A stretch of DNA of 64,000 bases from Olivibacter jilunii (GTDB lineage Bacteria > Bacteroidota > Bacteroidia > Sphingobacteriales > Sphingobacteriaceae). The stretch is from contig NZ_LR027848.1 of the NCBI RefSeq assembly GCF_900607235.1, positions 733,241-797,240 of the forward strand, written 5' to 3'. The notes under the pieces are model-generated. The model made no database searches and was not told the DNA's origin. It saw only the letters and a list, made by a program, of their open reading frames with translations. Every line of letters starts with the position of its first letter. Position 1 is the stretch's first letter. Of this stretch, positions 1 through 64,000 are shown piece after piece. The position numbers and the translations under genes were made by a program.

Positions 1-2237
1 ATGAAAAACCAGGCGATAGGTAAGGCTATCAATGAGGCCAAGGCAACAAGCTTTAAAAAATCTCCAGATAGCATTTGTATAATATCGGCTGTGCTAGCTC
101 CTAGAACTTTCCGAATCCCCACCTCTTTAGTTCGCTGCGCCGTAGTGAAAATGGAAAGGCCAAATAAACCGAGGCAGGCTATTAAAATTGCCAAAGCCGT
201 AAGTAGCAGTGTCATTGCCGCCTGTTTTCTTTCTGCGGTGTATTGTTTGGCAAAGTTCTTATCCAGGAAATAATAAGAAGTAACATTTGATCTGTCGAAA
301 GTTTGATAGACCTTTTCCAAGTATTGGAGACCTTCCGGGATATGGTTTTTTGCCAGCTTAACGTATAAGTTGTCCTCCATAGTCGTTACAGGAGGCATTA
401 CCATCACGAGTGGTTCAATTACATGTTGAAGTGAATAAGTATGAAAATCTTTTACAACGCCCACGATTGTTCTTTCTGCCGTGTTTCCTCGATCGTCTAT
501 GTTAAACTTCATTCGTTTCCCAATCGGATTCGTCCAACCGAGCTTTTTCATGAGGGTTTCATTGATTAAAGCGGAACTATATTGATCTGAAGGCATTGCG
601 GTCGAAAAGTTTCTACCCAACGATAGTTTGATATCCATTGTTGGTAGGAAGTCTGCGTCAACCATTAACTCCTGTGCAGGAATAGAAGGAGCGGAAAAAT
701 CGCCATCAGCGGTTTCAAATTTGTATCCCAAACCACCTAGGTTGTTATTGCCAATAGGGTTTCCCGCCGCTGAAACGCCTTCTATAAAAGGACTTTGCAA
801 CAATTGTGCTTTTAGAGCTGATATTTGATTTCGTACTTGCTGGGCATCGATATGGAAAGTTACTACTTGGTCTTTATTGAAGCCTAAATCCGCTTGTTCA
901 GCGTAACGAAGTTGTTTAAAAATAACAAGTGATGCAGAAATTAATATAATCGTTATGACGAATTGAAAACTAACCAATGATTTCCGTACTGTAGCATTCA
1001 TCGCCATGCTTCCGATTTGGCCTCTAAGTGCGGGAATCGTTTTAAAACGAGCTAAAAATAGAGCGGGATAGACGCCAGCAACAATTCCTGTAAAGAGAGA
1101 AAACACCAGCAACGTAATCAACGTGTTGAAGACACCGAAGCGCCAAACGAACAATTGCTTTCCGGTGAGTTCATTAAAGTAGGGGAATGCCAGTTGAATT
1201 AAAACAATTGCAATACCTGAAGCAATGAACGTCAGCAAAAGAGCTTCCGTTAAAAACAGAAAGGCAATGTTTCGTTTACCTGAACCGATCACTTTACGGA
1301 CTCCTATTTCTTTAACGCGTGTTATATATTGAGCAGTGGATAGATTCAAATAGTTTATAAGGGCAATGAGAAGAATCAAAATAGCTACAACACTGAGTAA
1401 AGTTACTTTTTTTATACTGCTATTTGCACTTAGTTCGTAAGCGAGATTTGAGTGCAGATGAATAGAAGGTACGGGTTGCAGTTCGATTATATAATCGGCA
1501 ACCTGCATACGCTTTTGGATGGTTTGAGCAGCAAATGATGCTAGTTTTTTTTCTAATGTACGATAATCGATGCCATCCTTGAGCAACAGATAAGTATACA
1601 CATGGAAGTTCTGCCAACCTCCTGTGAAGTTATTATCGAAAGAACGAACACCGCTAAAACGTAAATGTGAATTTTGCGGTATATCAATAATGACACCTGT
1701 AATTTGGTTTGGAAAATTGTCATCAAAATACAGTGTACGATTAAAGGCCTGTTCCGCTGAACCAAATAACTTAGTTGCTAATTCTTCTGTAATAACAATA
1801 GATTGCGGCTTCAATAGGGCAGATGCCGGATCGCCATAAATAAAATGATAAGAGAACAATCGGAGTAAGCTAGCATCGGCAAAGACGATGTCTTCTTGTT
1901 TAATCTTTTTATCGTTTACCCTTATAATACCTCCGCCTTCAAGGTCAATGCGTGCTGCTGCTTCGATTTCCGGAAAAGCTGCTTTTAAAGCAGGAGCAAA
2001 TGGAGGAGAAGTAGGCGCTTGATGTAGATCATTCCCATTCCATCTGGTACGTTGAACTACGCGGACAAGACGATCGGCATTCGTATGATAACGATCGTAG
2101 CTAAGCTCATCGGCAACATATAATGCAATAAACCAAAAAGCCGCTAACCCGATTGCCAAACCGATAATGTTAATGACTGAAAAACCTTTATTTCGGAAAA
2201 GGTTTCTCCATGCTATTTTGATATAGTTTTGAAACAT
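1..2237 (-). CDS. Orphan MacB/FtsX-type permease, C-terminus outside window
   Basis: Reading the minus strand from the ATG at 2237-2235 gives an open frame to the window edge (about 745 residues, beginning [20 protein letters not shown]). The family has one N-terminal membrane helix, a periplasmic MacB-PCD-like domain, three helices, then a second helix-periplasmic-helices half. Both FtsX signatures are visible: [12 protein letters not shown] after the first half and TKEVGIRKVLGAS near the end. Frame is continuous between the start and the edge, so I see no break; only the last ~50 residues are missing. No ATPase gene adjoins it. A sigma-54-like promoter and paired palindromes lie upstream (2274-2378). 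The substrate is unknown. Confidence 0.93.
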   Translation of the reverse strand, partial: MFQNYIKIAWRNLFRNKGFSVINIIGLAIGLAAFWFIALYVADELSYDRYHTNADRLVRVVQRTRWNGNDLHQAPTSPPFAPALKAAFPEIEAAARIDLEGGGIIRVNDKKIKQEDIVFADASLLRLFSYHFIYGDPASALLKPQSIVITEELATKLFGSAEQAFNRTLYFDDNFPNQITGVIIDIPQNSHLRFSGVRSFDNNFTGGWQNFHVYTYLLLKDGIDYRTLEKKLASFAAQTIQKRMQVADYIIELQPVPSIHLHSNLAYELSANSSIKKVTLLSVVAILILLIALINYLNLSTAQYITRVKEIGVRKVIGSGKRNIAFLFLTEALLLTFIASGIAIVLIQLAFPYFNELTGKQLFVWRFGVFNTLITLLVFSLFTGIVAGVYPALFLARFKTIPALRGQIGSMAMNATVRKSLVSFQFVITIILISASLVIFKQLRYAEQADLGFNKDQVVTFHIDAQQVRNQISALKAQLLQSPFIEGVSAAGNPIGNNNLGGLGYKFETADGDFSAPSIPAQELMVDADFLPTMDIKLSLGRNFSTAMPSDQYSSALINETLMKKLGWTNPIGKRMKFNIDDRGNTAERTIVGVVKDFHTYSLQHVIEPLVMVMPPVTTMEDNLYVKLAKNHIPEGLQYLEKVYQTFDRSNVTSYYFLDKNFAKQYTAERKQAAMTLLLTALAILIACLGLFGLSIFTTAQRTKEVGIRKVLGASTADIIQMLSGDFLKLVALASLIALPIAWFF

Positions 2238-2273
2238 CTTAATGGGTTCTTCAGTATCCCTGCTATCGATCCG

Positions 2274-2289
2274 TACAATTAAGTTGCCA
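2274..2289 (-). promoter_or_regulatory. Sigma-54-like -24/-12 promoter for permease at <1-2237
   Basis: On the minus strand the sequence TGGCAACTTAATTGTA places GG and GT exactly 10 bp apart, as in the sigma-54 consensus TGGCAC-N5-TTGC, with C to T at the last core position. The predicted RNA start is about 2264, giving a leader of about 27 nt. The same arrangement recurs at 9360, 26295 and 40429. The assignment is inferred from motif and spacing. Confidence 0.6.
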
Positions 2290-2340
2290 CATTAAGAAAG
2301 CTATTAAATAACCTCCAAAGACAGGTTTTAAAAAAAGTGA

Positions 2341-2378
2341 TGTACGGAAATGAACACTTATTTGTTCATTTCCGTACA
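2341..2378. promoter_or_regulatory. Paired palindromic activator sites
   Basis: Two 16-bp sites, TGTACGGAAATGAACA (2341-2356) and TGTTCATTTCCGTACA (2363-2378), are separated by 6 bp (22 bp centre to centre, two helical turns). The pair is itself an inverted repeat. It lies 51 bp upstream of the -24 element, a usual place for a sigma-54 enhancer-binding protein. Near-identical pairs occur at 9428, 18010, 26361 and 40497. Confidence 0.75.
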
Positions 2379-2466
2379 GGAGCCTATTGAACTTCTAAAA
2401 AGATTGCTTTTTTTATTGGTAAAAATATTTTTAATAATATATATATGCTTTTAAATAATATTTTTA

Positions 2467-2474
2467 TATCTTTG
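2467..2474 (+). promoter_or_regulatory. Probable -7 element for the 2503-4313 cassette
   Basis: TATCTTTG fits the Bacteroidota -7 consensus TAnnTTTG and ends 28 bp before the first ATG. The upstream 60 bp is extremely A/T rich. No clear -33 TTG lies at the expected distance, so strength is uncertain. Confidence 0.45.
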
Positions 2475-2502
2475 AGTCATTATTAAACACCCTAAACTTA
2501 TC

Positions 2503-2850
2503 ATGAAAAGAACAATTGAACTGAACCTGCCGGAGGACTTTGTTGTCGTTAGTGAGCTATTTAATATTTCCGTAGAGAAAACGCTCGAGACACTCTCACA
2601 GCGTATTACACTTTACGAATTTTTGGATAAGGACAATAAAGTCAAACAGTCAGAGGCCATAAAAATTCTGCAACGGTTTTTAAGGTTTCAAGGTATTAGT
2701 AGAGAAAAGATGAATGATGATTTCGCTCATAAGTTTCATCCTTACTTAGAGAATATAAGCAAATTGATAAAAATAGATGCTGGGAGAAAATCGCGGGAAT
2801 ATCAATCAATAGTTAATTGCTGTTATGATGAATTAAACCATATCGCATAA
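2503..2850 (+). CDS. Hypothetical protein, first of three related small proteins
   Basis: A 115-residue soluble protein I do not recognise. Its first ~37 residues (pattern IxLxL-x2-DF ... RITL) align without gaps with the two following genes: a short beta strand, then an amphipathic helix starting near DF/EF. No signal peptide or membrane helix is visible. It opens a four-gene forward block ending at 4313; the next ATG is 1 bp after its stop, implying co-transcription. The A/T-rich, lysine-rich coding differs from the flanking permeases and suggests acquired DNA. Function unknown. Confidence 0.8.
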   Translation: MKRTIELNLPEDFVVVSELFNISVEKTLETLSQRITLYEFLDKDNKVKQSEAIKILQRFLRFQGISREKMNDDFAHKFHPYLENISKLIKIDAGRKSREYQSIVNCCYDELNHIA

Positions 2851-2851
2851 T

Positions 2852-3253
2852 ATGAAGAAAGTAATAAAGATTAAGCTATTAAAAGATTTTGAACTGTTGT
2901 TTAAAATGTTAGATATCGAGCAAGAGCAGTTCTTTCAGTATTATTTGGATCGGATTTCTTTGCCTCGATTGATGAGTGTTCATCCTGAAGACCCCGAAGG
3001 TTTGCTGACGGATTTCTTTCTCAAGAATACACCGGTTGAGGACACAAAAGAAACACAAGAATATATCGAAAAGAAGGCAAAGGGAAAATATCATCACGCA
3101 ATGATGACTATTGTGGGAACAGAATTGGAACAGCCGGAATGCGAAGAACAGTTAAGGGTTGAGGTGAAAAAATGGCGTGATGAATATGTTATGTTGAGAA
3201 AAAAATTAAAGGAAAAAGGGAGACCAATTAAAATCATCAATTATGGAAATTAA
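2852..3253 (+). CDS. Hypothetical protein, second of three related small proteins
   Basis: A 133-residue soluble, charged protein of unknown function. The N-terminus (IKIKLLKDFELLFKML...DRISL) matches the first and third cassette proteins position for position. A further stretch, EGLLTDFFLKNT near residues 49-60, matches EGLATKFMLYQT in the third protein. The C-terminal half is basic (KKWRDEYVMLRKKLKEKGR). Its last 11 bp overlap the start of the next gene, so translation is probably coupled. Confidence 0.8.
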   Translation: MKKVIKIKLLKDFELLFKMLDIEQEQFFQYYLDRISLPRLMSVHPEDPEGLLTDFFLKNTPVEDTKETQEYIEKKAKGKYHHAMMTIVGTELEQPECEEQLRVEVKKWRDEYVMLRKKLKEKGRPIKIINYGN

Positions 3254-3641
3254 GATATATTTTACCTCCGAATTCGAAACAGCTTGTGATATCCTTTATT
3301 GGAAACCTGAAGAAATTTTACAGGAGTTTATTAATCTGGTTTCTTTAGCCAAATATAATAGTCAAGAGGTGAGTGATAATGAAGGGCTGGCAACTAAGTT
3401 TATGTTATATCAGACAAAGAAAAAGGGGAATCGACTGGTTCCGGCAAAACAAGTCCATATTGAATACTGTCAAAAACTGAAAGAAATTCAAAAAAATTAT
3501 AAAGAAAACAGTCTTGATGAACGGCATGCAGCTGTTTCCAAGCTGTTTTCATCATGGCGAAAAGAGCTGATTATGAATATGTCAGAAAAGGACTTCATTA
3601 TTAATGTGAAGGAGAGGAAGAAACAATTGGGTATTGATTAA
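3243..3641 (+). CDS. Hypothetical protein, third of three related small proteins
   Basis: A 132-residue soluble protein of unknown function starting inside the preceding gene (11-bp overlap). The N-terminal block IKIYFTSEFETACDIL...LVSLAKY aligns gap-free with the two preceding proteins. The rest is helical and charged, with a basic tail (NVKERKKQLGID). The three related copies in a row point to local duplication followed by strong divergence. No known domain is recognised. Confidence 0.8.
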   Translation: MEIKIYFTSEFETACDILYWKPEEILQEFINLVSLAKYNSQEVSDNEGLATKFMLYQTKKKGNRLVPAKQVHIEYCQKLKEIQKNYKENSLDERHAAVSKLFSSWRKELIMNMSEKDFIINVKERKKQLGID

Positions 3642-3653
3642 TCTTTTACCATA

Positions 3654-4313
3654 ATGCAACCTAAACTACCTGTAACCTATGGAGGCATGTTGACACAAGA
3701 TGAACTTGCCGAGCGATATGTCTATATTTCCGCGAGAGTTAGATGTAATTATACAGAGGAAGAGCTCTCTTTTTTACTGGGAAGAGCGCCCTATTATTTT
3801 AGCGATTATGAACGAATGGAGGAAGGGGCTAAGTTAACGGGGATTGATATGGAAAATTTGAAATACATTTTTTCGGAAATTTATCTAGATGAGCTATCCT
3901 TTGAAAAGGATGAATTTTATGCCTACAATGAAAAAAGAATTGTGAGAGTTCAAAAGGAATGCGAAAAGGATAAGCTGATATATCGGATTTTTCACCCTTG
4001 GATTCAACGAAAAAATAAGCGAAAGGTAAATGAGCCGCTTGTTCTTCATGAGTTATATCGCAATATTACTGTTTTAGAAGAACAGGAAATAAAAGAATAT
4101 ATGTTATACATGTTACGCTTACTCTTGCGCCGGCGCTTCTTTAATATGCCGCGAGCGCCTTATTGTATCTATCGGGAAGTGGATAAGCAAAAACCAGCAG
4201 GCACAACAATTTATCCGATTTGCCTAAAGCACGCCTTATACGACTTGACGCATAAAGGGTTATTCAGCATGAAAAGGATGAACGGCGTCTTATTTTTTTC
4301 TAGTAGCCTCTAA
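3654..4313 (+). CDS. Hypothetical protein with HTH-like N-terminal segment
   Basis: A 219-residue protein ending the four-gene cassette, 12 bp after the third small protein. Residues about 33-58 (NYTEEELSFLLGR...FSDYERMEEG) resemble a degenerate XRE-type helix-turn-helix: the 'EEL..LLG..P.Y.SDYE' pattern is typical. The middle is basic (WIQRKNKRKVNEP; LRLLLRRRFFNMPRAP). It may be the regulator or DNA-binding member of the cassette, but that rests only on this resemblance. It ends 10 bp from the convergent permease stop, with no terminator between. Confidence 0.8.
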   Translation: MQPKLPVTYGGMLTQDELAERYVYISARVRCNYTEEELSFLLGRAPYYFSDYERMEEGAKLTGIDMENLKYIFSEIYLDELSFEKDEFYAYNEKRIVRVQKECEKDKLIYRIFHPWIQRKNKRKVNEPLVLHELYRNITVLEEQEIKEYMLYMLRLLLRRRFFNMPRAPYCIYREVDKQKPAGTTIYPICLKHALYDLTHKGLFSMKRMNGVLFFSSSL

Positions 4314-4323
4314 TGAATAAACC

Positions 4324-6696
4324 TTATTCGCTTCGCAAGGAATCAACCGGATTCGCTATTGCAGCCTTAATCGATTCATAGCTTATGGTTAATAATGCAA
4401 TCACTAAAGCAGCAATGGAGCCTATTACAAATACCACCCAACTTAAATTGATGTGATAAGCAAAATCATTTAACCAGCTATGGATCGCATACCAAGACAG
4501 CGGAACAGCGATAAGAATTGCTATAAAGATAAGGCGCATAAAGCGGATAGATAATAAACGAACTACACTGAGAACTGATGCGCCCAGAACCTTTCGTACC
4601 CCAATCTCTTTAAACCGCTGTTCGGCCATATAGGCAGATAAACCATAAAGACCCAAGCAAGAAATAAAGGTAGCAAGGATGGCAAAAAGATTAAACAAAC
4701 TTCCCAGCTGCTGTTCCCCTCGATACAAGTTTGCTAAGTCTTGATCGAGAAAGCTGTAAGAAAAAGGAAATCCGGGATTTAGACGGGTGTTAATCTTTTC
4801 TAATGCCTTGATTGTCGCTTCTGTTTTACCGGGTTGCGTACGCACTGCAACTACACCTCCCCATCGATTCGGTTCCAGAATAATCGGTTCAATGGCCTGT
4901 TGAATAGGTTTAAAATTAAAATCTTTCACCACGCCGATAACAGTTCCCCGTTTATCCCACATTGCTAATGGTTTACCAACCGCTGTCGCAGCAGTTAGCC
5001 CCATCATTTTGGCCAGCTTTTCATTGATAACATAATTGCTTGAGTCGCCCCTAAAATCTTTAGAAAATCCTCGACCGGAAATGATCTTCATTTGAAAAAC
5101 TTCAAAAAAACGTTCGCTTACGCTTAAGCTTGGAATAACTACTTGCGCATTTGGGTCTTTGCCTTCCCATTGTACGTTGATTGTACCGCTTGTTAAGTTA
5201 GTTGGCAAATCATTTGTAATAGTAAAATTGGCCGTTAAGGGATTTTGTTCTAGTTCACTTTTATAAGCCGTTTGCCTATTCCAGATATCACCCTTCATGG
5301 GCACATATAACAAATTTGACTTCTCATAACCCAAATTCATATTTTTTATGTAATTCAGTTGCCGATATACAACGGCGGTTCCTATTAATAATACAATAGA
5401 CACGACAAATTGTAAGACAACCAGTGTATTTCGAAAGAGTAGATCGCCCTTTCCGCCAAGCTTCATCTGCCCTTTAAGTACTTTTATCGGTTGAAAACCG
5501 GATAAAAACAAAGCAGGGTAACTCCCGGCTATAAATCCTGTTATCAATGCAATGCCAATTAATATAAAAACGAGCTTGCCATCAAAAAGACGGATCGCCA
5601 GTTCTTTGCCAGCCAGGTAATTAAAAGCAGGCAAGAGAAGCCAAACAAGTGTTATAGCAATAAAAAGTGATAGGCAGGAAATTAAAACCGATTCGCCCAG
5701 AAACTGTCCGGCCAACTGAGATCGGGCCGCGCCAACAACCTTCCGCAAACCCACCTCTTTTGCCCTTCGGCCGGAGCGAGCCGTAGCTAAATTCATAAAA
5801 TTAATGCAGGCAACTAATAGGATAAAAACAGCCACCAGCGAGAGGATATTTACATATTGAATATTACCATTGTCAGATAACTCTACCTGTAAGTGAGAGT
5901 GGAGATGTATATCCCGTAATGGTTGGAGATGAAAAGTTATTTTTTGATTAGTTTCATGTGATTTATAAAGCGCATTCATTTGGCTTTCCAAAGCCAATAG
6001 ATTGGCTTCATTAGCCTCGAAATCCCTGTTTAACTGAATGTAAGAATAGAAATTAAAGTTCTTCCAGGTATTCTGGATCAGATCGTTATGCGTTTTCGCG
6101 ATTGCCGCCATAGGCATGAGATAATCAAATTGCAGGTGCGAGTTAGTAGGGACATTCGCTAAGACGGCCGTTATGGTAAGAAGTTTTTCGTTATTTATTT
6201 TAAGCGTTTTTCCAATTGGATCTGTATTCCCAAAATACTTTTTGGCAAAGTTTTCCGTGATTAGTAAGGCGTCCGGACGCTTAAGCGCTGTGGCTTGATT
6301 GCCGGAAATCAACGGAAAGGAGAAGACGTCAAAAAACGTTGAATCGACAAAGAAGCCCCTTTTTTCTTCAAACTTTTTATCCTGATATTCAAAAGCATTA
6401 GTAGAGGGATGGCTTAATCGAACAGCATTTTTAATGGCCGGTATTTTAGCTTTAAGTTCAGCAGGCATACCGGCAGGGTTTACAGCCGCTTTGAAGTCGT
6501 CTGACGCTACGGCTGTAATACGATAAATTTCATTTGTGTGCTCATGAAAGCGATCGTAACTTTTCTCATTCCGAATCCAAAGAAGGATCAGAATGCTCGA
6601 TGCCATACCAACTGCAAGGCCTGCTATATTCAGCGAAGAAAAAGATTTGTGCCGAATTAGATTCCTGAGGGCGATTTTGAAATAATTCTTTATCAT
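4324..6696 (-). CDS. Orphan MacB/FtsX-type permease
   Basis: A 790-residue inner-membrane protein. I place the start at the ATG at 6696 (MIKNYFKIALRNL); a TTG further upstream (6708) would add residues not seen in the paralogues. Layout: helix ~18-40, periplasmic domain ~41-280, three helices ~285-405, helix ~425-445, second periplasmic domain, three C-terminal helices. FtsX signatures are AKEVGLRKVVGA and [12 protein letters not shown]; the tail is ANPVDSLRSE. The spacing to the upstream permease (154 bp) holds 7-bp repeats but no promoter like those at 9360 or 2274, so I infer read-through from the 6851-9262 gene. No ATPase partner is nearby. Confidence 0.93.
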   Translation of the reverse strand: MIKNYFKIALRNLIRHKSFSSLNIAGLAVGMASSILILLWIRNEKSYDRFHEHTNEIYRITAVASDDFKAAVNPAGMPAELKAKIPAIKNAVRLSHPSTNAFEYQDKKFEEKRGFFVDSTFFDVFSFPLISGNQATALKRPDALLITENFAKKYFGNTDPIGKTLKINNEKLLTITAVLANVPTNSHLQFDYLMPMAAIAKTHNDLIQNTWKNFNFYSYIQLNRDFEANEANLLALESQMNALYKSHETNQKITFHLQPLRDIHLHSHLQVELSDNGNIQYVNILSLVAVFILLVACINFMNLATARSGRRAKEVGLRKVVGAARSQLAGQFLGESVLISCLSLFIAITLVWLLLPAFNYLAGKELAIRLFDGKLVFILIGIALITGFIAGSYPALFLSGFQPIKVLKGQMKLGGKGDLLFRNTLVVLQFVVSIVLLIGTAVVYRQLNYIKNMNLGYEKSNLLYVPMKGDIWNRQTAYKSELEQNPLTANFTITNDLPTNLTSGTINVQWEGKDPNAQVVIPSLSVSERFFEVFQMKIISGRGFSKDFRGDSSNYVINEKLAKMMGLTAATAVGKPLAMWDKRGTVIGVVKDFNFKPIQQAIEPIILEPNRWGGVVAVRTQPGKTEATIKALEKINTRLNPGFPFSYSFLDQDLANLYRGEQQLGSLFNLFAILATFISCLGLYGLSAYMAEQRFKEIGVRKVLGASVLSVVRLLSIRFMRLIFIAILIAVPLSWYAIHSWLNDFAYHINLSWVVFVIGSIAALVIALLTISYESIKAAIANPVDSLRSE

Positions 6697-6702
6697 TATA
6701 AG

Positions 6703-6858
6703 TATCAAGTATCTTTTGAGTTGTGAGTTGTAAGTCCTACGCTCTACGTATTAACTTGCTTCAAAAAAAGGTTTTTGATGTGGCTTATTATTAACTTCTT
6801 TGTTTAGTTTATCAAGACACTTATGACCTAAAACTTACTACTTCTAACTTCTATTCAC
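6703..6858. repeat. Heptamer-repeat tracts between two permeases
   Basis: Starting next to the permease start there are tandem 7-mers AAGTATC (twice) and GAGTTGT (twice). At the other side, 6830-6855, runs ACTTACT-ACTTCTA-ACTTCTA, ending inside the next permease's stop region. The 7-bp period links them to tracts elsewhere in the window. Confidence 0.6.
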
Positions 6859-9262
6859 TTCGCAATGAATCGACAGGGTTAGCAATTGCAGCTTTAATAG
6901 CTTGATAGCTTACCGTTAATAAAGCGATTGTAACTGCGCCTAGTCCGGCGAAGGCAAACATCCACCATTGCACGGTTATTTTAAACGCAAAGTTCTCTAA
7001 CCATTTATTCATGGTCCACCAGGCAATTGGTGTGGCAATCATTAACGCGATCAATACCAGTTTGATAAAGTCTTTAGAGAGCAGTCCGGTTATTCCGCCA
7101 ACGGTAGCTCCCAGCACTTTGCGAATGCCAATTTCCTTGGTGCGTTGAAAGGCGGTAAAGGCGGCTAAGCCATATAGTCCTAGACAGCTGATCAACAAAG
7201 TTATAGCGGTAGCCACATTCACCAGTCGGGATGTACTATGCTCCTGCCGGTATAGCGATTTTATCGTGTCATCATAGAATTGATAAGAAAATGGCGCTGT
7301 TGGGTAAACTTGTTTCCATTCTTGCTCAATAAGGGCAATCGCTTTTTTCCAGGAGGAAACCTTAGGTGAAGATAGTTTGATATTAAAAGTTGTTAAACCA
7401 GGCTTTTGCGCTGTAAAACCGAGTAAATCAATTGTGCTCTTCAAGTTAAACTGATGAAAATCTTTAATAACTCCAACAATAGTCCGCGGCATGTTACCTT
7501 GATATAAAGTTTGCCCAATGGCCTCTTCGGCACGAGAGAAGCCAAAGGCTTTGAGCGCGGTTTCATTTAGAAGCAATTCGCGCACGGTATCCGTTAACTG
7601 GGCGTTCCTTCCCGCAAGTAACGGTATTTGATAAAGATCAAGGTAATTATTGTCTATATTTTTAAACATCACTTGCTTTTGTATGGTGCCGTTTTTTCCG
7701 CGATAATCCATTAACCAAGCCGTCATTCGGTCAATCATCGGTAAGTCGCCCAAAGAAACCGCTGCGATCTCGGGATGTTGAGCCAGTCGTTGCTTTAAAA
7801 CAAATTGAGAGCCTTGAAAAAGCGAGTCTTGCTGTAGCTTATAGGGGATTTCGACCGTTAAGATGGCTTCATGTTCAAAACCTAAATCTTTGTCCAAAGT
7901 ATATTTCAGTTGTTGTCCGATAATAATGGCGCAAATCACAAATACCTGCGCAATTACAAACTGGAACACAATCAGTCCCTTACGGAGATTCAACTGATAG
8001 CCCCTAATCGATTGCTTTGTTTCACCTTTTAATACGCGGACGGTTTGTACACGGGTAGCGAGCCAGCTAGGATAGAGTCCTGCAAGAACCGTAATAAAAC
8101 TGATCAATGCAATGGAAAAGCCAATCATACCGGGATAATTGGTGAAATTGTTCATACCCTCGGGGATGTATTCCGCAAAAACGCGCAGGGATAAAAATGT
8201 TAGAAATAGTGACAAGGCGACTGCTAGTAGACAGACAACAAAAGTTTCCAATAAGTAAGAACGGATAATGATTCCTGACGTACTTCCTAACGTTTTCCGA
8301 ACACTTATTTCTTTTGCCCGTTGAGGTATTTGTGCGGTAGTCAGGTTAATATAATTGATACAGGCTAGGGCAAGTAGAAAGAACGCAATGCCTATCAAGC
8401 CGAATAATACGGATTTATTGGCGGTACGGGTGTCAGATTGGGTGGCAAAATGTTTGTCCTTCAGCTGAAGCAGCTTAAAATGTGATTTAAAGTTGCGTTG
8501 TTTAAAAACCTCGCTGTTGATCTTTTCGTTTAGTGCATTCAATTGATCAAGAACAGTCTTAGTGCTAACCCCTTTCTTAAGCTTAACAAACAATAGCTCA
8601 TTGGAAGATAAGCTGCTCCAATCGGTACTGGTAAGACTTTCTTGGTCTATAGGAAAAAACTCTTGTGCAGGAAAACTATTGAGATAGCCTAAATCTGCGA
8701 GAACACCGGACACCGTTTTTTGTATGGTATCATTATAGGTGATGGTTTGTCCAATAATTTCTGAAAGGCGTTTACCGGGGAAATAGTATTGTGCTCGCGA
8801 AGCAGTTAATATAACTTGCTCTGGTGTTTTCAGAGCCTGCTGGGCATTTCCCGCTAGCCATTGATAGCCTATCATTTTAAAATAGCCTGGTAATGTGGCT
8901 ATCCGTTCAGAGAGGTTTTCTACCAACGGACTTTTGGCAGTTTGGGCCGTTTCGTAATGCTGATAATAAACAGGAGAAACCTCCTCCAGTCCGGAAATTT
9001 CCCGGAGCATTGCTGGCAATACACCTTTAGGAACAACAGCCATCTCACGATCCCGTCCATCTGGTGTTTTGAAGCTCGATGTCAGTTGAAAAATGCGTTC
9101 ACGATCGGGTTCAAATTTATCATAACTAAATTCAAAGCTAACCATTCGAAAGATGATCCAGGACGCGCTAATGCCTATGGCCAATCCCAAAATATTTAAA
9201 CCTGTAAATAGTCGATTCCGCCATAAATAGCGAAAGGTCGCTTTAAGGTGATGATTAATCAT
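6851..9262 (-). CDS. Orphan MacB/FtsX-type permease
   Basis: An 803-residue inner-membrane protein (MINHHLKATFRYLWRNRLF) with the family's duplicated layout: N-terminal helix, large periplasmic domain, three helices, a mid-protein helix (FQFVIAQVFVICAIII), second periplasmic domain, three helices. Signatures are AKEISVRKTLGS and [12 protein letters not shown]; the tail is ANPVDSLRSE. The start is the family-typical ATG at 9262. It is probably first in a two-permease transcript with 4324-6696, driven by the sigma-54-like promoter at 9360-9375. Substrate and ATPase are unknown. Confidence 0.93.
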   Translation of the reverse strand: MINHHLKATFRYLWRNRLFTGLNILGLAIGISASWIIFRMVSFEFSYDKFEPDRERIFQLTSSFKTPDGRDREMAVVPKGVLPAMLREISGLEEVSPVYYQHYETAQTAKSPLVENLSERIATLPGYFKMIGYQWLAGNAQQALKTPEQVILTASRAQYYFPGKRLSEIIGQTITYNDTIQKTVSGVLADLGYLNSFPAQEFFPIDQESLTSTDWSSLSSNELLFVKLKKGVSTKTVLDQLNALNEKINSEVFKQRNFKSHFKLLQLKDKHFATQSDTRTANKSVLFGLIGIAFFLLALACINYINLTTAQIPQRAKEISVRKTLGSTSGIIIRSYLLETFVVCLLAVALSLFLTFLSLRVFAEYIPEGMNNFTNYPGMIGFSIALISFITVLAGLYPSWLATRVQTVRVLKGETKQSIRGYQLNLRKGLIVFQFVIAQVFVICAIIIGQQLKYTLDKDLGFEHEAILTVEIPYKLQQDSLFQGSQFVLKQRLAQHPEIAAVSLGDLPMIDRMTAWLMDYRGKNGTIQKQVMFKNIDNNYLDLYQIPLLAGRNAQLTDTVRELLLNETALKAFGFSRAEEAIGQTLYQGNMPRTIVGVIKDFHQFNLKSTIDLLGFTAQKPGLTTFNIKLSSPKVSSWKKAIALIEQEWKQVYPTAPFSYQFYDDTIKSLYRQEHSTSRLVNVATAITLLISCLGLYGLAAFTAFQRTKEIGIRKVLGATVGGITGLLSKDFIKLVLIALMIATPIAWWTMNKWLENFAFKITVQWWMFAFAGLGAVTIALLTVSYQAIKAAIANPVDSLRSE

Positions 9263-9359
9263 TTGGTTACTGTATAAGATTTCAATATGTATTGTGTCGA
9301 TTACGTTGTTGCTGGGTACTATTTTTCAATGACGAACGTACCTTAACCAACTGTTTGTG

Positions 9360-9375
9360 CACAATTAGGCGGCCA
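9360..9375 (-). promoter_or_regulatory. Sigma-54-like promoter for the 9262/6696 permease pair
   Basis: The minus strand reads TGGCCGCCTAATTGTG: TGGC at -24 and TTGT at -12 with correct GG-N10-G spacing. The 3' half TAATTGT is the same as at 2274-2289. Predicted leader is about 88 nt. Confidence 0.6.
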
Positions 9376-9427
9376 CAATAAAAAAGCAGTGCTTTCGCAG
9401 CTTGAACGAGGTTTAGAATAAAAGTAA

Positions 9428-9464
9428 TGTACGGAAATGAACAAAGAGTGTTCGTTTCCGTACA
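9428..9464. promoter_or_regulatory. Paired palindromic activator sites
   Basis: TGTACGGAAATGAACA (9428-9443) and TGTTCGTTTCCGTACA (9449-9464) with a 5-bp spacer, 21 bp centre to centre. The first site is identical to the one at 2341. The pair lies 52 bp upstream of the -24 element. The stretch from 9465 to 9669 holds no gene or motif I can support. Confidence 0.75.
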
Positions 9465-9669
9465 AAGGACAGCTGAGAATACCATTTTGTAAGGTAACCT
9501 TTAGGAGGGCGGTATAAAGGTCCCATAAAGAAAGATCCCGAAGCGTAAAAGTGTCGGGGATTGATTCGGTAAAAAGGTGTCCTAATTCTTGAGTTAAATC
9601 CAAGAGTATTATGTTTTTTAGATGATATTTTGGAACATGATTGATATATCCAGACCGTAATTCAGAGAG

Positions 9670-9731
9670 ACTTTTAGACTGCGAAGAATCTATTTAGCCA
9701 TCGTAAAAGCGTATCTTTGCAGTCTAAAAGT
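9670..9731. repeat. 13-bp inverted repeat bracketing a promoter
   Basis: Arms ACTTTTAGACTGC (9670-9682) and GCAGTCTAAAAGT (9719-9731) are perfect inverted repeats 36 bp apart. They enclose the -7 element TATCTTTG at 9712-9719, whose last base lies in the right arm. This could be a regulator's operator or an invertible promoter segment; sequence alone does not decide. Confidence 0.7.
9712..9719 (+). promoter_or_regulatory. -7 element for the PhnA-like gene
   Basis: TATCTTTG followed by CA is a close match to the Bacteroidota -7 element and lies 18 bp before the ATG at 9738. A -33 TTG at the right distance is not evident. Confidence 0.55.
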
Positions 9732-9737
9732 ATATAA

Positions 9738-10310
9738 ATGGTAATAAATGAAACCTTAATGGTCAGAAGCGGTGGGAGATGTGAGTTAAGTAACAAAGAA
9801 GGGGAATTGGTGGTTTATAGCATAACTCCTGATAGCTATTCGAATAATGAGCTTGTAATAGCCAAGACATTAGCGGATCAGCTGGAAGGTAAAGAAGCTT
9901 TTTCTCCCGAAGATTGGCGTTTCTTGCCGGATGTTATGTGGAGTGAGCTACCGGCCGTGCAGGTATTAGCTTGGCGGGTACTGAACCACTTGAAAGGAGA
10001 AAGCTGGGCAGCGGATGCACTTGACATTCTTTATTTGGAGCAAGAGACGCTTTCGTGGGCACAAGCTGGGTTTTTTGAAGAAGGAGAAGCTCTTAAGCCG
10101 ATGCATAAGGATGCAAATGGCAATGTGCTCCAAAATGGCGATTCCGTGGTATTGACAAAAACATTGGATGTAAAAGGAAGTTCGATCTCCGCCAAATTAG
10201 GAACTGTGGTGAAAAATATTCGTTTGGTAGAAGATAATCCCGAGCAGATAGAAGGAAGAGTAGAGGGACAGTTGATTGTGATTCTAACTAAATACCTGCG
10301 TAAACAATAA
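9738..10310 (+). CDS. PhnA/YjdM-family protein
   Basis: A 190-residue cytoplasmic protein. The last ~65 residues (DANGNVLQNGDSVVLTKTLD, then KLGTVVKNIRL and EGQLIVILTKYLRK) are the conserved PhnA/YjdM C-terminal domain. The N-terminus (RSGGRCELS) corresponds to the family's small zinc-ribbon region but keeps one cysteine only, so metal binding is doubtful. The middle (residues ~45-115) is a longer insert than in the ~110-residue E. coli protein. The family's name reflects an old link to phosphonate use; its real role is unclear. Monocistronic, with its own promoter and a strong terminator. Confidence 0.88.
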   Translation: MVINETLMVRSGGRCELSNKEGELVVYSITPDSYSNNELVIAKTLADQLEGKEAFSPEDWRFLPDVMWSELPAVQVLAWRVLNHLKGESWAADALDILYLEQETLSWAQAGFFEEGEALKPMHKDANGNVLQNGDSVVLTKTLDVKGSSISAKLGTVVKNIRLVEDNPEQIEGRVEGQLIVILTKYLRKQ

Positions 10311-10350
10311 TTAGTACCCGGAGGTGTAAACTTCATCTAACACGACCTCC

Positions 10351-10390
10351 AAATAAATTTTGCGGTGCTGTCCCCGCAAAATTTATTTTG
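10351..10390. terminator. Stem-loop terminator after the PhnA-like gene
   Basis: Perfect 15-bp arms AAATAAATTTTGCGG (10351-10365) and CCGCAAAATTTATTT (10374-10388) with an 8-nt loop. It sits between convergent genes (stops at 10310 and 10441) and may serve both strands, since each side ends in T- or A-rich sequence. Confidence 0.75.
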
Positions 10391-10440
10391 CACAAAAATA
10401 GAAGTGTTTACGCAAAACATGTAGCTAGGTTTAGGAAGGG

Positions 10441-12210
10441 CTACAACGCATTGCTAGGTTTTACGACATGGTCGTCTTTTGCCGATTCAACCAATTCTTT
10501 ATTTGAAGATTCTGCCAGTATTCGCTTCTCCAGTTGAGCGAAATTAGTGGTGCAGGAAGCGATGGCAATGGCTTGGAAACGTTCGTAACAGGCCATAGCG
10601 ATTGCCAATTCTTTGTCGTTGGGAGCTGCTTCCTTTTTATAACGAACGGCATGCAGACTGTTGGCAAGCGATTTAAATGCCTGCTTTGTGTCGTCTCCTC
10701 CGAAAACAAAACAATCAGCGAGCTGTGGCGATATAAGCTTGGTGACCTGAAGCAAAAATGGAAGCGTGCTCTGATCTACATGATAGCCAAGACAGGCATA
10801 AATCAAACCAATACAAAGTTGCTCCATGCTCTGAGAGAGAAGAAACATGGCTATGTGAGTGTCTTGACGTTGATGGATGGCAAGTTCTGCGCAGGTTAGA
10901 AAAGTATCGGCTTTATACTTTTTATAATTCCAAGCAGCTTGTGCTTTCTCTAAAGTCAGCATCCAATCAGGTTCAGGAATAGAGAATAAGGGTTGGTCTG
11001 CATTTTGGTAAAGTACCGTCCCGTGGGTAAGTGTTTGTATAAAAAAGCGATTTTTCTTTTCGAGCTCTTGACTTACCCTGGATGATGCACATAAAATTAC
11101 GGTAACCCGGATATCCGTATGGGCAATAATATGGCTTTTAGAAGTACTGCTCTTCGTACTGATGCCAAGCAGATAACAATGTTCTGTTTGCCTGATATCA
11201 AGGTTATCACATTGGTAAAAGGCTATTTTTTGTGATTCATGAGTTTCATGTCCAATAAGGACTAGCTGTTGCAGCGCTTCCTTTTTAATAAGATTCGTGC
11301 AAATAGTAGTTAAAGCCTTTGCTTGTTGTTCATTCAACTGGTTGCGTAATTGATCGGGAAGTGATAGCGTGATAGTGGGTGGGGCGTTGATTGTTGTTGC
11401 CTGTATAATGGGTTCGACCGATGCTTGCCGGATCATCGCATCGAGTTCGATCATGCAAGTATGGTAATAGTCGTTGCACCAATCTAAAACGGGAATCAGT
11501 TTGAATACCAACTGCTCGATTTCCTCTTTTTCCACTTCAAACTGTCGTTCATAACGCACGGCCGTATAAGATTGATCGATCAATTTGACTAAACGATAAT
11601 AATGGGGTTCTTCTTTGTCAAAAAGGGTCGCCAGTTCAGGGATGTACCGGGTAATTAACTTAAGATGCTCCTGTAAACTATGACAGGGGCGATCACGCTT
11701 AAAAACAGCCTTTTCAATACCCCGAAAGGTTAATTCTGTAGCTTGGTGCAACATAAACAGAGCTTGTTCAAAGTTGTTTTTGCTACGATAGAATTCCATA
11801 CCTTCTAAGAAATCACGCTGTTTAATCGCTGCTTTTTCAAAATGTTCCCGCGCCTTTGTTCGGATACTTTCCAGTTCTATTTGTGTAAGATGAGGAAGAG
11901 GTTTTTTGCCTAAACTTAGTTTCAAATGCTGCTTGCGGCATGCCAAGGTGGAGTAGAGTGTTCCGTTTTTGATTGCTGTTTTCAGTTCGCCATAAGGTAT
12001 CAACGTATAACTATGCAAGGGTGTTTCCGCTAGACAGAGTTCAGCCATTGGTTCTAAGGTTTTGGCAGGAACCTGACACTTGGAGTCAATTACAATGAGT
12101 AGGTGCTGTTTCTCTTCCCCTAAAAAAGTATAGGGGAATTCGTAAATACAGTCAACAGGAATCTTTTCAGCCAGTTTTTCCAGAATGGGTTTAATATCAT
12201 TCATGATCAA
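10441..12210 (-). CDS. Tandem nucleotidyltransferase-like/HEPN protein
   Basis: A 589-residue soluble protein that looks like an internal duplication. Each half has an alpha/beta segment resembling a minimal nucleotidyltransferase fold (residues ~15-100 and ~312-405), then a helical HEPN domain (~118-250 and ~420-555). The HEPN halves match each other: LFMLHQATELTFRGIEKA versus MFLLSQSMEQLCIGLI, and SYTAVRYERQF versus SLHAVRYKKEA. The RxxxxH ribonuclease motif keeps the arginine but I see no histidine in either copy, so RNase activity is uncertain. The nucleotidyltransferase metal-binding motif is also not evident. It diverges from an XRE gene across a palindrome-rich gap. The start may be the second ATG (12204). 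Confidence 0.82.
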   Translation of the reverse strand: MIMNDIKPILEKLAEKIPVDCIYEFPYTFLGEEKQHLLIVIDSKCQVPAKTLEPMAELCLAETPLHSYTLIPYGELKTAIKNGTLYSTLACRKQHLKLSLGKKPLPHLTQIELESIRTKAREHFEKAAIKQRDFLEGMEFYRSKNNFEQALFMLHQATELTFRGIEKAVFKRDRPCHSLQEHLKLITRYIPELATLFDKEEPHYYRLVKLIDQSYTAVRYERQFEVEKEEIEQLVFKLIPVLDWCNDYYHTCMIELDAMIRQASVEPIIQATTINAPPTITLSLPDQLRNQLNEQQAKALTTICTNLIKKEALQQLVLIGHETHESQKIAFYQCDNLDIRQTEHCYLLGISTKSSTSKSHIIAHTDIRVTVILCASSRVSQELEKKNRFFIQTLTHGTVLYQNADQPLFSIPEPDWMLTLEKAQAAWNYKKYKADTFLTCAELAIHQRQDTHIAMFLLSQSMEQLCIGLIYACLGYHVDQSTLPFLLQVTKLISPQLADCFVFGGDDTKQAFKSLANSLHAVRYKKEAAPNDKELAIAMACYERFQAIAIASCTTNFAQLEKRILAESSNKELVESAKDDHVVKPSNAL

Positions 12211-12256
12211 GGGATTTATTGTGACAACATCTAATTGCTGTGTATAAGCTCATTTT

Positions 12257-12318
12257 TGTAAAGAATTTCTTTACAAGTTTAAAGAAATAATTTCAATATT
12301 CAAATAAAATGTAAAGAA
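12257..12318. promoter_or_regulatory. Operator-like repeats between HEPN and XRE genes
   Basis: A perfect 19-bp palindrome TGTAAAGAA-T-TTCTTTACA (12257-12275) is followed by GAAATAATTTC (12284-12294) and a further exact half-site TGTAAAGAA (12310-12318), 53 bp from the first. The divergent gap is 161 bp. XRE regulators commonly bind such palindromes in their own promoter, so autoregulation with control of the HEPN gene is inferred. Confidence 0.7.
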
Positions 12319-12371
12319 ATTCTATATAAATAGAATATTTGTCGGTACAACATAAACTAAAATCTTACAAA

Positions 12372-12590
12372 ATGACTTCGTTAGGAGAATATTTAGCCAA
12401 GAAATCTGTCAATAAATCGCTTGTTGCAAGGCGTACGGGATTAAGTAAACCAAGGATTAGTGAACTGTCGCTTAACCCTACAGCAAAATTAAGGGCTGAT
12501 GAATTGGTATTGATTGCCAAAGCGATTGATGTTGATCCCTGCGAGTTATTAATAAAGCTCTATGGGCATTTGAAATTAAAAACAGAATGA
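12372..12590 (+). CDS. XRE-family HTH regulator
   Basis: A 72-residue one-domain protein beginning at the ATG at 12372 (MTSLGEYLAKKSVNKSLVAR); an upstream in-frame TTG at 12339 overlaps the likely promoter and is less plausible. The helix-turn-helix is KSLVARRTGLSKPRISELS, followed by the family's typical LRADELVLIAKAIDVDPCELL. It faces the HEPN gene across an operator-like region, so it probably represses itself and perhaps that gene. Confidence 0.85.
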   Translation: MTSLGEYLAKKSVNKSLVARRTGLSKPRISELSLNPTAKLRADELVLIAKAIDVDPCELLIKLYGHLKLKTE

Positions 12591-12659
12591 GATAAACACA
12601 TTATCGCTTACCTGTTCGGTAAAAAGCATCGTAACTTTTGCATGTAATCCAGAAATATT

Positions 12660-12890
12660 ATGATTATTTCGGAATCAAATCCAAAAATATTATGGTTATT
12701 TTGGAAAACGACCCAACAGCGGGAAATTGATTTAATAGAAGACGATTATGGCAAACTCCATGCATTTGAATTTAAACGGTCTGGCAAAAGAAAGGTACGT
12801 TTTCCTCAAACATTTACTGCAAACTATCCAGAAGCCTCCCCGCAAATTGTTAGTCCAGAAAATATGGATGAATGGCTGCTCTATATGTGA
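12660..12890 (+). pseudogene. Remnant of a DUF4143 AAA-ATPase C-terminus
   Basis: A 76-residue frame whose core (FWKTTQQREIDLIEDDYGKL, then HAFEFKRSGKRKVRFPQTF) is the C-terminal DUF4143 region of archaeal-type/Bacteroidota ATPases. In that family this segment carries the nuclease-like E-I-D ... E-F-K pattern. The ~300-residue ATPase part is missing and no remnant of it lies upstream, where the XRE gene ends at 12590. It is most simply a deletion relic, probably not translated. Confidence 0.75.
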
Positions 12891-12931
12891 ATAAGAGTCT
12901 TATGCCTTTATCGGTCTTCGTTGTTCATTCT

Positions 12932-12978
12932 GAGTAGGATCATACGAATAACCAATAACAATTAACCAATAACCAAAA
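12932..12978. repeat. AATAACC-family heptamer tract
   Basis: Successive 7-mers CGAATAA, CCAATAA, CAATTAA, CCAATAA end at the permease stop. It belongs to the same family as the tracts at 18691, 23720 and 35255. Confidence 0.6.
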
Positions 12979-15402
12979 TCATTCACTTCTCAACGAATCC
13001 ACCGGATTTGCTTTGGCTGCTCGTAATGACTGAACACCTACTGTCAAAATTGCTATTAGTAATGCGGCAACTCCCGCCAAGGGAAAAATCCAAACGGGCA
13101 TATCCATACGATAAACAAAATCGTCTAACCACAGATTCATAGTCCACCAAGCAATAGGGGCCGCAATTAAAAAGGCAATGATAACAGGTTTCACGAATTC
13201 GCGGATCACTTTAGCTGTGATATGGGCCACCGAAGCACCCAATACTTTCCGTATACCGATTTCTTTTACTTTTTGATGAATAATAATGAGTGCTAGACCA
13301 AATAAGCCCATGCACGAAAGCAAAATGGCAATTCCCGCCGAGACCGAAAAAAGCGTAGCTAGGCGTTTCTCTTTTTTATACCAACGGTCGATATTCTCAT
13401 CAATATAGCTTCCCTTAAACTCTGCGTTCGGTTCCAAGCTGGCATACGTTTTCTTGAGCATATCCATGGTAGCAACCGGGTTTTGCGTATTGACTTTTAC
13501 GAAAATATAATCTAGGGAGGGGTCGCCTTCAATAGCGATTGTGAGGGGCTCCGTTGGATTGTGCATAGAATACAGGTGAAAATCTGGAATGATGCCTATG
13601 ATATGCCAGCCATTGCGGCCCGCTGAATCGGTATTAATATTGCGCCCCAGTAATTGCCCGCTACCGAGTTGCTTGGCCATACTTTCCGTGATGATAACAG
13701 CTGCTGATGTGTCTGCTGAAAAAGCAACAGAGAAATCCCTTCCTTCCAATGGTTTAATGGACAGTGTTGTCAAAAAATCGTAATCAGCTGAAATGTAGGT
13801 TGTTTTTATATTCTTTCCTTCATGGCTGAAGCCGACCTGCGATTTAGAAGTACTTCCATCTTTGCCAACACCCAAATTAACGTCTGCACCCGTTACACTT
13901 AATACCGACGGGTTAGAAGCGAGACGCGTACGTAATTTGGCACTGATATCCCGACCGTGTGTAACGTCTTTAACGGGTATGCTAACAATGGATGCGGTAT
14001 TGTAACCAAGACTAGCCGTGCGAAGATGCTGAAATTGCAAATAGCATATAGCCGTCGCACAGATTAGTATGATAGCGGTGATAAACTGGAGCGTAATCAG
14101 AATGTTCCTGCCGATTCCTGATTTAATAATGCTGAATTTGCCTTTAAAGATGTCTGTAGTTTTAAGCTTGTTCAAGATGAAAAAGGGATATCCGGATGAT
14201 AAAAAGGAAATGAGTATCCATATGGCACATACACTTATTGCCATTTGCGGATTGTAAAGAACGGCATGATCGAGTTTAAAGAAATTATAAAGCGTCAGTA
14301 TTTTAATAAGCGCAGCTACACCTAACAAACCAATAAATAATGAGAGTCCGATCTGTATAAAATTCTCCCAAAACAATTGTCCCCATACCTGCCGGGCGGC
14401 GGCTCCTAAACACTTTCTTACACCTAGTTCTTTGCTGCGAGTGAATGATAGGCTGATTTGAATATTGATAAAGTTGAAGCAGGCAATAAATAAAATAACG
14501 ATACTCACCAACAGGAGAATATAAAGATAGGTTTTGCTGACGGTATCGCCCGAACCTATTTCCGTATTAAAGTGAAGCTTGTTTAAGGATAACAAACGCA
14601 TACCTAAATAATCGCCATTGGCATCGGCTTTGAATCCGTCTCTTTTTAAAGACTCCCCGTCTGGATGCAAATACTTTTGCACGAACAAATGCAGTTGCTT
14701 TTCCGCTTGTGCTTGACTTACGTGTGGCGCGAGGCGCACGTATACATTGTGATGCTGCTCATACCATTCTTCCTTGGTTCTGGCCCAGTTGGGATCTAGC
14801 TCTGTGCGTGCCAAGATGGGGAGCTTAAAGGTTGAATTCTGCGGAGCGTCTTCCATTACAGCGGATACGATAAGACGCTTCCAATCACCACCTATTTTAA
14901 TCTCAACTGGTTTTCCTATGGGGTCTTGTTGGCCAAATAAACTAGTTGCGGTCGTTTGATTCAACACGATAGCATCTATGTTATCCAACGGTGAGCGAGT
15001 TTGACCGTGTATAATCCGGAAGGAAAAGATGTCGAAAAAGTCAGGGTCAACTAGATTTATTCCCTGCTCGAGTGATTTGGCTCCATTACGAATTTCTCTA
15101 CCACTATTTTTAATTCGAGTTACTTTGTCGATCCCAATATTCTCCTTCTTCAGGTAGGTAGCTACCGGATAACCCATGGTAGCGCCAAGTTCCGTTCCCT
15201 TTACTAAATTATGGAATTCATAGAGCTTAAATACGCGATCTTTATACCGATGAAACTTATCAAAAGAAAATTCGTGATAAACAGCAGCCAATAATAGCAT
15301 GCTACAGATAAAGGCGATGGCCATTCCCAATATATTAATAAAGGTGTGCGCCCTATGCTTTAGCATATTGCGCCAGGCAATTTTTAGATAGTTTCTTATC
15401 AT
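12979..15402 (-). CDS. Orphan MacB/FtsX-type permease
   Basis: An 807-residue inner-membrane protein with the family's two-half layout. I choose the ATG at 15402 (MIRNYLKIAWRNMLKHRAH) because all paralogues start there; the open frame runs 32 codons further to 15498 without similarity. Signatures are SKELGVRKCLGA (after TM3) and [12 protein letters not shown]; the tail is ANPVDSLRSE. It lies 105 bp downstream of the next permease with no own sigma-54-like site, so it is inferred to be second in that transcript. No ATPase partner. Confidence 0.93.
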   Translation of the reverse strand: MIRNYLKIAWRNMLKHRAHTFINILGMAIAFICSMLLLAAVYHEFSFDKFHRYKDRVFKLYEFHNLVKGTELGATMGYPVATYLKKENIGIDKVTRIKNSGREIRNGAKSLEQGINLVDPDFFDIFSFRIIHGQTRSPLDNIDAIVLNQTTATSLFGQQDPIGKPVEIKIGGDWKRLIVSAVMEDAPQNSTFKLPILARTELDPNWARTKEEWYEQHHNVYVRLAPHVSQAQAEKQLHLFVQKYLHPDGESLKRDGFKADANGDYLGMRLLSLNKLHFNTEIGSGDTVSKTYLYILLLVSIVILFIACFNFINIQISLSFTRSKELGVRKCLGAAARQVWGQLFWENFIQIGLSLFIGLLGVAALIKILTLYNFFKLDHAVLYNPQMAISVCAIWILISFLSSGYPFFILNKLKTTDIFKGKFSIIKSGIGRNILITLQFITAIILICATAICYLQFQHLRTASLGYNTASIVSIPVKDVTHGRDISAKLRTRLASNPSVLSVTGADVNLGVGKDGSTSKSQVGFSHEGKNIKTTYISADYDFLTTLSIKPLEGRDFSVAFSADTSAAVIITESMAKQLGSGQLLGRNINTDSAGRNGWHIIGIIPDFHLYSMHNPTEPLTIAIEGDPSLDYIFVKVNTQNPVATMDMLKKTYASLEPNAEFKGSYIDENIDRWYKKEKRLATLFSVSAGIAILLSCMGLFGLALIIIHQKVKEIGIRKVLGASVAHITAKVIREFVKPVIIAFLIAAPIAWWTMNLWLDDFVYRMDMPVWIFPLAGVAALLIAILTVGVQSLRAAKANPVDSLRSE

Positions 15403-15507
15403 TTCGTTTTCCGTTACTCGTTGTTTGATCTGACGCGTCTTGGCAGATTTCAGCATCTTGATTGACAGGTCTACGAACAGCTGACAATCAAGAACCAATA
15501 ACTAAAT

Positions 15508-17889
15508 CTATTCACTTCTCAACGCATCAACCGGTTTATTAAGCGCTGTTTTAATGGTTTGCAAAGCAATTATGAATAATGTAATTCCTCCTAAAACCAA
15601 CAGGGGTATAATAAACGTACTTGCTTCCAGTTCTGTTCTTATATAATAATTTGTTAACCATTTTTTCATTAACCAATAGCTAGTTGGTACCGCTATGCAT
15701 GCCGCTAATAGAAACAGTGGATATACATCGTGGATGAACAGATAAATAATTTGTCTAACAGAGGCTCCTAAAACCTTTCGTATGCCTATTTCCTTCACCC
15801 TTTTTTGTAGATTGTGTGATACAAGCCCTACAATGCCTAATAGAACGATGATCATTGCAAGTATAGTCGCTACTGTTCCTGCATGTTTCAACTGCATTTC
15901 CGTCCTATACTGTTGTGCTAGTTTAGCATCCATAAACGTGTAATCAAACGGGGCGGTTGGTAATATTTGCTTCCAAGCAGTGGTTAAATGATTTAATGAA
16001 ACGCCGACATTTCCTGGTTTTAAGCGAATACTGAAATAGCGGTAAACATTACTGTTTTTTATGTTAAACCATAGCATTGGTCCGATGGGAAAGTGCATAG
16101 AGGTCCCATAAAAATTTTTTGTTACACCCGAGATGATAGCAGAACTTGCATCCGTAAAATAAATGGCTTGATTAACGGCATCGACAGGACTGGTATAACC
16201 AAGTGCCTTTGATAAAGCTTCATTGATTACTACACGGTCCGTAGGTTCGGACGCTTCGTTAGGGCTATAAAAATTGCCCGCAAGTAGCGGTATTTTATAG
16301 GTTTCGGCAAAATGCCGATCGGAAAAAACTAAACCGGTACTGATGGGATCGGTGCCTGTCGCGTTTTTCAGAACGTTTGTATTGCCCGAAGACATCGCCC
16401 CGGGGATATCATAAGAGATGGAAATATTTTCAACCTCGGGGAGTTTAGCGAGTTCTTGCCTTAATACTTCGGTATGTCGTAAGCCTTCTGCAGTCCAATC
16501 GCGTGGCACCTGTACCGTTAATAGATATTCTTTATCATAACCTAGGTTTTTGCTAAAGAACAAACTAACCTGTTGGGCAATAATAGCCGATGATGTCAGT
16601 GCAATCAGCGCAATAGCAAATTGAACACTGATTAACCCCCGAAGAAGAAAGGACCCATCTTTGCTTTGTGCCAGCTTACCGCGTGCTGACTGGACGGTAG
16701 GAAGCGAGGATAAACGAAGCGCCGGATAGGCTCCGGCAAATAGTCCTATTATTAAACAACTAAGGATAGCGAATATCCAAAACGACCCGGGTAAGTTGAA
16801 AAGTGAGGGGATGGATTTTCCCAATACGTTGGATATTACCTTCGACAAGAAAGGATAAAGGCATATTGATAGTAACATAGATATAACCACAGCCAATAAG
16901 GCTTCAGCAATAAATTGGGCCTGTAATTGTTTTTTGGTACCCCCAACCACTTTTCTGATGCCAATTTCTTTCAATCGGTTAGCGGAGGTATTGATGCTAA
17001 TATTAACAAAATTAATGACAGCCAAGAGCAAAATAGCAAAAGCAACGATCGAGACGGTGTACAGCAAATGCTTAATCGATCCATCACCTTTTTCCAGATG
17101 ATAGGTCTTTAAAGGCGCCAGCGAGGCTTTATAATCTTTTACGATCGCTTTAGGAGCATGTGCTTGAATGAGATCTCGTATAGGTTTCTCCAAAGAACTT
17201 GGAGAGACATTTGGTTGTAGCTCTAAATAGGAAGCTATATAAAGGCTTTGCCAATCGTCAATAGGTCGGCCAAAAAAGCTGGTTGATTGTATTGGTAGTA
17301 TTAAATCTGTCGCGGGGCCCGTCAAGTTTAAAACAGCATTTTCTCCTTTGTTTTCCAACACGCCACCAATCGTAAAAAGCTGTTCTTGATTGTTAAAGTT
17401 CCGGACAGTAAGTTGTTTACCCAGCACCTCCTCATTCCCAAACAGACACTTAGCAAAGGGTGCTGATAAAATGACCTGATTTGGTGTTTTTAATGCATGG
17501 TTTACATTGCCGCTAAGTAACTTGAAACCGAACATTTCAAATAAACTTGAATCAGCTACAATAGCGTTACTTTGAACAGGTTGGCCGTCATAGGCAATAA
17601 TAGCCGTGATGCCATCAAAGCGGAAATAGTTCTTTACTAAATGGGGATAATTCTCCTTAAGAGCCCGCGGGAGCATACCAATGGCGGAATATTCGTTAAG
17701 ATTACTTTTTAAGAGATATTGCTGATCAATATGTTTAATGTCTTGATTGACCCGAAGTTCTTGCCATACAAATGCACCGATAAGCAATGCAAAGGACAAG
17801 CCGCACGCTAAGCCCAGTATATTGATCGCTGTATTGAATTTGTGTTTTCGTAAGTTTCTCCACGCAATTTTGATATAATTTTTAAACAT
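15508..17889 (-). CDS. Orphan MacB/FtsX-type permease
   Basis: A 793-residue inner-membrane protein ([19 protein letters not shown]) with two MacB-PCD/FtsX-like halves. Signatures are [12 protein letters not shown] and [12 protein letters not shown]. The tail NKPVDALRSE is one of the more diverged in the window. It is probably first in a two-gene transcript with 12979-15402. The promoter at 17932-17947 and palindrome pair at 18010-18047 lie upstream. Substrate and energy source are unknown. Confidence 0.93.
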   Translation of the reverse strand: MFKNYIKIAWRNLRKHKFNTAINILGLACGLSFALLIGAFVWQELRVNQDIKHIDQQYLLKSNLNEYSAIGMLPRALKENYPHLVKNYFRFDGITAIIAYDGQPVQSNAIVADSSLFEMFGFKLLSGNVNHALKTPNQVILSAPFAKCLFGNEEVLGKQLTVRNFNNQEQLFTIGGVLENKGENAVLNLTGPATDLILPIQSTSFFGRPIDDWQSLYIASYLELQPNVSPSSLEKPIRDLIQAHAPKAIVKDYKASLAPLKTYHLEKGDGSIKHLLYTVSIVAFAILLLAVINFVNISINTSANRLKEIGIRKVVGGTKKQLQAQFIAEALLAVVISMLLSICLYPFLSKVISNVLGKSIPSLFNLPGSFWIFAILSCLIIGLFAGAYPALRLSSLPTVQSARGKLAQSKDGSFLLRGLISVQFAIALIALTSSAIIAQQVSLFFSKNLGYDKEYLLTVQVPRDWTAEGLRHTEVLRQELAKLPEVENISISYDIPGAMSSGNTNVLKNATGTDPISTGLVFSDRHFAETYKIPLLAGNFYSPNEASEPTDRVVINEALSKALGYTSPVDAVNQAIYFTDASSAIISGVTKNFYGTSMHFPIGPMLWFNIKNSNVYRYFSIRLKPGNVGVSLNHLTTAWKQILPTAPFDYTFMDAKLAQQYRTEMQLKHAGTVATILAMIIVLLGIVGLVSHNLQKRVKEIGIRKVLGASVRQIIYLFIHDVYPLFLLAACIAVPTSYWLMKKWLTNYYIRTELEASTFIIPLLVLGGITLFIIALQTIKTALNKPVDALRSE

Positions 17890-17931
17890 ATTGTCAATTT
17901 TTCGGCGATGTATCGGCTATTCATTGAATTG

Positions 17932-17947
17932 CTTAAAAACTTTGCCA
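17932..17947 (-). promoter_or_regulatory. Weak sigma-54-like promoter
   Basis: The minus strand reads TGGCAAAGTTTTTAAG. The -24 TGGCA is intact; the -12 half is poor (TTA instead of TTG). The gap to the palindromes is 62 bp, one helical turn more than the 50-52 bp seen at the other four, which would keep the same face of the helix. Weakest of the five. Confidence 0.4.
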
Positions 17948-18009
17948 AATCGAATGGGCATTATAAGGTCTTGATTTTTAGTGTATTTTGCTAGTGTAAG
18001 TGATGTGGC

Positions 18010-18047
18010 TGTTCGATATCGGACAGCAGAGTGTGCGATACCGTACA
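18010..18047. promoter_or_regulatory. Paired palindromic activator sites
   Basis: TGTTCGATATCGGACA (18010-18025) and TGTGCGATACCGTACA (18032-18047), 6-bp spacer, 22 bp centre to centre. Both keep the outer TGTNCG and CGNACA arms while the central bases differ from the sites at 2341, showing what is conserved. Confidence 0.72.
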
Positions 18048-18077
18048 GTGGATTAAGTTTCGTTAAAGGGAATTTGT

Positions 18078-18548
18078 CTAGGCGTCTACTTTCTTGATCA
18101 TTTCAATATGATCAATCCCATCTTCATCATAGACTTCTCCATCCACAACAAATCCAAGTGATTCGTAAAAGGGTGTGGCATATACCTGAGCAGCGATACG
18201 GATGGGACCTTCGCCAAATAGCTCATAACACGCTTGAATGGACCGCTTCATCAGCTCTTTTCCCAAGCCGGTTCCTCTGGCGAGCTTGCTGGTAATAATA
18301 CGGCCAATCGACATTTCCCGATAGGATATACCCGGAGGAACCAAGCGTGCATAGGCCGCCAAGGTTTCGTCCTGATAGATTAATAAATGATGGCACAACT
18401 GGTCTTTATTATCGGCATCCAAATAGGCACAATTTTGTTCTACGACAAACACCTCACTTCTTAATCTTAAAAGCGCATATAATTCATAAGGATTAAATGC
18501 GTCGAAAAGTCTGATGTACTGCCTGAGGGAGCTAATATCAAGTTTCAT
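18078..18548 (-). CDS. elaA: ElaA-type GNAT acetyltransferase
   Basis: A 156-residue cytoplasmic N-acetyltransferase. The ElaA hallmark is the N-terminal LYALLRLRSEVFVVEQNCAY block followed by the GNAT acetyl-CoA motif RGTGLGKELM (about residues 90-100) and the C-terminal AAQVYATPFYESLGF. The substrate of ElaA proteins is not firmly established. A TATCTTTG -7 element on the minus strand (18563-18556) ends only 8 bp before the ATG, so the mRNA would be almost leaderless. Confidence 0.9.
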   Translation of the reverse strand: MKLDISSLRQYIRLFDAFNPYELYALLRLRSEVFVVEQNCAYLDADNKDQLCHHLLIYQDETLAAYARLVPPGISYREMSIGRIITSKLARGTGLGKELMKRSIQACYELFGEGPIRIAAQVYATPFYESLGFVVDGEVYDEDGIDHIEMIKKVDA

Positions 18549-18555
18549 AATAGGA

Positions 18556-18563
18556 CAAAGATA
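18556..18563 (-). promoter_or_regulatory. -7 element of elaA
   Basis: The minus strand reads TATCTTTG, an exact TAnnTTTG match, 7 bp before the start codon. RNA would begin within a few bases of the ATG. A CAA (minus TTG) at 18586-18588 is 22 bp away, slightly more than the usual 19-20. Confidence 0.5.
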
Positions 18564-18579
18564 CAGGCTTTTTTTGTTT

Positions 18580-18665
18580 AAGTATCAAGTATCAAGCCTG
18601 CCTGCCGGTAGGCAGGTATCAAGATATTCTTAAACTCCTATTTGTAGAGTTACGTCTTATATCTC
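18580..18665. repeat. Dispersed heptamer element with 20-bp palindrome, copy 1
   Basis: Left arm of repeated AAGTATC units, then the 20-bp near-palindrome CCTGCCTGCCGGTAGGCAGG (18597-18616), then TATCAAGATATTCTTAAA and a shortened right part ending in CGTCTTATATCT. Same core as copies at 26175 and 40297, all just 5' of a minus-strand gene. Confidence 0.75.
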
Positions 18666-18690
18666 GCTAACGGCATCTTTTTTTAGTCTA

Positions 18691-18724
18691 CTAACCAATA
18701 ACGAGCCACTAATAACCAATAGTA
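18691..18724. repeat. AATAACC-family heptamer tract
   Basis: CTACTAA, CCAATAA, CGAGCCA, CTAATAA, CCAATAG in register, between elaA's upstream element and the toxin stop. Confidence 0.55.
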
Positions 18725-18752
18725 AAGATTTTAGGAGCCTCTTCTGATTAAA

Positions 18753-19172
18753 TCATGCATTCAATCTAATAAATTCCTGAGGAGAAAGAACGGGTAGAGA
18801 AGGGAGGCTGTTTTTCTGAAAATGTTGATCGCGACTAATGACAAAATCAAGTTTATGATGCAGAGCCGTATAATATAATAAAGCATCTTCCACGTCAGTC
18901 ATAGATGAATGGATCGCCGCCAAAACCTGTTCATGAGGAATTTCGATACTGTCTAAAAAGCTTAATAACGAACCGAGAATTTCTTTTGCTTTAACGGGAC
19001 CATATGATTTGGTGATCCAGTAAGCACATATTTGTATGACAGAAGGGGATATGTATCCTTTTATCTTCCCTTGTTCCGCCCAGACTATAATGGTTTTTCC
19101 TTCTTCATAGGCTTTTCTTTGGAGAACAAAATCTAGTAGAATGTTGACATCCAACAATACTTTAAAAGCCAT
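18753..19172 (-). CDS. PIN-domain toxin of a VapC-like pair
   Basis: A 139-residue protein starting at the ATG at 19172 (MAFKVLLDVNILLDFVLQRK); the longer frame to 19250 would run backwards through the antitoxin. PIN-domain acidic residues are visible: LDVNILLD at the N-terminus, MTDVEDALLYYTAL in the middle and DFVISRDQHF near the C-terminus. PIN toxins of this kind cut RNA with bound Mg2+. The gene overlaps the antitoxin gene by 11 bp, a usual sign of translational coupling. Target unknown. Confidence 0.9.
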   Translation of the reverse strand: MAFKVLLDVNILLDFVLQRKAYEEGKTIIVWAEQGKIKGYISPSVIQICAYWITKSYGPVKAKEILGSLLSFLDSIEIPHEQVLAAIHSSMTDVEDALLYYTALHHKLDFVISRDQHFQKNSLPSLPVLSPQEFIRLNA

Positions 19173-19407
19173 ATTTATCCGCGTTATCCTCAAAATAATC
19201 TTTTGCCAAATCCGCTTGATCTTGGATTTCAGGTTTTGGCAAACTTTCAATAAGCTGAACGATTCCTTTTTCAGGCGGCTTTTTCACAATGAATGTTCTA
19301 AAATAACTTTCTACAAGCTCGGAAACACTACTGTGTTTTTGGGTGGCATATGCTTTTACCTGTGCCAATAGCTGTTCATCAATAGTTAAATTTAATTTTG
19401 CTTTCAT
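19162..19407 (-). CDS. RHH-type antitoxin (DUF6364-like)
   Basis: An 81-residue protein beginning MKAKLNLTIDEQLLAQVKAY, a ribbon-helix-helix DNA-binding segment (beta strand then two helices, SVSELVESYFRTF). The acidic C-terminus (QDQADLAKDYFEDNADKYGF) fits the toxin-binding tail of such antitoxins. It precedes and overlaps the PIN toxin gene. Direct repeats upstream (19428-19457) overlap its -7 element and are probably its operator. Confidence 0.9.
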   Translation of the reverse strand: MKAKLNLTIDEQLLAQVKAYATQKHSSVSELVESYFRTFIVKKPPEKGIVQLIESLPKPEIQDQADLAKDYFEDNADKYGF

Positions 19408-19425
19408 GGGCCATTCTTAATAAAG

Positions 19426-19457
19426 CAAATATACGCATAAATTTACAATATACGCAT
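19426..19457 (-). promoter_or_regulatory. Toxin-antitoxin promoter and direct-repeat operator
   Basis: The minus-strand -7 element TATATTTG is at 19433-19426. Two exact 11-bp direct repeats AATATACGCAT (19428-19438 and 19447-19457), 19 bp apart, cover it. This is the expected place for an autorepressing RHH antitoxin. The rest of 19458-19646 shows nothing I can support. Confidence 0.65.
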
Positions 19458-19646
19458 CCGTTGCGAGCAAGATGTTTTATTTCATTACGAGATGGGCTAA
19501 ACCGTTAATCATATCTTTCCCGCAGATAAATAAGATTTTCCTCAATCCAAAATTCGTTTAGTGACAGCAAGGAAGTGGTGGAATTCTTGATTTGGTGAAT
19601 TGGCAGTTTCATCGGGTTGTATTGCACGCTTGCTTTTATACCTCTA

Positions 19647-21710
19647 CTATAGTAATCCCTTTTCTTCTAGCGATACCTTTATCTCCTTGTGCTTATCCCA
19701 GAACTTTGTTTTGATGGTATGCATTACCGTCTTGAATTCAGGCAGATTTCTAAAAGGTTTAACTAAAGGATCTCTTTCAAGTAAAAGTATCCAATATTGA
19801 TAATTATCTACCTTGCTAAATAGCTTCAAGTGATCGAGGGTTTTCTTGCTGTCTTTCAGATAAGCGTAGTACATAGCTAGGTGTACATGCTTATAAATAG
19901 ATTGGTCATTGTCCGCAAACTCTTTAAAACTGGTTATGAATTTATTCGACTCCTCGTTAAAGCCCAATTTAGCTAGAACGATTCCAACAGTAAGATCTAC
20001 GTGTTTAAAAATGTCCAATCGTTGAGCTTCACGCAGTTTAATAAATTGCTTGTAATACCGATAAGCGGCTTGATAGTCACCAATGTAACAGTAAACATTT
20101 CCTATTTCCTGCAAAATATGGAGTTGTGTACTATCTCTATCCCATTCTTTCAGCAACAACTGTTTTGTTTGTTCGGTATTACTATCTTTGGCAAAAAGGA
20201 TGGCTGCCTTTACCCAGGTGGCATAGGAATTTTCGGGGTTGTAACTTATCGACTTATTAATGTAATGAAGTGATTCTTCGACAAATCCGGTTTGTATCAG
20301 CGCATTGCTGAGGTGTAAATAGTTAACGCTTGTGGTCGTAGAATCTTGTAATCCCGCATTCAACTTAACCCCTAGAAGCGCATACTCGAGGTACTTGGCG
20401 GTATTGGGAATAGAATAGTTGTAAAAATCTAATAAAAAGTGGATAGCCAAAATGGAATTAGGATTGTATTCCAAGGCTTTTTCAAGATAGGGAATGGCAG
20501 CCTCATGGTCTTTTTGATGTGCATAAAATAAAGCTTTAGCGATCAGGCTCTCGGGCAAAAGAGGGTCGCATAAAAGTGCTTTATCTGCGTAAAAACCCAT
20601 TTCAGCGGTATAAATTTTTCTTTCTTGAAAAAGATCCAGATAGTAATAGGCGATGGCAGAAACGGCATAAGCAAGGGCAAATTGAGGATCTTCTTTAATA
20701 GCCCTTTTGAAATAGCTGATGCCCTGCTCTAAATTGGTACGGCCACCTTTATGTAATAAATCGCTGCCTTTCAAAAAAAGGTCGTATGCCACCAAATTCT
20801 CGGTTGGATTTTTTTCAATCCTCGATCGTTCTTCACGAGTAATGGTCGCTTGAACTTCTTTGGCAATGTCTTTGGCAATATCCTGCTGCAATTGAAAAAT
20901 ATCTTTAACCTCTCTGCGGTATTGACGAGACCATAAGTGTCGATCATTTAGAGCTTCAATCAACTGCACATTTAACAAAATTTGGTTACTGATCTTTTGA
21001 CCGCTCCCCTCTACAAAATAATTTACATTTAGTTCTTTTGCCATCTCAGGGATGGATTTGAATATATTTCTGTACTTTTCGGACGATGTCCTACTCGTTA
21101 CTTTCAAATCTTTTATTTTTTGAAGGTTATTGAGCGTAGATTCCATGAGACCATTGATTAAATAGACATTAGTGGAATCATTGCTGTCATTTTTGAAAGG
21201 TAATACGGCAATCGATTTTTCAAGTGAGCTCTTAGCAGATGAATCTTTCATACCATACCTGAGTAAAGCGATGGCTAATACAACGATTAACCCGGCAGAT
21301 AGTAAGATAAAAATGAAGCGCCGATTACGGTTTTTGGAAATAGCAGGAGGAGGAATATTTTCCGTTGCTTCTCTTTGACTATTAGCCGCTCCGGGAGGGA
21401 AGCCATAATATTCGCGAAAGCACTTGATAAAATAGGACGTGCTGCTAAAACCGACACGGTCTGCTACTTCAGAAACGTTTAAAGAAGACTCCCGTAGCAG
21501 ATTCATCCCATGCTCTAAACGCACCTGCCTGATTAGTTGACTTACTGACAAATTGCTGAGCTTTCTCACTTTACGGAGTAGGTTTGAACGGCTCATGTTC
21601 AACTCTTCAGCTAACTCGGAAACGCCAAACTGCTCATTAGAGAGATTTTTCTCCACGATGGTAGCAATTTGACGGATAAACTCATTTGCAATGGGCTGAT
21701 AATCAGGCAT
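19647..21710 (-). CDS. Membrane-anchored AraC-type regulator with TPR domain
   Basis: A 687-residue one-component regulator. Residues ~20-105 form an AraC-type double helix-turn-helix (FGVSELAEELNMSRSNLLRK; VADRVGFSSTSYFIKCFREY). A single membrane helix follows (RFIFILLSAGLIVVLAIALL, 131-150). After it come a TolB/FlgO-like segment (IAVLPFKNDSNDSTNVYLIN; VEGSGQ) and about eight TPR-like repeats. The topology puts DNA binding in the cytoplasm and the TPR sensor in the periplasm, a known Bacteroidota architecture. It diverges from the ankyrin/acyltransferase pair, a plausible but unproved target. Confidence 0.9.
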   Translation of the reverse strand: MPDYQPIANEFIRQIATIVEKNLSNEQFGVSELAEELNMSRSNLLRKVRKLSNLSVSQLIRQVRLEHGMNLLRESSLNVSEVADRVGFSSTSYFIKCFREYYGFPPGAANSQREATENIPPPAISKNRNRRFIFILLSAGLIVVLAIALLRYGMKDSSAKSSLEKSIAVLPFKNDSNDSTNVYLINGLMESTLNNLQKIKDLKVTSRTSSEKYRNIFKSIPEMAKELNVNYFVEGSGQKISNQILLNVQLIEALNDRHLWSRQYRREVKDIFQLQQDIAKDIAKEVQATITREERSRIEKNPTENLVAYDLFLKGSDLLHKGGRTNLEQGISYFKRAIKEDPQFALAYAVSAIAYYYLDLFQERKIYTAEMGFYADKALLCDPLLPESLIAKALFYAHQKDHEAAIPYLEKALEYNPNSILAIHFLLDFYNYSIPNTAKYLEYALLGVKLNAGLQDSTTTSVNYLHLSNALIQTGFVEESLHYINKSISYNPENSYATWVKAAILFAKDSNTEQTKQLLLKEWDRDSTQLHILQEIGNVYCYIGDYQAAYRYYKQFIKLREAQRLDIFKHVDLTVGIVLAKLGFNEESNKFITSFKEFADNDQSIYKHVHLAMYYAYLKDSKKTLDHLKLFSKVDNYQYWILLLERDPLVKPFRNLPEFKTVMHTIKTKFWDKHKEIKVSLEEKGLL

Positions 21711-22005
21711 TGGTTTACATCTTATCTTTTCATATCAAACTTAGACAAATTCCTTTTTATAGGCAATATAATACCGTCACATATAAAAGGAAATTGCTGG
21801 TCTCTTCTCTGCGTTTGGAGCTTATTGTTATTAAGGAAATATACCTATTTGAACGATTATGCATCATAATTTATATCGATTCATCATAATTTATATTGTC
21901 ATCTCTAAACTTGATGGTTTTATCCGCATGGCTATTTAGTGTACCATGTGAACTAGAACGATCTTTACAACATAAAAAAATCGAAAACAACTAATACTAG
22001 CCATC

Positions 22006-22596
22006 ATGAAAACGAAAGAAAGAAATTTATCAAAAGCAGCTTTTACATTATCCTTTTTAATAGCCTTGTTTATTATGACTGGATGTCGAGGCGGTTCTAA
22101 CCAAAAGGAAAATGCTATTGAAGATAAGGACAAGGTTGCCGCTCCAAAAGTTGATATCCACACAGCAGTTATAACGGGAAATTTGGAAGCTGTTCAGCAG
22201 CATATCGACGCGGGAACAGATCTAAATAAGAAAGATCCTTATGGAGGGTCAAGTCCGCTAATATCCGCCGCGTTATTTGATAAGCCGGAAATGGTTAAGC
22301 TATTAATCGACGCAGGAGCAGATCTGAATTTTCAGAATAAGGAGGGATCCACTGCACTTATTACGGCCGCATTTTTTGGTCGGCCTCATATTGTCAAAAT
22401 GTTACTGGATAGTGGGGCTGATAAAACAATAAAGAATAAATATGGAGCTACAGCCTACGAATCTGTAGCAGCGCCCTTCAGCGAAGTCAAGAGTACCTAT
22501 GATATGATGGGTAAAATGCTTGAGCCTTTTGGATTGGAGTTGGATTACGCATATCTCGAAAAAATTCGACCGGAGATAGCCGCCCAATTGAAATAA
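22006..22596 (+). CDS. Ankyrin-repeat lipoprotein
   Basis: A 196-residue protein with a lipoprotein signal peptide (basic MKTKERNLSK, hydrophobic core, lipobox IMTGC at residues ~23-27). Residues ~50-150 hold three ankyrin repeats (HTAVITGNLEAVQQHIDAG; SPLISAALFDKPEMVKLLID; TALITAAFFGRPHIVKMLLD). The C-terminus (~150-196) is a helical extension without match. It lies 23 bp before the acyltransferase gene and is probably co-transcribed with it. Likely a periplasmic protein-interaction lipoprotein. Confidence 0.88.
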   Translation: MKTKERNLSKAAFTLSFLIALFIMTGCRGGSNQKENAIEDKDKVAAPKVDIHTAVITGNLEAVQQHIDAGTDLNKKDPYGGSSPLISAALFDKPEMVKLLIDAGADLNFQNKEGSTALITAAFFGRPHIVKMLLDSGADKTIKNKYGATAYESVAAPFSEVKSTYDMMGKMLEPFGLELDYAYLEKIRPEIAAQLK

Positions 22597-22619
22597 TATA
22601 CAAAGAAAAAGGAAAGAAT

Positions 22620-23666
22620 ATGCCAGTACTAGATAGAAGATACGATATTGATTGGATGCGGGTCATCGCGATTGCATTGCTCTTGATATATCATATAGCA
22701 ATCGGTTTCCAGCCTTGGGGGATGATGATCGGCTTTATCACGAATGAAAAATCATGGGATGCTTTGTGGATCCCTATGAGCATGATGAACATATGGCGGA
22801 TACCACTTTTATTTTATGTGTCAGGGATGGGTGTTTATTTTGCCATGAGAAATAGAAGCTGGAAACAACTTTTTCTGGAGAGAGCCAAAAGGATATTACT
22901 TCCATTTCTTTTTGGGATGCTATCGATCGTTCCGCTCCACCTTTATATATGGCAAAGGTATTACCATTTTGATACAGCCTATTTACCCGGTCCCGGCCAT
23001 CTATGGTTTCTTGGTAACCTTTTTGTTTATGTTATCATGTTCGCGCCGATTTTTTTCTATTTAAAGCGGCAAGAACATAGTCGGCTAGTGAATAGCATGA
23101 AAAAGACATTTAGTAGTCCGCAAGGCATACTATTAGTAATGAGTGTATTTATCGCCGAAGTTTTATTAATTGATCCGATGCCTTTTGAATTGTATGCGAT
23201 GACATGGCATGGTTTCGTTCTGGGGATGCTGGCGTTCTTCTTCGGCTTTTGTTTTGTCTTGTGTGGTGCTACCTTTTGGCATATGATTCTAAGGTGGCGA
23301 TGGCTGTTTCTTGCGTTTGCAGTAACCTTTTTTATAATAAGGATTACTTATTTTCAGTCTTCAGCGCCGACTTATATGCTGTCTATTGAGTCGAATTGCT
23401 GGATTATTTCATTTTTTGCATTTGCTTACAAATATTTCAATTATCCCAGTAGCATACTTTGCTATTTAAGCCGTGCGGCGTATCCATTTTACATACTTCA
23501 TATGATTTTTCTTTACCTTGGATCTTATTTTATCTTTCCATTGGATATAGATGTACGTATTCAATTTGTTTTGGTTTTGCTCGCTACGATAACCGCTTGT
23601 TTCCTTACTTATGAATTCCTTATCAGAAGAATACCTTTCATCAGATTACTATTTGGATTAAAATGA
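22620..23666 (+). CDS. Acyltransferase family 3 membrane protein
   Basis: A 348-residue multi-pass inner-membrane protein of the acyltransferase-3 (OpgC/MdoC-like) family. The opening RRYDIDWMRVIAIALLLIYH carries the family's characteristic arginine and histidine; PGPGHLWFLGNLFVYVIMF is the second conserved block. About ten membrane helices are visible. Such enzymes move acyl groups to periplasmic glycans or other extracytoplasmic acceptors. Acceptor unknown. Follows the ankyrin lipoprotein by 23 bp. Confidence 0.88.
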   Translation: MPVLDRRYDIDWMRVIAIALLLIYHIAIGFQPWGMMIGFITNEKSWDALWIPMSMMNIWRIPLLFYVSGMGVYFAMRNRSWKQLFLERAKRILLPFLFGMLSIVPLHLYIWQRYYHFDTAYLPGPGHLWFLGNLFVYVIMFAPIFFYLKRQEHSRLVNSMKKTFSSPQGILLVMSVFIAEVLLIDPMPFELYAMTWHGFVLGMLAFFFGFCFVLCGATFWHMILRWRWLFLAFAVTFFIIRITYFQSSAPTYMLSIESNCWIISFFAFAYKYFNYPSSILCYLSRAAYPFYILHMIFLYLGSYFIFPLDIDVRIQFVLVLLATITACFLTYEFLIRRIPFIRLLFGLK

Positions 23667-23689
23667 AATCATCGCTATTATTATTCTAT

Positions 23690-23758
23690 TTGTTATCAGC
23701 TCTTAATAGAACATAGCAAAATAACCGACAACTAATAACCAACAACTAATAACCAGCC
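23690..23758. repeat. AATAACC-family inverted heptamer tract
   Basis: A left arm of TTATC/TTAAT type heptads (TTCTATT-TGTTATC-AGCTCTT) faces a right arm AATAACC-GACAACT-AATAACC-AACAACT-AATAACC (23720-23754). The 14-bp unit is nearly exact. It fills the space between convergent genes, so it may act as a stem-loop. Confidence 0.65.
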
Positions 23759-26173
23759 TCACTCATTGCGCAAACTATTCACCGGATTGGCCAATGCGGC
23801 CTTAATTGCTTGAAAGCTGATCGTTACAAAAGCGATGATCAGGGCCATAACTAAAGCAAAACCAAAAATCCACCATTCCATCTCAATGCGATAAGCAAAG
23901 TCGTTTAACCAGTTGCTCATAACATACCACGCCAAGGGAAGAGCGATGACCGCAGCAATGAGGACTAGACGTAAAAAATCGGTAGAAAGTAGTCGAATAA
24001 TGGTTGTGGTACTGGCGCCTAGTACTTTTCGAATACCTATTTCTTTGACGCGCTGTGTGATGGTAAAAGCAGAAAGGCCGAACAAGCCCAAACAGGCGAT
24101 GGCAATGGCAATACACGAAAATAAGGTAAATATTACCTGTTGTTGCTGTTCCGCTTTATAAAGATCGGCAAAACGGTCATCCAAAAAAGTATAAGTAAAA
24201 GGTGTTTCCGGTAAGTATTTTTCCCAGACTGCTTGTAAGTGCGCTAAAGCTTGCTGGACATTCCCGTTAACCTTAATCGAAATTCGCCCGTAACCATTCT
24301 CATCAGTAGAACTAAACAAAACTAAGGGCAAAATGCGTTGATGTAAAGATTCGAAATTGAAATCGTTCATAACGCCGACAATTTGTCCCGCCCTCGTGTC
24401 GTATTTAAAAGGTTTACCAATCGCGTCTTCCGGCGTTAATCCCAGAACACGAACTGCAGCTTCGTTCAGAATAAAGGATGAAGTGTCTCGATCATTATCG
24501 GCGCGAAAATTCCTGCCGGTAATGATATCTATTCCATAAGTAGGGATAAAACCGGCATCGCTACGTACATATTTGATATCAGCCTTTGAAGGAGCGAGGC
24601 CATTTCCTAAGTTAATTTGCGACCCGGCCGCATCTAACAACCTTCCCGAAGGAATTCGGCTTGATCGTCCTACTTCCTTAACGTTCGGGTTAGCCAATAG
24701 GCTGGTTTTAAACGATTGAAAAGTACCATCCAGTCCTTGGTTATTATTAAGCACAACGATCTGTTCTTTGTTAAAACCCAAACTTTTGTTTTGGATGTAC
24801 TGAAGTTGCCTGAATACAATCAGGGTACCAACGATCAATATAATGGAAATGGAAAACTGAAAAACTACAAGTGCCTTTCGGAGCGAAAATGTATGCTCGC
24901 CGGTTTTGAAAATACCTTTCAGTACTTTGATAGGTTGGAAACCGGAAAGAAATAGGGCGGGATAAATGCCTGATAACACACCAATAATGAAGGGAAGAAT
25001 CGTAATGGCAATTAAAATGGGGACTTGTAGCAGGTGGTTTAGCGTAAAGGTCTTTCCGGCCAGTAGATTTAATCCGGACAATGCCATTCCTGTCAATACA
25101 ACCGATATCAACGAGGCCAGTAAGCAGAGCAGGACACTTTCGCTTAAGAACTGATAAATCAATTCTGTTTTCTCTGCTCCAACTACTTTCCGGATTCCAA
25201 TTTCTTTTGCACGCAGGGCGGAGCGTGCGGTGGACAGGTTCATATAATTGATACAGGCGATCAGTAAAATAAAAAGACCTATTATAGAGAAGATATAAAC
25301 CCGTTTGATATCGCCGTTTTCTTCCAATTCGGAATCCTTATGAGAATGAAGGTGAATATCTGTTAGTTTTCTTAACGAAAGGAAGGTCCACTCCTGGGCT
25401 TTATTGTCGGCACCGGGAATATGTCTGTTTAAGAAAGACGGAAATTGTGTTTCCAGTTTGCCGGCATTGTAATCTTTAGGCAACAAAACATAGGTATAAA
25501 ACGCGTTGTTTCCCCAATTGGTACGAAGTTGTTCCTCTCCGTATATTGCAGTATCCCTTAATGTAGAAAAAGAGACCATGATATTGGGATGCCAATGCGC
25601 ATTGGAAGGAAGCGATTTATAAACGCCCGTTACCGTACCGGTAAGCTTTTGGTCAACTTTTAACAACTTATTTAAAGGGTTTTCCGTTCCGAAATACTTC
25701 TTGGCCATTTCTTCCGAAAGCATTATGGAATAAGGTTCTTGCAGTGCCGTTTTCGGATCACCTTTAGTTACCGTAAAATCAAAGACCTTAAAAAGGTCTT
25801 CATCCGCACAGTAGACATTATCCTCATTGAATACCTTGTCCTGGTATTGAAAGGTCATACCCCCAATAGGAAGTATGCTGGTCAGTGCCTGAATTTCCTT
25901 AAAGTCGTTTTGTAATAAAGGACCAACAGGCGGCGCAACCGCACCGAGTTCTAGGGAGACGCTTTTACTCTCTGTATTTAAGAAAGTTCGTTCTACTCGG
26001 TAGATTTGGTCTGCCTTGCTATTATAGCGGTCATAACTCAGTTCATCAAGTACATACAAGGCGATGAGTAGGCAACAGGTGATTCCGATACTCAAACCAA
26101 ACAAGTTGATGAAGGAAACGAATTTGTAGCGTAACAAATTTCGCCAAGCGATTTTTATGTAATTTTTTAACAT
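23759..26173 (-). CDS. Orphan MacB/FtsX-type permease
   Basis: An 804-residue inner-membrane protein ([19 protein letters not shown]) with two FtsX-like halves and two large periplasmic domains. Signatures are [12 protein letters not shown] and [12 protein letters not shown]; the tail is ANPVNSLRNE. It is a single-gene unit with its own sigma-54-like promoter (26295-26310) and palindromes, and a predicted leader of about 112 nt occupied by a heptamer/palindrome element. No ATPase gene nearby. Confidence 0.93.
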   Translation of the reverse strand: MLKNYIKIAWRNLLRYKFVSFINLFGLSIGITCCLLIALYVLDELSYDRYNSKADQIYRVERTFLNTESKSVSLELGAVAPPVGPLLQNDFKEIQALTSILPIGGMTFQYQDKVFNEDNVYCADEDLFKVFDFTVTKGDPKTALQEPYSIMLSEEMAKKYFGTENPLNKLLKVDQKLTGTVTGVYKSLPSNAHWHPNIMVSFSTLRDTAIYGEEQLRTNWGNNAFYTYVLLPKDYNAGKLETQFPSFLNRHIPGADNKAQEWTFLSLRKLTDIHLHSHKDSELEENGDIKRVYIFSIIGLFILLIACINYMNLSTARSALRAKEIGIRKVVGAEKTELIYQFLSESVLLCLLASLISVVLTGMALSGLNLLAGKTFTLNHLLQVPILIAITILPFIIGVLSGIYPALFLSGFQPIKVLKGIFKTGEHTFSLRKALVVFQFSISIILIVGTLIVFRQLQYIQNKSLGFNKEQIVVLNNNQGLDGTFQSFKTSLLANPNVKEVGRSSRIPSGRLLDAAGSQINLGNGLAPSKADIKYVRSDAGFIPTYGIDIITGRNFRADNDRDTSSFILNEAAVRVLGLTPEDAIGKPFKYDTRAGQIVGVMNDFNFESLHQRILPLVLFSSTDENGYGRISIKVNGNVQQALAHLQAVWEKYLPETPFTYTFLDDRFADLYKAEQQQQVIFTLFSCIAIAIACLGLFGLSAFTITQRVKEIGIRKVLGASTTTIIRLLSTDFLRLVLIAAVIALPLAWYVMSNWLNDFAYRIEMEWWIFGFALVMALIIAFVTISFQAIKAALANPVNSLRNE

Positions 26174-26174
26174 G

Positions 26175-26294
26175 GTATCAAGTATTAAGTATCAAGCCTG
26201 CCTGCCGGTAGGCAGGTATCAAGAGATGTTAAAAGCTCCTTTACGACGTTGCGTCTTACCCGCTAGTCAGACAATCTTGCGTCTTATATCTTTA
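26175..26294. repeat. Dispersed heptamer element with 20-bp palindrome, copy 2
   Basis: Left heptads TATCAAG-TATTAAG-TATCAAG run straight into the same 20-bp near-palindrome as copy 1 (26197-26216), then TATCAAGAGATGTTAAAAGC, then a right part rich in GTCTTA units (TGCGTCTTA twice). It lies wholly between the permease's promoter and its ATG, so it would be transcribed as leader RNA. Confidence 0.75.
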
Positions 26295-26310
26295 CTCAAC
26301 TTTATTGCCA
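26295..26310 (-). promoter_or_regulatory. Sigma-54-like promoter for permease 23759-26173
   Basis: The minus strand reads TGGCAATAAAGTTGAG: TGGCA at -24 and TTGA at -12 with GG-N10-G spacing. Confidence 0.6.
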
Positions 26311-26360
26311 TAACAAAAAGAGTCCTTTTTAGCCGTTTGGGCTATTGTTATTTCAATTGT

Positions 26361-26397
26361 TGTTCGAATATGGACAACCGGTGTTCGTATTCGAACA
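26361..26397. promoter_or_regulatory. Paired palindromic activator sites
   Basis: TGTTCGAATATGGACA (26361-26376) and TGTTCGTATTCGAACA (26382-26397), 5-bp spacer, 21 bp centre to centre, 50 bp upstream of the -24 element. The second site is a nearly perfect palindrome. Confidence 0.75.
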
Positions 26398-26475
26398 CTA
26401 TTGAAACCTGCCAGTTTTCGGCAACGTTCTCGTTAATAGCTTGATCATTTTCATGAAAGCAATGCGGTTAACTGA

Positions 26476-26483
26476 TATTTTTG
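26476..26483 (+). promoter_or_regulatory. Possible -7 element for the pectin locus
   Basis: TATTTTTG matches TAnnTTTG and would give a SusC leader of about 115 nt. No -33 TTG is found at 19-20 bp, so this is tentative. Confidence 0.3.
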
Positions 26484-26602
26484 GAATACGAGGAGTATAT
26501 ATTGCTTTATATTCCTGTACAACAGCCAATTTTTACCAATATAAACTCAGGGTCGTGTTATCCGCGTCCTATTAGGAGCGGAAAAAACCTACTGTTTAAA
26601 TT

Positions 26603-29600
26603 ATGAAACGAAAAAAAACCTATCCAACAGCTTTATTAGGGCTACTCGTAGTGCTCCTTTTGTACGGAAAAGGATATGCACAACAAAACAAGACAAGTGA
26701 AACTATTCGCGGCACCGTTCGGGATGCGGATTCGAAGGAACCGATTAAAGGGGCTACCGTGCTAGTTCTCAGATCATCCGTCGTTACGCAGACGGATGAA
26801 AATGGCCATTTTCAGCTATCACTTCCAGCGGGTAATAATGCCGTCTTGGTTGTCAGATCAATGGGGTATTTACAGAAAGAGATACCGATTACGAACCAGC
26901 AAACACTGCAGATCGCGCTCAAAAAAGACCAAGTAATGCTGGATGAGGTGGTGGCTATCGGATATGCTACCGTGAACCGGAAAGACCTAACAGGCTCAGT
27001 TTCTTCCCTAAATGATAAACAATTAAAAGACATCCCCATTAATTCAGCCGCGGAAGCACTTACCGGCAGGCTGGCAGGTGTGCAGGTAACTACATCAGAA
27101 GGCTCACCAGGGGCTAATGTCCAGTTGAAAATTCGAGGAGGAGGTTCTATTACCCAAGATAATTCACCCTTATATATTATTGATGGTATACAAGTAGAAG
27201 ATGGCCTCAATAGCTTGTCCCCTCAAGATATCGCATCCATTGACGTGTTGAAAGACGCCTCTTCTACAGCAATTTACGGGGCACGAGGAGCGAATGGTGT
27301 CGTGATTATCACCACAAAAGGCGGAAGGGAAATGAAAACGGAGATAGGCTACAGTAATATTTTTGGCTTAAAGCAATTGGCGAATAAGTTGGATGTGATG
27401 CATCCTTATGATTTCGTAATCAGGCAGTATGAACGTACGAGAGGAAACAGCAGTATGGAAGAGGGCTTTGCCACAATGTACGGTCAATGGAATGAACTGG
27501 AAAAATATAAAAACGAACCTTTTATAGACTGGCAACAGAAAACATTTGGCAACGATGCATTCATGCAGACGCATAATCTGAGTATTACGGGCGGTACAGA
27601 AGCCATTCAATATAACTTAAGCTTAACCAGCAATGATGAGGAAGGTATTATGCTTAACTCAGACTTTAATCGGAAAATGCTCAATTTTCGATTCGATAAT
27701 AAGGTAAACAGTAAACTGAAAGTTGGTTTTAATGTTCGCTACAATAATCAAAAAATAAACGGAGCGGGAACTTCAGATGAATCGGGGTCGACTTATAATA
27801 TGCTTCGGCATACCATAAAATATAGGCCTCTTACTGTTGGCGGTTTGTCGGAAGAAGAGCTGGATGAAGCCTATTATGAAGAGACCAATACAGGAAATGC
27901 GCTTGGTATTATAAATCCGGTAGAGCTAAGCAATGCACAATACAGAAATAGACATACACGCGTCACCAACCTGAATGGCTATGCCAATTATGTGTTCAAC
28001 GACTGGCTTTCATTCCGCACGGCAGCGGGTTTTAACTATCAACTCGAAGACATTAATCGTTTTGATGATGGGATCACTTCAAGGGCCAGAACATTAGGTG
28101 CGCGCTTGCCTATGGTATCACTCTTGGGTACCGAACGCAACAGTTTTAACAACAGTAATGTCTTAACCTTTAAGATACAGCGCGAGCAACATCATATCGA
28201 TGCGATTGTAGGGAATGAATTTTATACCATATCGTCCAAGAGGACAGAAAACCAATTGCGCTATTTTCCAGAGGGGATTAATGCTGAAAAGGCGCTGGCC
28301 CAATTAAGCCTCGGTACGGTTATTCCAACCTATCCGCAAACCTATAATTCCGAAACACGTACGGTCTCTTTTTTCAATCGAACAAACTACGCTTTCGCGG
28401 ATAAATATTTGGCTTCCTTTAGCATACGTGCCGATGCATCTTCTAGATTCGCTTCCGATAAACGTTGGGGTTTCTTTCCTTCTGGCTCCATCGCCTGGCG
28501 GCTTTCAGCAGAACCTTTCCTGAAAAATATGCCTTTCATTTCGGATATAAAATTGAGGGCAAGCTATGGCTCCGCTGGAAATGACAGAATAGACGACTAC
28601 TTGTTTTTAAATATCTTCGGTATTGGTTCTAAATATGCCCTCAATGAGCAAATACTACCGGGGCTGGCGGTTAATGATTTGGCAAATCGTGATCTGATAT
28701 GGGAAACTACGGTATCTAAAAACATTGGGTTGGACCTTGCCCTGTTTAACTCCCGTATACAGCTTACGATAGATGCCTATCACAATAAAGTGAACGATTT
28801 ATTGTTAAACGTACCTATACCGACTACCTCAGGGTATAAAACACAGTTACAGAATATCGGTAATACGTCCAATAAGGGCATCGAATTTCAACTCAATGCC
28901 ACGGCCGTCAGCAATAAGAACTTTACGTGGAATACGGCATTCAATTTATCTTTTAACCGTAATCGGATTGACAAATTATCCAACAGCCAGTCTTATTATT
29001 ATGAATACTCTGGTTTTGGCATCTCTGGTCAACCGGCAGATTATGTCGTGCAGGTAGGTCAATCTGTTGGTACTATGTATGGCTTTGTATCAGACGGCTT
29101 CTATTCAGTGAACGATTTTCATTATGATCCGGCGACTTCCATTTATACGCTAAAAGATGGTGTGGTGGATGTTTCTAATGCCATCGGCACTGCCCAGCCG
29201 GGATGGATGAAATTGAAAGACCTCGACGGTAACAACCGGATTGATGAAAATGATAAGACTATCATTGGCGATGCGACACCTAAATTTTCGGGCGGTTTGT
29301 ATCAGCAATTCACCTATAAGAATTTTGATATGAGCATTTTTTTGAATTTCGTGTACGGAAACAAAATTTACAATGCCAATAAGATAGAATTTACCAATGG
29401 TTACAGCAGCAATTCAAACTCCTTAGCAATTATGAATGATCGTTGGAAGACCATCGATGGTAATGGCCAGGTAGTACAGCAAGTGGTAACCGAGGGAGGA
29501 AAGCAGGTGGTAAAAGGGATAGCACCTGATGCCTTGGCCGCCTTGAATCAGAATGCCGGTATCTGGATGCCCATCAGCGGTGTAGGTGCTTGGTACCCTA

Positions 29601-29866
29601 CATCTTGGGCAATGGAAGACGGATCTTTTTTGAGGATAAATAACATCACTTTTGGCTATACTTTTCCGAGTGCTATGCTTCATAAAATCAAACTTAAAAA
29701 GTTAAGAGTTTATGGTACCGTGAATAATTTAGCGGTGTTTACCAATTATTCAGGTTATGATCCCGAGGTGAATACACGGAGAGCCGTGCCCACGACACCT
29801 GGAGTTGATTATTCAGCTTACCCAAGAAGTAAAACATTTATTATCGGTCTTAATCTTACGCTTTAA
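26603..29866 (+). CDS. SusC/RagA TonB-linked outer-membrane transporter
   Basis: A 1087-residue outer-membrane importer. After a signal peptide (LLVVLLLYGKGYAQQ) come a carboxypeptidase-like domain (GTVRDADSKEPIKGATVLV, ~residues 37-110), the SusC TonB-box region (VVAIGYATVNRKDLTGSVSS), a plug domain (IRGGGSITQDNSPLYIIDGI) and a ~850-residue barrel ending in LNLTL. It works with the SusD lipoprotein encoded 4 bp downstream. The neighbouring pectate lyase and CE12 esterase suggest pectic oligosaccharides as cargo; this is inference from context. Confidence 0.96.
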   Translation: MKRKKTYPTALLGLLVVLLLYGKGYAQQNKTSETIRGTVRDADSKEPIKGATVLVLRSSVVTQTDENGHFQLSLPAGNNAVLVVRSMGYLQKEIPITNQQTLQIALKKDQVMLDEVVAIGYATVNRKDLTGSVSSLNDKQLKDIPINSAAEALTGRLAGVQVTTSEGSPGANVQLKIRGGGSITQDNSPLYIIDGIQVEDGLNSLSPQDIASIDVLKDASSTAIYGARGANGVVIITTKGGREMKTEIGYSNIFGLKQLANKLDVMHPYDFVIRQYERTRGNSSMEEGFATMYGQWNELEKYKNEPFIDWQQKTFGNDAFMQTHNLSITGGTEAIQYNLSLTSNDEEGIMLNSDFNRKMLNFRFDNKVNSKLKVGFNVRYNNQKINGAGTSDESGSTYNMLRHTIKYRPLTVGGLSEEELDEAYYEETNTGNALGIINPVELSNAQYRNRHTRVTNLNGYANYVFNDWLSFRTAAGFNYQLEDINRFDDGITSRARTLGARLPMVSLLGTERNSFNNSNVLTFKIQREQHHIDAIVGNEFYTISSKRTENQLRYFPEGINAEKALAQLSLGTVIPTYPQTYNSETRTVSFFNRTNYAFADKYLASFSIRADASSRFASDKRWGFFPSGSIAWRLSAEPFLKNMPFISDIKLRASYGSAGNDRIDDYLFLNIFGIGSKYALNEQILPGLAVNDLANRDLIWETTVSKNIGLDLALFNSRIQLTIDAYHNKVNDLLLNVPIPTTSGYKTQLQNIGNTSNKGIEFQLNATAVSNKNFTWNTAFNLSFNRNRIDKLSNSQSYYYEYSGFGISGQPADYVVQVGQSVGTMYGFVSDGFYSVNDFHYDPATSIYTLKDGVVDVSNAIGTAQPGWMKLKDLDGNNRIDENDKTIIGDATPKFSGGLYQQFTYKNFDMSIFLNFVYGNKIYNANKIEFTNGYSSNSNSLAIMNDRWKTIDGNGQVVQQVVTEGGKQVVKGIAPDALAALNQNAGIWMPISGVGAWYPTSWAMEDGSFLRINNITFGYTFPSAMLHKIKLKKLRVYGTVNNLAVFTNYSGYDPEVNTRRAVPTTPGVDYSAYPRSKTFIIGLNLTL

Positions 29867-29870
29867 TACC

Positions 29871-31634
29871 ATGATCATGATATCCAAGATTCATTTAAAA
29901 AGAATAATCCTTGTTCTTGTACTTTCCGTATCGCTATTTTCATGCAAGAACTATTTGGACCTGGAACCGCCCTCTGCGTTCAGTGAAAATTATGTATTCA
30001 GTAACCTGCCTAATGCAAGAAGTGCGGTACTAGGCGTATATGATCGTTTATCGGGTTTACAAGCCTATGGCAGTCGGTTAAGCTTGATGTATCCTTACGA
30101 CAGTGATGAAATGGTTGGTGTTTTGAATGGTGCCGCTCCAGATAACAGTTCCAGAGACTTATCCCGCTATAATTTACAGGCAACCAATGCACAGCTCGCG
30201 GGGCCTTTTGAACAATTATATGCAGGTGTCGAACGAGCTAATATTTGTATTAAAAACATTCCCGCAATGGATCAGTACAGCAATGGTACGGCCTCTGAAC
30301 AGTTGGAACTAAAGAGATTGCACGGAGAGGCTCTCACCCTTAGGGCACAGTTTTATTTTGAGCTTATTCGAAATTGGGGGGATTTACCGGCACCTTTCGA
30401 ACCAGCAGCCGACCAGGCGGAGCTTACCCTGCCAAAGGTTGATCGTGATACGATCTACAATCGTTTGATTGCAGATCTGAAAACTGCGCAAGAGCTGTTA
30501 CCCTGGCGTACGGAAGCAAGTAACGATGAGCGTATTACGAAAGGAGCCGCAAAGGCCTTACGGGCAAGGCTGGCTCTGTATCGTGCTGGCTTTTCCCTTC
30601 GCAGAAGTAACCGTATGGAACGAACAGGTGATTACCTGTCTTTTTATCAGATTGCCCGAGATGAATGTTATGAACTCATGCAACATCGGGAACAACATAC
30701 CCTCAATCCAAGCTTTCAGGCGGTATTCAAAGATGGAATTGATGCGTATACGCTCGACCCACATGGCGAAATCTTATTTGAAGTAGCTATGGGACGTGAA
30801 ACAGATAGTAATTTAGGGTATTATGATGGACCGCGATTTTATGTGCCGGGAAATACCTCTTTATTAGGAAATGGCCAGATTAGAATTATTCCTGCTTATT
30901 TTTATGCCTTTGATTCGTTGGATACCCGACGGGATGTTACCTGTGCACCTTATTATAATGATCCGGATTATAGTAAAAAGGTGCAACCCTTGTTGAATAT
31001 GACCAGCGGAAAATTCCGTTCGGATTGGATCAATCCGCGCCTTTCCTCCGCCATTCAGGCAACGGGTTTAAATTGGCCACTAATCCGATTTTCTGATGTC
31101 CTATTGATGTTTGCGGAGGCTGAAAATGAACTCCATAATGGGCCCACAAGCGAGGCCATATTAGCCTTACAGGAAGTGAGAACCCGTGCTTACGGTGGAA
31201 ACGAAACCGGAAATATTCCAAACGACAAAGAGGGGTTTTTTAACAGCTTGGTACAGGAACGTTACCTTGAATTTGGCGGCGAGGGGATCAGAAAATACGA
31301 CCTTATTCGCTGGAATCTGATTGGTCAGAAGATACAAGAGGTGCGGGATGTGTTGACTAAAATGAAAAATAAGGTAGCTCCCTATGATCAACTCCCGCAG
31401 TACATGTATTATAAACCGGCAGAACAGGAAGTTGTATGGGGAAATTCGTTGTATAAAGCGAGTCCTGCAATCGCGCCTGAGGGTTTTGTAAGAGTAAATT
31501 GGATGGCAGCCTTAACAGATGTTTGGATTACCAATGTTGCCCAGCTTTTTAGGGCCAATCACAGCGAGCTATTTCCGATTCCACAGACCGCGATCGATGC
31601 CAACCCGAACCTAACACAAGACTATGGTTATTAA
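29871..31634 (+). CDS. SusD/RagB surface glycan-binding lipoprotein
   Basis: A 587-residue lipoprotein. The start is the ATG at 29871 (MIMISKIHLKRIILVLVLSV) or the one two codons later; the longer open frame overlaps SusC and lacks a signal peptide. The lipobox is SLFSC, followed by KNYLDLEPPSAFSENYVF, the usual SusD opening. TPR-like helices (RAQFYFELIRNWGDLP; RALRARLALYRAGF) and the C-terminal RYLEFGGEGIRKYDLIRW block are typical. Pairs with SusC at the outer membrane. Confidence 0.95.
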   Translation: MIMISKIHLKRIILVLVLSVSLFSCKNYLDLEPPSAFSENYVFSNLPNARSAVLGVYDRLSGLQAYGSRLSLMYPYDSDEMVGVLNGAAPDNSSRDLSRYNLQATNAQLAGPFEQLYAGVERANICIKNIPAMDQYSNGTASEQLELKRLHGEALTLRAQFYFELIRNWGDLPAPFEPAADQAELTLPKVDRDTIYNRLIADLKTAQELLPWRTEASNDERITKGAAKALRARLALYRAGFSLRRSNRMERTGDYLSFYQIARDECYELMQHREQHTLNPSFQAVFKDGIDAYTLDPHGEILFEVAMGRETDSNLGYYDGPRFYVPGNTSLLGNGQIRIIPAYFYAFDSLDTRRDVTCAPYYNDPDYSKKVQPLLNMTSGKFRSDWINPRLSSAIQATGLNWPLIRFSDVLLMFAEAENELHNGPTSEAILALQEVRTRAYGGNETGNIPNDKEGFFNSLVQERYLEFGGEGIRKYDLIRWNLIGQKIQEVRDVLTKMKNKVAPYDQLPQYMYYKPAEQEVVWGNSLYKASPAIAPEGFVRVNWMAALTDVWITNVAQLFRANHSELFPIPQTAIDANPNLTQDYGY

Positions 31635-31658
31635 TTGTAAACATTTAATCGCAGCGAG

Positions 31659-32429
31659 ATGATACCCTACCGTTATATGAAAAAGTTTGGCCTGATATTA
31701 GGCCTTATATGTCTATTTAGCTTTAAACAAACCGAAGAGATACATATTTATTCCATTGGTGATTCTACCATGGCCGATTATAGGGCAAGTTATCTCGATA
31801 AATTTGGTAAAGGATACCCCATCCGTGGTTGGATGCAGCTTACACCCTCTTTATTTACAGAACACGTACATATACATAATGAGGCAATGAGCGGGCGCAG
31901 TTCAAAAAGTTTCCGTGATGAGGGCTTTTGGTCGAAGGTCATACAACAGGTTAAGGCTGGTGATTACGTATTTATTCAGTTTGGCCATAATGACGCCAAA
32001 CCAGATACGGCCAGGCATACAGAGCCATATACGACCTTCAAGCAAAATATAGAACGCTATGTTCGAGAGGTACAGGCAAAAAAAGCATATCCCATTCTAT
32101 TTACATCCATACCACATCGGAAGTTCGATCAAGAAGGGCATATCGTAGATACCCACGGCGCTTATTTAACGGTTGTAGGTGAAGTAGCGAAGTTAACACA
32201 TACACCGCTTATCGATTTACATGCACTGGTAGCTGCTTTTTTAGAAAAAACAGGGCCGGAGCAATCCAAGAAATTATTTTTACATATTCCACCTGGAAAA
32301 TTTGCTTCTTTACCCAAGGGGAAAAAGGACGATACCCATCTATCGGAATTTGGTGCGAAGTGTGTTGCCGGGCTCGCAGTTTCCGCGTTGAAAGAAACCA
32401 ACTTACCACTCCGCGCATATATTAAATAA
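31659..32429 (+). CDS. CE12-type rhamnogalacturonan acetylesterase
   Basis: A ~256-residue exported SGNH hydrolase. Block I is GDSTMADY (catalytic Ser), block III is FGHNDAKPD, and the catalytic Asp/His lie in KDDTHLSEFGA. CE12 enzymes remove acetyl groups from rhamnogalacturonan I. The signal peptide is KKFGLILGLICLFSF; the start may be the ATG at 31659 or, more usual for a signal peptide, the one at 31677. Fourth-position-style cargo in a pectin locus, 24 bp after SusD. Confidence 0.9.
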   Translation: MIPYRYMKKFGLILGLICLFSFKQTEEIHIYSIGDSTMADYRASYLDKFGKGYPIRGWMQLTPSLFTEHVHIHNEAMSGRSSKSFRDEGFWSKVIQQVKAGDYVFIQFGHNDAKPDTARHTEPYTTFKQNIERYVREVQAKKAYPILFTSIPHRKFDQEGHIVDTHGAYLTVVGEVAKLTHTPLIDLHALVAAFLEKTGPEQSKKLFLHIPPGKFASLPKGKKDDTHLSEFGAKCVAGLAVSALKETNLPLRAYIK

Positions 32430-32449
32430 CCGTTAATTCTTAACCAATC

Positions 32450-33664
32450 ATGAAAAAATTTAATCATTATTCTAGAAAAGAGTTTTTAACGCGCAGCGGA
32501 CTGATGCTCTCCTCACTGGCGTTGGATAAACTGCCTTTGTTTTCGAGCAGACTATCAACTGATCAAGTACAGGTAGGTATTATTGGAACCGGGTCGCGGG
32601 GTACCGGTTTAGCTAAAATATTAATGGGAATAAACGGGGTGAAGATCACTGCATTATGCGACGTTTATCCACCTCATCTTAATAAAGCCCGTCAGATAGT
32701 AGGAGATAAGGTGTCGACCTACACGGATTATCGAAAATTGTTGGAAGACAAAAACATCGAGGCTGTCGTTATTGCTACACCGCTCTTTTTACACCATCCG
32801 ATGGCGAAAGATGCTATACAAGCTGAAAAACACGTCTATCTTGAGAAAGCCATGGCCTATGATATTCCACAGGCAATCGACTTACGGAAGGTTGTTGAGG
32901 CGTCTTCGAAGGTATTCCAAGTAGGGTTTCAATATCGCTATTTCGCGCTTTATCATAAGGTGAAGGAAGTAATTAGTCAAAATTGGTTAGGTAAGATTAC
33001 ACATTTTGAGTGTCAATATAATCGAAATTCTAATTGGCGTTTTCCGGTAAATAATCCGAAAGATGAAAAGCTGATCAATTGGCGGATGTATCGCGCCTAT
33101 TGTGGCGGACCCCTATCCGAATTATGTGCACATCAGATTGATGCGGTGCATTACTTACTGGATAAGAGACCTATAAAAGTTGTTGGGTTTGGAGGCGTCA
33201 ATTATTGGAAAGATGGTCGGGAGACTTATGATCATATTCGAACGGTTTATGAATATCCCGAAGGCATCCAGTCGAGCGTAACCTCTGTGCTGTCAAACGC
33301 TTATAACGGCTATAATATACGGATTTTAGGAGATCGGGCCACCTTAGAGATCCAAAGGGATAAAGCGTTTATTTATGCAGAGTCGACAAAGAACCAACAA
33401 GGTACTGTTGATGGCGTTACCGGCGCCACGCTTCTGGCTAGAACACAAGGAGAAGCCGAAGAGCTGATTTTTAAGGAAAAGAATGAGCAGCTACCCGATC
33501 CTTCCGTGCTTTCTTTACAACACTTTATTCATTGCATCGTGACCAATGATAAGCCTTTATCTAATGCGCATACGGCATATGATAGTACAATTGCCATACA
33601 TATGGGCAATTTAGCAGCCGAGACGGAAACCGTTCAACACTGGAAACCCGAGTATACGCCATGA
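32450..33664 (+). CDS. Gfo/Idh/MocA-family oxidoreductase, probably exported
   Basis: A 404-residue dehydrogenase-like protein. Residues ~41-160 form a Rossmann domain (VGIIGTGSRGTGLAKIL; the usual EKAMA at the EKP position). The C-terminal half carries GGPLSELCAHQIDAVHYLL, the family's substrate-site histidine region. A leading segment (YSRKEFLTRSGLMLSSLAL) resembles a Tat signal with RK in place of RR, as seen in many Bacteroidota members of this family. Its sugar substrate is unknown; context suggests a pectin-derived sugar. Confidence 0.88.
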   Translation: MKKFNHYSRKEFLTRSGLMLSSLALDKLPLFSSRLSTDQVQVGIIGTGSRGTGLAKILMGINGVKITALCDVYPPHLNKARQIVGDKVSTYTDYRKLLEDKNIEAVVIATPLFLHHPMAKDAIQAEKHVYLEKAMAYDIPQAIDLRKVVEASSKVFQVGFQYRYFALYHKVKEVISQNWLGKITHFECQYNRNSNWRFPVNNPKDEKLINWRMYRAYCGGPLSELCAHQIDAVHYLLDKRPIKVVGFGGVNYWKDGRETYDHIRTVYEYPEGIQSSVTSVLSNAYNGYNIRILGDRATLEIQRDKAFIYAESTKNQQGTVDGVTGATLLARTQGEAEELIFKEKNEQLPDPSVLSLQHFIHCIVTNDKPLSNAHTAYDSTIAIHMGNLAAETETVQHWKPEYTP

Positions 33665-33697
33665 CCTTATATCCTAAACAATCAATAAATCGCTATT

Positions 33698-35191
33698 ATG
33701 GAAAGAATTAAATGGATGTTCATTGGCCTTGTAACATTAATTTCTTGTAGCAAGGCAACAATTGACACACCGTCAAAACAATTGACAAGTACTCGAAACG
33801 TACTGCCTAATGATGTTCTTGTGGCATTTCCGGGGGCTGAGGGATACGGAAAATTCGCTACAGGTGGACGAGGAGGAACGGTGTATTACGTAACCAACTT
33901 GAATAACTCGGGCCCCGGAAGTTTAAGAGATGCGGTAAGCCAACCCAATCGAACGGTACTGTTCAAGGTTTCGGGGACGATTTTTCTGGAAAGCAACTTA
34001 TTTATTGCTCAAAATAATATCACCATTGCCGGACAGTCGGCCCCGGGGGATGGGATTTGTATTGCGGGGTATGGAACCGCAATACGGGCAAATAATATCA
34101 TCATCAGGTATCTTCGGTTTAGACTGGGTGATATTAACGGTATCACAACGGATGCACTCTATACGTCGCTTCCGGCAGCGGGTGGCACCCCTTATGCAAA
34201 TATTATTATTGATCATTGTTCCTTAAGCTGGTCGGTAGACGAAATCGGTTCGTTTTACGGTATCACGGATTTTTCGCTCCAATGGTGTATACTGAGCGAA
34301 AGCTTATATAAATCGGCCCATGAAAAAGGGACGCATGGCTATGGAGGAATCTGGGGAGGGAATAGATCTTCGTTTCATCATAATCTGCTAGCTCATAATT
34401 CAAGTAGAAATCCTCGTTTTTCAGGAACATTGGCTGCTACCGGTCCAGACGAAGAGTTGGTAGACTTCCGCAATAACGTCATCTATAATTGGGGTAATAT
34501 AAATTCCACTTATGGCGGAGAGAATGGCGACTACAATATGGTTAACAACTATTATAAATATGGCCCTGCTACACCGGGGAGTACCCTAAGTAGTATAAGC
34601 AATAAGAGGAACCGGATCTTGCAATATACCAGTTATAGTATTTCCGCCGGTGATACCGTATGGGGTGGGAGGTTCTTTATCCAAGGGAATTTTGTTGACG
34701 GATTTCCAGACGTAAGTGCTGACAATTGGGAGAAAGGGGTGCAACGCGACAGCTATTCCGGTGCAGCAGCACTTATTGCGGCTGCCAAACAAAGTTCGCC
34801 CTTCCCGACTTTACCGATGCTTACCAGTACAGCAGAAGACGCCTATGAGGAAGTGTTGAACAATGTAGGTGCAGTATTGCCCAAGCGAGATACTATCGAT
34901 AAACGAATTATTCAGGAAGTAAGAAACAAAACAGCGACCTATGAGGGGGCTACTTATGCCTTGGTAAATACGACGGGTATCCTGCATCCGTCTGGTATCA
35001 TCGATAGTCAACAAGACGTGGGTGGATGGCCCACACTGCAAAGTATTACACCACCTGATGATTCAGATGGAGATGGTATACCAGATGCTTGGGAAACGGA
35101 TCACCAGCTCGACCCAAATAACCCAAGCGACGGGAACAACTATGCTGCCGATGGATATACAATGCTCGAGAAATATTTGAATAGTTTGTAA
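33698..35191 (+). CDS. PL1-type pectate lyase lipoprotein
   Basis: A 497-residue surface or periplasmic lipoprotein (lipobox VTLISC). The parallel beta-helix lyase opens with FPGAEGYGKFATGGRGGTVY and continues through LFKVSGTI and ITIAGQSAPGDGI; the conserved IIIDHCSLSWSVDE and HNSSRNPRFSG (catalytic Arg region) follow. A C-terminal calcium-binding-type tail is visible (DSDGDGIPDAWETDHQLDPN). It splits polygalacturonate by beta-elimination. Last gene of the pectin locus; no terminator is visible after it. Confidence 0.93.
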   Translation: MERIKWMFIGLVTLISCSKATIDTPSKQLTSTRNVLPNDVLVAFPGAEGYGKFATGGRGGTVYYVTNLNNSGPGSLRDAVSQPNRTVLFKVSGTIFLESNLFIAQNNITIAGQSAPGDGICIAGYGTAIRANNIIIRYLRFRLGDINGITTDALYTSLPAAGGTPYANIIIDHCSLSWSVDEIGSFYGITDFSLQWCILSESLYKSAHEKGTHGYGGIWGGNRSSFHHNLLAHNSSRNPRFSGTLAATGPDEELVDFRNNVIYNWGNINSTYGGENGDYNMVNNYYKYGPATPGSTLSSISNKRNRILQYTSYSISAGDTVWGGRFFIQGNFVDGFPDVSADNWEKGVQRDSYSGAAALIAAAKQSSPFPTLPMLTSTAEDAYEEVLNNVGAVLPKRDTIDKRIIQEVRNKTATYEGATYALVNTTGILHPSGIIDSQQDVGGWPTLQSITPPDDSDGDGIPDAWETDHQLDPNNPSDGNNYAADGYTMLEKYLNSL

Positions 35192-35216
35192 GGCATGACA
35201 ACACTTCCTGTCCGTT

Positions 35217-35317
35217 TTTAGTTATTCGTTATCCGTTCTTAGTCTGGTATGACAAATAACCAATAACGAGTAACTAATAACCAATAACCAATAACGAGTA
35301 ACCAATAACCCATTACT
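35217..35317. repeat. AATAACC-family inverted heptamer tract
   Basis: The clearest tract in the window. The right arm holds nine 7-mers in exact register, 35255-35317: AATAACC, AATAACG, AGTAACT, AATAACC, AATAACC, AATAACG, AGTAACC, AATAACC, CATTACT, running into the permease stop codon. The left arm (35217-35243) carries the complementary type TTAGTTA-TTCGTTA-TCCGTTC-TTAGTCT, so the two can pair. Confidence 0.8.
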
Positions 35318-37715
35318 CACTTCTCAACGATTTTATTGGATTAACCGTAGCAGCCCTTACAGACCGGAAACCGATGGTGACAATAGCAATAACAAAGGTA
35401 ATGGCGACAGCAAGCAGGAAAACATTAAGTCCTATTTCAATTTTGTAAGAAAAATCCTGTAAATAGGTTTTCATGCCCCACCAGGCGACCGGCGCAGCAA
35501 TCATAAATGCAATGACCAGTAAACGGACGAATTCCCTCCCAAAAATCCATAGAATATCCGGAATGGTAGCGCCCAAAACTTTGCGGACACCAATTTCCTT
35601 AGTTTTATGAAAGGCCATAAACGATATGAGGCCGTATAAACCAAGGCAGCCGATTAAAATAGCTACCAATGCAAAAGCTTGAATCAGTTTTAAGAGGGTG
35701 TTATCGGTTTCATAGAATTGTGCAACTGCTTCATCCATAAATTGGTGAGAGTATACATAATCAGGATAGGTTTCACTCCATATTTTTTCAAAAGAGGCTA
35801 ATGTGGAAGTGAGGTGTTGACTGCTCAATTTAATGGAACAATTAACATATTCTTTGTTGTTAGATGCAATGCAAATAGCGTCCTTTTCGTTACGAAAGGA
35901 ATAATTATAGAAATCTTTCACCACACCAACAATAGGACCACTATAAGCTGTGCCATTTATGGTGATATTTTTTCCAATTACTTCTTCTGCTGACGTTAGA
36001 TTAAGCTTTTTGACAAAAGTTTCATTCACCAAAAATTCGTTAATGGTGTCAGACCGATGGATGTTCCTGCCGGCTGCCAAACGCATATTGAATGTAGACA
36101 AGTATTGGTCGTCTGCATATTTCAAATTGATGCTCCATCTTTCTTCTTCTGTCCGTGTATCATAGCGTACGCCGGTTGTTCTGTTCGATCGGGAAGCAGG
36201 AGGTTGAAAATTTAAGGAAACAGCTTGAACACCGTTGACGTTTTCAAGGCGGTTCTTGAGCGTCAACTTTTTATCGGCGTGATCACGATCCGCTTCCGGA
36301 ATAGGGAGGTTGACAATAGCGCTTTTATCAAAACCAAGATCGGTATTATTGACATAATTTATCTGCCTCGCGATGATTAAAGTGCCAATGATAAGCATCT
36401 GTGAAATAGCAAATTGCCCTACTACCAATGATCTCCGTAAAGCAAAACCACCGACCTCGCGTTGAGTTATTTTGCTCCTTAGGGCTTGAATGGGTTTAAA
36501 ACCGGCCAATACCAAGCCTGGATAAAACCCGGAGAGAAAAATAACAAAAGAAACAACACTTATTAAAAATACGGGCATTTGCCAAGCACTGAATAGATTT
36601 AAACGTATTTCGGATTGGAAGAGATCATTGATACTTGGCAAAAGCACCGATGCAAGCCCACATGCGATTAACGTAGAGATCAAAGTAATAAGTGCTGTTT
36701 CTGAAATAAACTGCCAAAAAAGTTGTTTCCGTTGGCTGCCCAGTACTTTTCGGATACCGATTTCTTTCGCACGATTGATCGCTTGTGCCGTAGCTAGGTT
36801 TGTGAAGTTAATACAGGCAGTAGAAAGCAATAATAGGCCGATAAATAACAACGCGTATAAATAATTTTTATTGACGGCGCCATTATAAACAGGGTTAAAA
36901 TGAATGTCTCTTAGTGGTTGTAATTTGAAATTCCAAACCTTTGCATCCCGGCCTGGGTAATGTTTTTCTGAAGTTTGCCGCAGCGCTTTTTCAACCACAT
37001 CCGCGCTTATACCTTCTTTCAACAAGGTGTAACATTGCGTGCCGCTGTATACACCATTCCAGGCATCGTCGCGAGCTAACTCGGGATCTCGATCCTTTAA
37101 GTTCGCGAAGGAGAGGAATATTTCACTTTGAAGATCTGTGTTGTTTGGTAAATCTTGTAGGACAGCTTTAACTGTGAAATCAGTGTTATTATTGACTTTG
37201 ATCACTTGTCCTAAAGGGTTGCTATCTCCAAAATATTTTTTTGCGATTTTTTCAGTGATGATTGCTGTGTTCGGATCTGTAAGGACTTCTGCCGACTCAC
37301 CTTTTAAAATAGGAAAAGTAAAGATGGAGAAGTAGGCGGATTCTGTATAGGCGATTGAGCTTTCCTCATTAAATTTCTTCTTGTCCGGTGTTCCCGGTAG
37401 CGTGACTAAGACATCCCGAAAATTAATCGACCTTGCCGTATATTCGTCGAGATTAAAGTCCTCGCGAAAGGCCTTACCTAAGGGGCTAGGAACGCCAGCG
37501 GAATGATCAACAATATCATCTTGCCATTCTGTAACCAAACGATAGATTCGTTCTTTATCTTCGTGGAAATTGTCAAAACTAAAATGGTAATTGACCAACG
37601 CGAAAATCAGCAAGGCGCAGGTGATTCCTAAGGTGAGCCCGAATACATTAATGATGGTAAAGGATGTATTCCTTCTAATATTTCGCCAAGCGATTTTTAT
37701 GTAGTTTTTTAACAT
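35313..37715 (-). CDS. Orphan MacB/FtsX-type permease
   Basis: An 800-residue inner-membrane protein ([19 protein letters not shown]), two-half FtsX layout. Signatures are [12 protein letters not shown] and [12 protein letters not shown]; the tail [10 protein letters not shown] departs from the usual ANPVDSL. Only 77 bp separate it from the upstream permease, and that gap is heptamer repeat without promoter, so both are inferred to share the promoter at 40429. No ATPase partner. Confidence 0.93.
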
Positions 37716-37718
37716 AAT

Positions 37719-37792
37719 CGTTATTTGTTATCCGTTATTAGTTCCTAGTAAGAAATGGCAAATAACCAAGCACGAATGACCAGTAACTAAAT
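37719..37792. repeat. AATAACC-family inverted heptamer tract between permeases
   Basis: Left arm CGTTATT-TGTTATC-CGTTATT-AGTTCCT, right arm CAAATAA-CCAAGCA-CGAATGA-CCAGTAA-CTAAATT. The arms are imperfectly complementary and fill nearly all of the gap between two co-directional permeases. Confidence 0.65.
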
Positions 37793-40237
37793 TTATTCAC
37801 TTCTCAACGATTTCGTTGGATTGGCCAAAGCTGCTTTAATGGCTTGGAAACTAACGGTCAGTATAGCGATGACAATAGCAGCGGACCCTGCAATAGCAAA
37901 AACCCACCATTTAATTTCAATCCGATAGGCAAAATCCTGTAACCATTTGTTCATCGCCCACCAGGCTAAAGGTGAGGCGATGACAATGGCGACAAACACA
38001 AGCCTTAAAAAGTCTTTAGTCAGTAATTGTACGATGCCATTTACGCTGGCGCCAAGAACTTTTCGAATTCCTATTTCTTTCGTGCGCTGTTCTGTGGTAA
38101 AAGCCGCTAAGCCGAATAACCCTAAACAGGCAATGAAGATGGCTAAGGCAGCAAAACTGGTGAATATATTGCCTGTACGCTTTACATCCATATACATATT
38201 GGCATAACCTTCATCTAAAAAGGTATAACGCATGGCTTGATCAGGTGAAAATTTCTTCCATACAGCACCAATTGCTTGCACTGCTGTGCTCATATCTTTA
38301 CCGTTTACCTTGACAGCAAGCATGGTGGGGCTATTACTTAATGCCATACATAAACCCTCGACTTCATCTTTAAGTGATTCAAAATTAAAGTCTTCTACTA
38401 CGCCGATAACTGTAAATACACGGCCATTAGTTATACGGGCACCTACAGGATTTTTAAGCCCTAGCTCTTTCGCCAACTTTTGATTAATAATAACGGACTG
38501 GGAGTCGGTAGCCATGTCTTTGGAAAAGTTTCTGCCCGAAAGTAACTTCATGCCTAAAGTGGAAAGATAGTTTTCATCAATTTCCCAAAATTGGCCCCCA
38601 GTTCCAGCCTCTTCTGTGATTTTTCCTTCTTTCCAAAAAGTGTTGCCATTTCTTTTTACCCCTTCCAATCGTACTGGTAGAAAATCGCTCACCGAAGCAC
38701 TTTTCACTTGAGGCAGTTTTTGAAGTTCTTCTTTTAATACGTTGATTTGATCGCCAAGGGTACTGGTGCCCTGTAAAACCATCACCTGGTCTTTATCGAA
38801 ACCTATTTTCTTGTCCAGTATGAAATTCATTTGATTGTTGATAATCAACGTGCCGATGATTAACGTGATGGAGGTGGCAAACTGGAAAACAACCAAACCG
38901 TTTCTAAGAACGGGGTTTCTGGTCCCCTGACTTAAGTCCCCTTTTAATACTGCGATAGGACGAAAACCTGATAAATAGAAGGAAGGATAAATGCCCGCAA
39001 GGAGACCAACGAAAAGGGCTGAACAGAGAACAACGGGAATTAATTGCCAGCTGGACCACGGGAAGCCAAGTTCCTTTCCAGAGAGGGTATTGAATAAGGG
39101 TAACAATAGCCAGGCAAGTAATAGGCCGATGAGGAAAGATAATATACTGTAAAGAGTAGATTCCGCTAAAAATTGGGCAATTAAACCGCTTCTATAAGAA
39201 CCGACCACTTTGCGAAGACCTACTTCTTTTGCACGATTGGCCGATTTTGCCGTAGATAGATTGACAAAATTAATACAGGCAATTAACAGGATAAATGCAG
39301 CAATACCACCAAATAACCATACAAATTTAATGTCACCCCTTTGCATTTGGGGGTAATCGTGTATATCGGCAGAATATAGGTGGATATTTCTAACAGGCTG
39401 TAAGCTTAAGCGAAGGTTTTTTTCCATTTCATTTGCGCGGACGTTCCCTGCCTGCTGCATAGTTGGAATGACATATTTGGTAAGGATTTCTTTTGTTAAT
39501 ATCTTTTCAAATTGTGCAACATCAGTCCCTTTCCGTAGTTTAATATAAGTCGGGTAATTCGTTGCTCCCCAATTGTCCTGCTCGCCAGGATAAAACACTA
39601 CGCCGTTTAATGTAAGTAAAAAGCTGAAGGGTTTTAAATGTGAAGTAGAGGGGAGGTCTTCAATAACTCCCTTAATGGTATAAGGTTTGGATTTATCGTT
39701 GTTCAAGTAAACAATCTTTCCAACCGGATTCTTACCCGGGAAATATTTATCCGCTTTACTTTTCGTCATGACCAAGGTATACGGATGTTTCAAGGCTTTT
39801 GATCGATCTCCAAAAGCCATGGGTAGCTGAAGCATATCTAGTAACTCCTGATCCATGTAAGTAAATCCTTCTTCATAAACGCTGGTCGGATTATCCTCAA
39901 TGCTTACCTGATTACTCCCTGCTCCGTAAAATAAAGAATTGGGAAGGATCCGTCCTACCGTTTCGACTTGCGGAAAATCAGCCTTTATCGCTTTACTTAA
40001 GGGTGCCTGAAAAGATACTCCTTTCTTTATTTCGCCATTATCATTGAATCGCGCAATAATGCGATAAATCCGCTCTCCATCGGGATAACTTTTATCATAA
40101 CTTATTTCATGAATAATATATAATGTAATAAGTATACAGGCTGCAATGCTACAAGCAAAGCCACCAATTTTGATGGCAGAATATAGGCGGTGTTTCAGTA
40201 AGTTCCGCCAGGCGATTTTTAGGTAGTTTTGAAACAT
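37793..40237 (-). CDS. Orphan MacB/FtsX-type permease
   Basis: An 814-residue inner-membrane protein (MFQNYLKIAWRNLLKHRLY), the longest complete paralogue here. Signatures are AKEVGLRKVVGS and [12 protein letters not shown]; the tail is ANPTKSLRSE. Two large periplasmic domains are bounded by eight predicted helices. It heads a two-permease unit; its leader of about 180 nt contains dispersed element copy 3. Promoter and palindromes lie at 40429-40534. Confidence 0.93.
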   Translation of the reverse strand: MFQNYLKIAWRNLLKHRLYSAIKIGGFACSIAACILITLYIIHEISYDKSYPDGERIYRIIARFNDNGEIKKGVSFQAPLSKAIKADFPQVETVGRILPNSLFYGAGSNQVSIEDNPTSVYEEGFTYMDQELLDMLQLPMAFGDRSKALKHPYTLVMTKSKADKYFPGKNPVGKIVYLNNDKSKPYTIKGVIEDLPSTSHLKPFSFLLTLNGVVFYPGEQDNWGATNYPTYIKLRKGTDVAQFEKILTKEILTKYVIPTMQQAGNVRANEMEKNLRLSLQPVRNIHLYSADIHDYPQMQRGDIKFVWLFGGIAAFILLIACINFVNLSTAKSANRAKEVGLRKVVGSYRSGLIAQFLAESTLYSILSFLIGLLLAWLLLPLFNTLSGKELGFPWSSWQLIPVVLCSALFVGLLAGIYPSFYLSGFRPIAVLKGDLSQGTRNPVLRNGLVVFQFATSITLIIGTLIINNQMNFILDKKIGFDKDQVMVLQGTSTLGDQINVLKEELQKLPQVKSASVSDFLPVRLEGVKRNGNTFWKEGKITEEAGTGGQFWEIDENYLSTLGMKLLSGRNFSKDMATDSQSVIINQKLAKELGLKNPVGARITNGRVFTVIGVVEDFNFESLKDEVEGLCMALSNSPTMLAVKVNGKDMSTAVQAIGAVWKKFSPDQAMRYTFLDEGYANMYMDVKRTGNIFTSFAALAIFIACLGLFGLAAFTTEQRTKEIGIRKVLGASVNGIVQLLTKDFLRLVFVAIVIASPLAWWAMNKWLQDFAYRIEIKWWVFAIAGSAAIVIAILTVSFQAIKAALANPTKSLRSE

Positions 40238-40296
40238 ATTATTTATTTTTCAGAGGTGTTTCAGCTATTCGCTGAATCGCTCATGGTTTTATCATT

Positions 40297-40422
40297 GTAT
40301 CAAGTATTAAGCCTGCCTGCCGGTAGGCAGGTGTCAAGATATTCTAAAAGCGCCTTTACGATGTTGAGTCTTACTAGTCGGGCGATCTTGTGTCTTGATA
40401 CTTGCGTCTTATATCCTTTAGC
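40297..40422. repeat. Dispersed heptamer element with 20-bp palindrome, copy 3
   Basis: Left heptads TATCAAG-TATTAAG, the same 20-bp near-palindrome (40312-40331), then TGTCAAGATATTCTAAAAGC, and a right arm of CTTG heptads: GATCTTG-TGTCTTG-ATACTTG-CGTCTTA-TATCCTT. The left (CAAG) and right (CTTG) arms are inverted. Lies between promoter and permease ATG. Confidence 0.78.
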
Positions 40423-40428
40423 TAGTAG

Positions 40429-40444
40429 ACCAAGAATATCGCCA
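40429..40444 (-). promoter_or_regulatory. Sigma-54-like promoter for the 40237/37715 permease pair
   Basis: The minus strand reads TGGCGATATTCTTGGT: TGGC at -24 and TTG at -12 with GG-N10-G spacing. Confidence 0.58.
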
Positions 40445-40496
40445 AATGGAAAAGTGGGCTTTAAATGTGGCTGGAAAGGAATGTAAAGAGGAATAG

Positions 40497-40534
40497 TGTT
40501 CGATTCCGAACAGTTTACTGTCCAAAATCGAACA
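40497..40534. promoter_or_regulatory. Paired palindromic activator sites
   Basis: TGTTCGATTCCGAACA (40497-40512) and TGTCCAAAATCGAACA (40519-40534), 6-bp spacer, 22 bp centre to centre, 52 bp upstream of the -24 element. Confidence 0.72.
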
Positions 40535-40558
40535 AATAGTTGAGCTTAATCTAAGCGC

Positions 40559-41212
40559 TTATTTCTTATCAGGACGATGACTGAAAAAACTTTCCTTAAG
40601 CTTTTCTGCATCGATCTTTAGGTCTTCGTCTAAGCGGAAAAGCCAGGCGCGATCACTCAGTAATGGAACATGCTTTTTGGCTTCCGACAAATCAAGTGGT
40701 TTAATACGTTTAGTAATCTCTAAAGCGGGCTTGGGCACCTGTAGCACAACCGTATGAAATAAAAACTTAAAATCGAACAAGGGCCAACTGCTTACTTCGT
40801 TAATTTTAGCATTATAAATCTTTTGCGTGCTTTTCGGTGCAATTATACCCGCATATTCGCCTACAATTTGTTTTGCTTTTTCCGTGCTGAAGCTTAATAG
40901 TAAATCATACGAGGTTTCATTTACTAAATTGAAGATAGCGATGTTCTGTTTTTGGTCGCCGGTAATGGCTAAATAGATTCCTTCTCCTACAAAAGCGCCG
41001 GATATTACCGTCGGCTGCTTTTTATCTTCGTCAAAATCCAGCTCTTTCCGGCTTTGCTGCCCATAAACATGGGTTATCTTGGTCGTTTGTACAGGGATTT
41101 CAAAACCATCTTCTCCCGTTACTCCCACCAATTCATCATTGATTATTTTTGTAATGTGTCCTTCAAAGTCCTCTTCCACGAAGCGAACAAAGTCTCCTAA
41201 TTTATATGCCAT
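40559..41212 (-). CDS. DUF2027 protein without Smr domain
   Basis: A 217-residue cytoplasmic protein. The opening YKLGDFVRFVEEDFEGHITK and DELVGVTGEDGFEIPV are typical of Bacteroidota DUF2027 proteins, which usually continue into a C-terminal Smr (MutS2-related nuclease) domain and reach ~340-370 residues. Here the chain stops after the DUF2027 part (ESFFSHRPDKK), with no Smr motif. It follows an XRE gene by 63 bp on the same strand. Function unknown. Confidence 0.8.
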   Translation of the reverse strand: MAYKLGDFVRFVEEDFEGHITKIINDELVGVTGEDGFEIPVQTTKITHVYGQQSRKELDFDEDKKQPTVISGAFVGEGIYLAITGDQKQNIAIFNLVNETSYDLLLSFSTEKAKQIVGEYAGIIAPKSTQKIYNAKINEVSSWPLFDFKFLFHTVVLQVPKPALEITKRIKPLDLSEAKKHVPLLSDRAWLFRLDEDLKIDAEKLKESFFSHRPDKK

Positions 41213-41275
41213 TTTCTAATTTAATCTTTTGTACAGAGATGTTACATTTCTTTACTCTTATACAGATTATGCTAT

Positions 41276-41488
41276 TTAATGCTGTTTCGTAGAAACAAGT
41301 AAGCTACGAACGTCAACCTGTAATGCGTCTGCAATTTCAAAAAGCGACTCTACCGTAGGCTGCATTTTATTGGTGCTCCATTTAGAAACCGTGTTAATGT
41401 TTCTGTCTAGGGTTTCAGCAAGCCATTTGTTGGTTTTCCCTTGCTCAGCTAAGACTGCCTTAATACGATTGTATACTTTTTTGTCCAT
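41276..41488 (-). CDS. XRE-family HTH regulator
   Basis: A 70-residue single-domain DNA-binding protein: MDKKVYNRIKAVLAEQGKTN, then the helix-turn-helix KWLAETLDRNINTVSKWSTN and ALQVDVRSLL. Typical small Cro/CI-type regulator. It lies upstream of the DUF2027 gene and may share its transcript. Confidence 0.9.
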   Translation of the reverse strand: MDKKVYNRIKAVLAEQGKTNKWLAETLDRNINTVSKWSTNKMQPTVESLFEIADALQVDVRSLLVSTKQH

Positions 41489-41539
41489 AAATATATTTTC
41501 AACACCTATTTATGTGCAATATAGCAAATGAAAGCGATA

Positions 41540-41616
41540 TCAGCTATCTGAAATCTGCTGTCGGCTTTAAATTGTTTATCAATAGCTGATTGCCGATCTC
41601 TAAAAACTGATAGCTG
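41540..41616. repeat. TAGCTGA-family inverted heptamer tract
   Basis: Left arm TATCAGC-TATCTGA-AATCTGC-TGTCGGC and right arm TAGCTGA-TTGCCGA-TCTCTAA-AAACTGA-TAGCTGT, separated by about 20 bp. It ends at the stop of the BamA-like gene. Confidence 0.7.
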
Positions 41617-42900
41617 TTAAAACACTTCATCCAGTCCGATTTGAAATCCTGAAAAACCTTTACTACGGCCATAGTCAATGGCAATGTTTGTGCCCGAACC
41701 TTTATTGAATTTAATCCGTAAACCTCCGCCATAGGCTTGGTTCCAATCTTTAAAAATATTGCTATTAGGGCCTGAAACGGTATTTGCGTTGGTAAATAAT
41801 ACAAAGCCTAACAGCCCGTTATTGGTAATGTCGCGCCGATACTCGGCCTCTAGATAAAATAGATGTCTGCCCCGGAAACGATTTTGATCAAAACCTCTAC
41901 CGGAACGGTTATACACATCCCAGCCAATACTCGGCAGGTCTAGATAAGGAACTTGACGATTGAGCACTGACCAATAATAACTCCACAAACCAAGCATATT
42001 TTGGCGATTGGGGTCCTCCGTAAAACGGATATACTTTCGAAGGTCGAGATAAACAGAACTCCAGAAATGATCATTGCCGAGAAATTTCGGATTGATACGG
42101 TATTGAAAATAAGCATAATACCCATCTAATGGGTTGATAGAGTTGGCCCGTGTGTCATAAAGGAAATTAAAACTTAACCCCGAAGATAAACTTCTTCCAA
42201 AATCATCGGTACCGTAAGGATAGTCGACATAATCCTTTAGTAATACTCCATTTTTCTCAGCATCGATATTGGTACGGTAATCTAAATTATATCCTAGACC
42301 GGCAAAGAAATTCCGCTTAAATTTTCGTAAGGCATGTTGATAGAATCTGAAATAGGTATAGTCTACCAACATTTTATCATCTTCACTATGTTGCCGTCCT
42401 AAGCCCCAGGTATATTGCGGATATTTCATTAGGCGTGTATCTCCGATAATTACCCATTCATTGTTTTTTAACCAAACATAAGAGCGAATCGGGAGGCCAA
42501 AGCGCCCTTTAAAGTTGGTATAGGGTGTAAAAGTCACGCGAGACATGTTCGTTGTTTTACGATTGCCGGTAAAGAAACCCGCAGTCGTAGAGGTGATCAG
42601 AGCTTGGCCTCCCCCGGGTACAGTGGTGGAAAAAGGGAGAAAGGAAAAGTAAATCGACTTTCCGCTGCTATCAGGGCCCTTTGGAGGCTCTATATTGAGA
42701 AAATCTTTTGCTATATCAATAAGATCTCGTTGTTTTGTGGTGTCTGCTTTCGATCTTGAAGGCTCCAATTCATATCCCGGCCGTTGTGCGAAACTAAAAT
42801 TGTAAAGTATAGTAAAAAGAAGTGAAAAAGAAATAAGTTTACTATAAGGCACATCATGTCGGATATGCAGATGACGTTTTTTCATGTAAGCCTTTCCCAT
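41617..42900 (-). CDS. BamA/TamA-like outer-membrane barrel protein
   Basis: A 427-residue outer-membrane protein with a signal peptide (LISFSLLFTILYNFSFAQ). No POTRA domains are seen; the rest is alternating beta sequence with surface-antigen (D15) features: GLSFNFLYDTRANSINPLDG, the RFRGRHLFYLEAEYR strand and the terminal GFQIGLDEVF ending in phenylalanine, as the BAM signal requires. The ATG at 42900 or the one five codons on (MKKRHLHIRHD) may be the start. Probable porin-like or assembly-related barrel; cargo unknown. Confidence 0.87.
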   Translation of the reverse strand: MGKAYMKKRHLHIRHDVPYSKLISFSLLFTILYNFSFAQRPGYELEPSRSKADTTKQRDLIDIAKDFLNIEPPKGPDSSGKSIYFSFLPFSTTVPGGGQALITSTTAGFFTGNRKTTNMSRVTFTPYTNFKGRFGLPIRSYVWLKNNEWVIIGDTRLMKYPQYTWGLGRQHSEDDKMLVDYTYFRFYQHALRKFKRNFFAGLGYNLDYRTNIDAEKNGVLLKDYVDYPYGTDDFGRSLSSGLSFNFLYDTRANSINPLDGYYAYFQYRINPKFLGNDHFWSSVYLDLRKYIRFTEDPNRQNMLGLWSYYWSVLNRQVPYLDLPSIGWDVYNRSGRGFDQNRFRGRHLFYLEAEYRRDITNNGLLGFVLFTNANTVSGPNSNIFKDWNQAYGGGLRIKFNKGSGTNIAIDYGRSKGFSGFQIGLDEVF

Positions 42901-43335
42901 CTATAAATCATTAAAAGATGCGTGGTTCTTCATCCTTGCCTCCCAAACATACTTCATTTTTAGTATATACGAAAGTCATTTAACAGTTTTAGCCACTTGA
43001 ACAGGCTTACTGAGTTACCGTTATTGTTGTAAGCCGGAACGTAGGGAAAACAGTAAAACCTGACGAAAAGTTTAAAGCCTAGGGACGAATTGCTTTTTTG
43101 TGTTGATAAAAACCTGATAATTAGGTTAATAAATTAGTGTCAGCTGACTGAGTGATACTGACGAAATGATCATTATTTAATATAGGACCTTTGCGTTAAT
43201 TATTAATTTTGAATAGGCACTCTGATGTTTAAAACCCCTGTTTCCCGTGATGAGAGATGCAGCTACCATTACTTATTTTTGCGCCAAGAAGGAACCTATA
43301 ATAAATTTAAGGAACCGCTATCATTCAATTTTTAT
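42901..43335. other. Long intergenic region between divergent genes
   Basis: No gene is supported here if the WG-repeat protein starts at 43336. I see a 10-bp palindrome GTCAGCTGAC (43139-43148) and a near -7 element GACCTTTG (43186-43193), one base off TAnnTTTG. No terminator or known riboswitch shape was recognised. Confidence 0.4.
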
Positions 43336-44625
43336 ATGAAAAAAACATTACAAAGAGGTTTGTTTTTGCTGCTTGGCCTATTCATCTGTCCAATCGGTTT
43401 CAATAGCGTGCAAGCACAGGAAATAAAAAAAGTAAAAGCCTGGGTTGTCGGATATGACATCGCTTTTGACATGCCAAGGAAGGACTCGGAAACTATGACC
43501 GAGGAGGAACAACAAATGGTGGCAATGATGGAATTAGGGAAGGCTATGAGCGGAGCAAAGGAAGGCGAGCCTTTGCTAAAGGCTTATGTAACAGCAAACA
43601 AAATGCGAATTGAACAAAAAGGGATCGTTTCTTCCGTTCAAATAAGTAATTTAGAAGACAGCATTTCTTACAACTTATATGCTGAAACCGAAACAGCATA
43701 CCGTACAGCTTTGGCGACTCCGAAAGTAAGTACAGAAATGAAAGGTGACAGCATGATTGTGGTAAGTTCTGCGGATGGAAATTTGCGATTTTCCGATGAA
43801 ACTATGGAGATTCATGGTTTTAGCTGTAAGAAGGCCATATTGGAAATGAATGTTGGCGATGTTAAGCAAGATATGACTATTTGGTATGCCGAAAAACTAC
43901 CGAAACTTTTTTGGGGTGAATATGATTATTTGGAAAAGATTCCGGGAATGGCCTTGAAAATTTCGACGAATACCAACGGTATGGATGTAGGTATTAAAGC
44001 AGCTTCTGTTAAAGAAGAGTTAGTCGACGACACCCTATTCACCATACCCGCTCATTACACCATAGAAAATTCGTTCGACTTGTCAGGCGATACCGCGGCT
44101 GTGGATAGTACGGTGGAAGCAGAAGAAGATTATGAATTGGCCGAGGGATATCATTGGACCGACGATGGTGAACTATGGGGTATAGAAGATGATGCCGGAA
44201 ATGTAATAGTAGAACCGCGCTATCACGACCGTTATGGTTATCGAGCCGGTCTGGCGCCGGTCTCTCGAGATGACAAGTTTGGCGTGGTTGATAAGACAGG
44301 TAAAGAAATAATACCATTGGAATATGAAGGGATTTTTGTTGCGGATGCGGATCGTTTATGGGCGATGAGGGATGGCCTGTATGCCCTCATAGATACCACG
44401 AACAAGGTGATTGTTCAACCAAGTTATCAAACAGGATCGCTGTTTGTCGACGGCGTTGCTTATGTACAAAAAGGTGAAAAGATTGGCTTTATAGATAAAA
44501 ATGGCAAGGTCGTCGTTCCTTTTATTTACGATGAAGCGGAAATATTCATCGATGGGAAAGCTTGGGTAAAAAAGGGAGAAGAAGAATTTTATATCGATAG
44601 TAAGGGGCAAAGAGTTCAATTTTAG
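43336..44625 (+). CDS. Exported WG-repeat protein with DUF4412-like domain
   Basis: A 429-residue exported protein. I choose the ATG at 43336 because it opens a clean signal peptide (MKKTLQRGLFLLLGLFICPI ... VQAQ); the frame extends back to 43225 without sense. Residues ~27-240 resemble DUF4412 (GYDIAFDMPRK; YVTANKMRIEQKG; MTIWYAEKLPKLFWG). From ~270 come about five WG repeats (ELWGIEDDAGNVIVEPRY; KFGVVDKTGKEIIPLEYE; KIGFIDKNGKVVVPFIYD). Probable periplasmic or surface binding protein; role unknown. Confidence 0.88.
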   Translation: MKKTLQRGLFLLLGLFICPIGFNSVQAQEIKKVKAWVVGYDIAFDMPRKDSETMTEEEQQMVAMMELGKAMSGAKEGEPLLKAYVTANKMRIEQKGIVSSVQISNLEDSISYNLYAETETAYRTALATPKVSTEMKGDSMIVVSSADGNLRFSDETMEIHGFSCKKAILEMNVGDVKQDMTIWYAEKLPKLFWGEYDYLEKIPGMALKISTNTNGMDVGIKAASVKEELVDDTLFTIPAHYTIENSFDLSGDTAAVDSTVEAEEDYELAEGYHWTDDGELWGIEDDAGNVIVEPRYHDRYGYRAGLAPVSRDDKFGVVDKTGKEIIPLEYEGIFVADADRLWAMRDGLYALIDTTNKVIVQPSYQTGSLFVDGVAYVQKGEKIGFIDKNGKVVVPFIYDEAEIFIDGKAWVKKGEEEFYIDSKGQRVQF

Positions 44626-44640
44626 GTTTGGTTTTATGAA

Positions 44641-44668
44641 AATGGCCTCTTGTGAGGCCATTTTTTTA
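44641..44668. terminator. Bidirectional terminator
   Basis: Stem AATGGCCTC (44641-44649), loop TTGT, stem GAGGCCATT (44654-44662), then a run of T. Between convergent genes ending at 44625 and 44729. Confidence 0.9.
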
Positions 44669-44728
44669 TACGCTTCCTAAAGAAACCCAACCCTAAATGA
44701 TCACTTTATTTGCTAACTTTCGAAACAC

Positions 44729-45814
44729 TCAGATAGACTGATCAAGGATATCCAATATTTTATTTAAATCATCGACGGTATTAAAAAAGTGGAATCCGAC
44801 GCGTACGCCCGAACCGCGACGTATGCAAACAACGTTTGCTTCTTGAAGCCGTTTATGAACCGTATCATCAATCGATAAACTGAAAATGGAAGAATGTATT
44901 GGCCGTTTTATGACGCTATTGGCCAAAAGGCCACGATCGGAAAACGCAGCGAAGGCTTGAACAGATAATGTTCGGATCCTGTTCTCGATCGTCTGCATCC
45001 CTATCTGGTTAAAATAAGCGACTGACTGCGCCAGCGTGCCGAAGGTTAGGGTATCCTGATGTCCAGGTTCAAAGTATAAAGATAAATGCGTTCTGCCTCT
45101 TAAGAAGGGTTCTGTTGGAAGTTCCTGCCCTGATGCAAGTCGATACAATCGATCAGCAATACGACCTCTCAAGAACACAAAACCATTACCATATCCGGAA
45201 AGCATCCACTTGTAGCCGCTTGCTCCCAGAAAGTCTAAACCGGAATTTTTAAAGTCAAAGCGTTCTGTACCGCAATATTGGGTGCCATCAGCAATTAGCA
45301 ATAGTTCGGGATACTCGGCCTTTAATTTTTTAATGAATTCAAAATTTAACTTGATGCCACTTATATACTGCACGAGGCTGAAAGCGAAAACCGTAGGCTT
45401 AAACTCGCTGATTTTTATCAATATGCGATCTTCCAGATTTTCATCCACTTCGACAGTCTCTACCTTGAAACCTCTACTCTTTACGGCATAATTTACCGAA
45501 GGATAATCTCCTTCTAGCAATAAGAAGCGTTCGGAAGAGGCTAGGCCATCCAAAAAGGTGTTCATACCAAAGGAGAAATTAGGAACTAAAAAGGTATAGT
45601 CGGCATCCGCTTGAAATAGAGATGCCAAATTTTCTCTGACTCCTTTAAGAAAGTCCTCTTGGTTTATCCGAAAAGAGCTTCCGTTCCGGAAGTACGCTTC
45701 GTCATGTTTTCGTCTCCAATCTAAAACGTCCTTTGATAAAATGCCGGTACCTGGCGTATTAACGTACGTGCAGCGATTCAATAGTGGAAACTGTTCGTGT
45801 GTGTCTAAAGTCAT
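44729..45814 (-). CDS. Class V aminotransferase-fold PLP enzyme
   Basis: A 361-residue cytoplasmic enzyme of the aminotransferase class V/cysteine-desulfurase fold. The PLP lysine is in GASGYKWMLSGYGNGFVFLR, the cofactor-binding Asp region is LLIADGTQYCG, and the small C-terminal domain ends in RGSGVRVGFHFFNTVDDLNK. There is no conserved active-site Cys loop as in NifS/SufS, so cysteine desulfurase activity is unlikely; the reaction is unknown. A 43-codon secreted-peptide frame lies 24 bp upstream on the same strand. Confidence 0.88.
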   Translation of the reverse strand: MTLDTHEQFPLLNRCTYVNTPGTGILSKDVLDWRRKHDEAYFRNGSSFRINQEDFLKGVRENLASLFQADADYTFLVPNFSFGMNTFLDGLASSERFLLLEGDYPSVNYAVKSRGFKVETVEVDENLEDRILIKISEFKPTVFAFSLVQYISGIKLNFEFIKKLKAEYPELLLIADGTQYCGTERFDFKNSGLDFLGASGYKWMLSGYGNGFVFLRGRIADRLYRLASGQELPTEPFLRGRTHLSLYFEPGHQDTLTFGTLAQSVAYFNQIGMQTIENRIRTLSVQAFAAFSDRGLLANSVIKRPIHSSIFSLSIDDTVHKRLQEANVVCIRRGSGVRVGFHFFNTVDDLNKILDILDQSI

Positions 45815-45838
45815 GTGTCCAAAATAGCTAAATTTTCT

Positions 45839-45970
45839 TTATTGTGAAAGGCGGGAATCGGTCTCCTCGTTCCCATTTTGCTGCTGTTCGGGCTTGCTAA
45901 AGAGTTTCTGTTGCGCATAAACAGTGTTAACACCTAATGCTAAAGCTAGCAAGAGTATGTTTCTTTTCAT
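45839..45970 (-). CDS. Small secreted peptide, 43 residues
   Basis: On the minus strand, ATG at 45970-45968 to TAA at 45841-45839. It opens with a complete signal peptide, MKRNILLLALALGVNTVYAQ, followed by 23 polar residues rich in Gln, Glu and Asn (QKLFSKPEQQQNGNEETDSR). The A-Q cleavage site is the Bacteroidota norm. It is too short to match a family. It may be a real small protein or the 5' stub of a lost gene. Confidence 0.5.
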   Translation of the reverse strand: MKRNILLLALALGVNTVYAQQKLFSKPEQQQNGNEETDSRLSQ

Positions 45971-46063
45971 TTGTGAAATGCTTAAATTGTTTTCTCTGTG
46001 TAAATATGAAAAAAACATAGCTATTTATTTAAAATGCATGGCAGAAGTTGGATGAGAATGTAC

Positions 46064-46071
46064 TAACTTTG
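46064..46071 (+). promoter_or_regulatory. -7 element of the MFS gene
   Basis: TAACTTTG matches TAnnTTTG and lies 29 bp before the ATG at 46101. The nearest upstream TTG (46048-46050) is too close for a normal -33. Confidence 0.5.
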
Positions 46072-46100
46072 CAGAGTGTATTTTAGACACTAAGTAGCTT

Positions 46101-47309
46101 ATGAACAAAAACTTACTTCCATTAACTTTAGGAGGATTAGGTATAGGGATAACCGAATTTGTGATGATGGGACTTTTGCCCGATATCGCTCGCGATTTAG
46201 CGGTTTCTATTCCGAAAGCCGGCTATCTCATATCCGCATATGCATTGGGGGTTGTAATTGGGGCTCCGTTATTGGTAGCCATTGCCGGCAAATATCCGCC
46301 AAAGAATATATTGATCGCCTTAATGGTGATGTTTACGGCTTTTAACGCTTTTTCTGCTTTTGCGCCGGATTTTAATACCTTGTTTATTGCCCGTTTACTT
46401 TCGGGCTTGCCACACGGGGCTTTCTTTGGTGTAGGGTCTGTCGTAGCAAGCCGTATAGCCAAAAAAGGAAAAGAGGCGCAAGCCGTTTCCCTTATGTTTT
46501 TAGGTTTAACCATTGCGAATATTGCCGGAGTTCCTTTAGGTACATACATTGGCCATAATTTCTCATGGCGCTTTTCTTTTGCTATCGTCGTAGCTGTGGG
46601 GTTGATTACCTTGTTTAGCTTGAAGGCCCTATTACCGGCGTTATCAGCTAATGCTGACAGAAATTTAAAAAACGAGCTCAGTTTCTTTAAAAAAACCGAA
46701 GCTTGGTTGATTATATTTATGATCTCTATTGGAACAGGAGGCTTGTTTTGCTGGTATAGCTATATCGCTCCAATGATGACGAGTGTAGCCGGTTTTTCAG
46801 CGGATGCAGTGACCTACATTTTAGTATTGGCAGGGGTTGGAATGATGGTTGGAAATCTTTTAGGAGGTTTTCTGGCAGATCGTTTTTCCCCCGGAAAAGC
46901 CTCTGCTGCTTTGCTGGTTGTAATGGCTATAACGCTGATCATTGTACATTTTGTTTCCTTCAATCCGGTTACAGCGTTGATTATGACCTTTGTTACCGGA
47001 GCAGTAGCCTTTGCATTGGCGGCACCTATTCAGATGCTAATGATCAATACGGCCAAAGGGGCTGAGATGATTGCCGCTTCTGTTAGTCAAGCTAGCTTTA
47101 ACATAGGAAATGCCTTAGGTGCTTTCTTGGGAGGTTTGCCGCTCGTCTATCACTTTGATTATACATGGCCAGCAGTAGTTGGTGCTGCTATGGCATTCGT
47201 CGGCGCCCTCTTCGCTTTTGCTTTTATTAAACGAAAAAAGCTGATCAACCCCTCTAAGCCTTTGGAAGAAGTGCTGGTATGCGAGGGGGCCGCATGTGAT
47301 TGTATTTAA
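46101..47309 (+). CDS. AraJ-like MFS efflux transporter
   Basis: A 402-residue inner-membrane transporter with twelve predicted helices, DHA1/AraJ type. Opening LTLGGLGIGITEFVMMGLLP and the helix-2/3 loop region AIAGKYPPKNILIAL fit AraJ-like members; helix 4-5 carries RLLSGLPHGAFFGVGSVVAS. These are proton-driven exporters of sugars or drugs; substrate unknown. Unusual C-terminus: after the last helix and basic KRKK, the tail ends CEGAACDCI with three cysteines in seven residues. Confidence 0.9.
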   Translation: MNKNLLPLTLGGLGIGITEFVMMGLLPDIARDLAVSIPKAGYLISAYALGVVIGAPLLVAIAGKYPPKNILIALMVMFTAFNAFSAFAPDFNTLFIARLLSGLPHGAFFGVGSVVASRIAKKGKEAQAVSLMFLGLTIANIAGVPLGTYIGHNFSWRFSFAIVVAVGLITLFSLKALLPALSANADRNLKNELSFFKKTEAWLIIFMISIGTGGLFCWYSYIAPMMTSVAGFSADAVTYILVLAGVGMMVGNLLGGFLADRFSPGKASAALLVVMAITLIIVHFVSFNPVTALIMTFVTGAVAFALAAPIQMLMINTAKGAEMIAASVSQASFNIGNALGAFLGGLPLVYHFDYTWPAVVGAAMAFVGALFAFAFIKRKKLINPSKPLEEVLVCEGAACDCI

Positions 47310-47329
47310 GTATTAAACAATTATCTTTG
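47300..47329 (+). promoter_or_regulatory. Bacteroidota-type promoter for the 47389 gene
   Basis: TTG at 47300-47302, 19 bp, then TATCTTTG at 47322-47329: the full -33/-7 consensus with correct spacing. A 7-bp direct repeat (TGTTATC) follows at once. The gene's ATG is 59 bp downstream. Confidence 0.7.
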
Positions 47330-47388
47330 TTATCTGTTATCTCAACATTCGTTGAAAGCAACTCTTTATGTCAGAAATATTGATTTAA

Positions 47389-48255
47389 ATGACCGACACG
47401 ATAGGATGGATAGGCTTAGGGAACATGGGATATCCCATGGCAAAAAACTTGCTCAAAGCTGGTTATGCTCTAAATGTTTACAATCGGACTGCATCCAAGG
47501 CCGAAGGTTTGGTAAATGACGGAGCCACTTTAGCTAGTAGTATCAAGGATTTATGTGTAGAGAGTGAGGTTATTATTACGATGCTGTCCGATGATCAGGC
47601 CGTGAAGGGTATATTCCTAGGTGAAGGCGGCTTACTTAATTGCCAAGCGGAAGGGAAGCTGGTTATAAACATGAGCACAGTGTCGCCCAGAACGTCTTAT
47701 GAGTTAGAAGAAATGAGTAAGGCAGTAGGCGCAAGGTTTTTAGAGGCACCTGTTTCGGGAAGTGTTAAACCGGCTGAAGACGGTACACTATTGATTCTCG
47801 TAGGAGGTGATGAAGATAATTATCGTGCTGCTCAACCGATCTTCGAAAAACTTGGAAAACTGTCTTTTTGGCTTGGAAGTGTGGGCGCCGGATCGTCTGC
47901 AAAATTGGCGATCAACTATTTTTTGGCTCTTACGCTGGAGGGTTTAGCTGAAACCGTTTTATTTGCGAAGAAAAACGGAATAAAAGCCGAAGATATGTTG
48001 CGTATCGTGAATGAAGGTGCCTGCGGAAGTCCGTTAACAAAGCTAAAAACAAACGCGATTGTCACTAATAGCTATCCGGCCGCCTTTGCGCTAAAACATA
48101 TGGTGAAAGACCTTCGATTGGCCGTGGAGCAGGGAATCGACTTTCCATTAGCTCAGCCGCTCGCCGAAACCTATAAAAAAGCCTTTGATAAAGGGCTTGG
48201 AGAAGAGGATGTGATGGCCATTATAACCTATTTAGAAACTTTGTCAGCAGACTAA
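47389..48255 (+). CDS. Beta-hydroxyacid dehydrogenase family oxidoreductase
   Basis: A 288-residue cytoplasmic NAD(P)-dependent enzyme of the 3-hydroxyisobutyrate dehydrogenase/glyoxylate reductase group. The nucleotide motif is IGWIGLGNMGYPMAKNL; the substrate loop is EAPVSGSVKPAEDGTL; the catalytic lysine lies in GSSAKLAINYFLALTLEG. The arginine in NRTASKAE after strand 2 suggests NADPH use. It shares a transcript with the small VF530 gene 3 bp downstream. Confidence 0.92.
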   Translation: MTDTIGWIGLGNMGYPMAKNLLKAGYALNVYNRTASKAEGLVNDGATLASSIKDLCVESEVIITMLSDDQAVKGIFLGEGGLLNCQAEGKLVINMSTVSPRTSYELEEMSKAVGARFLEAPVSGSVKPAEDGTLLILVGGDEDNYRAAQPIFEKLGKLSFWLGSVGAGSSAKLAINYFLALTLEGLAETVLFAKKNGIKAEDMLRIVNEGACGSPLTKLKTNAIVTNSYPAAFALKHMVKDLRLAVEQGIDFPLAQPLAETYKKAFDKGLGEEDVMAIITYLETLSAD

Positions 48256-48258
48256 TCG

Positions 48259-48501
48259 ATGCCACGAGATTTTCATAAAGAGCAACCCAATAATCCCTTG
48301 CATGGAGTTACCTTGGAAATGGTTGTTAGGCGTTTGGAACAACACTATGGATGGAAAGAACTTGCACGTTTAGTACGCTTAAATTGTTTTGCTAACAATC
48401 CAAGCGTCAAATCAAGCCTCCAATTTCTTAGAAGAACGCCATGGGCCAGGGAAAAAGTGGAAGCGTTGTACATGGAAACAAAATTTGAGGAAAGCGATTA
48501 G
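48259..48501 (+). CDS. VF530-type DNA-binding protein (DUF2132)
   Basis: An 80-residue cytoplasmic protein matching the VF530 family almost throughout: [26 protein letters not shown], then [20 protein letters not shown] and VEALY. VF530 proteins have a winged-helix-like DNA-binding fold; their target is unknown. It starts 3 bp after the dehydrogenase stop and ends 17 bp from the convergent hydroxylase gene. Confidence 0.93.
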
Positions 48502-48518
48502 CTTCCTACAGGGGGTGG

Positions 48519-50690
48519 TTACCACTGCAATTTATTGGCCCTTAAAGGCAGATTTCTTAGGCGCTGGCCAGTTGCTGCAAACAAAGCATTGGCTATGGCC
48601 GCTGCGGTAGGGCCTTGTGCGGCTTCGCCGGCACCCATTGGTTTTTCTTCCGGTCTATCAATAACAATTACCTCAGTTTCAGGAACGTCAGAGAAGCGCA
48701 TAATGGGATAGCTTTCCCATGTATCACTTTGTATACCATCCGCTGAATACTTCACCTCCTCGAATAGTGTCCAGCTTGCCGACTGTATCATACCGCCCTC
48801 AGTTTGATTTTTTAGCCCGTCAGTATTGATCGTTTGACCGGCGTCAATGGCACCGGTTAATTTAGTGAGCTTAAAAGTTTTACGACTGCGATCTACTGCA
48901 ACCTCAGCAATCACTGCAAAATAGGCCGCGTGATTTTTATACTGGGCAAATGCTAGCCCAAAACCGTAGTCTTTTCGTTCCTTTCGCTGCGACCAATTGA
49001 CTTTATTGCATACTGCTTTTATCACGGCAATGGCTCGTGCGTCGTTCAAGTGTTTTAAACGGAAGCTTGCAGGATCTTGTTTACCGCGCGATGCCAGCTC
49101 GTCTATAAAAGACTCCAACGCAAAGATGTTGGCATAGGCACCGAGACTTCGCAGTGCGGACGTTCTTAACGGACCTTGGAAGGCATAAGCTGTCACTTTT
49201 AGACTATCCGTGTTGTAAAGCGGGATCGCATTTCGATAAGCCCCACCGGATACGCCGTTTTTTTCAGCTTGTTTCTTTGGATGGATGTACTGTGCTGCAA
49301 GTAGCAATGAAGCTTGTCCCCCAGGGCGGACGCTGTGGGTATCTGACCATAATTGGGTTTCAAGATAGCTTATTTTTCCCTCATGGAGACTTCCATTTAG
49401 CTGGATTCGCATAGCTGATCCGTACGGTTCCCAGCAATGTTCATCTTCGCGCATCCATTGTAGACGGATAGTGCTCTCCGGTAATGCTTGCGAAATTAAG
49501 ACAGCGTCAGCCGCTACATCATCAGCGCCGTTATGACCATAGCAACCGGATCCGGGGACACCAATGACATGAATGGATTCTTCAGGTAAGTCCACCAGGT
49601 CCGATAGACTCTTCCTAAGTGGGTAAACGCCTTGGCTGTGTGTCCATACTGTTAATCCCTTTGAACTCCACCTAGCTAGTGCACACGATGGGCCGATGGA
49701 TCCATGCATATGATATGGACGGGTATAAGTGGCTTCGATGGTTGTTAAATTAGGTTTATTTGTGTCTCCCTTTGCTTCCACCACTTTCACTTCTTTGCTC
49801 CGATGTACCATATCTTCAAACAGGATCTGTTGAGAAGGTAAAACGCCTGTTTTCCATTTACTGAAGGATCGAAGGTATTCCCATGCCCGAATGGCGTGAT
49901 ACTCTTCTTGAGCCACTACTGCCAGAAAATCGCCGTTCCTGATAATTTTTCTTATTCCATCCATTTTTGCAACCTCCTTTTCCGGGAAAGATAGAAGCTT
50001 GGCATCATAAGAAGGGGGGCGAACTACCCGAGCATGCAGCATATCGGGAAAACGGAGGTCCTGTATATAGTAAGAAGTTCCGGTTACCATGGTACGTATA
50101 TCTTCTCGTGGCACGCTTTTTCCGATAAGTCGATAATCTTTTGGATTTTTAAGGGGTGCGTTACCCGAAATCGTTCCTTGGATTGCCTTCCCTTTCAGCA
50201 ATTCCCAATAGCTAATCGATTTGTCGGGTTGCGATGGATCAAGAACGAGCCCATCGTTAACAATCAATGAAGTAAACGGGCTACGAAGCTTTTCCGCGGC
50301 CATTCTAATCAATCGATAACGTGCTTCTGCCGCCGCTTGGCGTATGCTCATTCCACTATTTTCTATAGAAGCGCTTCCGGCAGTATATCGTTCATCTGGT
50401 GTGCGTTTCGTGTCAGCTATAATGATGTGAATGCGGCTAAGGTCGACATCCAATTCTTCTGCAGCTATTTGTTTCAGCGCAATGCGGATTCCCTGGCCAA
50501 GCTCCATTTTTCCGGTCAACAAGGTTACTTTTCCTTCGTCGGATAATTTTAACCAAGCATCAATGTTGTTGCTATCTATCGCTCGGGCAATTTTAGCCCC
50601 TCCTTTGCTAGGTGTACAGCAAAGAAAGGGTAAAAGATGAAAACCAATAATCAGCTGGCCGGTGGTCGATATAAACTCTTTTCTGTTCAT
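48519..50690 (-). CDS. Molybdenum hydroxylase large subunit (IorB-like)
   Basis: A 723-residue exported subunit of the xanthine dehydrogenase/isoquinoline 1-oxidoreductase family. A leader-like N-terminus (MNRKEFISTTGQLIIGFHLL) precedes the first molybdopterin domain (GKVTLLTGKMELGQGIRIAL). Further blocks: TYTRPYHMHGSIGPSCALAR, GVPGSGCYGHNGADDVAADA and the C-terminal KPMGAGEAAQGPTAAAIANA with the catalytic Glu. It binds the Mo cofactor and oxidises an aldehyde or N-heterocycle; substrate unknown. No separate FAD subunit is present, as expected of the IorAB class. Overlaps the small subunit gene by 4 bp. Confidence 0.92.
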   Translation of the reverse strand: MNRKEFISTTGQLIIGFHLLPFLCCTPSKGGAKIARAIDSNNIDAWLKLSDEGKVTLLTGKMELGQGIRIALKQIAAEELDVDLSRIHIIIADTKRTPDERYTAGSASIENSGMSIRQAAAEARYRLIRMAAEKLRSPFTSLIVNDGLVLDPSQPDKSISYWELLKGKAIQGTISGNAPLKNPKDYRLIGKSVPREDIRTMVTGTSYYIQDLRFPDMLHARVVRPPSYDAKLLSFPEKEVAKMDGIRKIIRNGDFLAVVAQEEYHAIRAWEYLRSFSKWKTGVLPSQQILFEDMVHRSKEVKVVEAKGDTNKPNLTTIEATYTRPYHMHGSIGPSCALARWSSKGLTVWTHSQGVYPLRKSLSDLVDLPEESIHVIGVPGSGCYGHNGADDVAADAVLISQALPESTIRLQWMREDEHCWEPYGSAMRIQLNGSLHEGKISYLETQLWSDTHSVRPGGQASLLLAAQYIHPKKQAEKNGVSGGAYRNAIPLYNTDSLKVTAYAFQGPLRTSALRSLGAYANIFALESFIDELASRGKQDPASFRLKHLNDARAIAVIKAVCNKVNWSQRKERKDYGFGLAFAQYKNHAAYFAVIAEVAVDRSRKTFKLTKLTGAIDAGQTINTDGLKNQTEGGMIQSASWTLFEEVKYSADGIQSDTWESYPIMRFSDVPETEVIVIDRPEEKPMGAGEAAQGPTAAAIANALFAATGQRLRNLPLRANKLQW

Positions 50691-51160
50691 AGCGATGCTT
50701 TTACTGTAAGCGAGGCACGACGAATCGCCCGCATAATCCGATTATGACTACCACATCGGCATAATACTCGTTGTAAGGCTATTCGGATTTCCTCATCCGT
50801 GGGATTGGAATTCTTCTGTAACAAAGCTTTGGAGGCTATAATCATCCCGTTAAGGCAATAGCCGCATTGGGCCGCCTGCTCCTTAATAAACGCTTCCTGA
50901 ATCGTATCGAGCTGTTCGCCTTGGCTAATACCTTCCAAGGTAGTTATAGAACTATCCGCTAGGGAGTGGCAGGGTCGTTTGCAGGAGGGCATGGCTATGC
51001 CATCTATCAGTACCATGCAGGAGCCGCATCGCTCAACGCCACAACCGTATTTCGGTCCGTTTAATTGTAAATTGTTTCGAAGCACATAAAGTAAGGGAGT
51101 TTCAGGGCCGACCCGTAATGAATAGTTTTTTCCATTTACTTTTAGGTTAATCGTATCCAT
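50687..51160 (-). CDS. 2Fe-2S small subunit of the hydroxylase (IorA-like)
   Basis: A 157-residue protein with two iron-sulfur clusters. Residues ~38-60 (YGCGVERCGSCMVLIDG, then C at PSCKRPC) bind the plant-ferredoxin-type cluster. The helical C-terminal domain carries AAQCGYCLNGMIIA and VLCRCGSHNRI, the second cluster. It passes electrons from the Mo subunit encoded by the overlapping downstream gene. Confidence 0.94.
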   Translation of the reverse strand: MDTINLKVNGKNYSLRVGPETPLLYVLRNNLQLNGPKYGCGVERCGSCMVLIDGIAMPSCKRPCHSLADSSITTLEGISQGEQLDTIQEAFIKEQAAQCGYCLNGMIIASKALLQKNSNPTDEEIRIALQRVLCRCGSHNRIMRAIRRASLTVKASL

Positions 51161-51266
51161 GGTTCGTTTATTGAAAAAAGGAGAACAATTTCATCTATTC
51201 TTCACTTTAAGATAACTGATTCCTAATAAATTTGTTTCAAAGAACCGAAAGTTCGGAAAAATAGAC

Positions 51267-51274
51267 TAGGTTTG
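51267..51274 (+). promoter_or_regulatory. -7 element of the 51299 gene
   Basis: TAGGTTTG matches TAnnTTTG, 24 bp before the ATG. A small palindrome CCGAA-AG-TTCGG lies just upstream (51245-51256). No -33 TTG at normal spacing. Confidence 0.45.
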
Positions 51275-51298
51275 AAATAAAACCAATAGAATTTATCG

Positions 51299-52342
51299 AT
51301 GCATACCATTAAAACTGCTTTATTATCTTACGGAATGTCAGGGAGCGTCTTCCATGCGCCCTTCATAGATTTACATCCGGGCTTTGAGTTAACAGGCTCG
51401 TGGGAACGAAGTAAAAAGCTTATTCAAAAAGACTATCCAACGGTTGCTAGTTATCCGTCGTTTGAATCCATTCTAAACGATGCATCAATCGAACTGGTAA
51501 TTGTCAATACCCCTACCGGTACACACTACAATTTTACAAAGAAGGTGCTCGAAGCAGGTAAACACGCCGTTGTTGAAAAGGCTTTTACGATTACAGCCGC
51601 CGAAGCAATAGAATTAGAAGCGTTAGCTAAGGAGCGTAACCTTAAATTAGCGGTTTTCCAAAACCGGCGATGGGACAGTGATTTTAAAACAGTGAAGAAG
51701 ATCGTAAAATCAGGTGTTTTAGGCGAAATTGTAGAGGTTACATTTTCTTATGAAGCTTATTTGCCTAAATTAAATACGAAGGCACATTTAGAGGAACCTT
51801 CGCCGGCGGCAGGTTTGATAAGAGATCGTGGTCCTCATATGATCGATCAAGCCTTATCCCTTTTTGGCTATCCAAGGGCGCTCTTCGCTGATCTAGCTAT
51901 AGTGCGAACCAATTCGCAGGTAAATGATTACTTCGAATTAATCTTGTATTATGAAGATAAAAGAGTACGGTTAAAGGGCGGCTTTCTTGCACGGGAAATG
52001 GCTCCCTCGTATATTGTACATGGCAAGGAGGGCTCTTTTCTGAAAAGCAGGGCAGATAAACAAGAGGATAGGTTGCTAGCGGGCGAGAAACCCAATACAG
52101 ATAACTGGTGTGAAGAGCCGGAAAGTGAGTGGGGAATATTGCATGCTGAACGTGATGGTAAGGCATTCAGGGAAAGGGTCCCTTCTGAACGGGGAAACTA
52201 TCTGGATTTCTTTGAAGGAGTTTACCAGGCTATTGTTAATAATCAAATAGAACCGGTTACCGCGGCAGAGGGTGTTCAAACGATGAAGTTGATTGAAGCG
52301 GCTATCGAAAGCGCGGATACCGGCTGTGTAGTGAAGCTGTAA
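51299..52342 (+). CDS. Gfo/Idh/MocA-family oxidoreductase, cytoplasmic
   Basis: A 347-residue dehydrogenase without signal peptide. The Rossmann domain opens IKTALLSYGMSGSVFHAPFI; the family EKP motif appears as HAVVEKAFT. The C-terminal domain has AGLIRDRGPHMIDQALSLFG with the substrate-site Asp/His. Most like YdgJ-type sugar-linked oxidoreductases; substrate unknown. Unlike the 32450 gene it is not in a glycan locus. Heptamer repeats follow at 52358-52432. Confidence 0.92.
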   Translation: MHTIKTALLSYGMSGSVFHAPFIDLHPGFELTGSWERSKKLIQKDYPTVASYPSFESILNDASIELVIVNTPTGTHYNFTKKVLEAGKHAVVEKAFTITAAEAIELEALAKERNLKLAVFQNRRWDSDFKTVKKIVKSGVLGEIVEVTFSYEAYLPKLNTKAHLEEPSPAAGLIRDRGPHMIDQALSLFGYPRALFADLAIVRTNSQVNDYFELILYYEDKRVRLKGGFLAREMAPSYIVHGKEGSFLKSRADKQEDRLLAGEKPNTDNWCEEPESEWGILHAERDGKAFRERVPSERGNYLDFFEGVYQAIVNNQIEPVTAAEGVQTMKLIEAAIESADTGCVVKL

Positions 52343-52357
52343 GAGCGCTTTCAGATT

Positions 52358-52432
52358 TCGGAGATCAGCTATCAGTCTTAACTTAAGTAGGAGCTGATAG
52401 CTGAACACTGATTTCTGAAGACCTATAGCTAA
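52358..52432. repeat. TAGCTGA-family inverted heptamer tract
   Basis: Left arm with TCAG heptads (TTTCAGA-TTTCGGA-GATCAGC-TATCAGT); right arm GAGCTGA-TAGCTGA-ACACTGA-TTTCTGA-AGACCTA-TAGCTAA (52391-52432). Arms are inverted. Confidence 0.75.
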
Positions 52433-52516
52433 AAATGACCTTTAGCTTAGAAATAATCTCCAAGGAAACTTTTATCTTCGGATAAGTGTTCAATATAAGA
52501 AAAGGAAGGAGCAGCT

Positions 52517-53614
52517 ATGAGAGGATTTCGCTTTTCGGAATTCGTTCCGACAGATATGCCAAAAGGGGGCTTCGATAGTCTGTTAAAATTGTTTAGTCAA
52601 TTACTTAATTATACGGCGGGGGATGCGGCGGAAGCGTTAGCATGGATGAATGAGCTGGATAAGCAGTATAATCTGACGACCGATGAATATGGAATGGGAG
52701 ACTTTATTGAGGACCTTAAAAATAAGGGCTATCTTCAAGAGAATCCGCAAGATGGCTCATTCCAAATTACGGCTAAAACGGAACAAACTATTCGGCAGTC
52801 GGCCTTAGAGGAAATCTTCGGGAAATTAAAAAAATCAGGCAAGGGAAACCACGGAAGCAATCGCAGCGGAGTAGGTGAGGAGAAAAATGCTGATCGGAGG
52901 GAATACCAATACGGAGATAGCCTTGACCAAATTGACATAACAGCTTCCATCCACAATGCGCAGATTAATCACGGATTGCAAAATTTCACCTTAACGGAGC
53001 GTGATTTAGAAGTCGAGGAAAGAGATTATAAGACACTTACCTCCACAGTGCTGATGATTGACATATCGCACAGCATGATTTTGTACGGAGAGGATCGAAT
53101 TACACCGGCGAAAAAAGTTGCGATGGCTTTAGCAGAGCTGATCCGAACTAAGTACCCAAAGGACACACTCGATATCGTAGTTTTTGGAAACGATGCTTGG
53201 CCTATCGCATTGAAAGATTTGCCCTACTTGCAAGTAGGACCTTACCATACGAATACCTATGCGGGCTTGGAATTGGCGACTGATTTGCTGCGAAGACGCA
53301 AAACACATAACAAGCAAATCTTCATGATCACAGATGGCAAACCAACTTGCTTGAAGGAGAACGGAAGGTACTATAAAAATAGTATGGGTTTAGACCGCAA
53401 GGTTATTAATAAGACACTCACCATGGCGGCACAATGCAAACGGTTAAAGATACCTATCACCACATTTATGATAGCTCGGGATCCCTATTTACAGCAGTTT
53501 GTCCGACAATTTACCCAAGTGAATGGCGGGAAAGCCTTCTACAGCTCTTTAACGGGATTAGGTGAATATATTTTCGAGGACTACATTAGGAATAGAAGGC
53601 GGACGGTGAGGTAA
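52517..53614 (+). CDS. VWA-domain protein paired with MoxR-type ATPase
   Basis: A 365-residue cytoplasmic protein. The C-terminal half is a von Willebrand A domain with the MIDAS motif DISHS ([12 protein letters not shown]), threonine in [16 protein letters not shown] and [10 protein letters not shown]. The N-terminal ~140 residues are acidic and helical without match. The gene stands 187 bp before an AAA+ ATPase; MoxR-VWA pairs act as chaperone-like machines for metal insertion or complex assembly. Client unknown. Confidence 0.9.
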
Positions 53615-53621
53615 AATAGCT

Positions 53622-53801
53622 GTCAGAAATCAGCTATCGGTTTTCAGAAGGAAAATTAAGATTGTTGTCCGTAACGAAGGAATATCAATGACTGATTACC
53701 CTGTAATTGATCTAACTCGGGTAAATTAGTAATAAAAGGTTTAGTATGAATTAAATCTGCCGAAAGCTGATTGCCTACGGCTGATAGCTAATAATATAAC
53801 T
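53622..53801. repeat. TAGCTGA-family arms flanking the VWA-ATPase gap
   Basis: After the VWA stop: TCAG heptads GTCAGAA-ATCAGCT-ATCGGTT-TTCAGAA (53624-53652). Just before the ATPase ATG: CCGAAAG-CTGATTG-CCTACGG-CTGATAG-CTAATAA (53759-53794). The arms are inverted with about 105 bp between; nothing else is seen in that interval. Confidence 0.65.
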
Positions 53802-55298
53802 ATGATCAAAACATTAGGTGAGTTAAAAGCATCTGGATATAAAAGTAAATCCGTTAAAGAAGAATTAAGAGAAAATCTGATCAAACAGTTAAAAAGTAAA
53901 GAAGAGGGTTTTGAAGGCGTTTTGGGATATGATGAAACGGTTATACCTGAACTGCAAACCGCTATCCTTTCGCGTCATAATATCCTTTTACTAGGTCTTC
54001 GGGGCCAAGCAAAGACAAGAATAGCACGTCTAATGGTTAACCTATTGGATGAATATATACCCTATGTAGAAGGAAGTGAAATATTTGATGATCCCTTGAA
54101 TCCGATTTCCTGGTTCGCCAAGAGTGAGATAGCGGCGAAAGGCGAAGATACACCAATCGCATGGTTGCATCGGAGCGAGCGTTATACGGAAAAGCTGGCA
54201 ACGCCGGATGTGACCGTTGCTGATCTGGTAGGTGATATCGATCCCATTAAAGCGGCTACCCTAAAACTTACCTATAATGACGAACGTGTTATCCACTTTG
54301 GATTGATACCGAGAGCACATCGAGGTATTTTTGTAATCAATGAATTACCGGATTTGCAGGCAAGGATACAAGTAGCCCTTTTTAATATGCTACAAGAGAA
54401 GGATATTCAGATTCGAGGCTTCAAGTTACGGTTACCGTTGGACATCCAGTTTGTGTTTACCGCTAACCCGGAAGATTATACAAATCGTGGGTCCATTGTA
54501 ACCCCCCTAAAGGATCGGATCGAAAGTCAGATATTAACACATTATCCAAAAACAATTGATGTATCCAGAGCGATTACCTTTCAGGAAGCAAGGCTTTCTC
54601 CCCAGCAGAAAAGCTTAATTGAGGTCGACGGCCTACTGAAAAACTTGATTGAGCAAGTGGCTTTTGAGGCGAGAAAAAGCGAGTTTATAGACCAGAAGTC
54701 CGGTGTATCTGCACGTCTGACAATCTCGGCCTATGAAAATTTAGTAAGTACCGCCGAGCGCCGAATGCTTATATCCGAAGAAGAAAAAACTTTTGCTAGG
54801 ATATCTGATCTTATAGGGATCATTCCAGCTATTACAGGGAAGATAGAACTGGTTTATGAAGGCGAATTGGAGGGGCCGATTCATGTTGCGAATAAACTAA
54901 TCAGTAACGCAATAAAGACATTGTTTGCTCAATACTTCCCCGATCCTGAGAAAATTAAGAAAACAAAGGTTACGAATCCATATCAAGATATTATCGATTG
55001 GTTTACGGCGGGCAATAAATTGGATATCAATGATGCTTTATCTACGGAAGAATATGCCATGATTCTAAATCATGTGCCTGGATTGAAAACCGTTGTTCAG
55101 GAGTTTCACAAAAAGCTAAGTGACAACCAAAAGTTGCTTCTGATGGAGTTCGTTCTGCACGGATTGGCGGAATATTCTCAATTGAACAAAAACATCATGA
55201 ACGGAGGGTTTGCCTTTTCAGATATGTTCGGTAGTCTTTTCAATTCGTCATTTGAACAGGATGAAGATGACGAATTGGATGATGAGGATTTTAGGTAA
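53802..55298 (+). CDS. MoxR/Mg-chelatase-type AAA+ ATPase
   Basis: A 498-residue cytoplasmic ATPase. The P-loop is LLLGLRGQAKTRIARL (Walker A with A-K-T rather than G-K-T), then LVGDIDP, and Walker B is GIFVINELPDL, where the usual DE is NE. Sensor regions FVFTANPEDYTNRGSI and LKDRIESQI follow. The C-terminal ~200 residues form a helical lid and an acidic tail (FEQDEDDELDDEDFR). It partners the upstream VWA protein. The Walker B change may slow hydrolysis. Confidence 0.92.
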   Translation: MIKTLGELKASGYKSKSVKEELRENLIKQLKSKEEGFEGVLGYDETVIPELQTAILSRHNILLLGLRGQAKTRIARLMVNLLDEYIPYVEGSEIFDDPLNPISWFAKSEIAAKGEDTPIAWLHRSERYTEKLATPDVTVADLVGDIDPIKAATLKLTYNDERVIHFGLIPRAHRGIFVINELPDLQARIQVALFNMLQEKDIQIRGFKLRLPLDIQFVFTANPEDYTNRGSIVTPLKDRIESQILTHYPKTIDVSRAITFQEARLSPQQKSLIEVDGLLKNLIEQVAFEARKSEFIDQKSGVSARLTISAYENLVSTAERRMLISEEEKTFARISDLIGIIPAITGKIELVYEGELEGPIHVANKLISNAIKTLFAQYFPDPEKIKKTKVTNPYQDIIDWFTAGNKLDINDALSTEEYAMILNHVPGLKTVVQEFHKKLSDNQKLLLMEFVLHGLAEYSQLNKNIMNGGFAFSDMFGSLFNSSFEQDEDDELDDEDFR

Positions 55299-55345
55299 TC
55301 TCCTAACTCTTCTGATTTAGCTTCGGCAATAGTAAAAATTAAGAC

Positions 55346-55374
55346 TAGACTGATTGCTGATAGCTAAAACTGTC
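55346..55374. repeat. TAGCTGA-family heptamer tract, single arm
   Basis: GACTGAT-TGCTGAT-AGCTAAA in register downstream of the ATPase gene. No opposing arm is recognised. Confidence 0.5.
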
Positions 55375-55411
55375 CTACTAATTGCTTATTTAAAATAAGT
55401 CTAAAAATGTA

Positions 55412-55442
55412 TTGACAAATTTTGAAACAAATTGTAGGTTTG
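55412..55442 (+). promoter_or_regulatory. Bacteroidota-type promoter of the TonB receptor
   Basis: TTG at 55412-55414, 20 bp, then TAGGTTTG at 55435-55442. This is a full-consensus promoter and places the RNA start near 55448, so a coding start at 55422 is excluded. Confidence 0.75.
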
Positions 55443-55478
55443 TGCTCAATTTGTTTAACTAGATTTATTCTAAATAAA

Positions 55479-57869
55479 GTGAAAAGACTACTATCATTCA
55501 ACCTAATTGTAGTACTTAGTTTTTGTTTTATGCATTTGGCCCATGCGCAAATTAAAGGAACTGTACGCAATCAATCAAACGAACCGGCGGCGGGTATATC
55601 CCTCTGGATTAAAGGTACCCGAATCGGGGGAAAAACAAATAGCGCAGGTGGATATGAAATTCAGGGTGTCAAGGCGGGCGAGCATACGCTCATTTTATCA
55701 GCTGTCGGTATTCAAAAACAAGAACGGCTCATTCATTTCGATGGAAACGAACTGATTGAAGATTTTGTAGTGCAGGCAACCAATGAACAACTCCAAGAGG
55801 TCGTTATTTCCAGTCAGAAGAAGCAGTATAAGGTGGATACTACTTCAACAAGCTTGCGCTTAAATGAACCATTATTGGAAATCCCTCAAAATATTCAAGT
55901 TGTGACCAATAAGGTGTTGGCCGATCAACAAATCGTTAGTATGAGTGACGGGCTGATTCGCAACGTTAGCGGAGCTGTTCGCTTAGAGCATTGGGGTGAT
56001 TTGTATGCGAACATCAACATGCGTGGTTCGCAGATCCAAGCGTTTAGAAATGGGTTTAATGTTGTCGGTTCTTACTGGGGGCCCCTAACCGAAGACATGA
56101 GCTTTGTTGACCATATCGAATTTGTCAAAGGACCCGCCGGGTTTATGCTGGCTAATGGTGATCCAAGCGGATTGTATAATGTTGTCACCAAAAAGCCTAC
56201 CGGTATTACAAAGGGCGAAGCGAGCTTTACGGTAGGAAGCTTTGACTTATTAAGAGGAACACTCGATTTGGATGGAAAATTAAGTAAGGACGGAAAGCTC
56301 TTGTATAGATTGAATGTTATGGGCCAGAATAAGGCCTCGCATCGTCCCTATGAGTATAATGATCGGTATAGTATTGCTCCCGTCATCTCTTATCAAGTAG
56401 ATGAGCAAACCAAGCTTACCGCTGAATATACCTTGCAGCATGTACGGATGACCGAGGTTGGGTCTTACTATGTGTTCGGGCCGGAGGCGGGCGGCTATGC
56501 CACGCTACCGGTAGATTTTACCATGACGAATCCGGGTATTCCACCCACCAATATCGATGACCACAGTTTATTTCTAACCTTGGAACATAAGTTTAATGAT
56601 CATTGGAGATTAACTGCACAGGGATCGTATTTCTTCTATGATCAGGTTGGCTACAGCTCCTGGCCCTCAAAAGTTAATGCTGATAGAACATTGATAAGAA
56701 ATGTAGGTATCTGGGACGCCCAAGGTCGTATGGGGCTCGGGCAGGTTTTTGTAAATGGTGATATACAAACGGGTTCCGTCCGGCATCGTATACTTGCCGG
56801 TATCGATATGGGAAAAAAGACTTATATTGCTGATTGGGGACAATCACATGATTTAGACCGCGATAGTGCCACTTTGTACTTTGATCCACTTAATCCCTCT
56901 TACGGAATTCCGACGAATGGACTACCAAATTTTGATAGAAGCACTGATTTAGAGGCGAGAGCTTTAGCAGCAGGTGGGTTGCAAGGTCAGCGCTATACGG
57001 GATTATATTTTCAGGACGAACTGGGTTTTTTTGAGAATAAACTAAGATTGACACTGGCAGGACGTTATACTTATGTACGCCAATATTATGGTGAAAGTGC
57101 AGACGAAGCGAAACGCTTTACTCCACGACTAGGACTAAGCTACTCGATTCATCCGAGTGCTTCCGTTTACGCTGTCTATGATCAGGCTTTTGTTCCGCAG
57201 AGCGCTTCCGGAACAATTGAAAATGGAGGGAAGTTGAAACCCATAACGGGTAATAATACCGAATTCGGAATCAAGAATGAGTGGTTTGACGGTAATCTAA
57301 GCACAACATTATCAGTTTACAGAATTTTGAAAAACAATGAACTCACCACAGGCCCTAATAGCACACCCACCAACCCTACCAGCATTGTTTTAGGACAGAA
57401 GAAAGCCCAAGGTTTTGAGTTTGATGCTAGAGGAAGCATTGGTGCAAATCTAAGCGTCGTTGCTAATTATGCGTATACTGATTCGAAGGTCAATAAAGTT
57501 ACTCCAGGCGTAACAAGTGTGACGGTAGGTCAGGTGATGCCGGGCTTCGCTAAACATGTAATTAACGGGTGGTTAAATTATAAACTGCCGGTGAAAGCGC
57601 TAAATGGAGTGGGCGTATCCATGGGCTATACGGGATTGTTAAATCGTGCGACAGATAACTGGGGTGAAGGACAGCTAAGATTACCTGACTACCATAAAGT
57701 AGATGGTGGCATTTTTTGGGAAGGGAGGAAAATGCGTATAACGGCTAATGCCTTTAATATCTTCGATAAATACTTATTTAGTGGCTCCTATTATAATTGG
57801 TTGAGCAGTTATTACTGGCAAACCGAAGCTCCAAGAAATTATAGGTTAACGGTTACTTATAGCTTCTAA
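55479..57869 (+). CDS. TonB-dependent siderophore-type receptor
   Basis: A 796-residue outer-membrane importer. I set the start at the GTG at 55479, which opens a normal signal peptide (KRLLSFNLIVVLSFCFMHLA-HAQ) downstream of the promoter. Then a carboxypeptidase-like domain (GTVRNQSNEPAAGISLWIKG), plug domain (EIPQNIQVVTNKVLADQQI; FVKGPAGFMLANGDPSGLYN) and barrel ending RLTVTYSF. The plug form is that of FhuA/FpvA-like siderophore receptors. The substrate is probably an iron chelate. No Fur site was identified. Confidence 0.93.
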   Translation: MKRLLSFNLIVVLSFCFMHLAHAQIKGTVRNQSNEPAAGISLWIKGTRIGGKTNSAGGYEIQGVKAGEHTLILSAVGIQKQERLIHFDGNELIEDFVVQATNEQLQEVVISSQKKQYKVDTTSTSLRLNEPLLEIPQNIQVVTNKVLADQQIVSMSDGLIRNVSGAVRLEHWGDLYANINMRGSQIQAFRNGFNVVGSYWGPLTEDMSFVDHIEFVKGPAGFMLANGDPSGLYNVVTKKPTGITKGEASFTVGSFDLLRGTLDLDGKLSKDGKLLYRLNVMGQNKASHRPYEYNDRYSIAPVISYQVDEQTKLTAEYTLQHVRMTEVGSYYVFGPEAGGYATLPVDFTMTNPGIPPTNIDDHSLFLTLEHKFNDHWRLTAQGSYFFYDQVGYSSWPSKVNADRTLIRNVGIWDAQGRMGLGQVFVNGDIQTGSVRHRILAGIDMGKKTYIADWGQSHDLDRDSATLYFDPLNPSYGIPTNGLPNFDRSTDLEARALAAGGLQGQRYTGLYFQDELGFFENKLRLTLAGRYTYVRQYYGESADEAKRFTPRLGLSYSIHPSASVYAVYDQAFVPQSASGTIENGGKLKPITGNNTEFGIKNEWFDGNLSTTLSVYRILKNNELTTGPNSTPTNPTSIVLGQKKAQGFEFDARGSIGANLSVVANYAYTDSKVNKVTPGVTSVTVGQVMPGFAKHVINGWLNYKLPVKALNGVGVSMGYTGLLNRATDNWGEGQLRLPDYHKVDGGIFWEGRKMRITANAFNIFDKYLFSGSYYNWLSSYYWQTEAPRNYRLTVTYSF

Positions 57870-57910
57870 AAAGAGAAGGCCGGCAGATGGTGTTGGCCTT
57901 CTCTTTTTTT
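57868..57910. terminator. Bidirectional terminator
   Basis: Perfect 14-bp stem AAAAAGAGAAGGCC (57868-57881) and GGCCTTCTCTTTTT (57895-57908), with T-run and A-run on either side. Between the convergent receptor and cydB genes; it overlaps the receptor stop codon and reaches into the last bases of the cydB end. Confidence 0.93.
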
Positions 57911-58922
57911 AATGGGCAATGCCCTTCTTCTTTTCAAAGCTATAAATTAGGTAAAATAGGGCCGGCAAAATAAAAATACTTCCCAGTAGGAGTGCCCAGG
58001 CCAACGCTTCTATTGTTTTATTTAAACCGGCATCTTCAACTAGGGATAGCGACGCGCCTCCTTTCAAAAGGATTATCTTTGGAAAGTGAATGTAGGTGGC
58101 GGCCAGCAAAATCATGCTTACCTGGAAGCCTGCCAATAAACGGATGAGAATCGCTCGATTTTTACTTAAAGATATCCACAAGAATATTAAGGAAATACTG
58201 GCCGCTCCAATCGCCAATGAACCTATCCAATGTCCGAAAATCCAATCCAACAAAGGGATTTGCTCATAATGTGCAGCAATAAAAACAAGCCCTCCTGCCA
58301 CGAAAGCCGCTACAATCATTTTTTTAGCCACACGAATAAAGTGCTGTCTGTCATCTGAAGAATGCACTTCGCCAATAATGTAAATGGCGGCTAAAAAGCC
58401 GCAAATACATACCGTGAAAAGCCCTACCGCTATCCCGAAACTATTTAGCCAGCTATCAACGTAAGCCGACAAAAAATTTGTCGCGCCCACATCTATCTTA
58501 CGGCTGACGGTGCTTGCGGCAATGATGCCAAGGAAAAAAGGGGTAATAGCACTGGAGTAAACGAAAATGCGATTGTATATGCTTTGCATACGATCTTCAA
58601 CAGCGTCGTAATTTCGAAAAACAAAGGCTGTCCCCCTCGCGATAATTCCCAGCAACATGGCCGTCAACGGAATATGGACAAAAATGGACATGGTTGTATA
58701 AATTTTCGGAAAGCCAACAAACAAAATAACAATGGCTATGATAAGCCACATGTGGTTTGCCTCCCAAATGGGACCGATAACACGATACATGGTATGCCGT
58801 GTCTTGCTTTTATGCTCGCGCTTGCTTATTAATTCAATAATACCGGCACCAAAATCTGCCCCGCCTAATAGCAGGTATAACCAAATGGAGGTCCAAAGAA
58901 ATGCGATGACTATGTATAACAT
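57909..58922 (-). CDS. cydB: Cytochrome bd oxidase subunit II
   Basis: A 337-residue inner-membrane protein with about eight helices. The opening FLWTSIWLYLLLGGADFGAG is the CydB hallmark, followed by RHTMYRVIGPIWEANHMWLI and FVGFPKIY. Length fits the ~335-residue short CydB type. With CydA it forms the quinol oxidase that reduces oxygen at low tension. No CydX-like small gene was found after it. Confidence 0.96.
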   Translation of the reverse strand: MLYIVIAFLWTSIWLYLLLGGADFGAGIIELISKREHKSKTRHTMYRVIGPIWEANHMWLIIAIVILFVGFPKIYTTMSIFVHIPLTAMLLGIIARGTAFVFRNYDAVEDRMQSIYNRIFVYSSAITPFFLGIIAASTVSRKIDVGATNFLSAYVDSWLNSFGIAVGLFTVCICGFLAAIYIIGEVHSSDDRQHFIRVAKKMIVAAFVAGGLVFIAAHYEQIPLLDWIFGHWIGSLAIGAASISLIFLWISLSKNRAILIRLLAGFQVSMILLAATYIHFPKIILLKGGASLSLVEDAGLNKTIEALAWALLLGSIFILPALFYLIYSFEKKKGIAH

Positions 58923-58927
58923 GTTAA

Positions 58928-59034
58928 CGGTTTTCGGCTTTCAGCTACCAGCTGTCAGCTAGGTTCAATCTTTAATACTAATTTTATTCTTTTCTTTAAT
59001 GAGCCGAGAGCTGATCTCCGATAGCTTCTACACA
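58928..59034. repeat. TAGCTGA-family inverted heptamer tract between cydA and cydB
   Basis: Left arm TTTCGGC-TTTCAGC-TACCAGC-TGTCAGC (58931-58958), right arm GAGCCGA-GAGCTGA-TCTCCGA-TAGCTTC (59002-59029). It occupies the 105-bp gap inside the operon and reaches the cydA stop. Confidence 0.72.
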
Positions 59035-60335
59035 TCATAAACCCACCCAACCATCTTAATTTGCCGGTAAAGTAGAAACGCCACGATGATCGACAAGGAA
59101 ACATATACGGCTGTAAATAAATAAAAAGAATAAACGATTCCGGGCATGGGCGTAACTGCATCAACAGTTCGCATAATACCATAAATAATCCAGGGCTGCC
59201 TCCCAATTTCAGTGACCATCCATCCCGCCTCAATAGCAATAAAACCTAAGGGAATGGCGAGGATGAATAAGTTTAAGAGCCAGGGGCTACGCAGCCATGA
59301 GCGCTTCTTAGCCAGGGTGATGAAATAAATGATAGAAAGTGACAGCATCAGCATGCCGAGTCCTACCATTACCTGAAAGGCATAGTGTGTAATAGCTATT
59401 GGAGGATGATAATTTTTCGGGATTTGATCTAAACCGGTAACAATTGCTTTGCTATTTCCATGAGCCATCCAACTTAATAAGCCAGGTATCTTCACGGCAT
59501 ATTTTACCTCGTTTGCCTTCTCATCTACGAGACCTCCAATAATTAAGGGTGCTTCTTTTTCTGTTTTGAAATGCGCTTCCATTGCTGCAAGCTTGGCAGG
59601 TTGTCTCTTTGCAACATCTTTTGCCGATATATCGCCGCTCAATGGTTGCAATACCGCAGCAACAGTGGCAAAAATAGCCGCAATCCGAAAAGCCTTTTCG
59701 TGAAAATTGATGTTCTTTCCTTTTTTGATCATAAACGCGTGAACCCCTGCGACTGCAAAACCGGTTGCTGCGAAGGCCGCTAGGGTCATGTGAAGCGCCT
59801 GTGAAAACCAGGCATCATTGAACATAGCATCTATTGGATTAATGTTGGTGTATTTGCCATCTACATATTCAAAGCCCGCCGGACTGTTCATCCACGCATT
59901 AGCCGCCACCACGAGTATACCCGAAGCCAAACCACTTACCCCTACAATAACGCCTGTAAACCAGTGAAACCACGGATTGAATTTATCCCATCCATACAAG
60001 AAGAATCCTAAAGCGATAGCCTCAATGAAAAAAGCCGTTCCTTCCAGTGAAAAAGGCATTCCAAAAATAGGCCCGGCATGTTCCATAAAGGTTGGCCACA
60101 GCAAACCTAGCTCAAAAGAAAGTACCGTACCGGAGACCGCCCCCGTAGCAAAAAAAATCGCGACTCCCTTACTCCACGCCTTCGTGACGTTTTTATATAC
60201 CTGTTCGCCTGTCCGAAGCCATTTATAATGGGCAATGGCCATAAAGAAGGGCATTACCATACCAATACAGGCAAAGATAATATGAAAGCCAAGGGAGAGG
60301 GCCATTTGAGAACGGGCGGCGAGGAAATCGTCCAT
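59028..60335 (-). CDS. cydA: Cytochrome bd oxidase subunit I
   Basis: A 435-residue inner-membrane haem protein. LGFHIIFACIGMVMPF holds the haem b595 histidine; FSLEGTAFFIEAIALG and AFQVMVGLGMLML (haem b558 Met region) follow; GRQPWIIYGIMRT is the family signature. The Q-loop is short, as in the Bacillus/CIO type rather than E. coli CydA (~520 residues). First gene of cydAB. The 149-bp upstream region shows no clear Fnr-like site. Confidence 0.96.
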   Translation of the reverse strand: MDDFLAARSQMALSLGFHIIFACIGMVMPFFMAIAHYKWLRTGEQVYKNVTKAWSKGVAIFFATGAVSGTVLSFELGLLWPTFMEHAGPIFGMPFSLEGTAFFIEAIALGFFLYGWDKFNPWFHWFTGVIVGVSGLASGILVVAANAWMNSPAGFEYVDGKYTNINPIDAMFNDAWFSQALHMTLAAFAATGFAVAGVHAFMIKKGKNINFHEKAFRIAAIFATVAAVLQPLSGDISAKDVAKRQPAKLAAMEAHFKTEKEAPLIIGGLVDEKANEVKYAVKIPGLLSWMAHGNSKAIVTGLDQIPKNYHPPIAITHYAFQVMVGLGMLMLSLSIIYFITLAKKRSWLRSPWLLNLFILAIPLGFIAIEAGWMVTEIGRQPWIIYGIMRTVDAVTPMPGIVYSFYLFTAVYVSLSIIVAFLLYRQIKMVGWVYDV

Positions 60336-60484
60336 AACGAGCGGTTATTAAAATGATAAAACGTAAACTCAGGGCTACTGAACTTCCTCAAAGATAGGGC
60401 TTATGCCGTTAATAAATGCAGCTTCTTTATGGATAGAAGAGGAATTTTTTATTTAGAATGGATATACATTAACTTTCCACTGGT

Positions 60485-61516
60485 TTATGGTTTGGATAAG
60501 TGTCTCCAATAATTCACCATACCCCAAGAGACAGCGCCTTCATAGGTAAGGGTTTTGTCGGGGGCGATCTTTACGAAATACATGCCGGTCCAGTTGAAAG
60601 GAGAGACGTCGGGAAATGTTGGATAACCGCCACTAATGATAATTTCATTAATGGGATGATGGGTGGATAGCAAAGTGATTTCGTTATCTATTGGCGTTCC
60701 TTGCAATATTCTAATTAAGCCCTTAAACAGATCTCCTTTATTATGTGAAGGATGATTCAGCAAACTATCTTGTTTGATCGGCAAATTAAGTTCCATCAGT
60801 TCCACCGTCTCTATTGCACGATTGAATTCGCTGGCGTAGACCCGACTAATAGGGTAGCCAAGCGCTTTAAGATTGGCCCCTAACTCGCGCGCGCGGATCC
60901 GCCCTTCTTCATTCAATTGGCGTGCCAGTGCTTTGTCCTTTGATTTCCACCAGTTAGCCGGACCGGCATCATCATGATTCAAAGAATAATCCACGCCCTG
61001 ATCGGCATCCGCATGACGTAAAACAAGCGCATATGTCTCGTTACTAACAGGCAATTTTTGTAAGGTTGCCCAACCTTTTAAGTAGGAATTATAAGTGTCA
61101 GTAGCTCCTTTTCCATTATAGGTGATTTGGGGCTTATCATGGTTTGTGTCGGTAGCCCCCAATAGATAAAAGCGCGTTTTGTTTTCGGGTTGTTCTTTGG
61201 GAGCAATATCAATAGCAACCACCTCTCCCGAGGTTAGGCGTTTTACTAAACCGTTAGCATCCATCTTGACACGACTATCATCGGAGCTAAAGATAGCATC
61301 CCTGTTCGTCGTTATTTGGAAGTTGTTTTTGTTTACGAAAAGGAGTTTTCCGTCATATTCAGCGGAAGTAATTTGGATGCCGGGTAATTCATGATCATCG
61401 CTTTTTTTACAAGCGCTTAATAAGAGAATGGATAGCCAAAGAATGTTTACGAAATGCCTTTTGCGAAGAGAAAGTAGTATCATCATTTTTATTATCAACG
61501 ATATATAAGGCTTCAC
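60485..61516 (-). CDS. Histidine-phosphatase lipoprotein with Ig-like domain
   Basis: A ~330-343-residue exported lipoprotein (lipobox LLLSAC). The likely start is one of the adjacent ATGs 10-11 codons into the frame (61486/61483), giving a normal signal peptide. Residues ~45-125 look like a bacterial Ig-like (Big2) domain (NRDAIFSSDDSRVKMDANGL). The rest is a phosphoglycerate-mutase fold: LRHADADQG (catalytic His), SEFNRAIETVELM and LLSTHHPINEI. The usual RHG is RHA, but the two Arg/His pairs are kept, so activity is plausible. Substrate unknown. Confidence 0.87.
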   Translation of the reverse strand: MKPYISLIIKMMILLSLRKRHFVNILWLSILLLSACKKSDDHELPGIQITSAEYDGKLLFVNKNNFQITTNRDAIFSSDDSRVKMDANGLVKRLTSGEVVAIDIAPKEQPENKTRFYLLGATDTNHDKPQITYNGKGATDTYNSYLKGWATLQKLPVSNETYALVLRHADADQGVDYSLNHDDAGPANWWKSKDKALARQLNEEGRIRARELGANLKALGYPISRVYASEFNRAIETVELMELNLPIKQDSLLNHPSHNKGDLFKGLIRILQGTPIDNEITLLSTHHPINEIIISGGYPTFPDVSPFNWTGMYFVKIAPDKTLTYEGAVSWGMVNYWRHLSKP

Positions 61517-61686
61517 TCCCCAACGAAGGGATGAAACTATCCAGGAGCGATTTAATAATTTGTCTGCTGCTGTTATCTATAAAAATACGACGAAACGCAC
61601 GATTTATTTGGCACTATACCCGTTAATTGAAGAAAAGATGAACTGATATCACAGAAATGCGCAGGTTTTTGGCTGGATAATGAGGT

Positions 61687-61723
61687 TATATGCCACAAAA
61701 TGTATTAAAAATTGTGGCATATA
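61687..61723. terminator. Stem-loop downstream of the DUF4097 gene
   Basis: Perfect 12-bp arms TATATGCCACAA (61687-61698) and TTGTGGCATATA (61712-61723) with a 13-nt A/T loop, 18 bp beyond the stop on the minus strand. No clear T-run follows, so it could be a protein site instead. Confidence 0.5.
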
Positions 61724-61741
61724 TAGTGAAAGGTTAATCTA

Positions 61742-62725
61742 CTAATTTGCTTCAAGGTTTAAATTCCCGACACTTACGTGGACATCCACGTCAGCTCCAC
61801 CTCCGTTCAATTTCCCTACCACACGATCTTTTTCCTTCGTTCCTGCAAAGTTATTTAAAGAGGGAAGATTAATCTTTCCTGCTGATAAATTCAAGTCTAA
61901 GCCTTTATCCATAGGAAGCTGGAGGTTAACACTTCCGGCAGAAACATCGATTTTTAAGTATTTATCTATATTTACCATATTAACCGAAGTACTGCCGGCG
62001 CTTGTTGCCAGATCAGCACTACCTGCCATGCGATCAACCCGAATACTGCCGCCAGAGGTTTTTGCCAGTAGTTCGCCACTAATATCATTGGCTCCTATAC
62101 TTCCACCGCTGGTCCGCGCATCAATTTTTCCTTTTAAATTACTCAATTTGATGGAACCGCCTGATGTATGTAGTAGCAGATTCCCCGTAACATCATCTGC
62201 ATTAATACTTCCGCCACTGGTTTTTAGGTTTACATTGTTTTTTACATGAGCTACTTTGATACTGCCGCCGGAAGTTGCTCCTTCGATATAACCATTAATG
62301 CCATTAAGGGAAAGGCTACCACCACTGGTTTTCAACTTTGCTGATGCTGCTTTAGGCACATAAGCTTTGAACGAAATGGATACCGACTTCTTCCAGTTTT
62401 TAAACCCGCTTTTTGGTCTGGCAATTGCGATGAGTTGCCCGTTATTGGAACTAATTTGTAAGTCGTAACTGTCTTTTAGCCGTTGCTCGATTTCTTCTTT
62501 GCTTAGGCGATTATTTCCGTTATTACCTTGCACAAATACTTCAAGACGAGCTTCGGAGTCATTTACACCTTCAACCGTTAAACTACCGCCGGAAGTTTGT
62601 AGATCTACCGAGCGGATATTTTCACTTCGCAATGATTTCGTTAAATAGGGCGAAGGAGTATCTTGTGCCGATGCCAAAAAATAGCTGCTATAAATGGCAA
62701 TGAAAAAAAGAGTAAGCTTATTCAT
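61742..62725 (-). CDS. DUF4097-type exported beta-helix protein
   Basis: A 327-residue exported protein (signal peptide LTLFFIAIYSSYFLASAQ). Residues ~133-240 are six consecutive 18-residue repeats each opening TSGGSI/TSGGSL, continuing as degenerate SAGS repeats to ~290. This is the DUF4097 repeat, expected to fold as a parallel beta-helix. The first copy (TSGGSLTVEGVND) stands apart at residue 44, before a ~85-residue insert. Likely periplasmic or surface-exposed; role unknown. Confidence 0.9.
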   Translation of the reverse strand: MNKLTLFFIAIYSSYFLASAQDTPSPYLTKSLRSENIRSVDLQTSGGSLTVEGVNDSEARLEVFVQGNNGNNRLSKEEIEQRLKDSYDLQISSNNGQLIAIARPKSGFKNWKKSVSISFKAYVPKAASAKLKTSGGSLSLNGINGYIEGATSGGSIKVAHVKNNVNLKTSGGSINADDVTGNLLLHTSGGSIKLSNLKGKIDARTSGGSIGANDISGELLAKTSGGSIRVDRMAGSADLATSAGSTSVNMVNIDKYLKIDVSAGSVNLQLPMDKGLDLNLSAGKINLPSLNNFAGTKEKDRVVGKLNGGGADVDVHVSVGNLNLEAN

Positions 62726-62764
62726 GATTTTTTTTCTAAAAGACGCAAATCGAAATTAAATGTT

Positions 62765-62858
62765 GCATGGCGGTTAGCTGTGAGATTTTTGCTGTCAGCA
62801 ATCTGTTTTTAATTAAACAGAAAACCGATATCAGATGGCTGCTAGCTTCTAAAAGCTA
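62765..62858. repeat. TAGCTGA-family inverted tract
   Basis: Left part GCGGTTAGCTGTGAG and TTTGCTGTCAGCAATCTG; right part ACCGATATCAGATGGCTG and CTAGCTTCT, ending at the permease stop. More degenerate than the other tracts. Confidence 0.5.
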
Positions 62859-64000
62859 TTCATCCCGCAAACTATTTACCGGATTAGCTGCGGCTGCTTT
62901 GAACGTTTGCACACTCAATAATAAAACTGCTAACAAAAGCATTCCCAATCCACTCACTAGAAAAACCCACCAGCCGACAGGCGTTTTATAGGCAAAATTG
63001 TCAAGCCACCGATGCGCGGCCCACCAAGCTAAAGGAGAAGCGACAATAAAAGCGATAAGGATGAGTTTGATAAAATCCTTCGCCAATAGGCTAATAAGTT
63101 GAACAATAGATGCTCCCAACACTTTGCGAATGCCTACTTCCTTTGTTCGACTGTTTGTGGTATAAAGCACCAAACCTAACAGGCCCAAACAACTAATTAA
63201 AATAGTTAAACCTGTTGCCCAGTTTAACAGGGATGCGGTAGCTTGCTCTTTCTCATAAAACTTCTTAATACTGTCTTCCATAAATTCATAATTAAATTCC
63301 CCGTCGGGATAGTTCTCCTTAAAAAGTTCTTCCATATCGGAAATTGTTTTCTGCCAGTTCATTTCACCGGAATGGGCGGATCGAAGTTTTACGTGAAAAA
63401 TATCTCCCCAGCGGTTTTGAAAAATGAGCGGTGCTAATTGTGCGTGCAAATTCTGCGTATGAAAATTCTTCACAATGCCAACAATAGGAACTTCTTTGTC
63501 ATTGTATTTAAGGAATTGACCTAAAGCTTCTCCCGGTTGCCGAAAACCGATCTCTTTTGCGAATTGTTCATTAACCACAATTTCTGTTAACGAGTCGCTC
63601 GCAATCGCATTTCGCCCGGCAATGATTGGAATATTATATAGATCAAGAAAGTCATCGTCACCCCATCTAACATGAACAGTCGGTTTTAACTCTTCTTTCC
63701 CGTTGAAATAGCTAACATTGGCAAAGGCTCCGCCCGCTGTAGCTGGTGCAAGAAATCCATTGCTAACAGATGCAATACCCGGAATTGCCTGTAAGCGTTG
63801 CTTGAATTGCATGCGGTGGGTGGCGATGGTATCTCTGGGGGTGCGAAAAGTAAGAATGGCTTCTTTGGCAAAACCCATATCTGCATGGAGTACGAAATAA
63901 ATCTGTTTACTGATAATCAAGGTAGATATAACAAAAAATTGCGCAATAACAAATTGAGAGACGGTTAACCCTTTTCGTAACAGCGCTTGTCTTGACTGCC
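62856..64000 (-). CDS. Orphan MacB/FtsX-type permease, N-terminus outside window
   Basis: The C-terminal ~380 residues of a paralogue; the frame stays open to the window edge (LLRKGLTVSQFVIAQFFVIS is the mid-protein helix). The second periplasmic domain and three C-terminal helices are present, with TKEVGIRKVLGA and tail ANPVNSLRDE. The 5' region and any promoter lie outside. Ninth member in the window, on the same strand as the others. Confidence 0.93.
   Translation of the reverse strand, partial: QSRQALLRKGLTVSQFVIAQFFVISTLIISKQIYFVLHADMGFAKEAILTFRTPRDTIATHRMQFKQRLQAIPGIASVSNGFLAPATAGGAFANVSYFNGKEELKPTVHVRWGDDDFLDLYNIPIIAGRNAIASDSLTEIVVNEQFAKEIGFRQPGEALGQFLKYNDKEVPIVGIVKNFHTQNLHAQLAPLIFQNRWGDIFHVKLRSAHSGEMNWQKTISDMEELFKENYPDGEFNYEFMEDSIKKFYEKEQATASLLNWATGLTILISCLGLLGLVLYTTNSRTKEVGIRKVLGASIVQLISLLAKDFIKLILIAFIVASPLAWWAAHRWLDNFAYKTPVGWWVFLVSGLGMLLLAVLLLSVQTFKAAAANPVNSLRDE

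Follow-up and report, generated by a model that had tools for sequence, protein, structure and literature searches.

A predicted sigma-54 regulon ties duplicated FtsX-type permeases to an adaptor, an ATPase and TolC in Olivibacter jilunii

Several of the Bacteroidota genomes that we read contain tens of duplicated FtsX-type permeases, and two Dyadobacter genomes are reported to hold 28 and 33 copies of the ADOP type, with the duplicated permeases annotated as being of unknown function (PMC11573002). A 64,000-nucleotide stretch of the Olivibacter jilunii genome (hereafter, the window) carries a run of such ADOP-like permease units, and the question that it raises is what switches them on, and with which partners. 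Sigma-54 control, the mode of regulation suggested by the upstream regions of these units, is described as less explored in this phylum in the accessible text of a computational survey (PMC12316311).

In the initial annotation, five upstream regions were said to share two 16-bp palindromes followed by TGGC and, in four of the five, TTG at the distance typical of sigma-54 promoters. All five pairs were re-found at their positions, with start-to-start spacings of 21-22 bp (Table 1). The common palindrome is recognizable in every pair, although only 5 of the 10 copies are exact TGTNCGNNNNCGNACA and the other 5 carry one mismatch. The four TTG elements were likewise confirmed, and the fifth site (17932-18047) has a 62-bp gap and reads TTA at -12. 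As had also been proposed, all five sites lie upstream of minus-strand ADOP-like permease units, and together they stand ahead of each of the eight permeases for which upstream DNA can be seen. Against the five pairs and five exact palindromes of the window, 200 first-order Markov sequences with the same dinucleotide make-up yielded no pair (defined by at most two mismatches in all and a spacing of 20-23) and a mean of 0.015 exact palindromes.

Table 1. Features of the five window units and the head operon, and exact palindromes elsewhere in the genome that lack a partner (window positions, or genome coordinates where prefixed with C)
Feature	Position	Strand	Remark
Unit 1 paired palindromes (putative enhancer)	2341..2378	-	1 mismatch per palindrome
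Unit 1 TGGC-N7-TTG (-24/-12)	2276..2289	-	51 bp from putative enhancer
Unit 1 ADOP-like permease	1..2237 (C1:733081-735477)	-	crosses left window edge
Unit 1 next permease	C1:730496-732931		after C1:733081-735477
Unit 2 paired palindromes (putative enhancer)	9428..9464	-	
Unit 2 TGGC-N7-TTG	9362..9375	-	52 bp from putative enhancer
Unit 2 first gene, ADOP-like permease	6851..9262	-	803 aa
Unit 2 second gene, ADOP-like permease	4324..6708	-	794 aa
Unit 3 paired palindromes (putative enhancer)	18010..18047	-	both exact
Unit 3 TGGC-N7-TTA	17934..17947	-	62 bp from putative enhancer; about one helical turn beyond others
Unit 3 first gene, ADOP-like permease	15508..17889	-	793 aa
Unit 3 second gene, ADOP-like permease	12979..15498	-	839 aa
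Unit 4 paired palindromes (putative enhancer)	26361..26397	-	
Unit 4 TGGC-N7-TTG	26297..26310	-	50 bp from putative enhancer
Unit 4 ADOP-like permease	23759..26173	-	804 aa
Unit 5 paired palindromes (putative enhancer)	40497..40534	-	
Unit 5 TGGC-N7-TTG	40431..40444	-	52 bp from putative enhancer
Unit 5 first gene, ADOP-like permease	37793..40237	-	814 aa
Unit 5 second gene, ADOP-like permease	35313..37715	-	800 aa
Head operon's third permease	62856..64000 (C1:796096-798540)	-	reaches right window edge
Partnerless exact palindromes	C1:5938, C2:350119, C2:1171018, C5:245558		within long reading frames
Partnerless exact palindrome	C2:54149		close to reading-frame end
Partnerless exact palindrome	C3:317125		

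Across the whole genome the exact palindrome occurs 31 times, compared with 2 occurrences of a reversed control pattern, and it is not scattered: 20 copies precede permease units, 2 the adaptor-ATPase-permease operon and 1 tolC, with 8 elsewhere. Six of these eight have no partner palindrome and are taken as background, and a pair at C2:201552 (21.8 bits) with no good -24/-12 was left uncounted. The proposed switching of the entire family by one activator would extend to 24 of the 26 duplicated FtsX-type permease units, which carry a pair or end an operon that carries one, and not to two, C3:391024 (intact) and C6:247100 (broken), where the site is absent. These counts leave out the ~415-aa permeases C1:947194, C8:102022 and C2:837755 and the 91-aa fragment C2:395900, and take each split gene once (C1:1297883/1299349, C4:265791/267079, C6:246149/247100). 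Because the site model was trained on sites mostly chosen beside permeases, its matches in its own genome are partly circular. Permeases dominate the set, as had been supposed, but they do not make it up alone: the predicted regulon also takes in the adaptor, the ATPase, TolC and a small number of further genes (a ROK gene and serine hydrolases have sites upstream), and the permeases are not truly orphans. The site at C7:311461, where a 93-aa reading frame was considered as the relic of a lost permease, gave no match to the permease profile in any of the six frames, and the relic reading was dropped.

Among 25 aligned sites of this genome, a -24 element lies 50-55 bp from the pair in 24, reading TGGC in 21 (TGGA in 2, TGGT in 1, CGGC in 1). 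The -12 element is weak, with N7-TTG in 15 sites, N6-TTG in 3 and other arrangements in 7. Such promoters could in principle be hitch-hikers, ancestral upstream DNA copied along with duplicating permease units and since released from selection; the permeases do form a multigene family, partly gathered in one ~85 kb cluster, and sites still stand on two broken copies, C1:1299349 and C4:265791. We regard this as extremely improbable, since palindromes and -24 element are far better conserved between sites than the ~50 bp separating them, the same site is found before tolC and before the adaptor operon, neither of which begins with a permease gene, and sites persist across families.

The machinery that such promoters would require is encoded in the genome. 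The sigma-54 gene rpoN, the absence of which would have spoken against the proposal, was found at C9:24991-26427 (score 426 bits, cut-off 277), and the NtrC-type activator that had been placed outside the window has a strong candidate 9.6 kb past it, a gene at C1:806840-808183 whose product combines receiver (PF00072), sigma-54 AAA+ (PF00158) and Fis helix-turn-helix (PF02954) domains; throughout the phylum, regulators of its family go together with the site, as described below. The next gene, C1:808183-809502, encodes a histidine kinase with PF02518 (HATPase) and PAS domains. The regulator gene is divergent from an adaptor-ATPase-permease head operon that bears the same site, and the operon's adaptor, ATPase and putative enhancer, together with the activator and kinase, lie past the right window edge. 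The activator loop reads GAFTDA rather than the canonical GAFTGA, and GA(F/Y)TDA takes the place of GAFTGA in 20 of 20 ortholog proteins and 78 of 80 named loci. NorR with GAFTDA (G266D) is a constitutive activator. GAFTDA is listed as activation-compatible among Desulfovibrio vulgaris activators (PMC4641369), and its effect in VfmH is left open in the accessible text (PMC10714721). In the kinase, hydropathy profiles of 20 ortholog proteins show two peaks in 16 and one in 4, all inside the first 54 residues, and no periplasmic sensor domain was seen; sensing therefore probably takes place inside the membrane, by way of a partner protein, or on the cytoplasmic side through the PAS domain.

Five strong hits of the sigma-54 activator domain were found in the genome, and the true regulator, or one sharing the sites, might thus be one of the other four (C2:279675, C8:179231, C1:1429416 or C6:330998), a possibility to which a relative of the same genus (G003) lends some weight by retaining sites without the proposed regulator. 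We nonetheless consider it very unlikely: the 18-20 kb that we read around each of the four are free of ADOP-like permeases, their recognition-helix regions differ from the RTALYRRL found in 13 of 20 ortholog proteins of the proposed regulator, and activators ~35-39% identical occur in many relatives where the site was not found. In G003, where the site was matched 28 times and the permeases at least 18 times, the regulator was not found in the assembly even at a loose cut-off, and the locus lacks the regulator-kinase-adaptor-ATPase segment beside a truncated permease, which may reflect a true deletion or a misassembly.

Conservation beyond this genome also points to the divergently encoded regulator. 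Most relatives read keep the divergent locus, with the pair between regulator and adaptor operon, and among 80 named loci a kinase-like gene is present in 78, a permease in 68, an adaptor in 59 and an ATPase in 59, the site model matching 74 at E 0.1. The 20 relatives, of 41, that have the site are also the 20 that have the permeases, one of them (G003) with no regulator in its assembly, whereas general-type regulators occur in 40; no genome was found with these permeases and without the site, and regulator and permeases may therefore simply be inherited together as one module. Of 198 phylum genomes, 46 gave a site match, and every one of these encodes the regulator or a relative (E 1e-95); the site was found in none of the 140 lacking one at that threshold (Fisher 1e-33, own genome excluded, kinship uncorrected). 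Outside the own genome 96 sites were tallied, and 63 of them are more than 3 kb away from the regulator gene. Among the higher-scoring matches listed, the gene behind the site codes for one of the exporter parts (permease, adaptor, ATPase or TolC) or for the regulator in 30 of 30 cases (2 from the own genome), in 38 of 39 of a second set and, for distant genomes, in 16 of 19. The correspondence has exceptions: 12 of 58 regulator-bearing phylum genomes have no site model match, 6 of these 12 showing a looser pair within 2.6 kb upstream of the regulator gene, and G102, G193 and G197 bear the site with a best regulator match only 39-41% identical. Few candidates were scored per genome and the site filters were strict, so weak sites or matches may have been missed. 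A reading in which some unrelated dimeric protein, either a repressor or a one-component factor, recognizes the palindromes and the TGGC elements are incidental is highly improbable in view of the 46 of 46 co-occurrence with one sigma-54-type regulator family, the pair's place between regulator and adaptor operon in most relatives read and the near-constant distance of the -24 element, even though a palindrome would serve dimeric proteins in general and a few sites stand before other genes.

On the evidence of site, geometry, gene content, locus conservation and co-occurrence, all read from sequence, one NtrC-family regulator acting with sigma-54 and tandem enhancers very probably drives a permease regulon that includes the head operon and TolC, and the same kind of switch appears to operate in many other members of the phylum; regulator binding, activation, operon structure and export are what we infer from these data. 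Each of the five window sites would be a sigma-54 promoter with a tandem enhancer, and a single response regulator, whose gene lies with that of its kinase at C1:806840-809502, would serve them all. Once phosphorylated, the regulator would occupy both 16-bp dyads next to each other, at about -78 to -115, oligomerize and contact sigma-54 polymerase at -24/-12, and would so switch on 31 permease genes in 24 scattered units, the head operon among them, plus TolC. The product would be a MacAB-TolC-like exporter with many interchangeable permeases. A further reading, rather doubtful at present, is that the diversified permeases are sensors as well as effectors, each detecting its own envelope-damaging compound via periplasmic domains and signaling in a Bce-like manner to one shared kinase, with sigma-54 switching the whole array; if true, this would be a broad-spectrum envelope alarm, a receptor array with a single output that would be common across the phylum.

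The predicted regulon ties nearly all of the duplicated permeases of one genome to one two-component switch, one enhancer and one adaptor-ATPase-TolC set, which makes their function testable by deleting a single gene. For the phylum, it adds a predicted sigma-54 regulon with sites given to the base pair, and a regulator family recognizable by its GA(F/Y)TDA loop and divergent locus.

Compared with known systems, the proposed regulon most resembles those of the NtrC/NtrB type, with a receiver-AAA+-Fis regulator (nearest solved full-length chain, the NtrC-family regulator 4l4u), a kinase gene directly after it, rpoN, and tandem dyads upstream of a putative -24/-12 promoter. It departs from them in the GA(F/Y)TDA loop in place of GAFTGA, in targets that are tens of paralogous transporter genes, and in sites that mostly lack the usual GC of -12. 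Our literature search brought up no account of the activator, the enhancer or the regulon. The 2025 survey that links sigma-54 promoters to FtsX-like permeases (COG0577) in Bacteroidia predicts the same control for the same permease class in the same bacterial class, but its accessible part names no activator, enhancer, locus or regulon for these permeases (PMC12316311); here all four are identified from sequence.

With Bce-type modules, the system differs in its response regulator, NtrC-type with sigma-54 here and OmpR-type there, in a kinase with a PAS domain, and in permeases that number tens rather than one. The two share, as far as the accessible descriptions of BceRS-BceAB go, a two-helix kinase that has no extracytoplasmic domain and adjoins an FtsX-type exporter over which it would have control (PMC10314905, PMC3023708), the two membrane helices of the kinase here being read from hydropathy only. 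Many of the permeases match the acidobacterial ADOP model TIGR03434 over its full length (~5-803 of 803), and some only over its second part, and they share its high copy number; the best score in the genome is 328 bits, below the curated cut-off of 622.3, which no match exceeds in any of 41 genomes. Unlike in acidobacterial ADOP, a shared type of predicted promoter links them here with an ATPase, an adaptor and TolC. The gene set thus named (adaptor PF13437, HlyD; ABC ATPase PF00005; OEP PF02321), together with permeases to which MacB chains were matched by phmmer, corresponds in gene content to MacAB-TolC and to the darobactin exporter DarBCD, each with an adaptor, an ABC ATPase, an FtsX/MacB-type permease and a TolC-family protein. 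The DarB model was matched at a score below its cut-off. Unlike in those exporters, ATPase and permease are separate genes here, and a single head operon would, provided that its ATPase is shared, supply some 30 permeases.

The palindrome-bearing sites are very probably the enhancer-promoter sites of an NtrC-type sigma-54 activator encoded 9.6 kb past the window end, with confidence slightly lowered because regulator matches in three genomes of the phylum are distant and few candidates were scored. The initial annotation had placed five palindrome pairs before permeases in the window, at 2274-2378, 9360-9464, 17932-18047, 26295-26397 and 40429-40534, and had assigned them to one such activator outside it. 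All five pairs are present, with half of the ten palindromes reading exactly TGTNCGNNNNCGNACA and half carrying one mismatch, and no such pair arose in 200 first-order Markov sequences. The genes downstream are permeases of 793-839 aa whose match to ADOP (TIGR03434) lies far under the curated cut-off. The proposed TGGC-N7-TTG promoter is found at four of the sites (gaps of 51, 52, 50 and 52 bp) but not at 17932-18047, where 62 bp separate the enhancer from TGGC and TTA stands at the -12 position. RpoN is encoded in the genome. The sigma-54 activator domain has five strong matches there, the regulator being one of them, and seven weak ones; a kinase gene lies directly 3' of the regulator. Also present in the window are the gene of a 589-aa HEPN-domain protein, flanked by two permease units (10441-12210), an AraC-type HTH fused to TPR repeats (19647-21710) and a SusC/SusD-type pair adjoining the fourth permease unit (26603-31634).

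Site anatomy was defined from 25 aligned sites, 20 of them from a scan around exact palindromes; the five weaker ones are not independent because they were detected only by looking upstream of permeases. The dyads are spaced 20-23 bp apart (21 bp in 15 sites), and the -24 element, searched for 46-59 bp downstream of the second dyad and further in one case, begins 50-55 bp past it in 24 sites and at 62 bp in the other. It reads TGGC in 21 of the 25, the -12 element being N7-TTG in 15, N6-TTG in three and something else in seven, and conservation of the palindromes and the -24 stands far above that of the DNA separating them. With the -24 at its usual position, the dyads span about -78 to -115, where sigma-54 enhancers normally lie. 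In the promoter of the operon divergent from the regulator, which encodes an HlyD-type adaptor, an ABC ATPase and three permeases, the -24/-12 distance is one base below that of most permease promoters, and this N6 spacing is kept in eight of the loci read (L018, that of our genome, and L116, L117, L121, L123, L126, L127 and L132). Between the palindrome pair and the regulator gene, L018, L116, L117, L118, L119 and L127 share a conserved TATACCA-type stretch that may belong to the promoter for the regulator-kinase operon.

A scan of the whole genome (6.70 Mb, 21 contigs, with the window at C1:733241-797240), as the initial annotation had proposed, returned 31 exact palindromes and two matches to a reversed control pattern. 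Twenty precede permease units, two lie upstream of the adaptor operon and one upstream of tolC; among the eight elsewhere, six are without a partner palindrome and four fall within long reading frames. We count 33 ADOP-like permease genes in 26 units, predicted from strand and gaps < 400 bp, with split genes taken as one each and three 415-aa permeases and one fragment excluded. The idea that the whole family stands under one site holds for 24 units, containing 31 of the 33 genes, but not for C3:391024, the sole intact ADOP-like unit without a recognisable site, or for C6:247100, a broken permease gene with a half-decayed palindrome pair and a TGGC upstream. Aligned sites cover 22 units; another (C1:1330822) is covered by the site C1:1333317, detected only by the model, a profile built mainly from permease-adjacent sites, and the last is covered by the adaptor operon, whose final genes are three permeases.

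Because adaptor, ATPase, permeases and a TolC-type gene all stand behind sites, the regulon encodes every part of a tripartite exporter. Its products likely form an exporter with a shared ATPase; among the genome stretches retrieved, a second ATPase of the same type lies beside permease C1:719306. The model also placed sites upstream of three serine hydrolase genes (beta-lactamase fold family PF00144), a hint of a broader envelope response. One of these sites (C4:272273) belonged to the model's training set. Further model sites precede one ROK-family gene and the gene of a 226-aa protein that matches no Pfam family, itself upstream of a PepSY gene; that at C7:311461 has no clear target gene.

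Features of the predicted regulon in the Olivibacter jilunii genome (C1, C2 and so on are its contigs)
Feature	Coordinates	Remark
NtrC-type activator (regulator)	C1:806840-808183	
Pair of two exact palindromes	C1:806556-806592	between regulator and adaptor operon
Adaptor-operon promoter	C1:806484-806592 (L018:9484-9592)	TGGC-N6-TTG
HlyD-type adaptor	C1:805186-806436	divergent from regulator
ABC ATPase	C1:803996-804676	same operon as adaptor
Site	C1:715916-716021	upstream of TolC-type gene
TolC-type gene	C1:714566-715891	
Serine hydrolase (PF00144)	C4:271111-272361	permease-type promoter
Serine hydrolase (PF00144)	C4:347544-348632	permease-type promoter
Serine hydrolase (PF00144)	C2:639617-640675	permease-type promoter
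Intact permease unit	C3:391024-393414	
Broken permease	C1:1297883-1300263	full site
Broken permease	C4:265791-268176	full site
Broken permease	C6:246149-248566	decayed site

In a comparison of 41 genomes, the site and ADOP-type permeases (E 1e-45) occur in the same 20. Regulator orthologs are 49-88% identical, other sigma-54 activators mostly < 40% and some 41-46%. The regulator is encoded in 18 of the 20 site-bearing genomes; of the other two, G015 yields a shortened match (46%), and the assembly of G003, from the same genus, has none, despite its permeases and 28 site matches. There, next to a truncated permease (L297:10942-12597, G003:C115), the stretch that holds the regulator, kinase, adaptor and ATPase genes elsewhere is absent, which possibly reflects natural deletion of the switch, or a misassembly. 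Among the 16 genomes outside the home family, regulator and site are confined to the same two, G025 and G038. The divergent layout is retained in most loci read, and the palindrome pair is visible by eye in most of 17 upstream sequences, exceptions being G025b (no pair) and G038b (one clear dyad); the G007 contig ends at this region.

Across 198 genomes of the phylum (completeness at least 90%), a regulator match at E 1e-95 was found in 58, at 39-100% identity and so wider than strict orthologs, and the site at E 1e-4 in 46, all regulator-bearing, in raw counts uncorrected for kinship. The top regulator match reaches no more than 39-41% identity in G102, G193 and G197. Weak sites were missed because only the best candidates per genome were scored and site filters were strict; of 12 genomes with the regulator and no site match, six have a looser pair upstream of the regulator. 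Outside our genome, 63 of 96 tallied sites, in 28 genomes, lie > 3 kb from the regulator gene. The 80 closest loci from named genomes, some cut off by contig ends, contain a kinase-like gene (78), permeases (68), an adaptor (59) and an ATPase (59), and the model matches 74 at E 0.1; they include Olivibacter sitiensis, Parapedobacter, Mucilaginibacter, Pedobacter, Sphingobacterium, Niastella, Terrimonas, Ferruginibacter, Pontibacter and Rufibacter.

The genes behind sites were tallied from the higher-scoring matches listed. All 30 loci from the 41-genome comparison, two of them from our own genome, have an exporter gene or the regulator directly downstream (20 permeases; eight adaptors, one of them 22% identical; one regulator; one ATPase-TolC). 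Of 39 further site regions from G002 (13), G003 (15), G007 (6) and G011 (5), 38 have a downstream permease (32, including one whose match spans just 35 residues) or ATPase/TolC (6), L187 being the exception. Of 19 sites in 18 distant genomes, each > 3 kb away from the regulator gene, 16 have a gene of these types at most 2.7 kb off, not first in three cases and with four adaptor matches only 19-22% identical; L303, L304 and L311 have no exporter-type gene within that distance.

Passages of one study report sigma-54 promoters enriched upstream of COG0577 permeases in Bacteroidia, described there as first evidence for the family (PMC12316311). ADOP genes number 28 in one Dyadobacter genome and 33 in a second, according to an extract of another study (PMC11573002). 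The literature searched, which covered few subscription papers or preprints, did not name the regulator, enhancer or regulon. In the regulator, GA(F/Y)TDA replaces the GAFTGA loop (20 of 20 ortholog proteins, 78 of the 80 named loci), and the four other activators of the genome carry GSFTGA or GSFTSA; GAFTDA and GAYTDA both occur among D. vulgaris activators judged capable of activating in sections of a published study (PMC4641369). The best solved-structure matches of the single permease tested are MacB. The kinase is predicted to combine a cytoplasmic PAS domain with two membrane helices joined by scarcely any loop. In these helices the kinase resembles BceS, whose transporter controls it according to portions of a published account (PMC10314905), though BceS is not the nearest solved relative of this kinase: for the catalytic half, that is ZraS.
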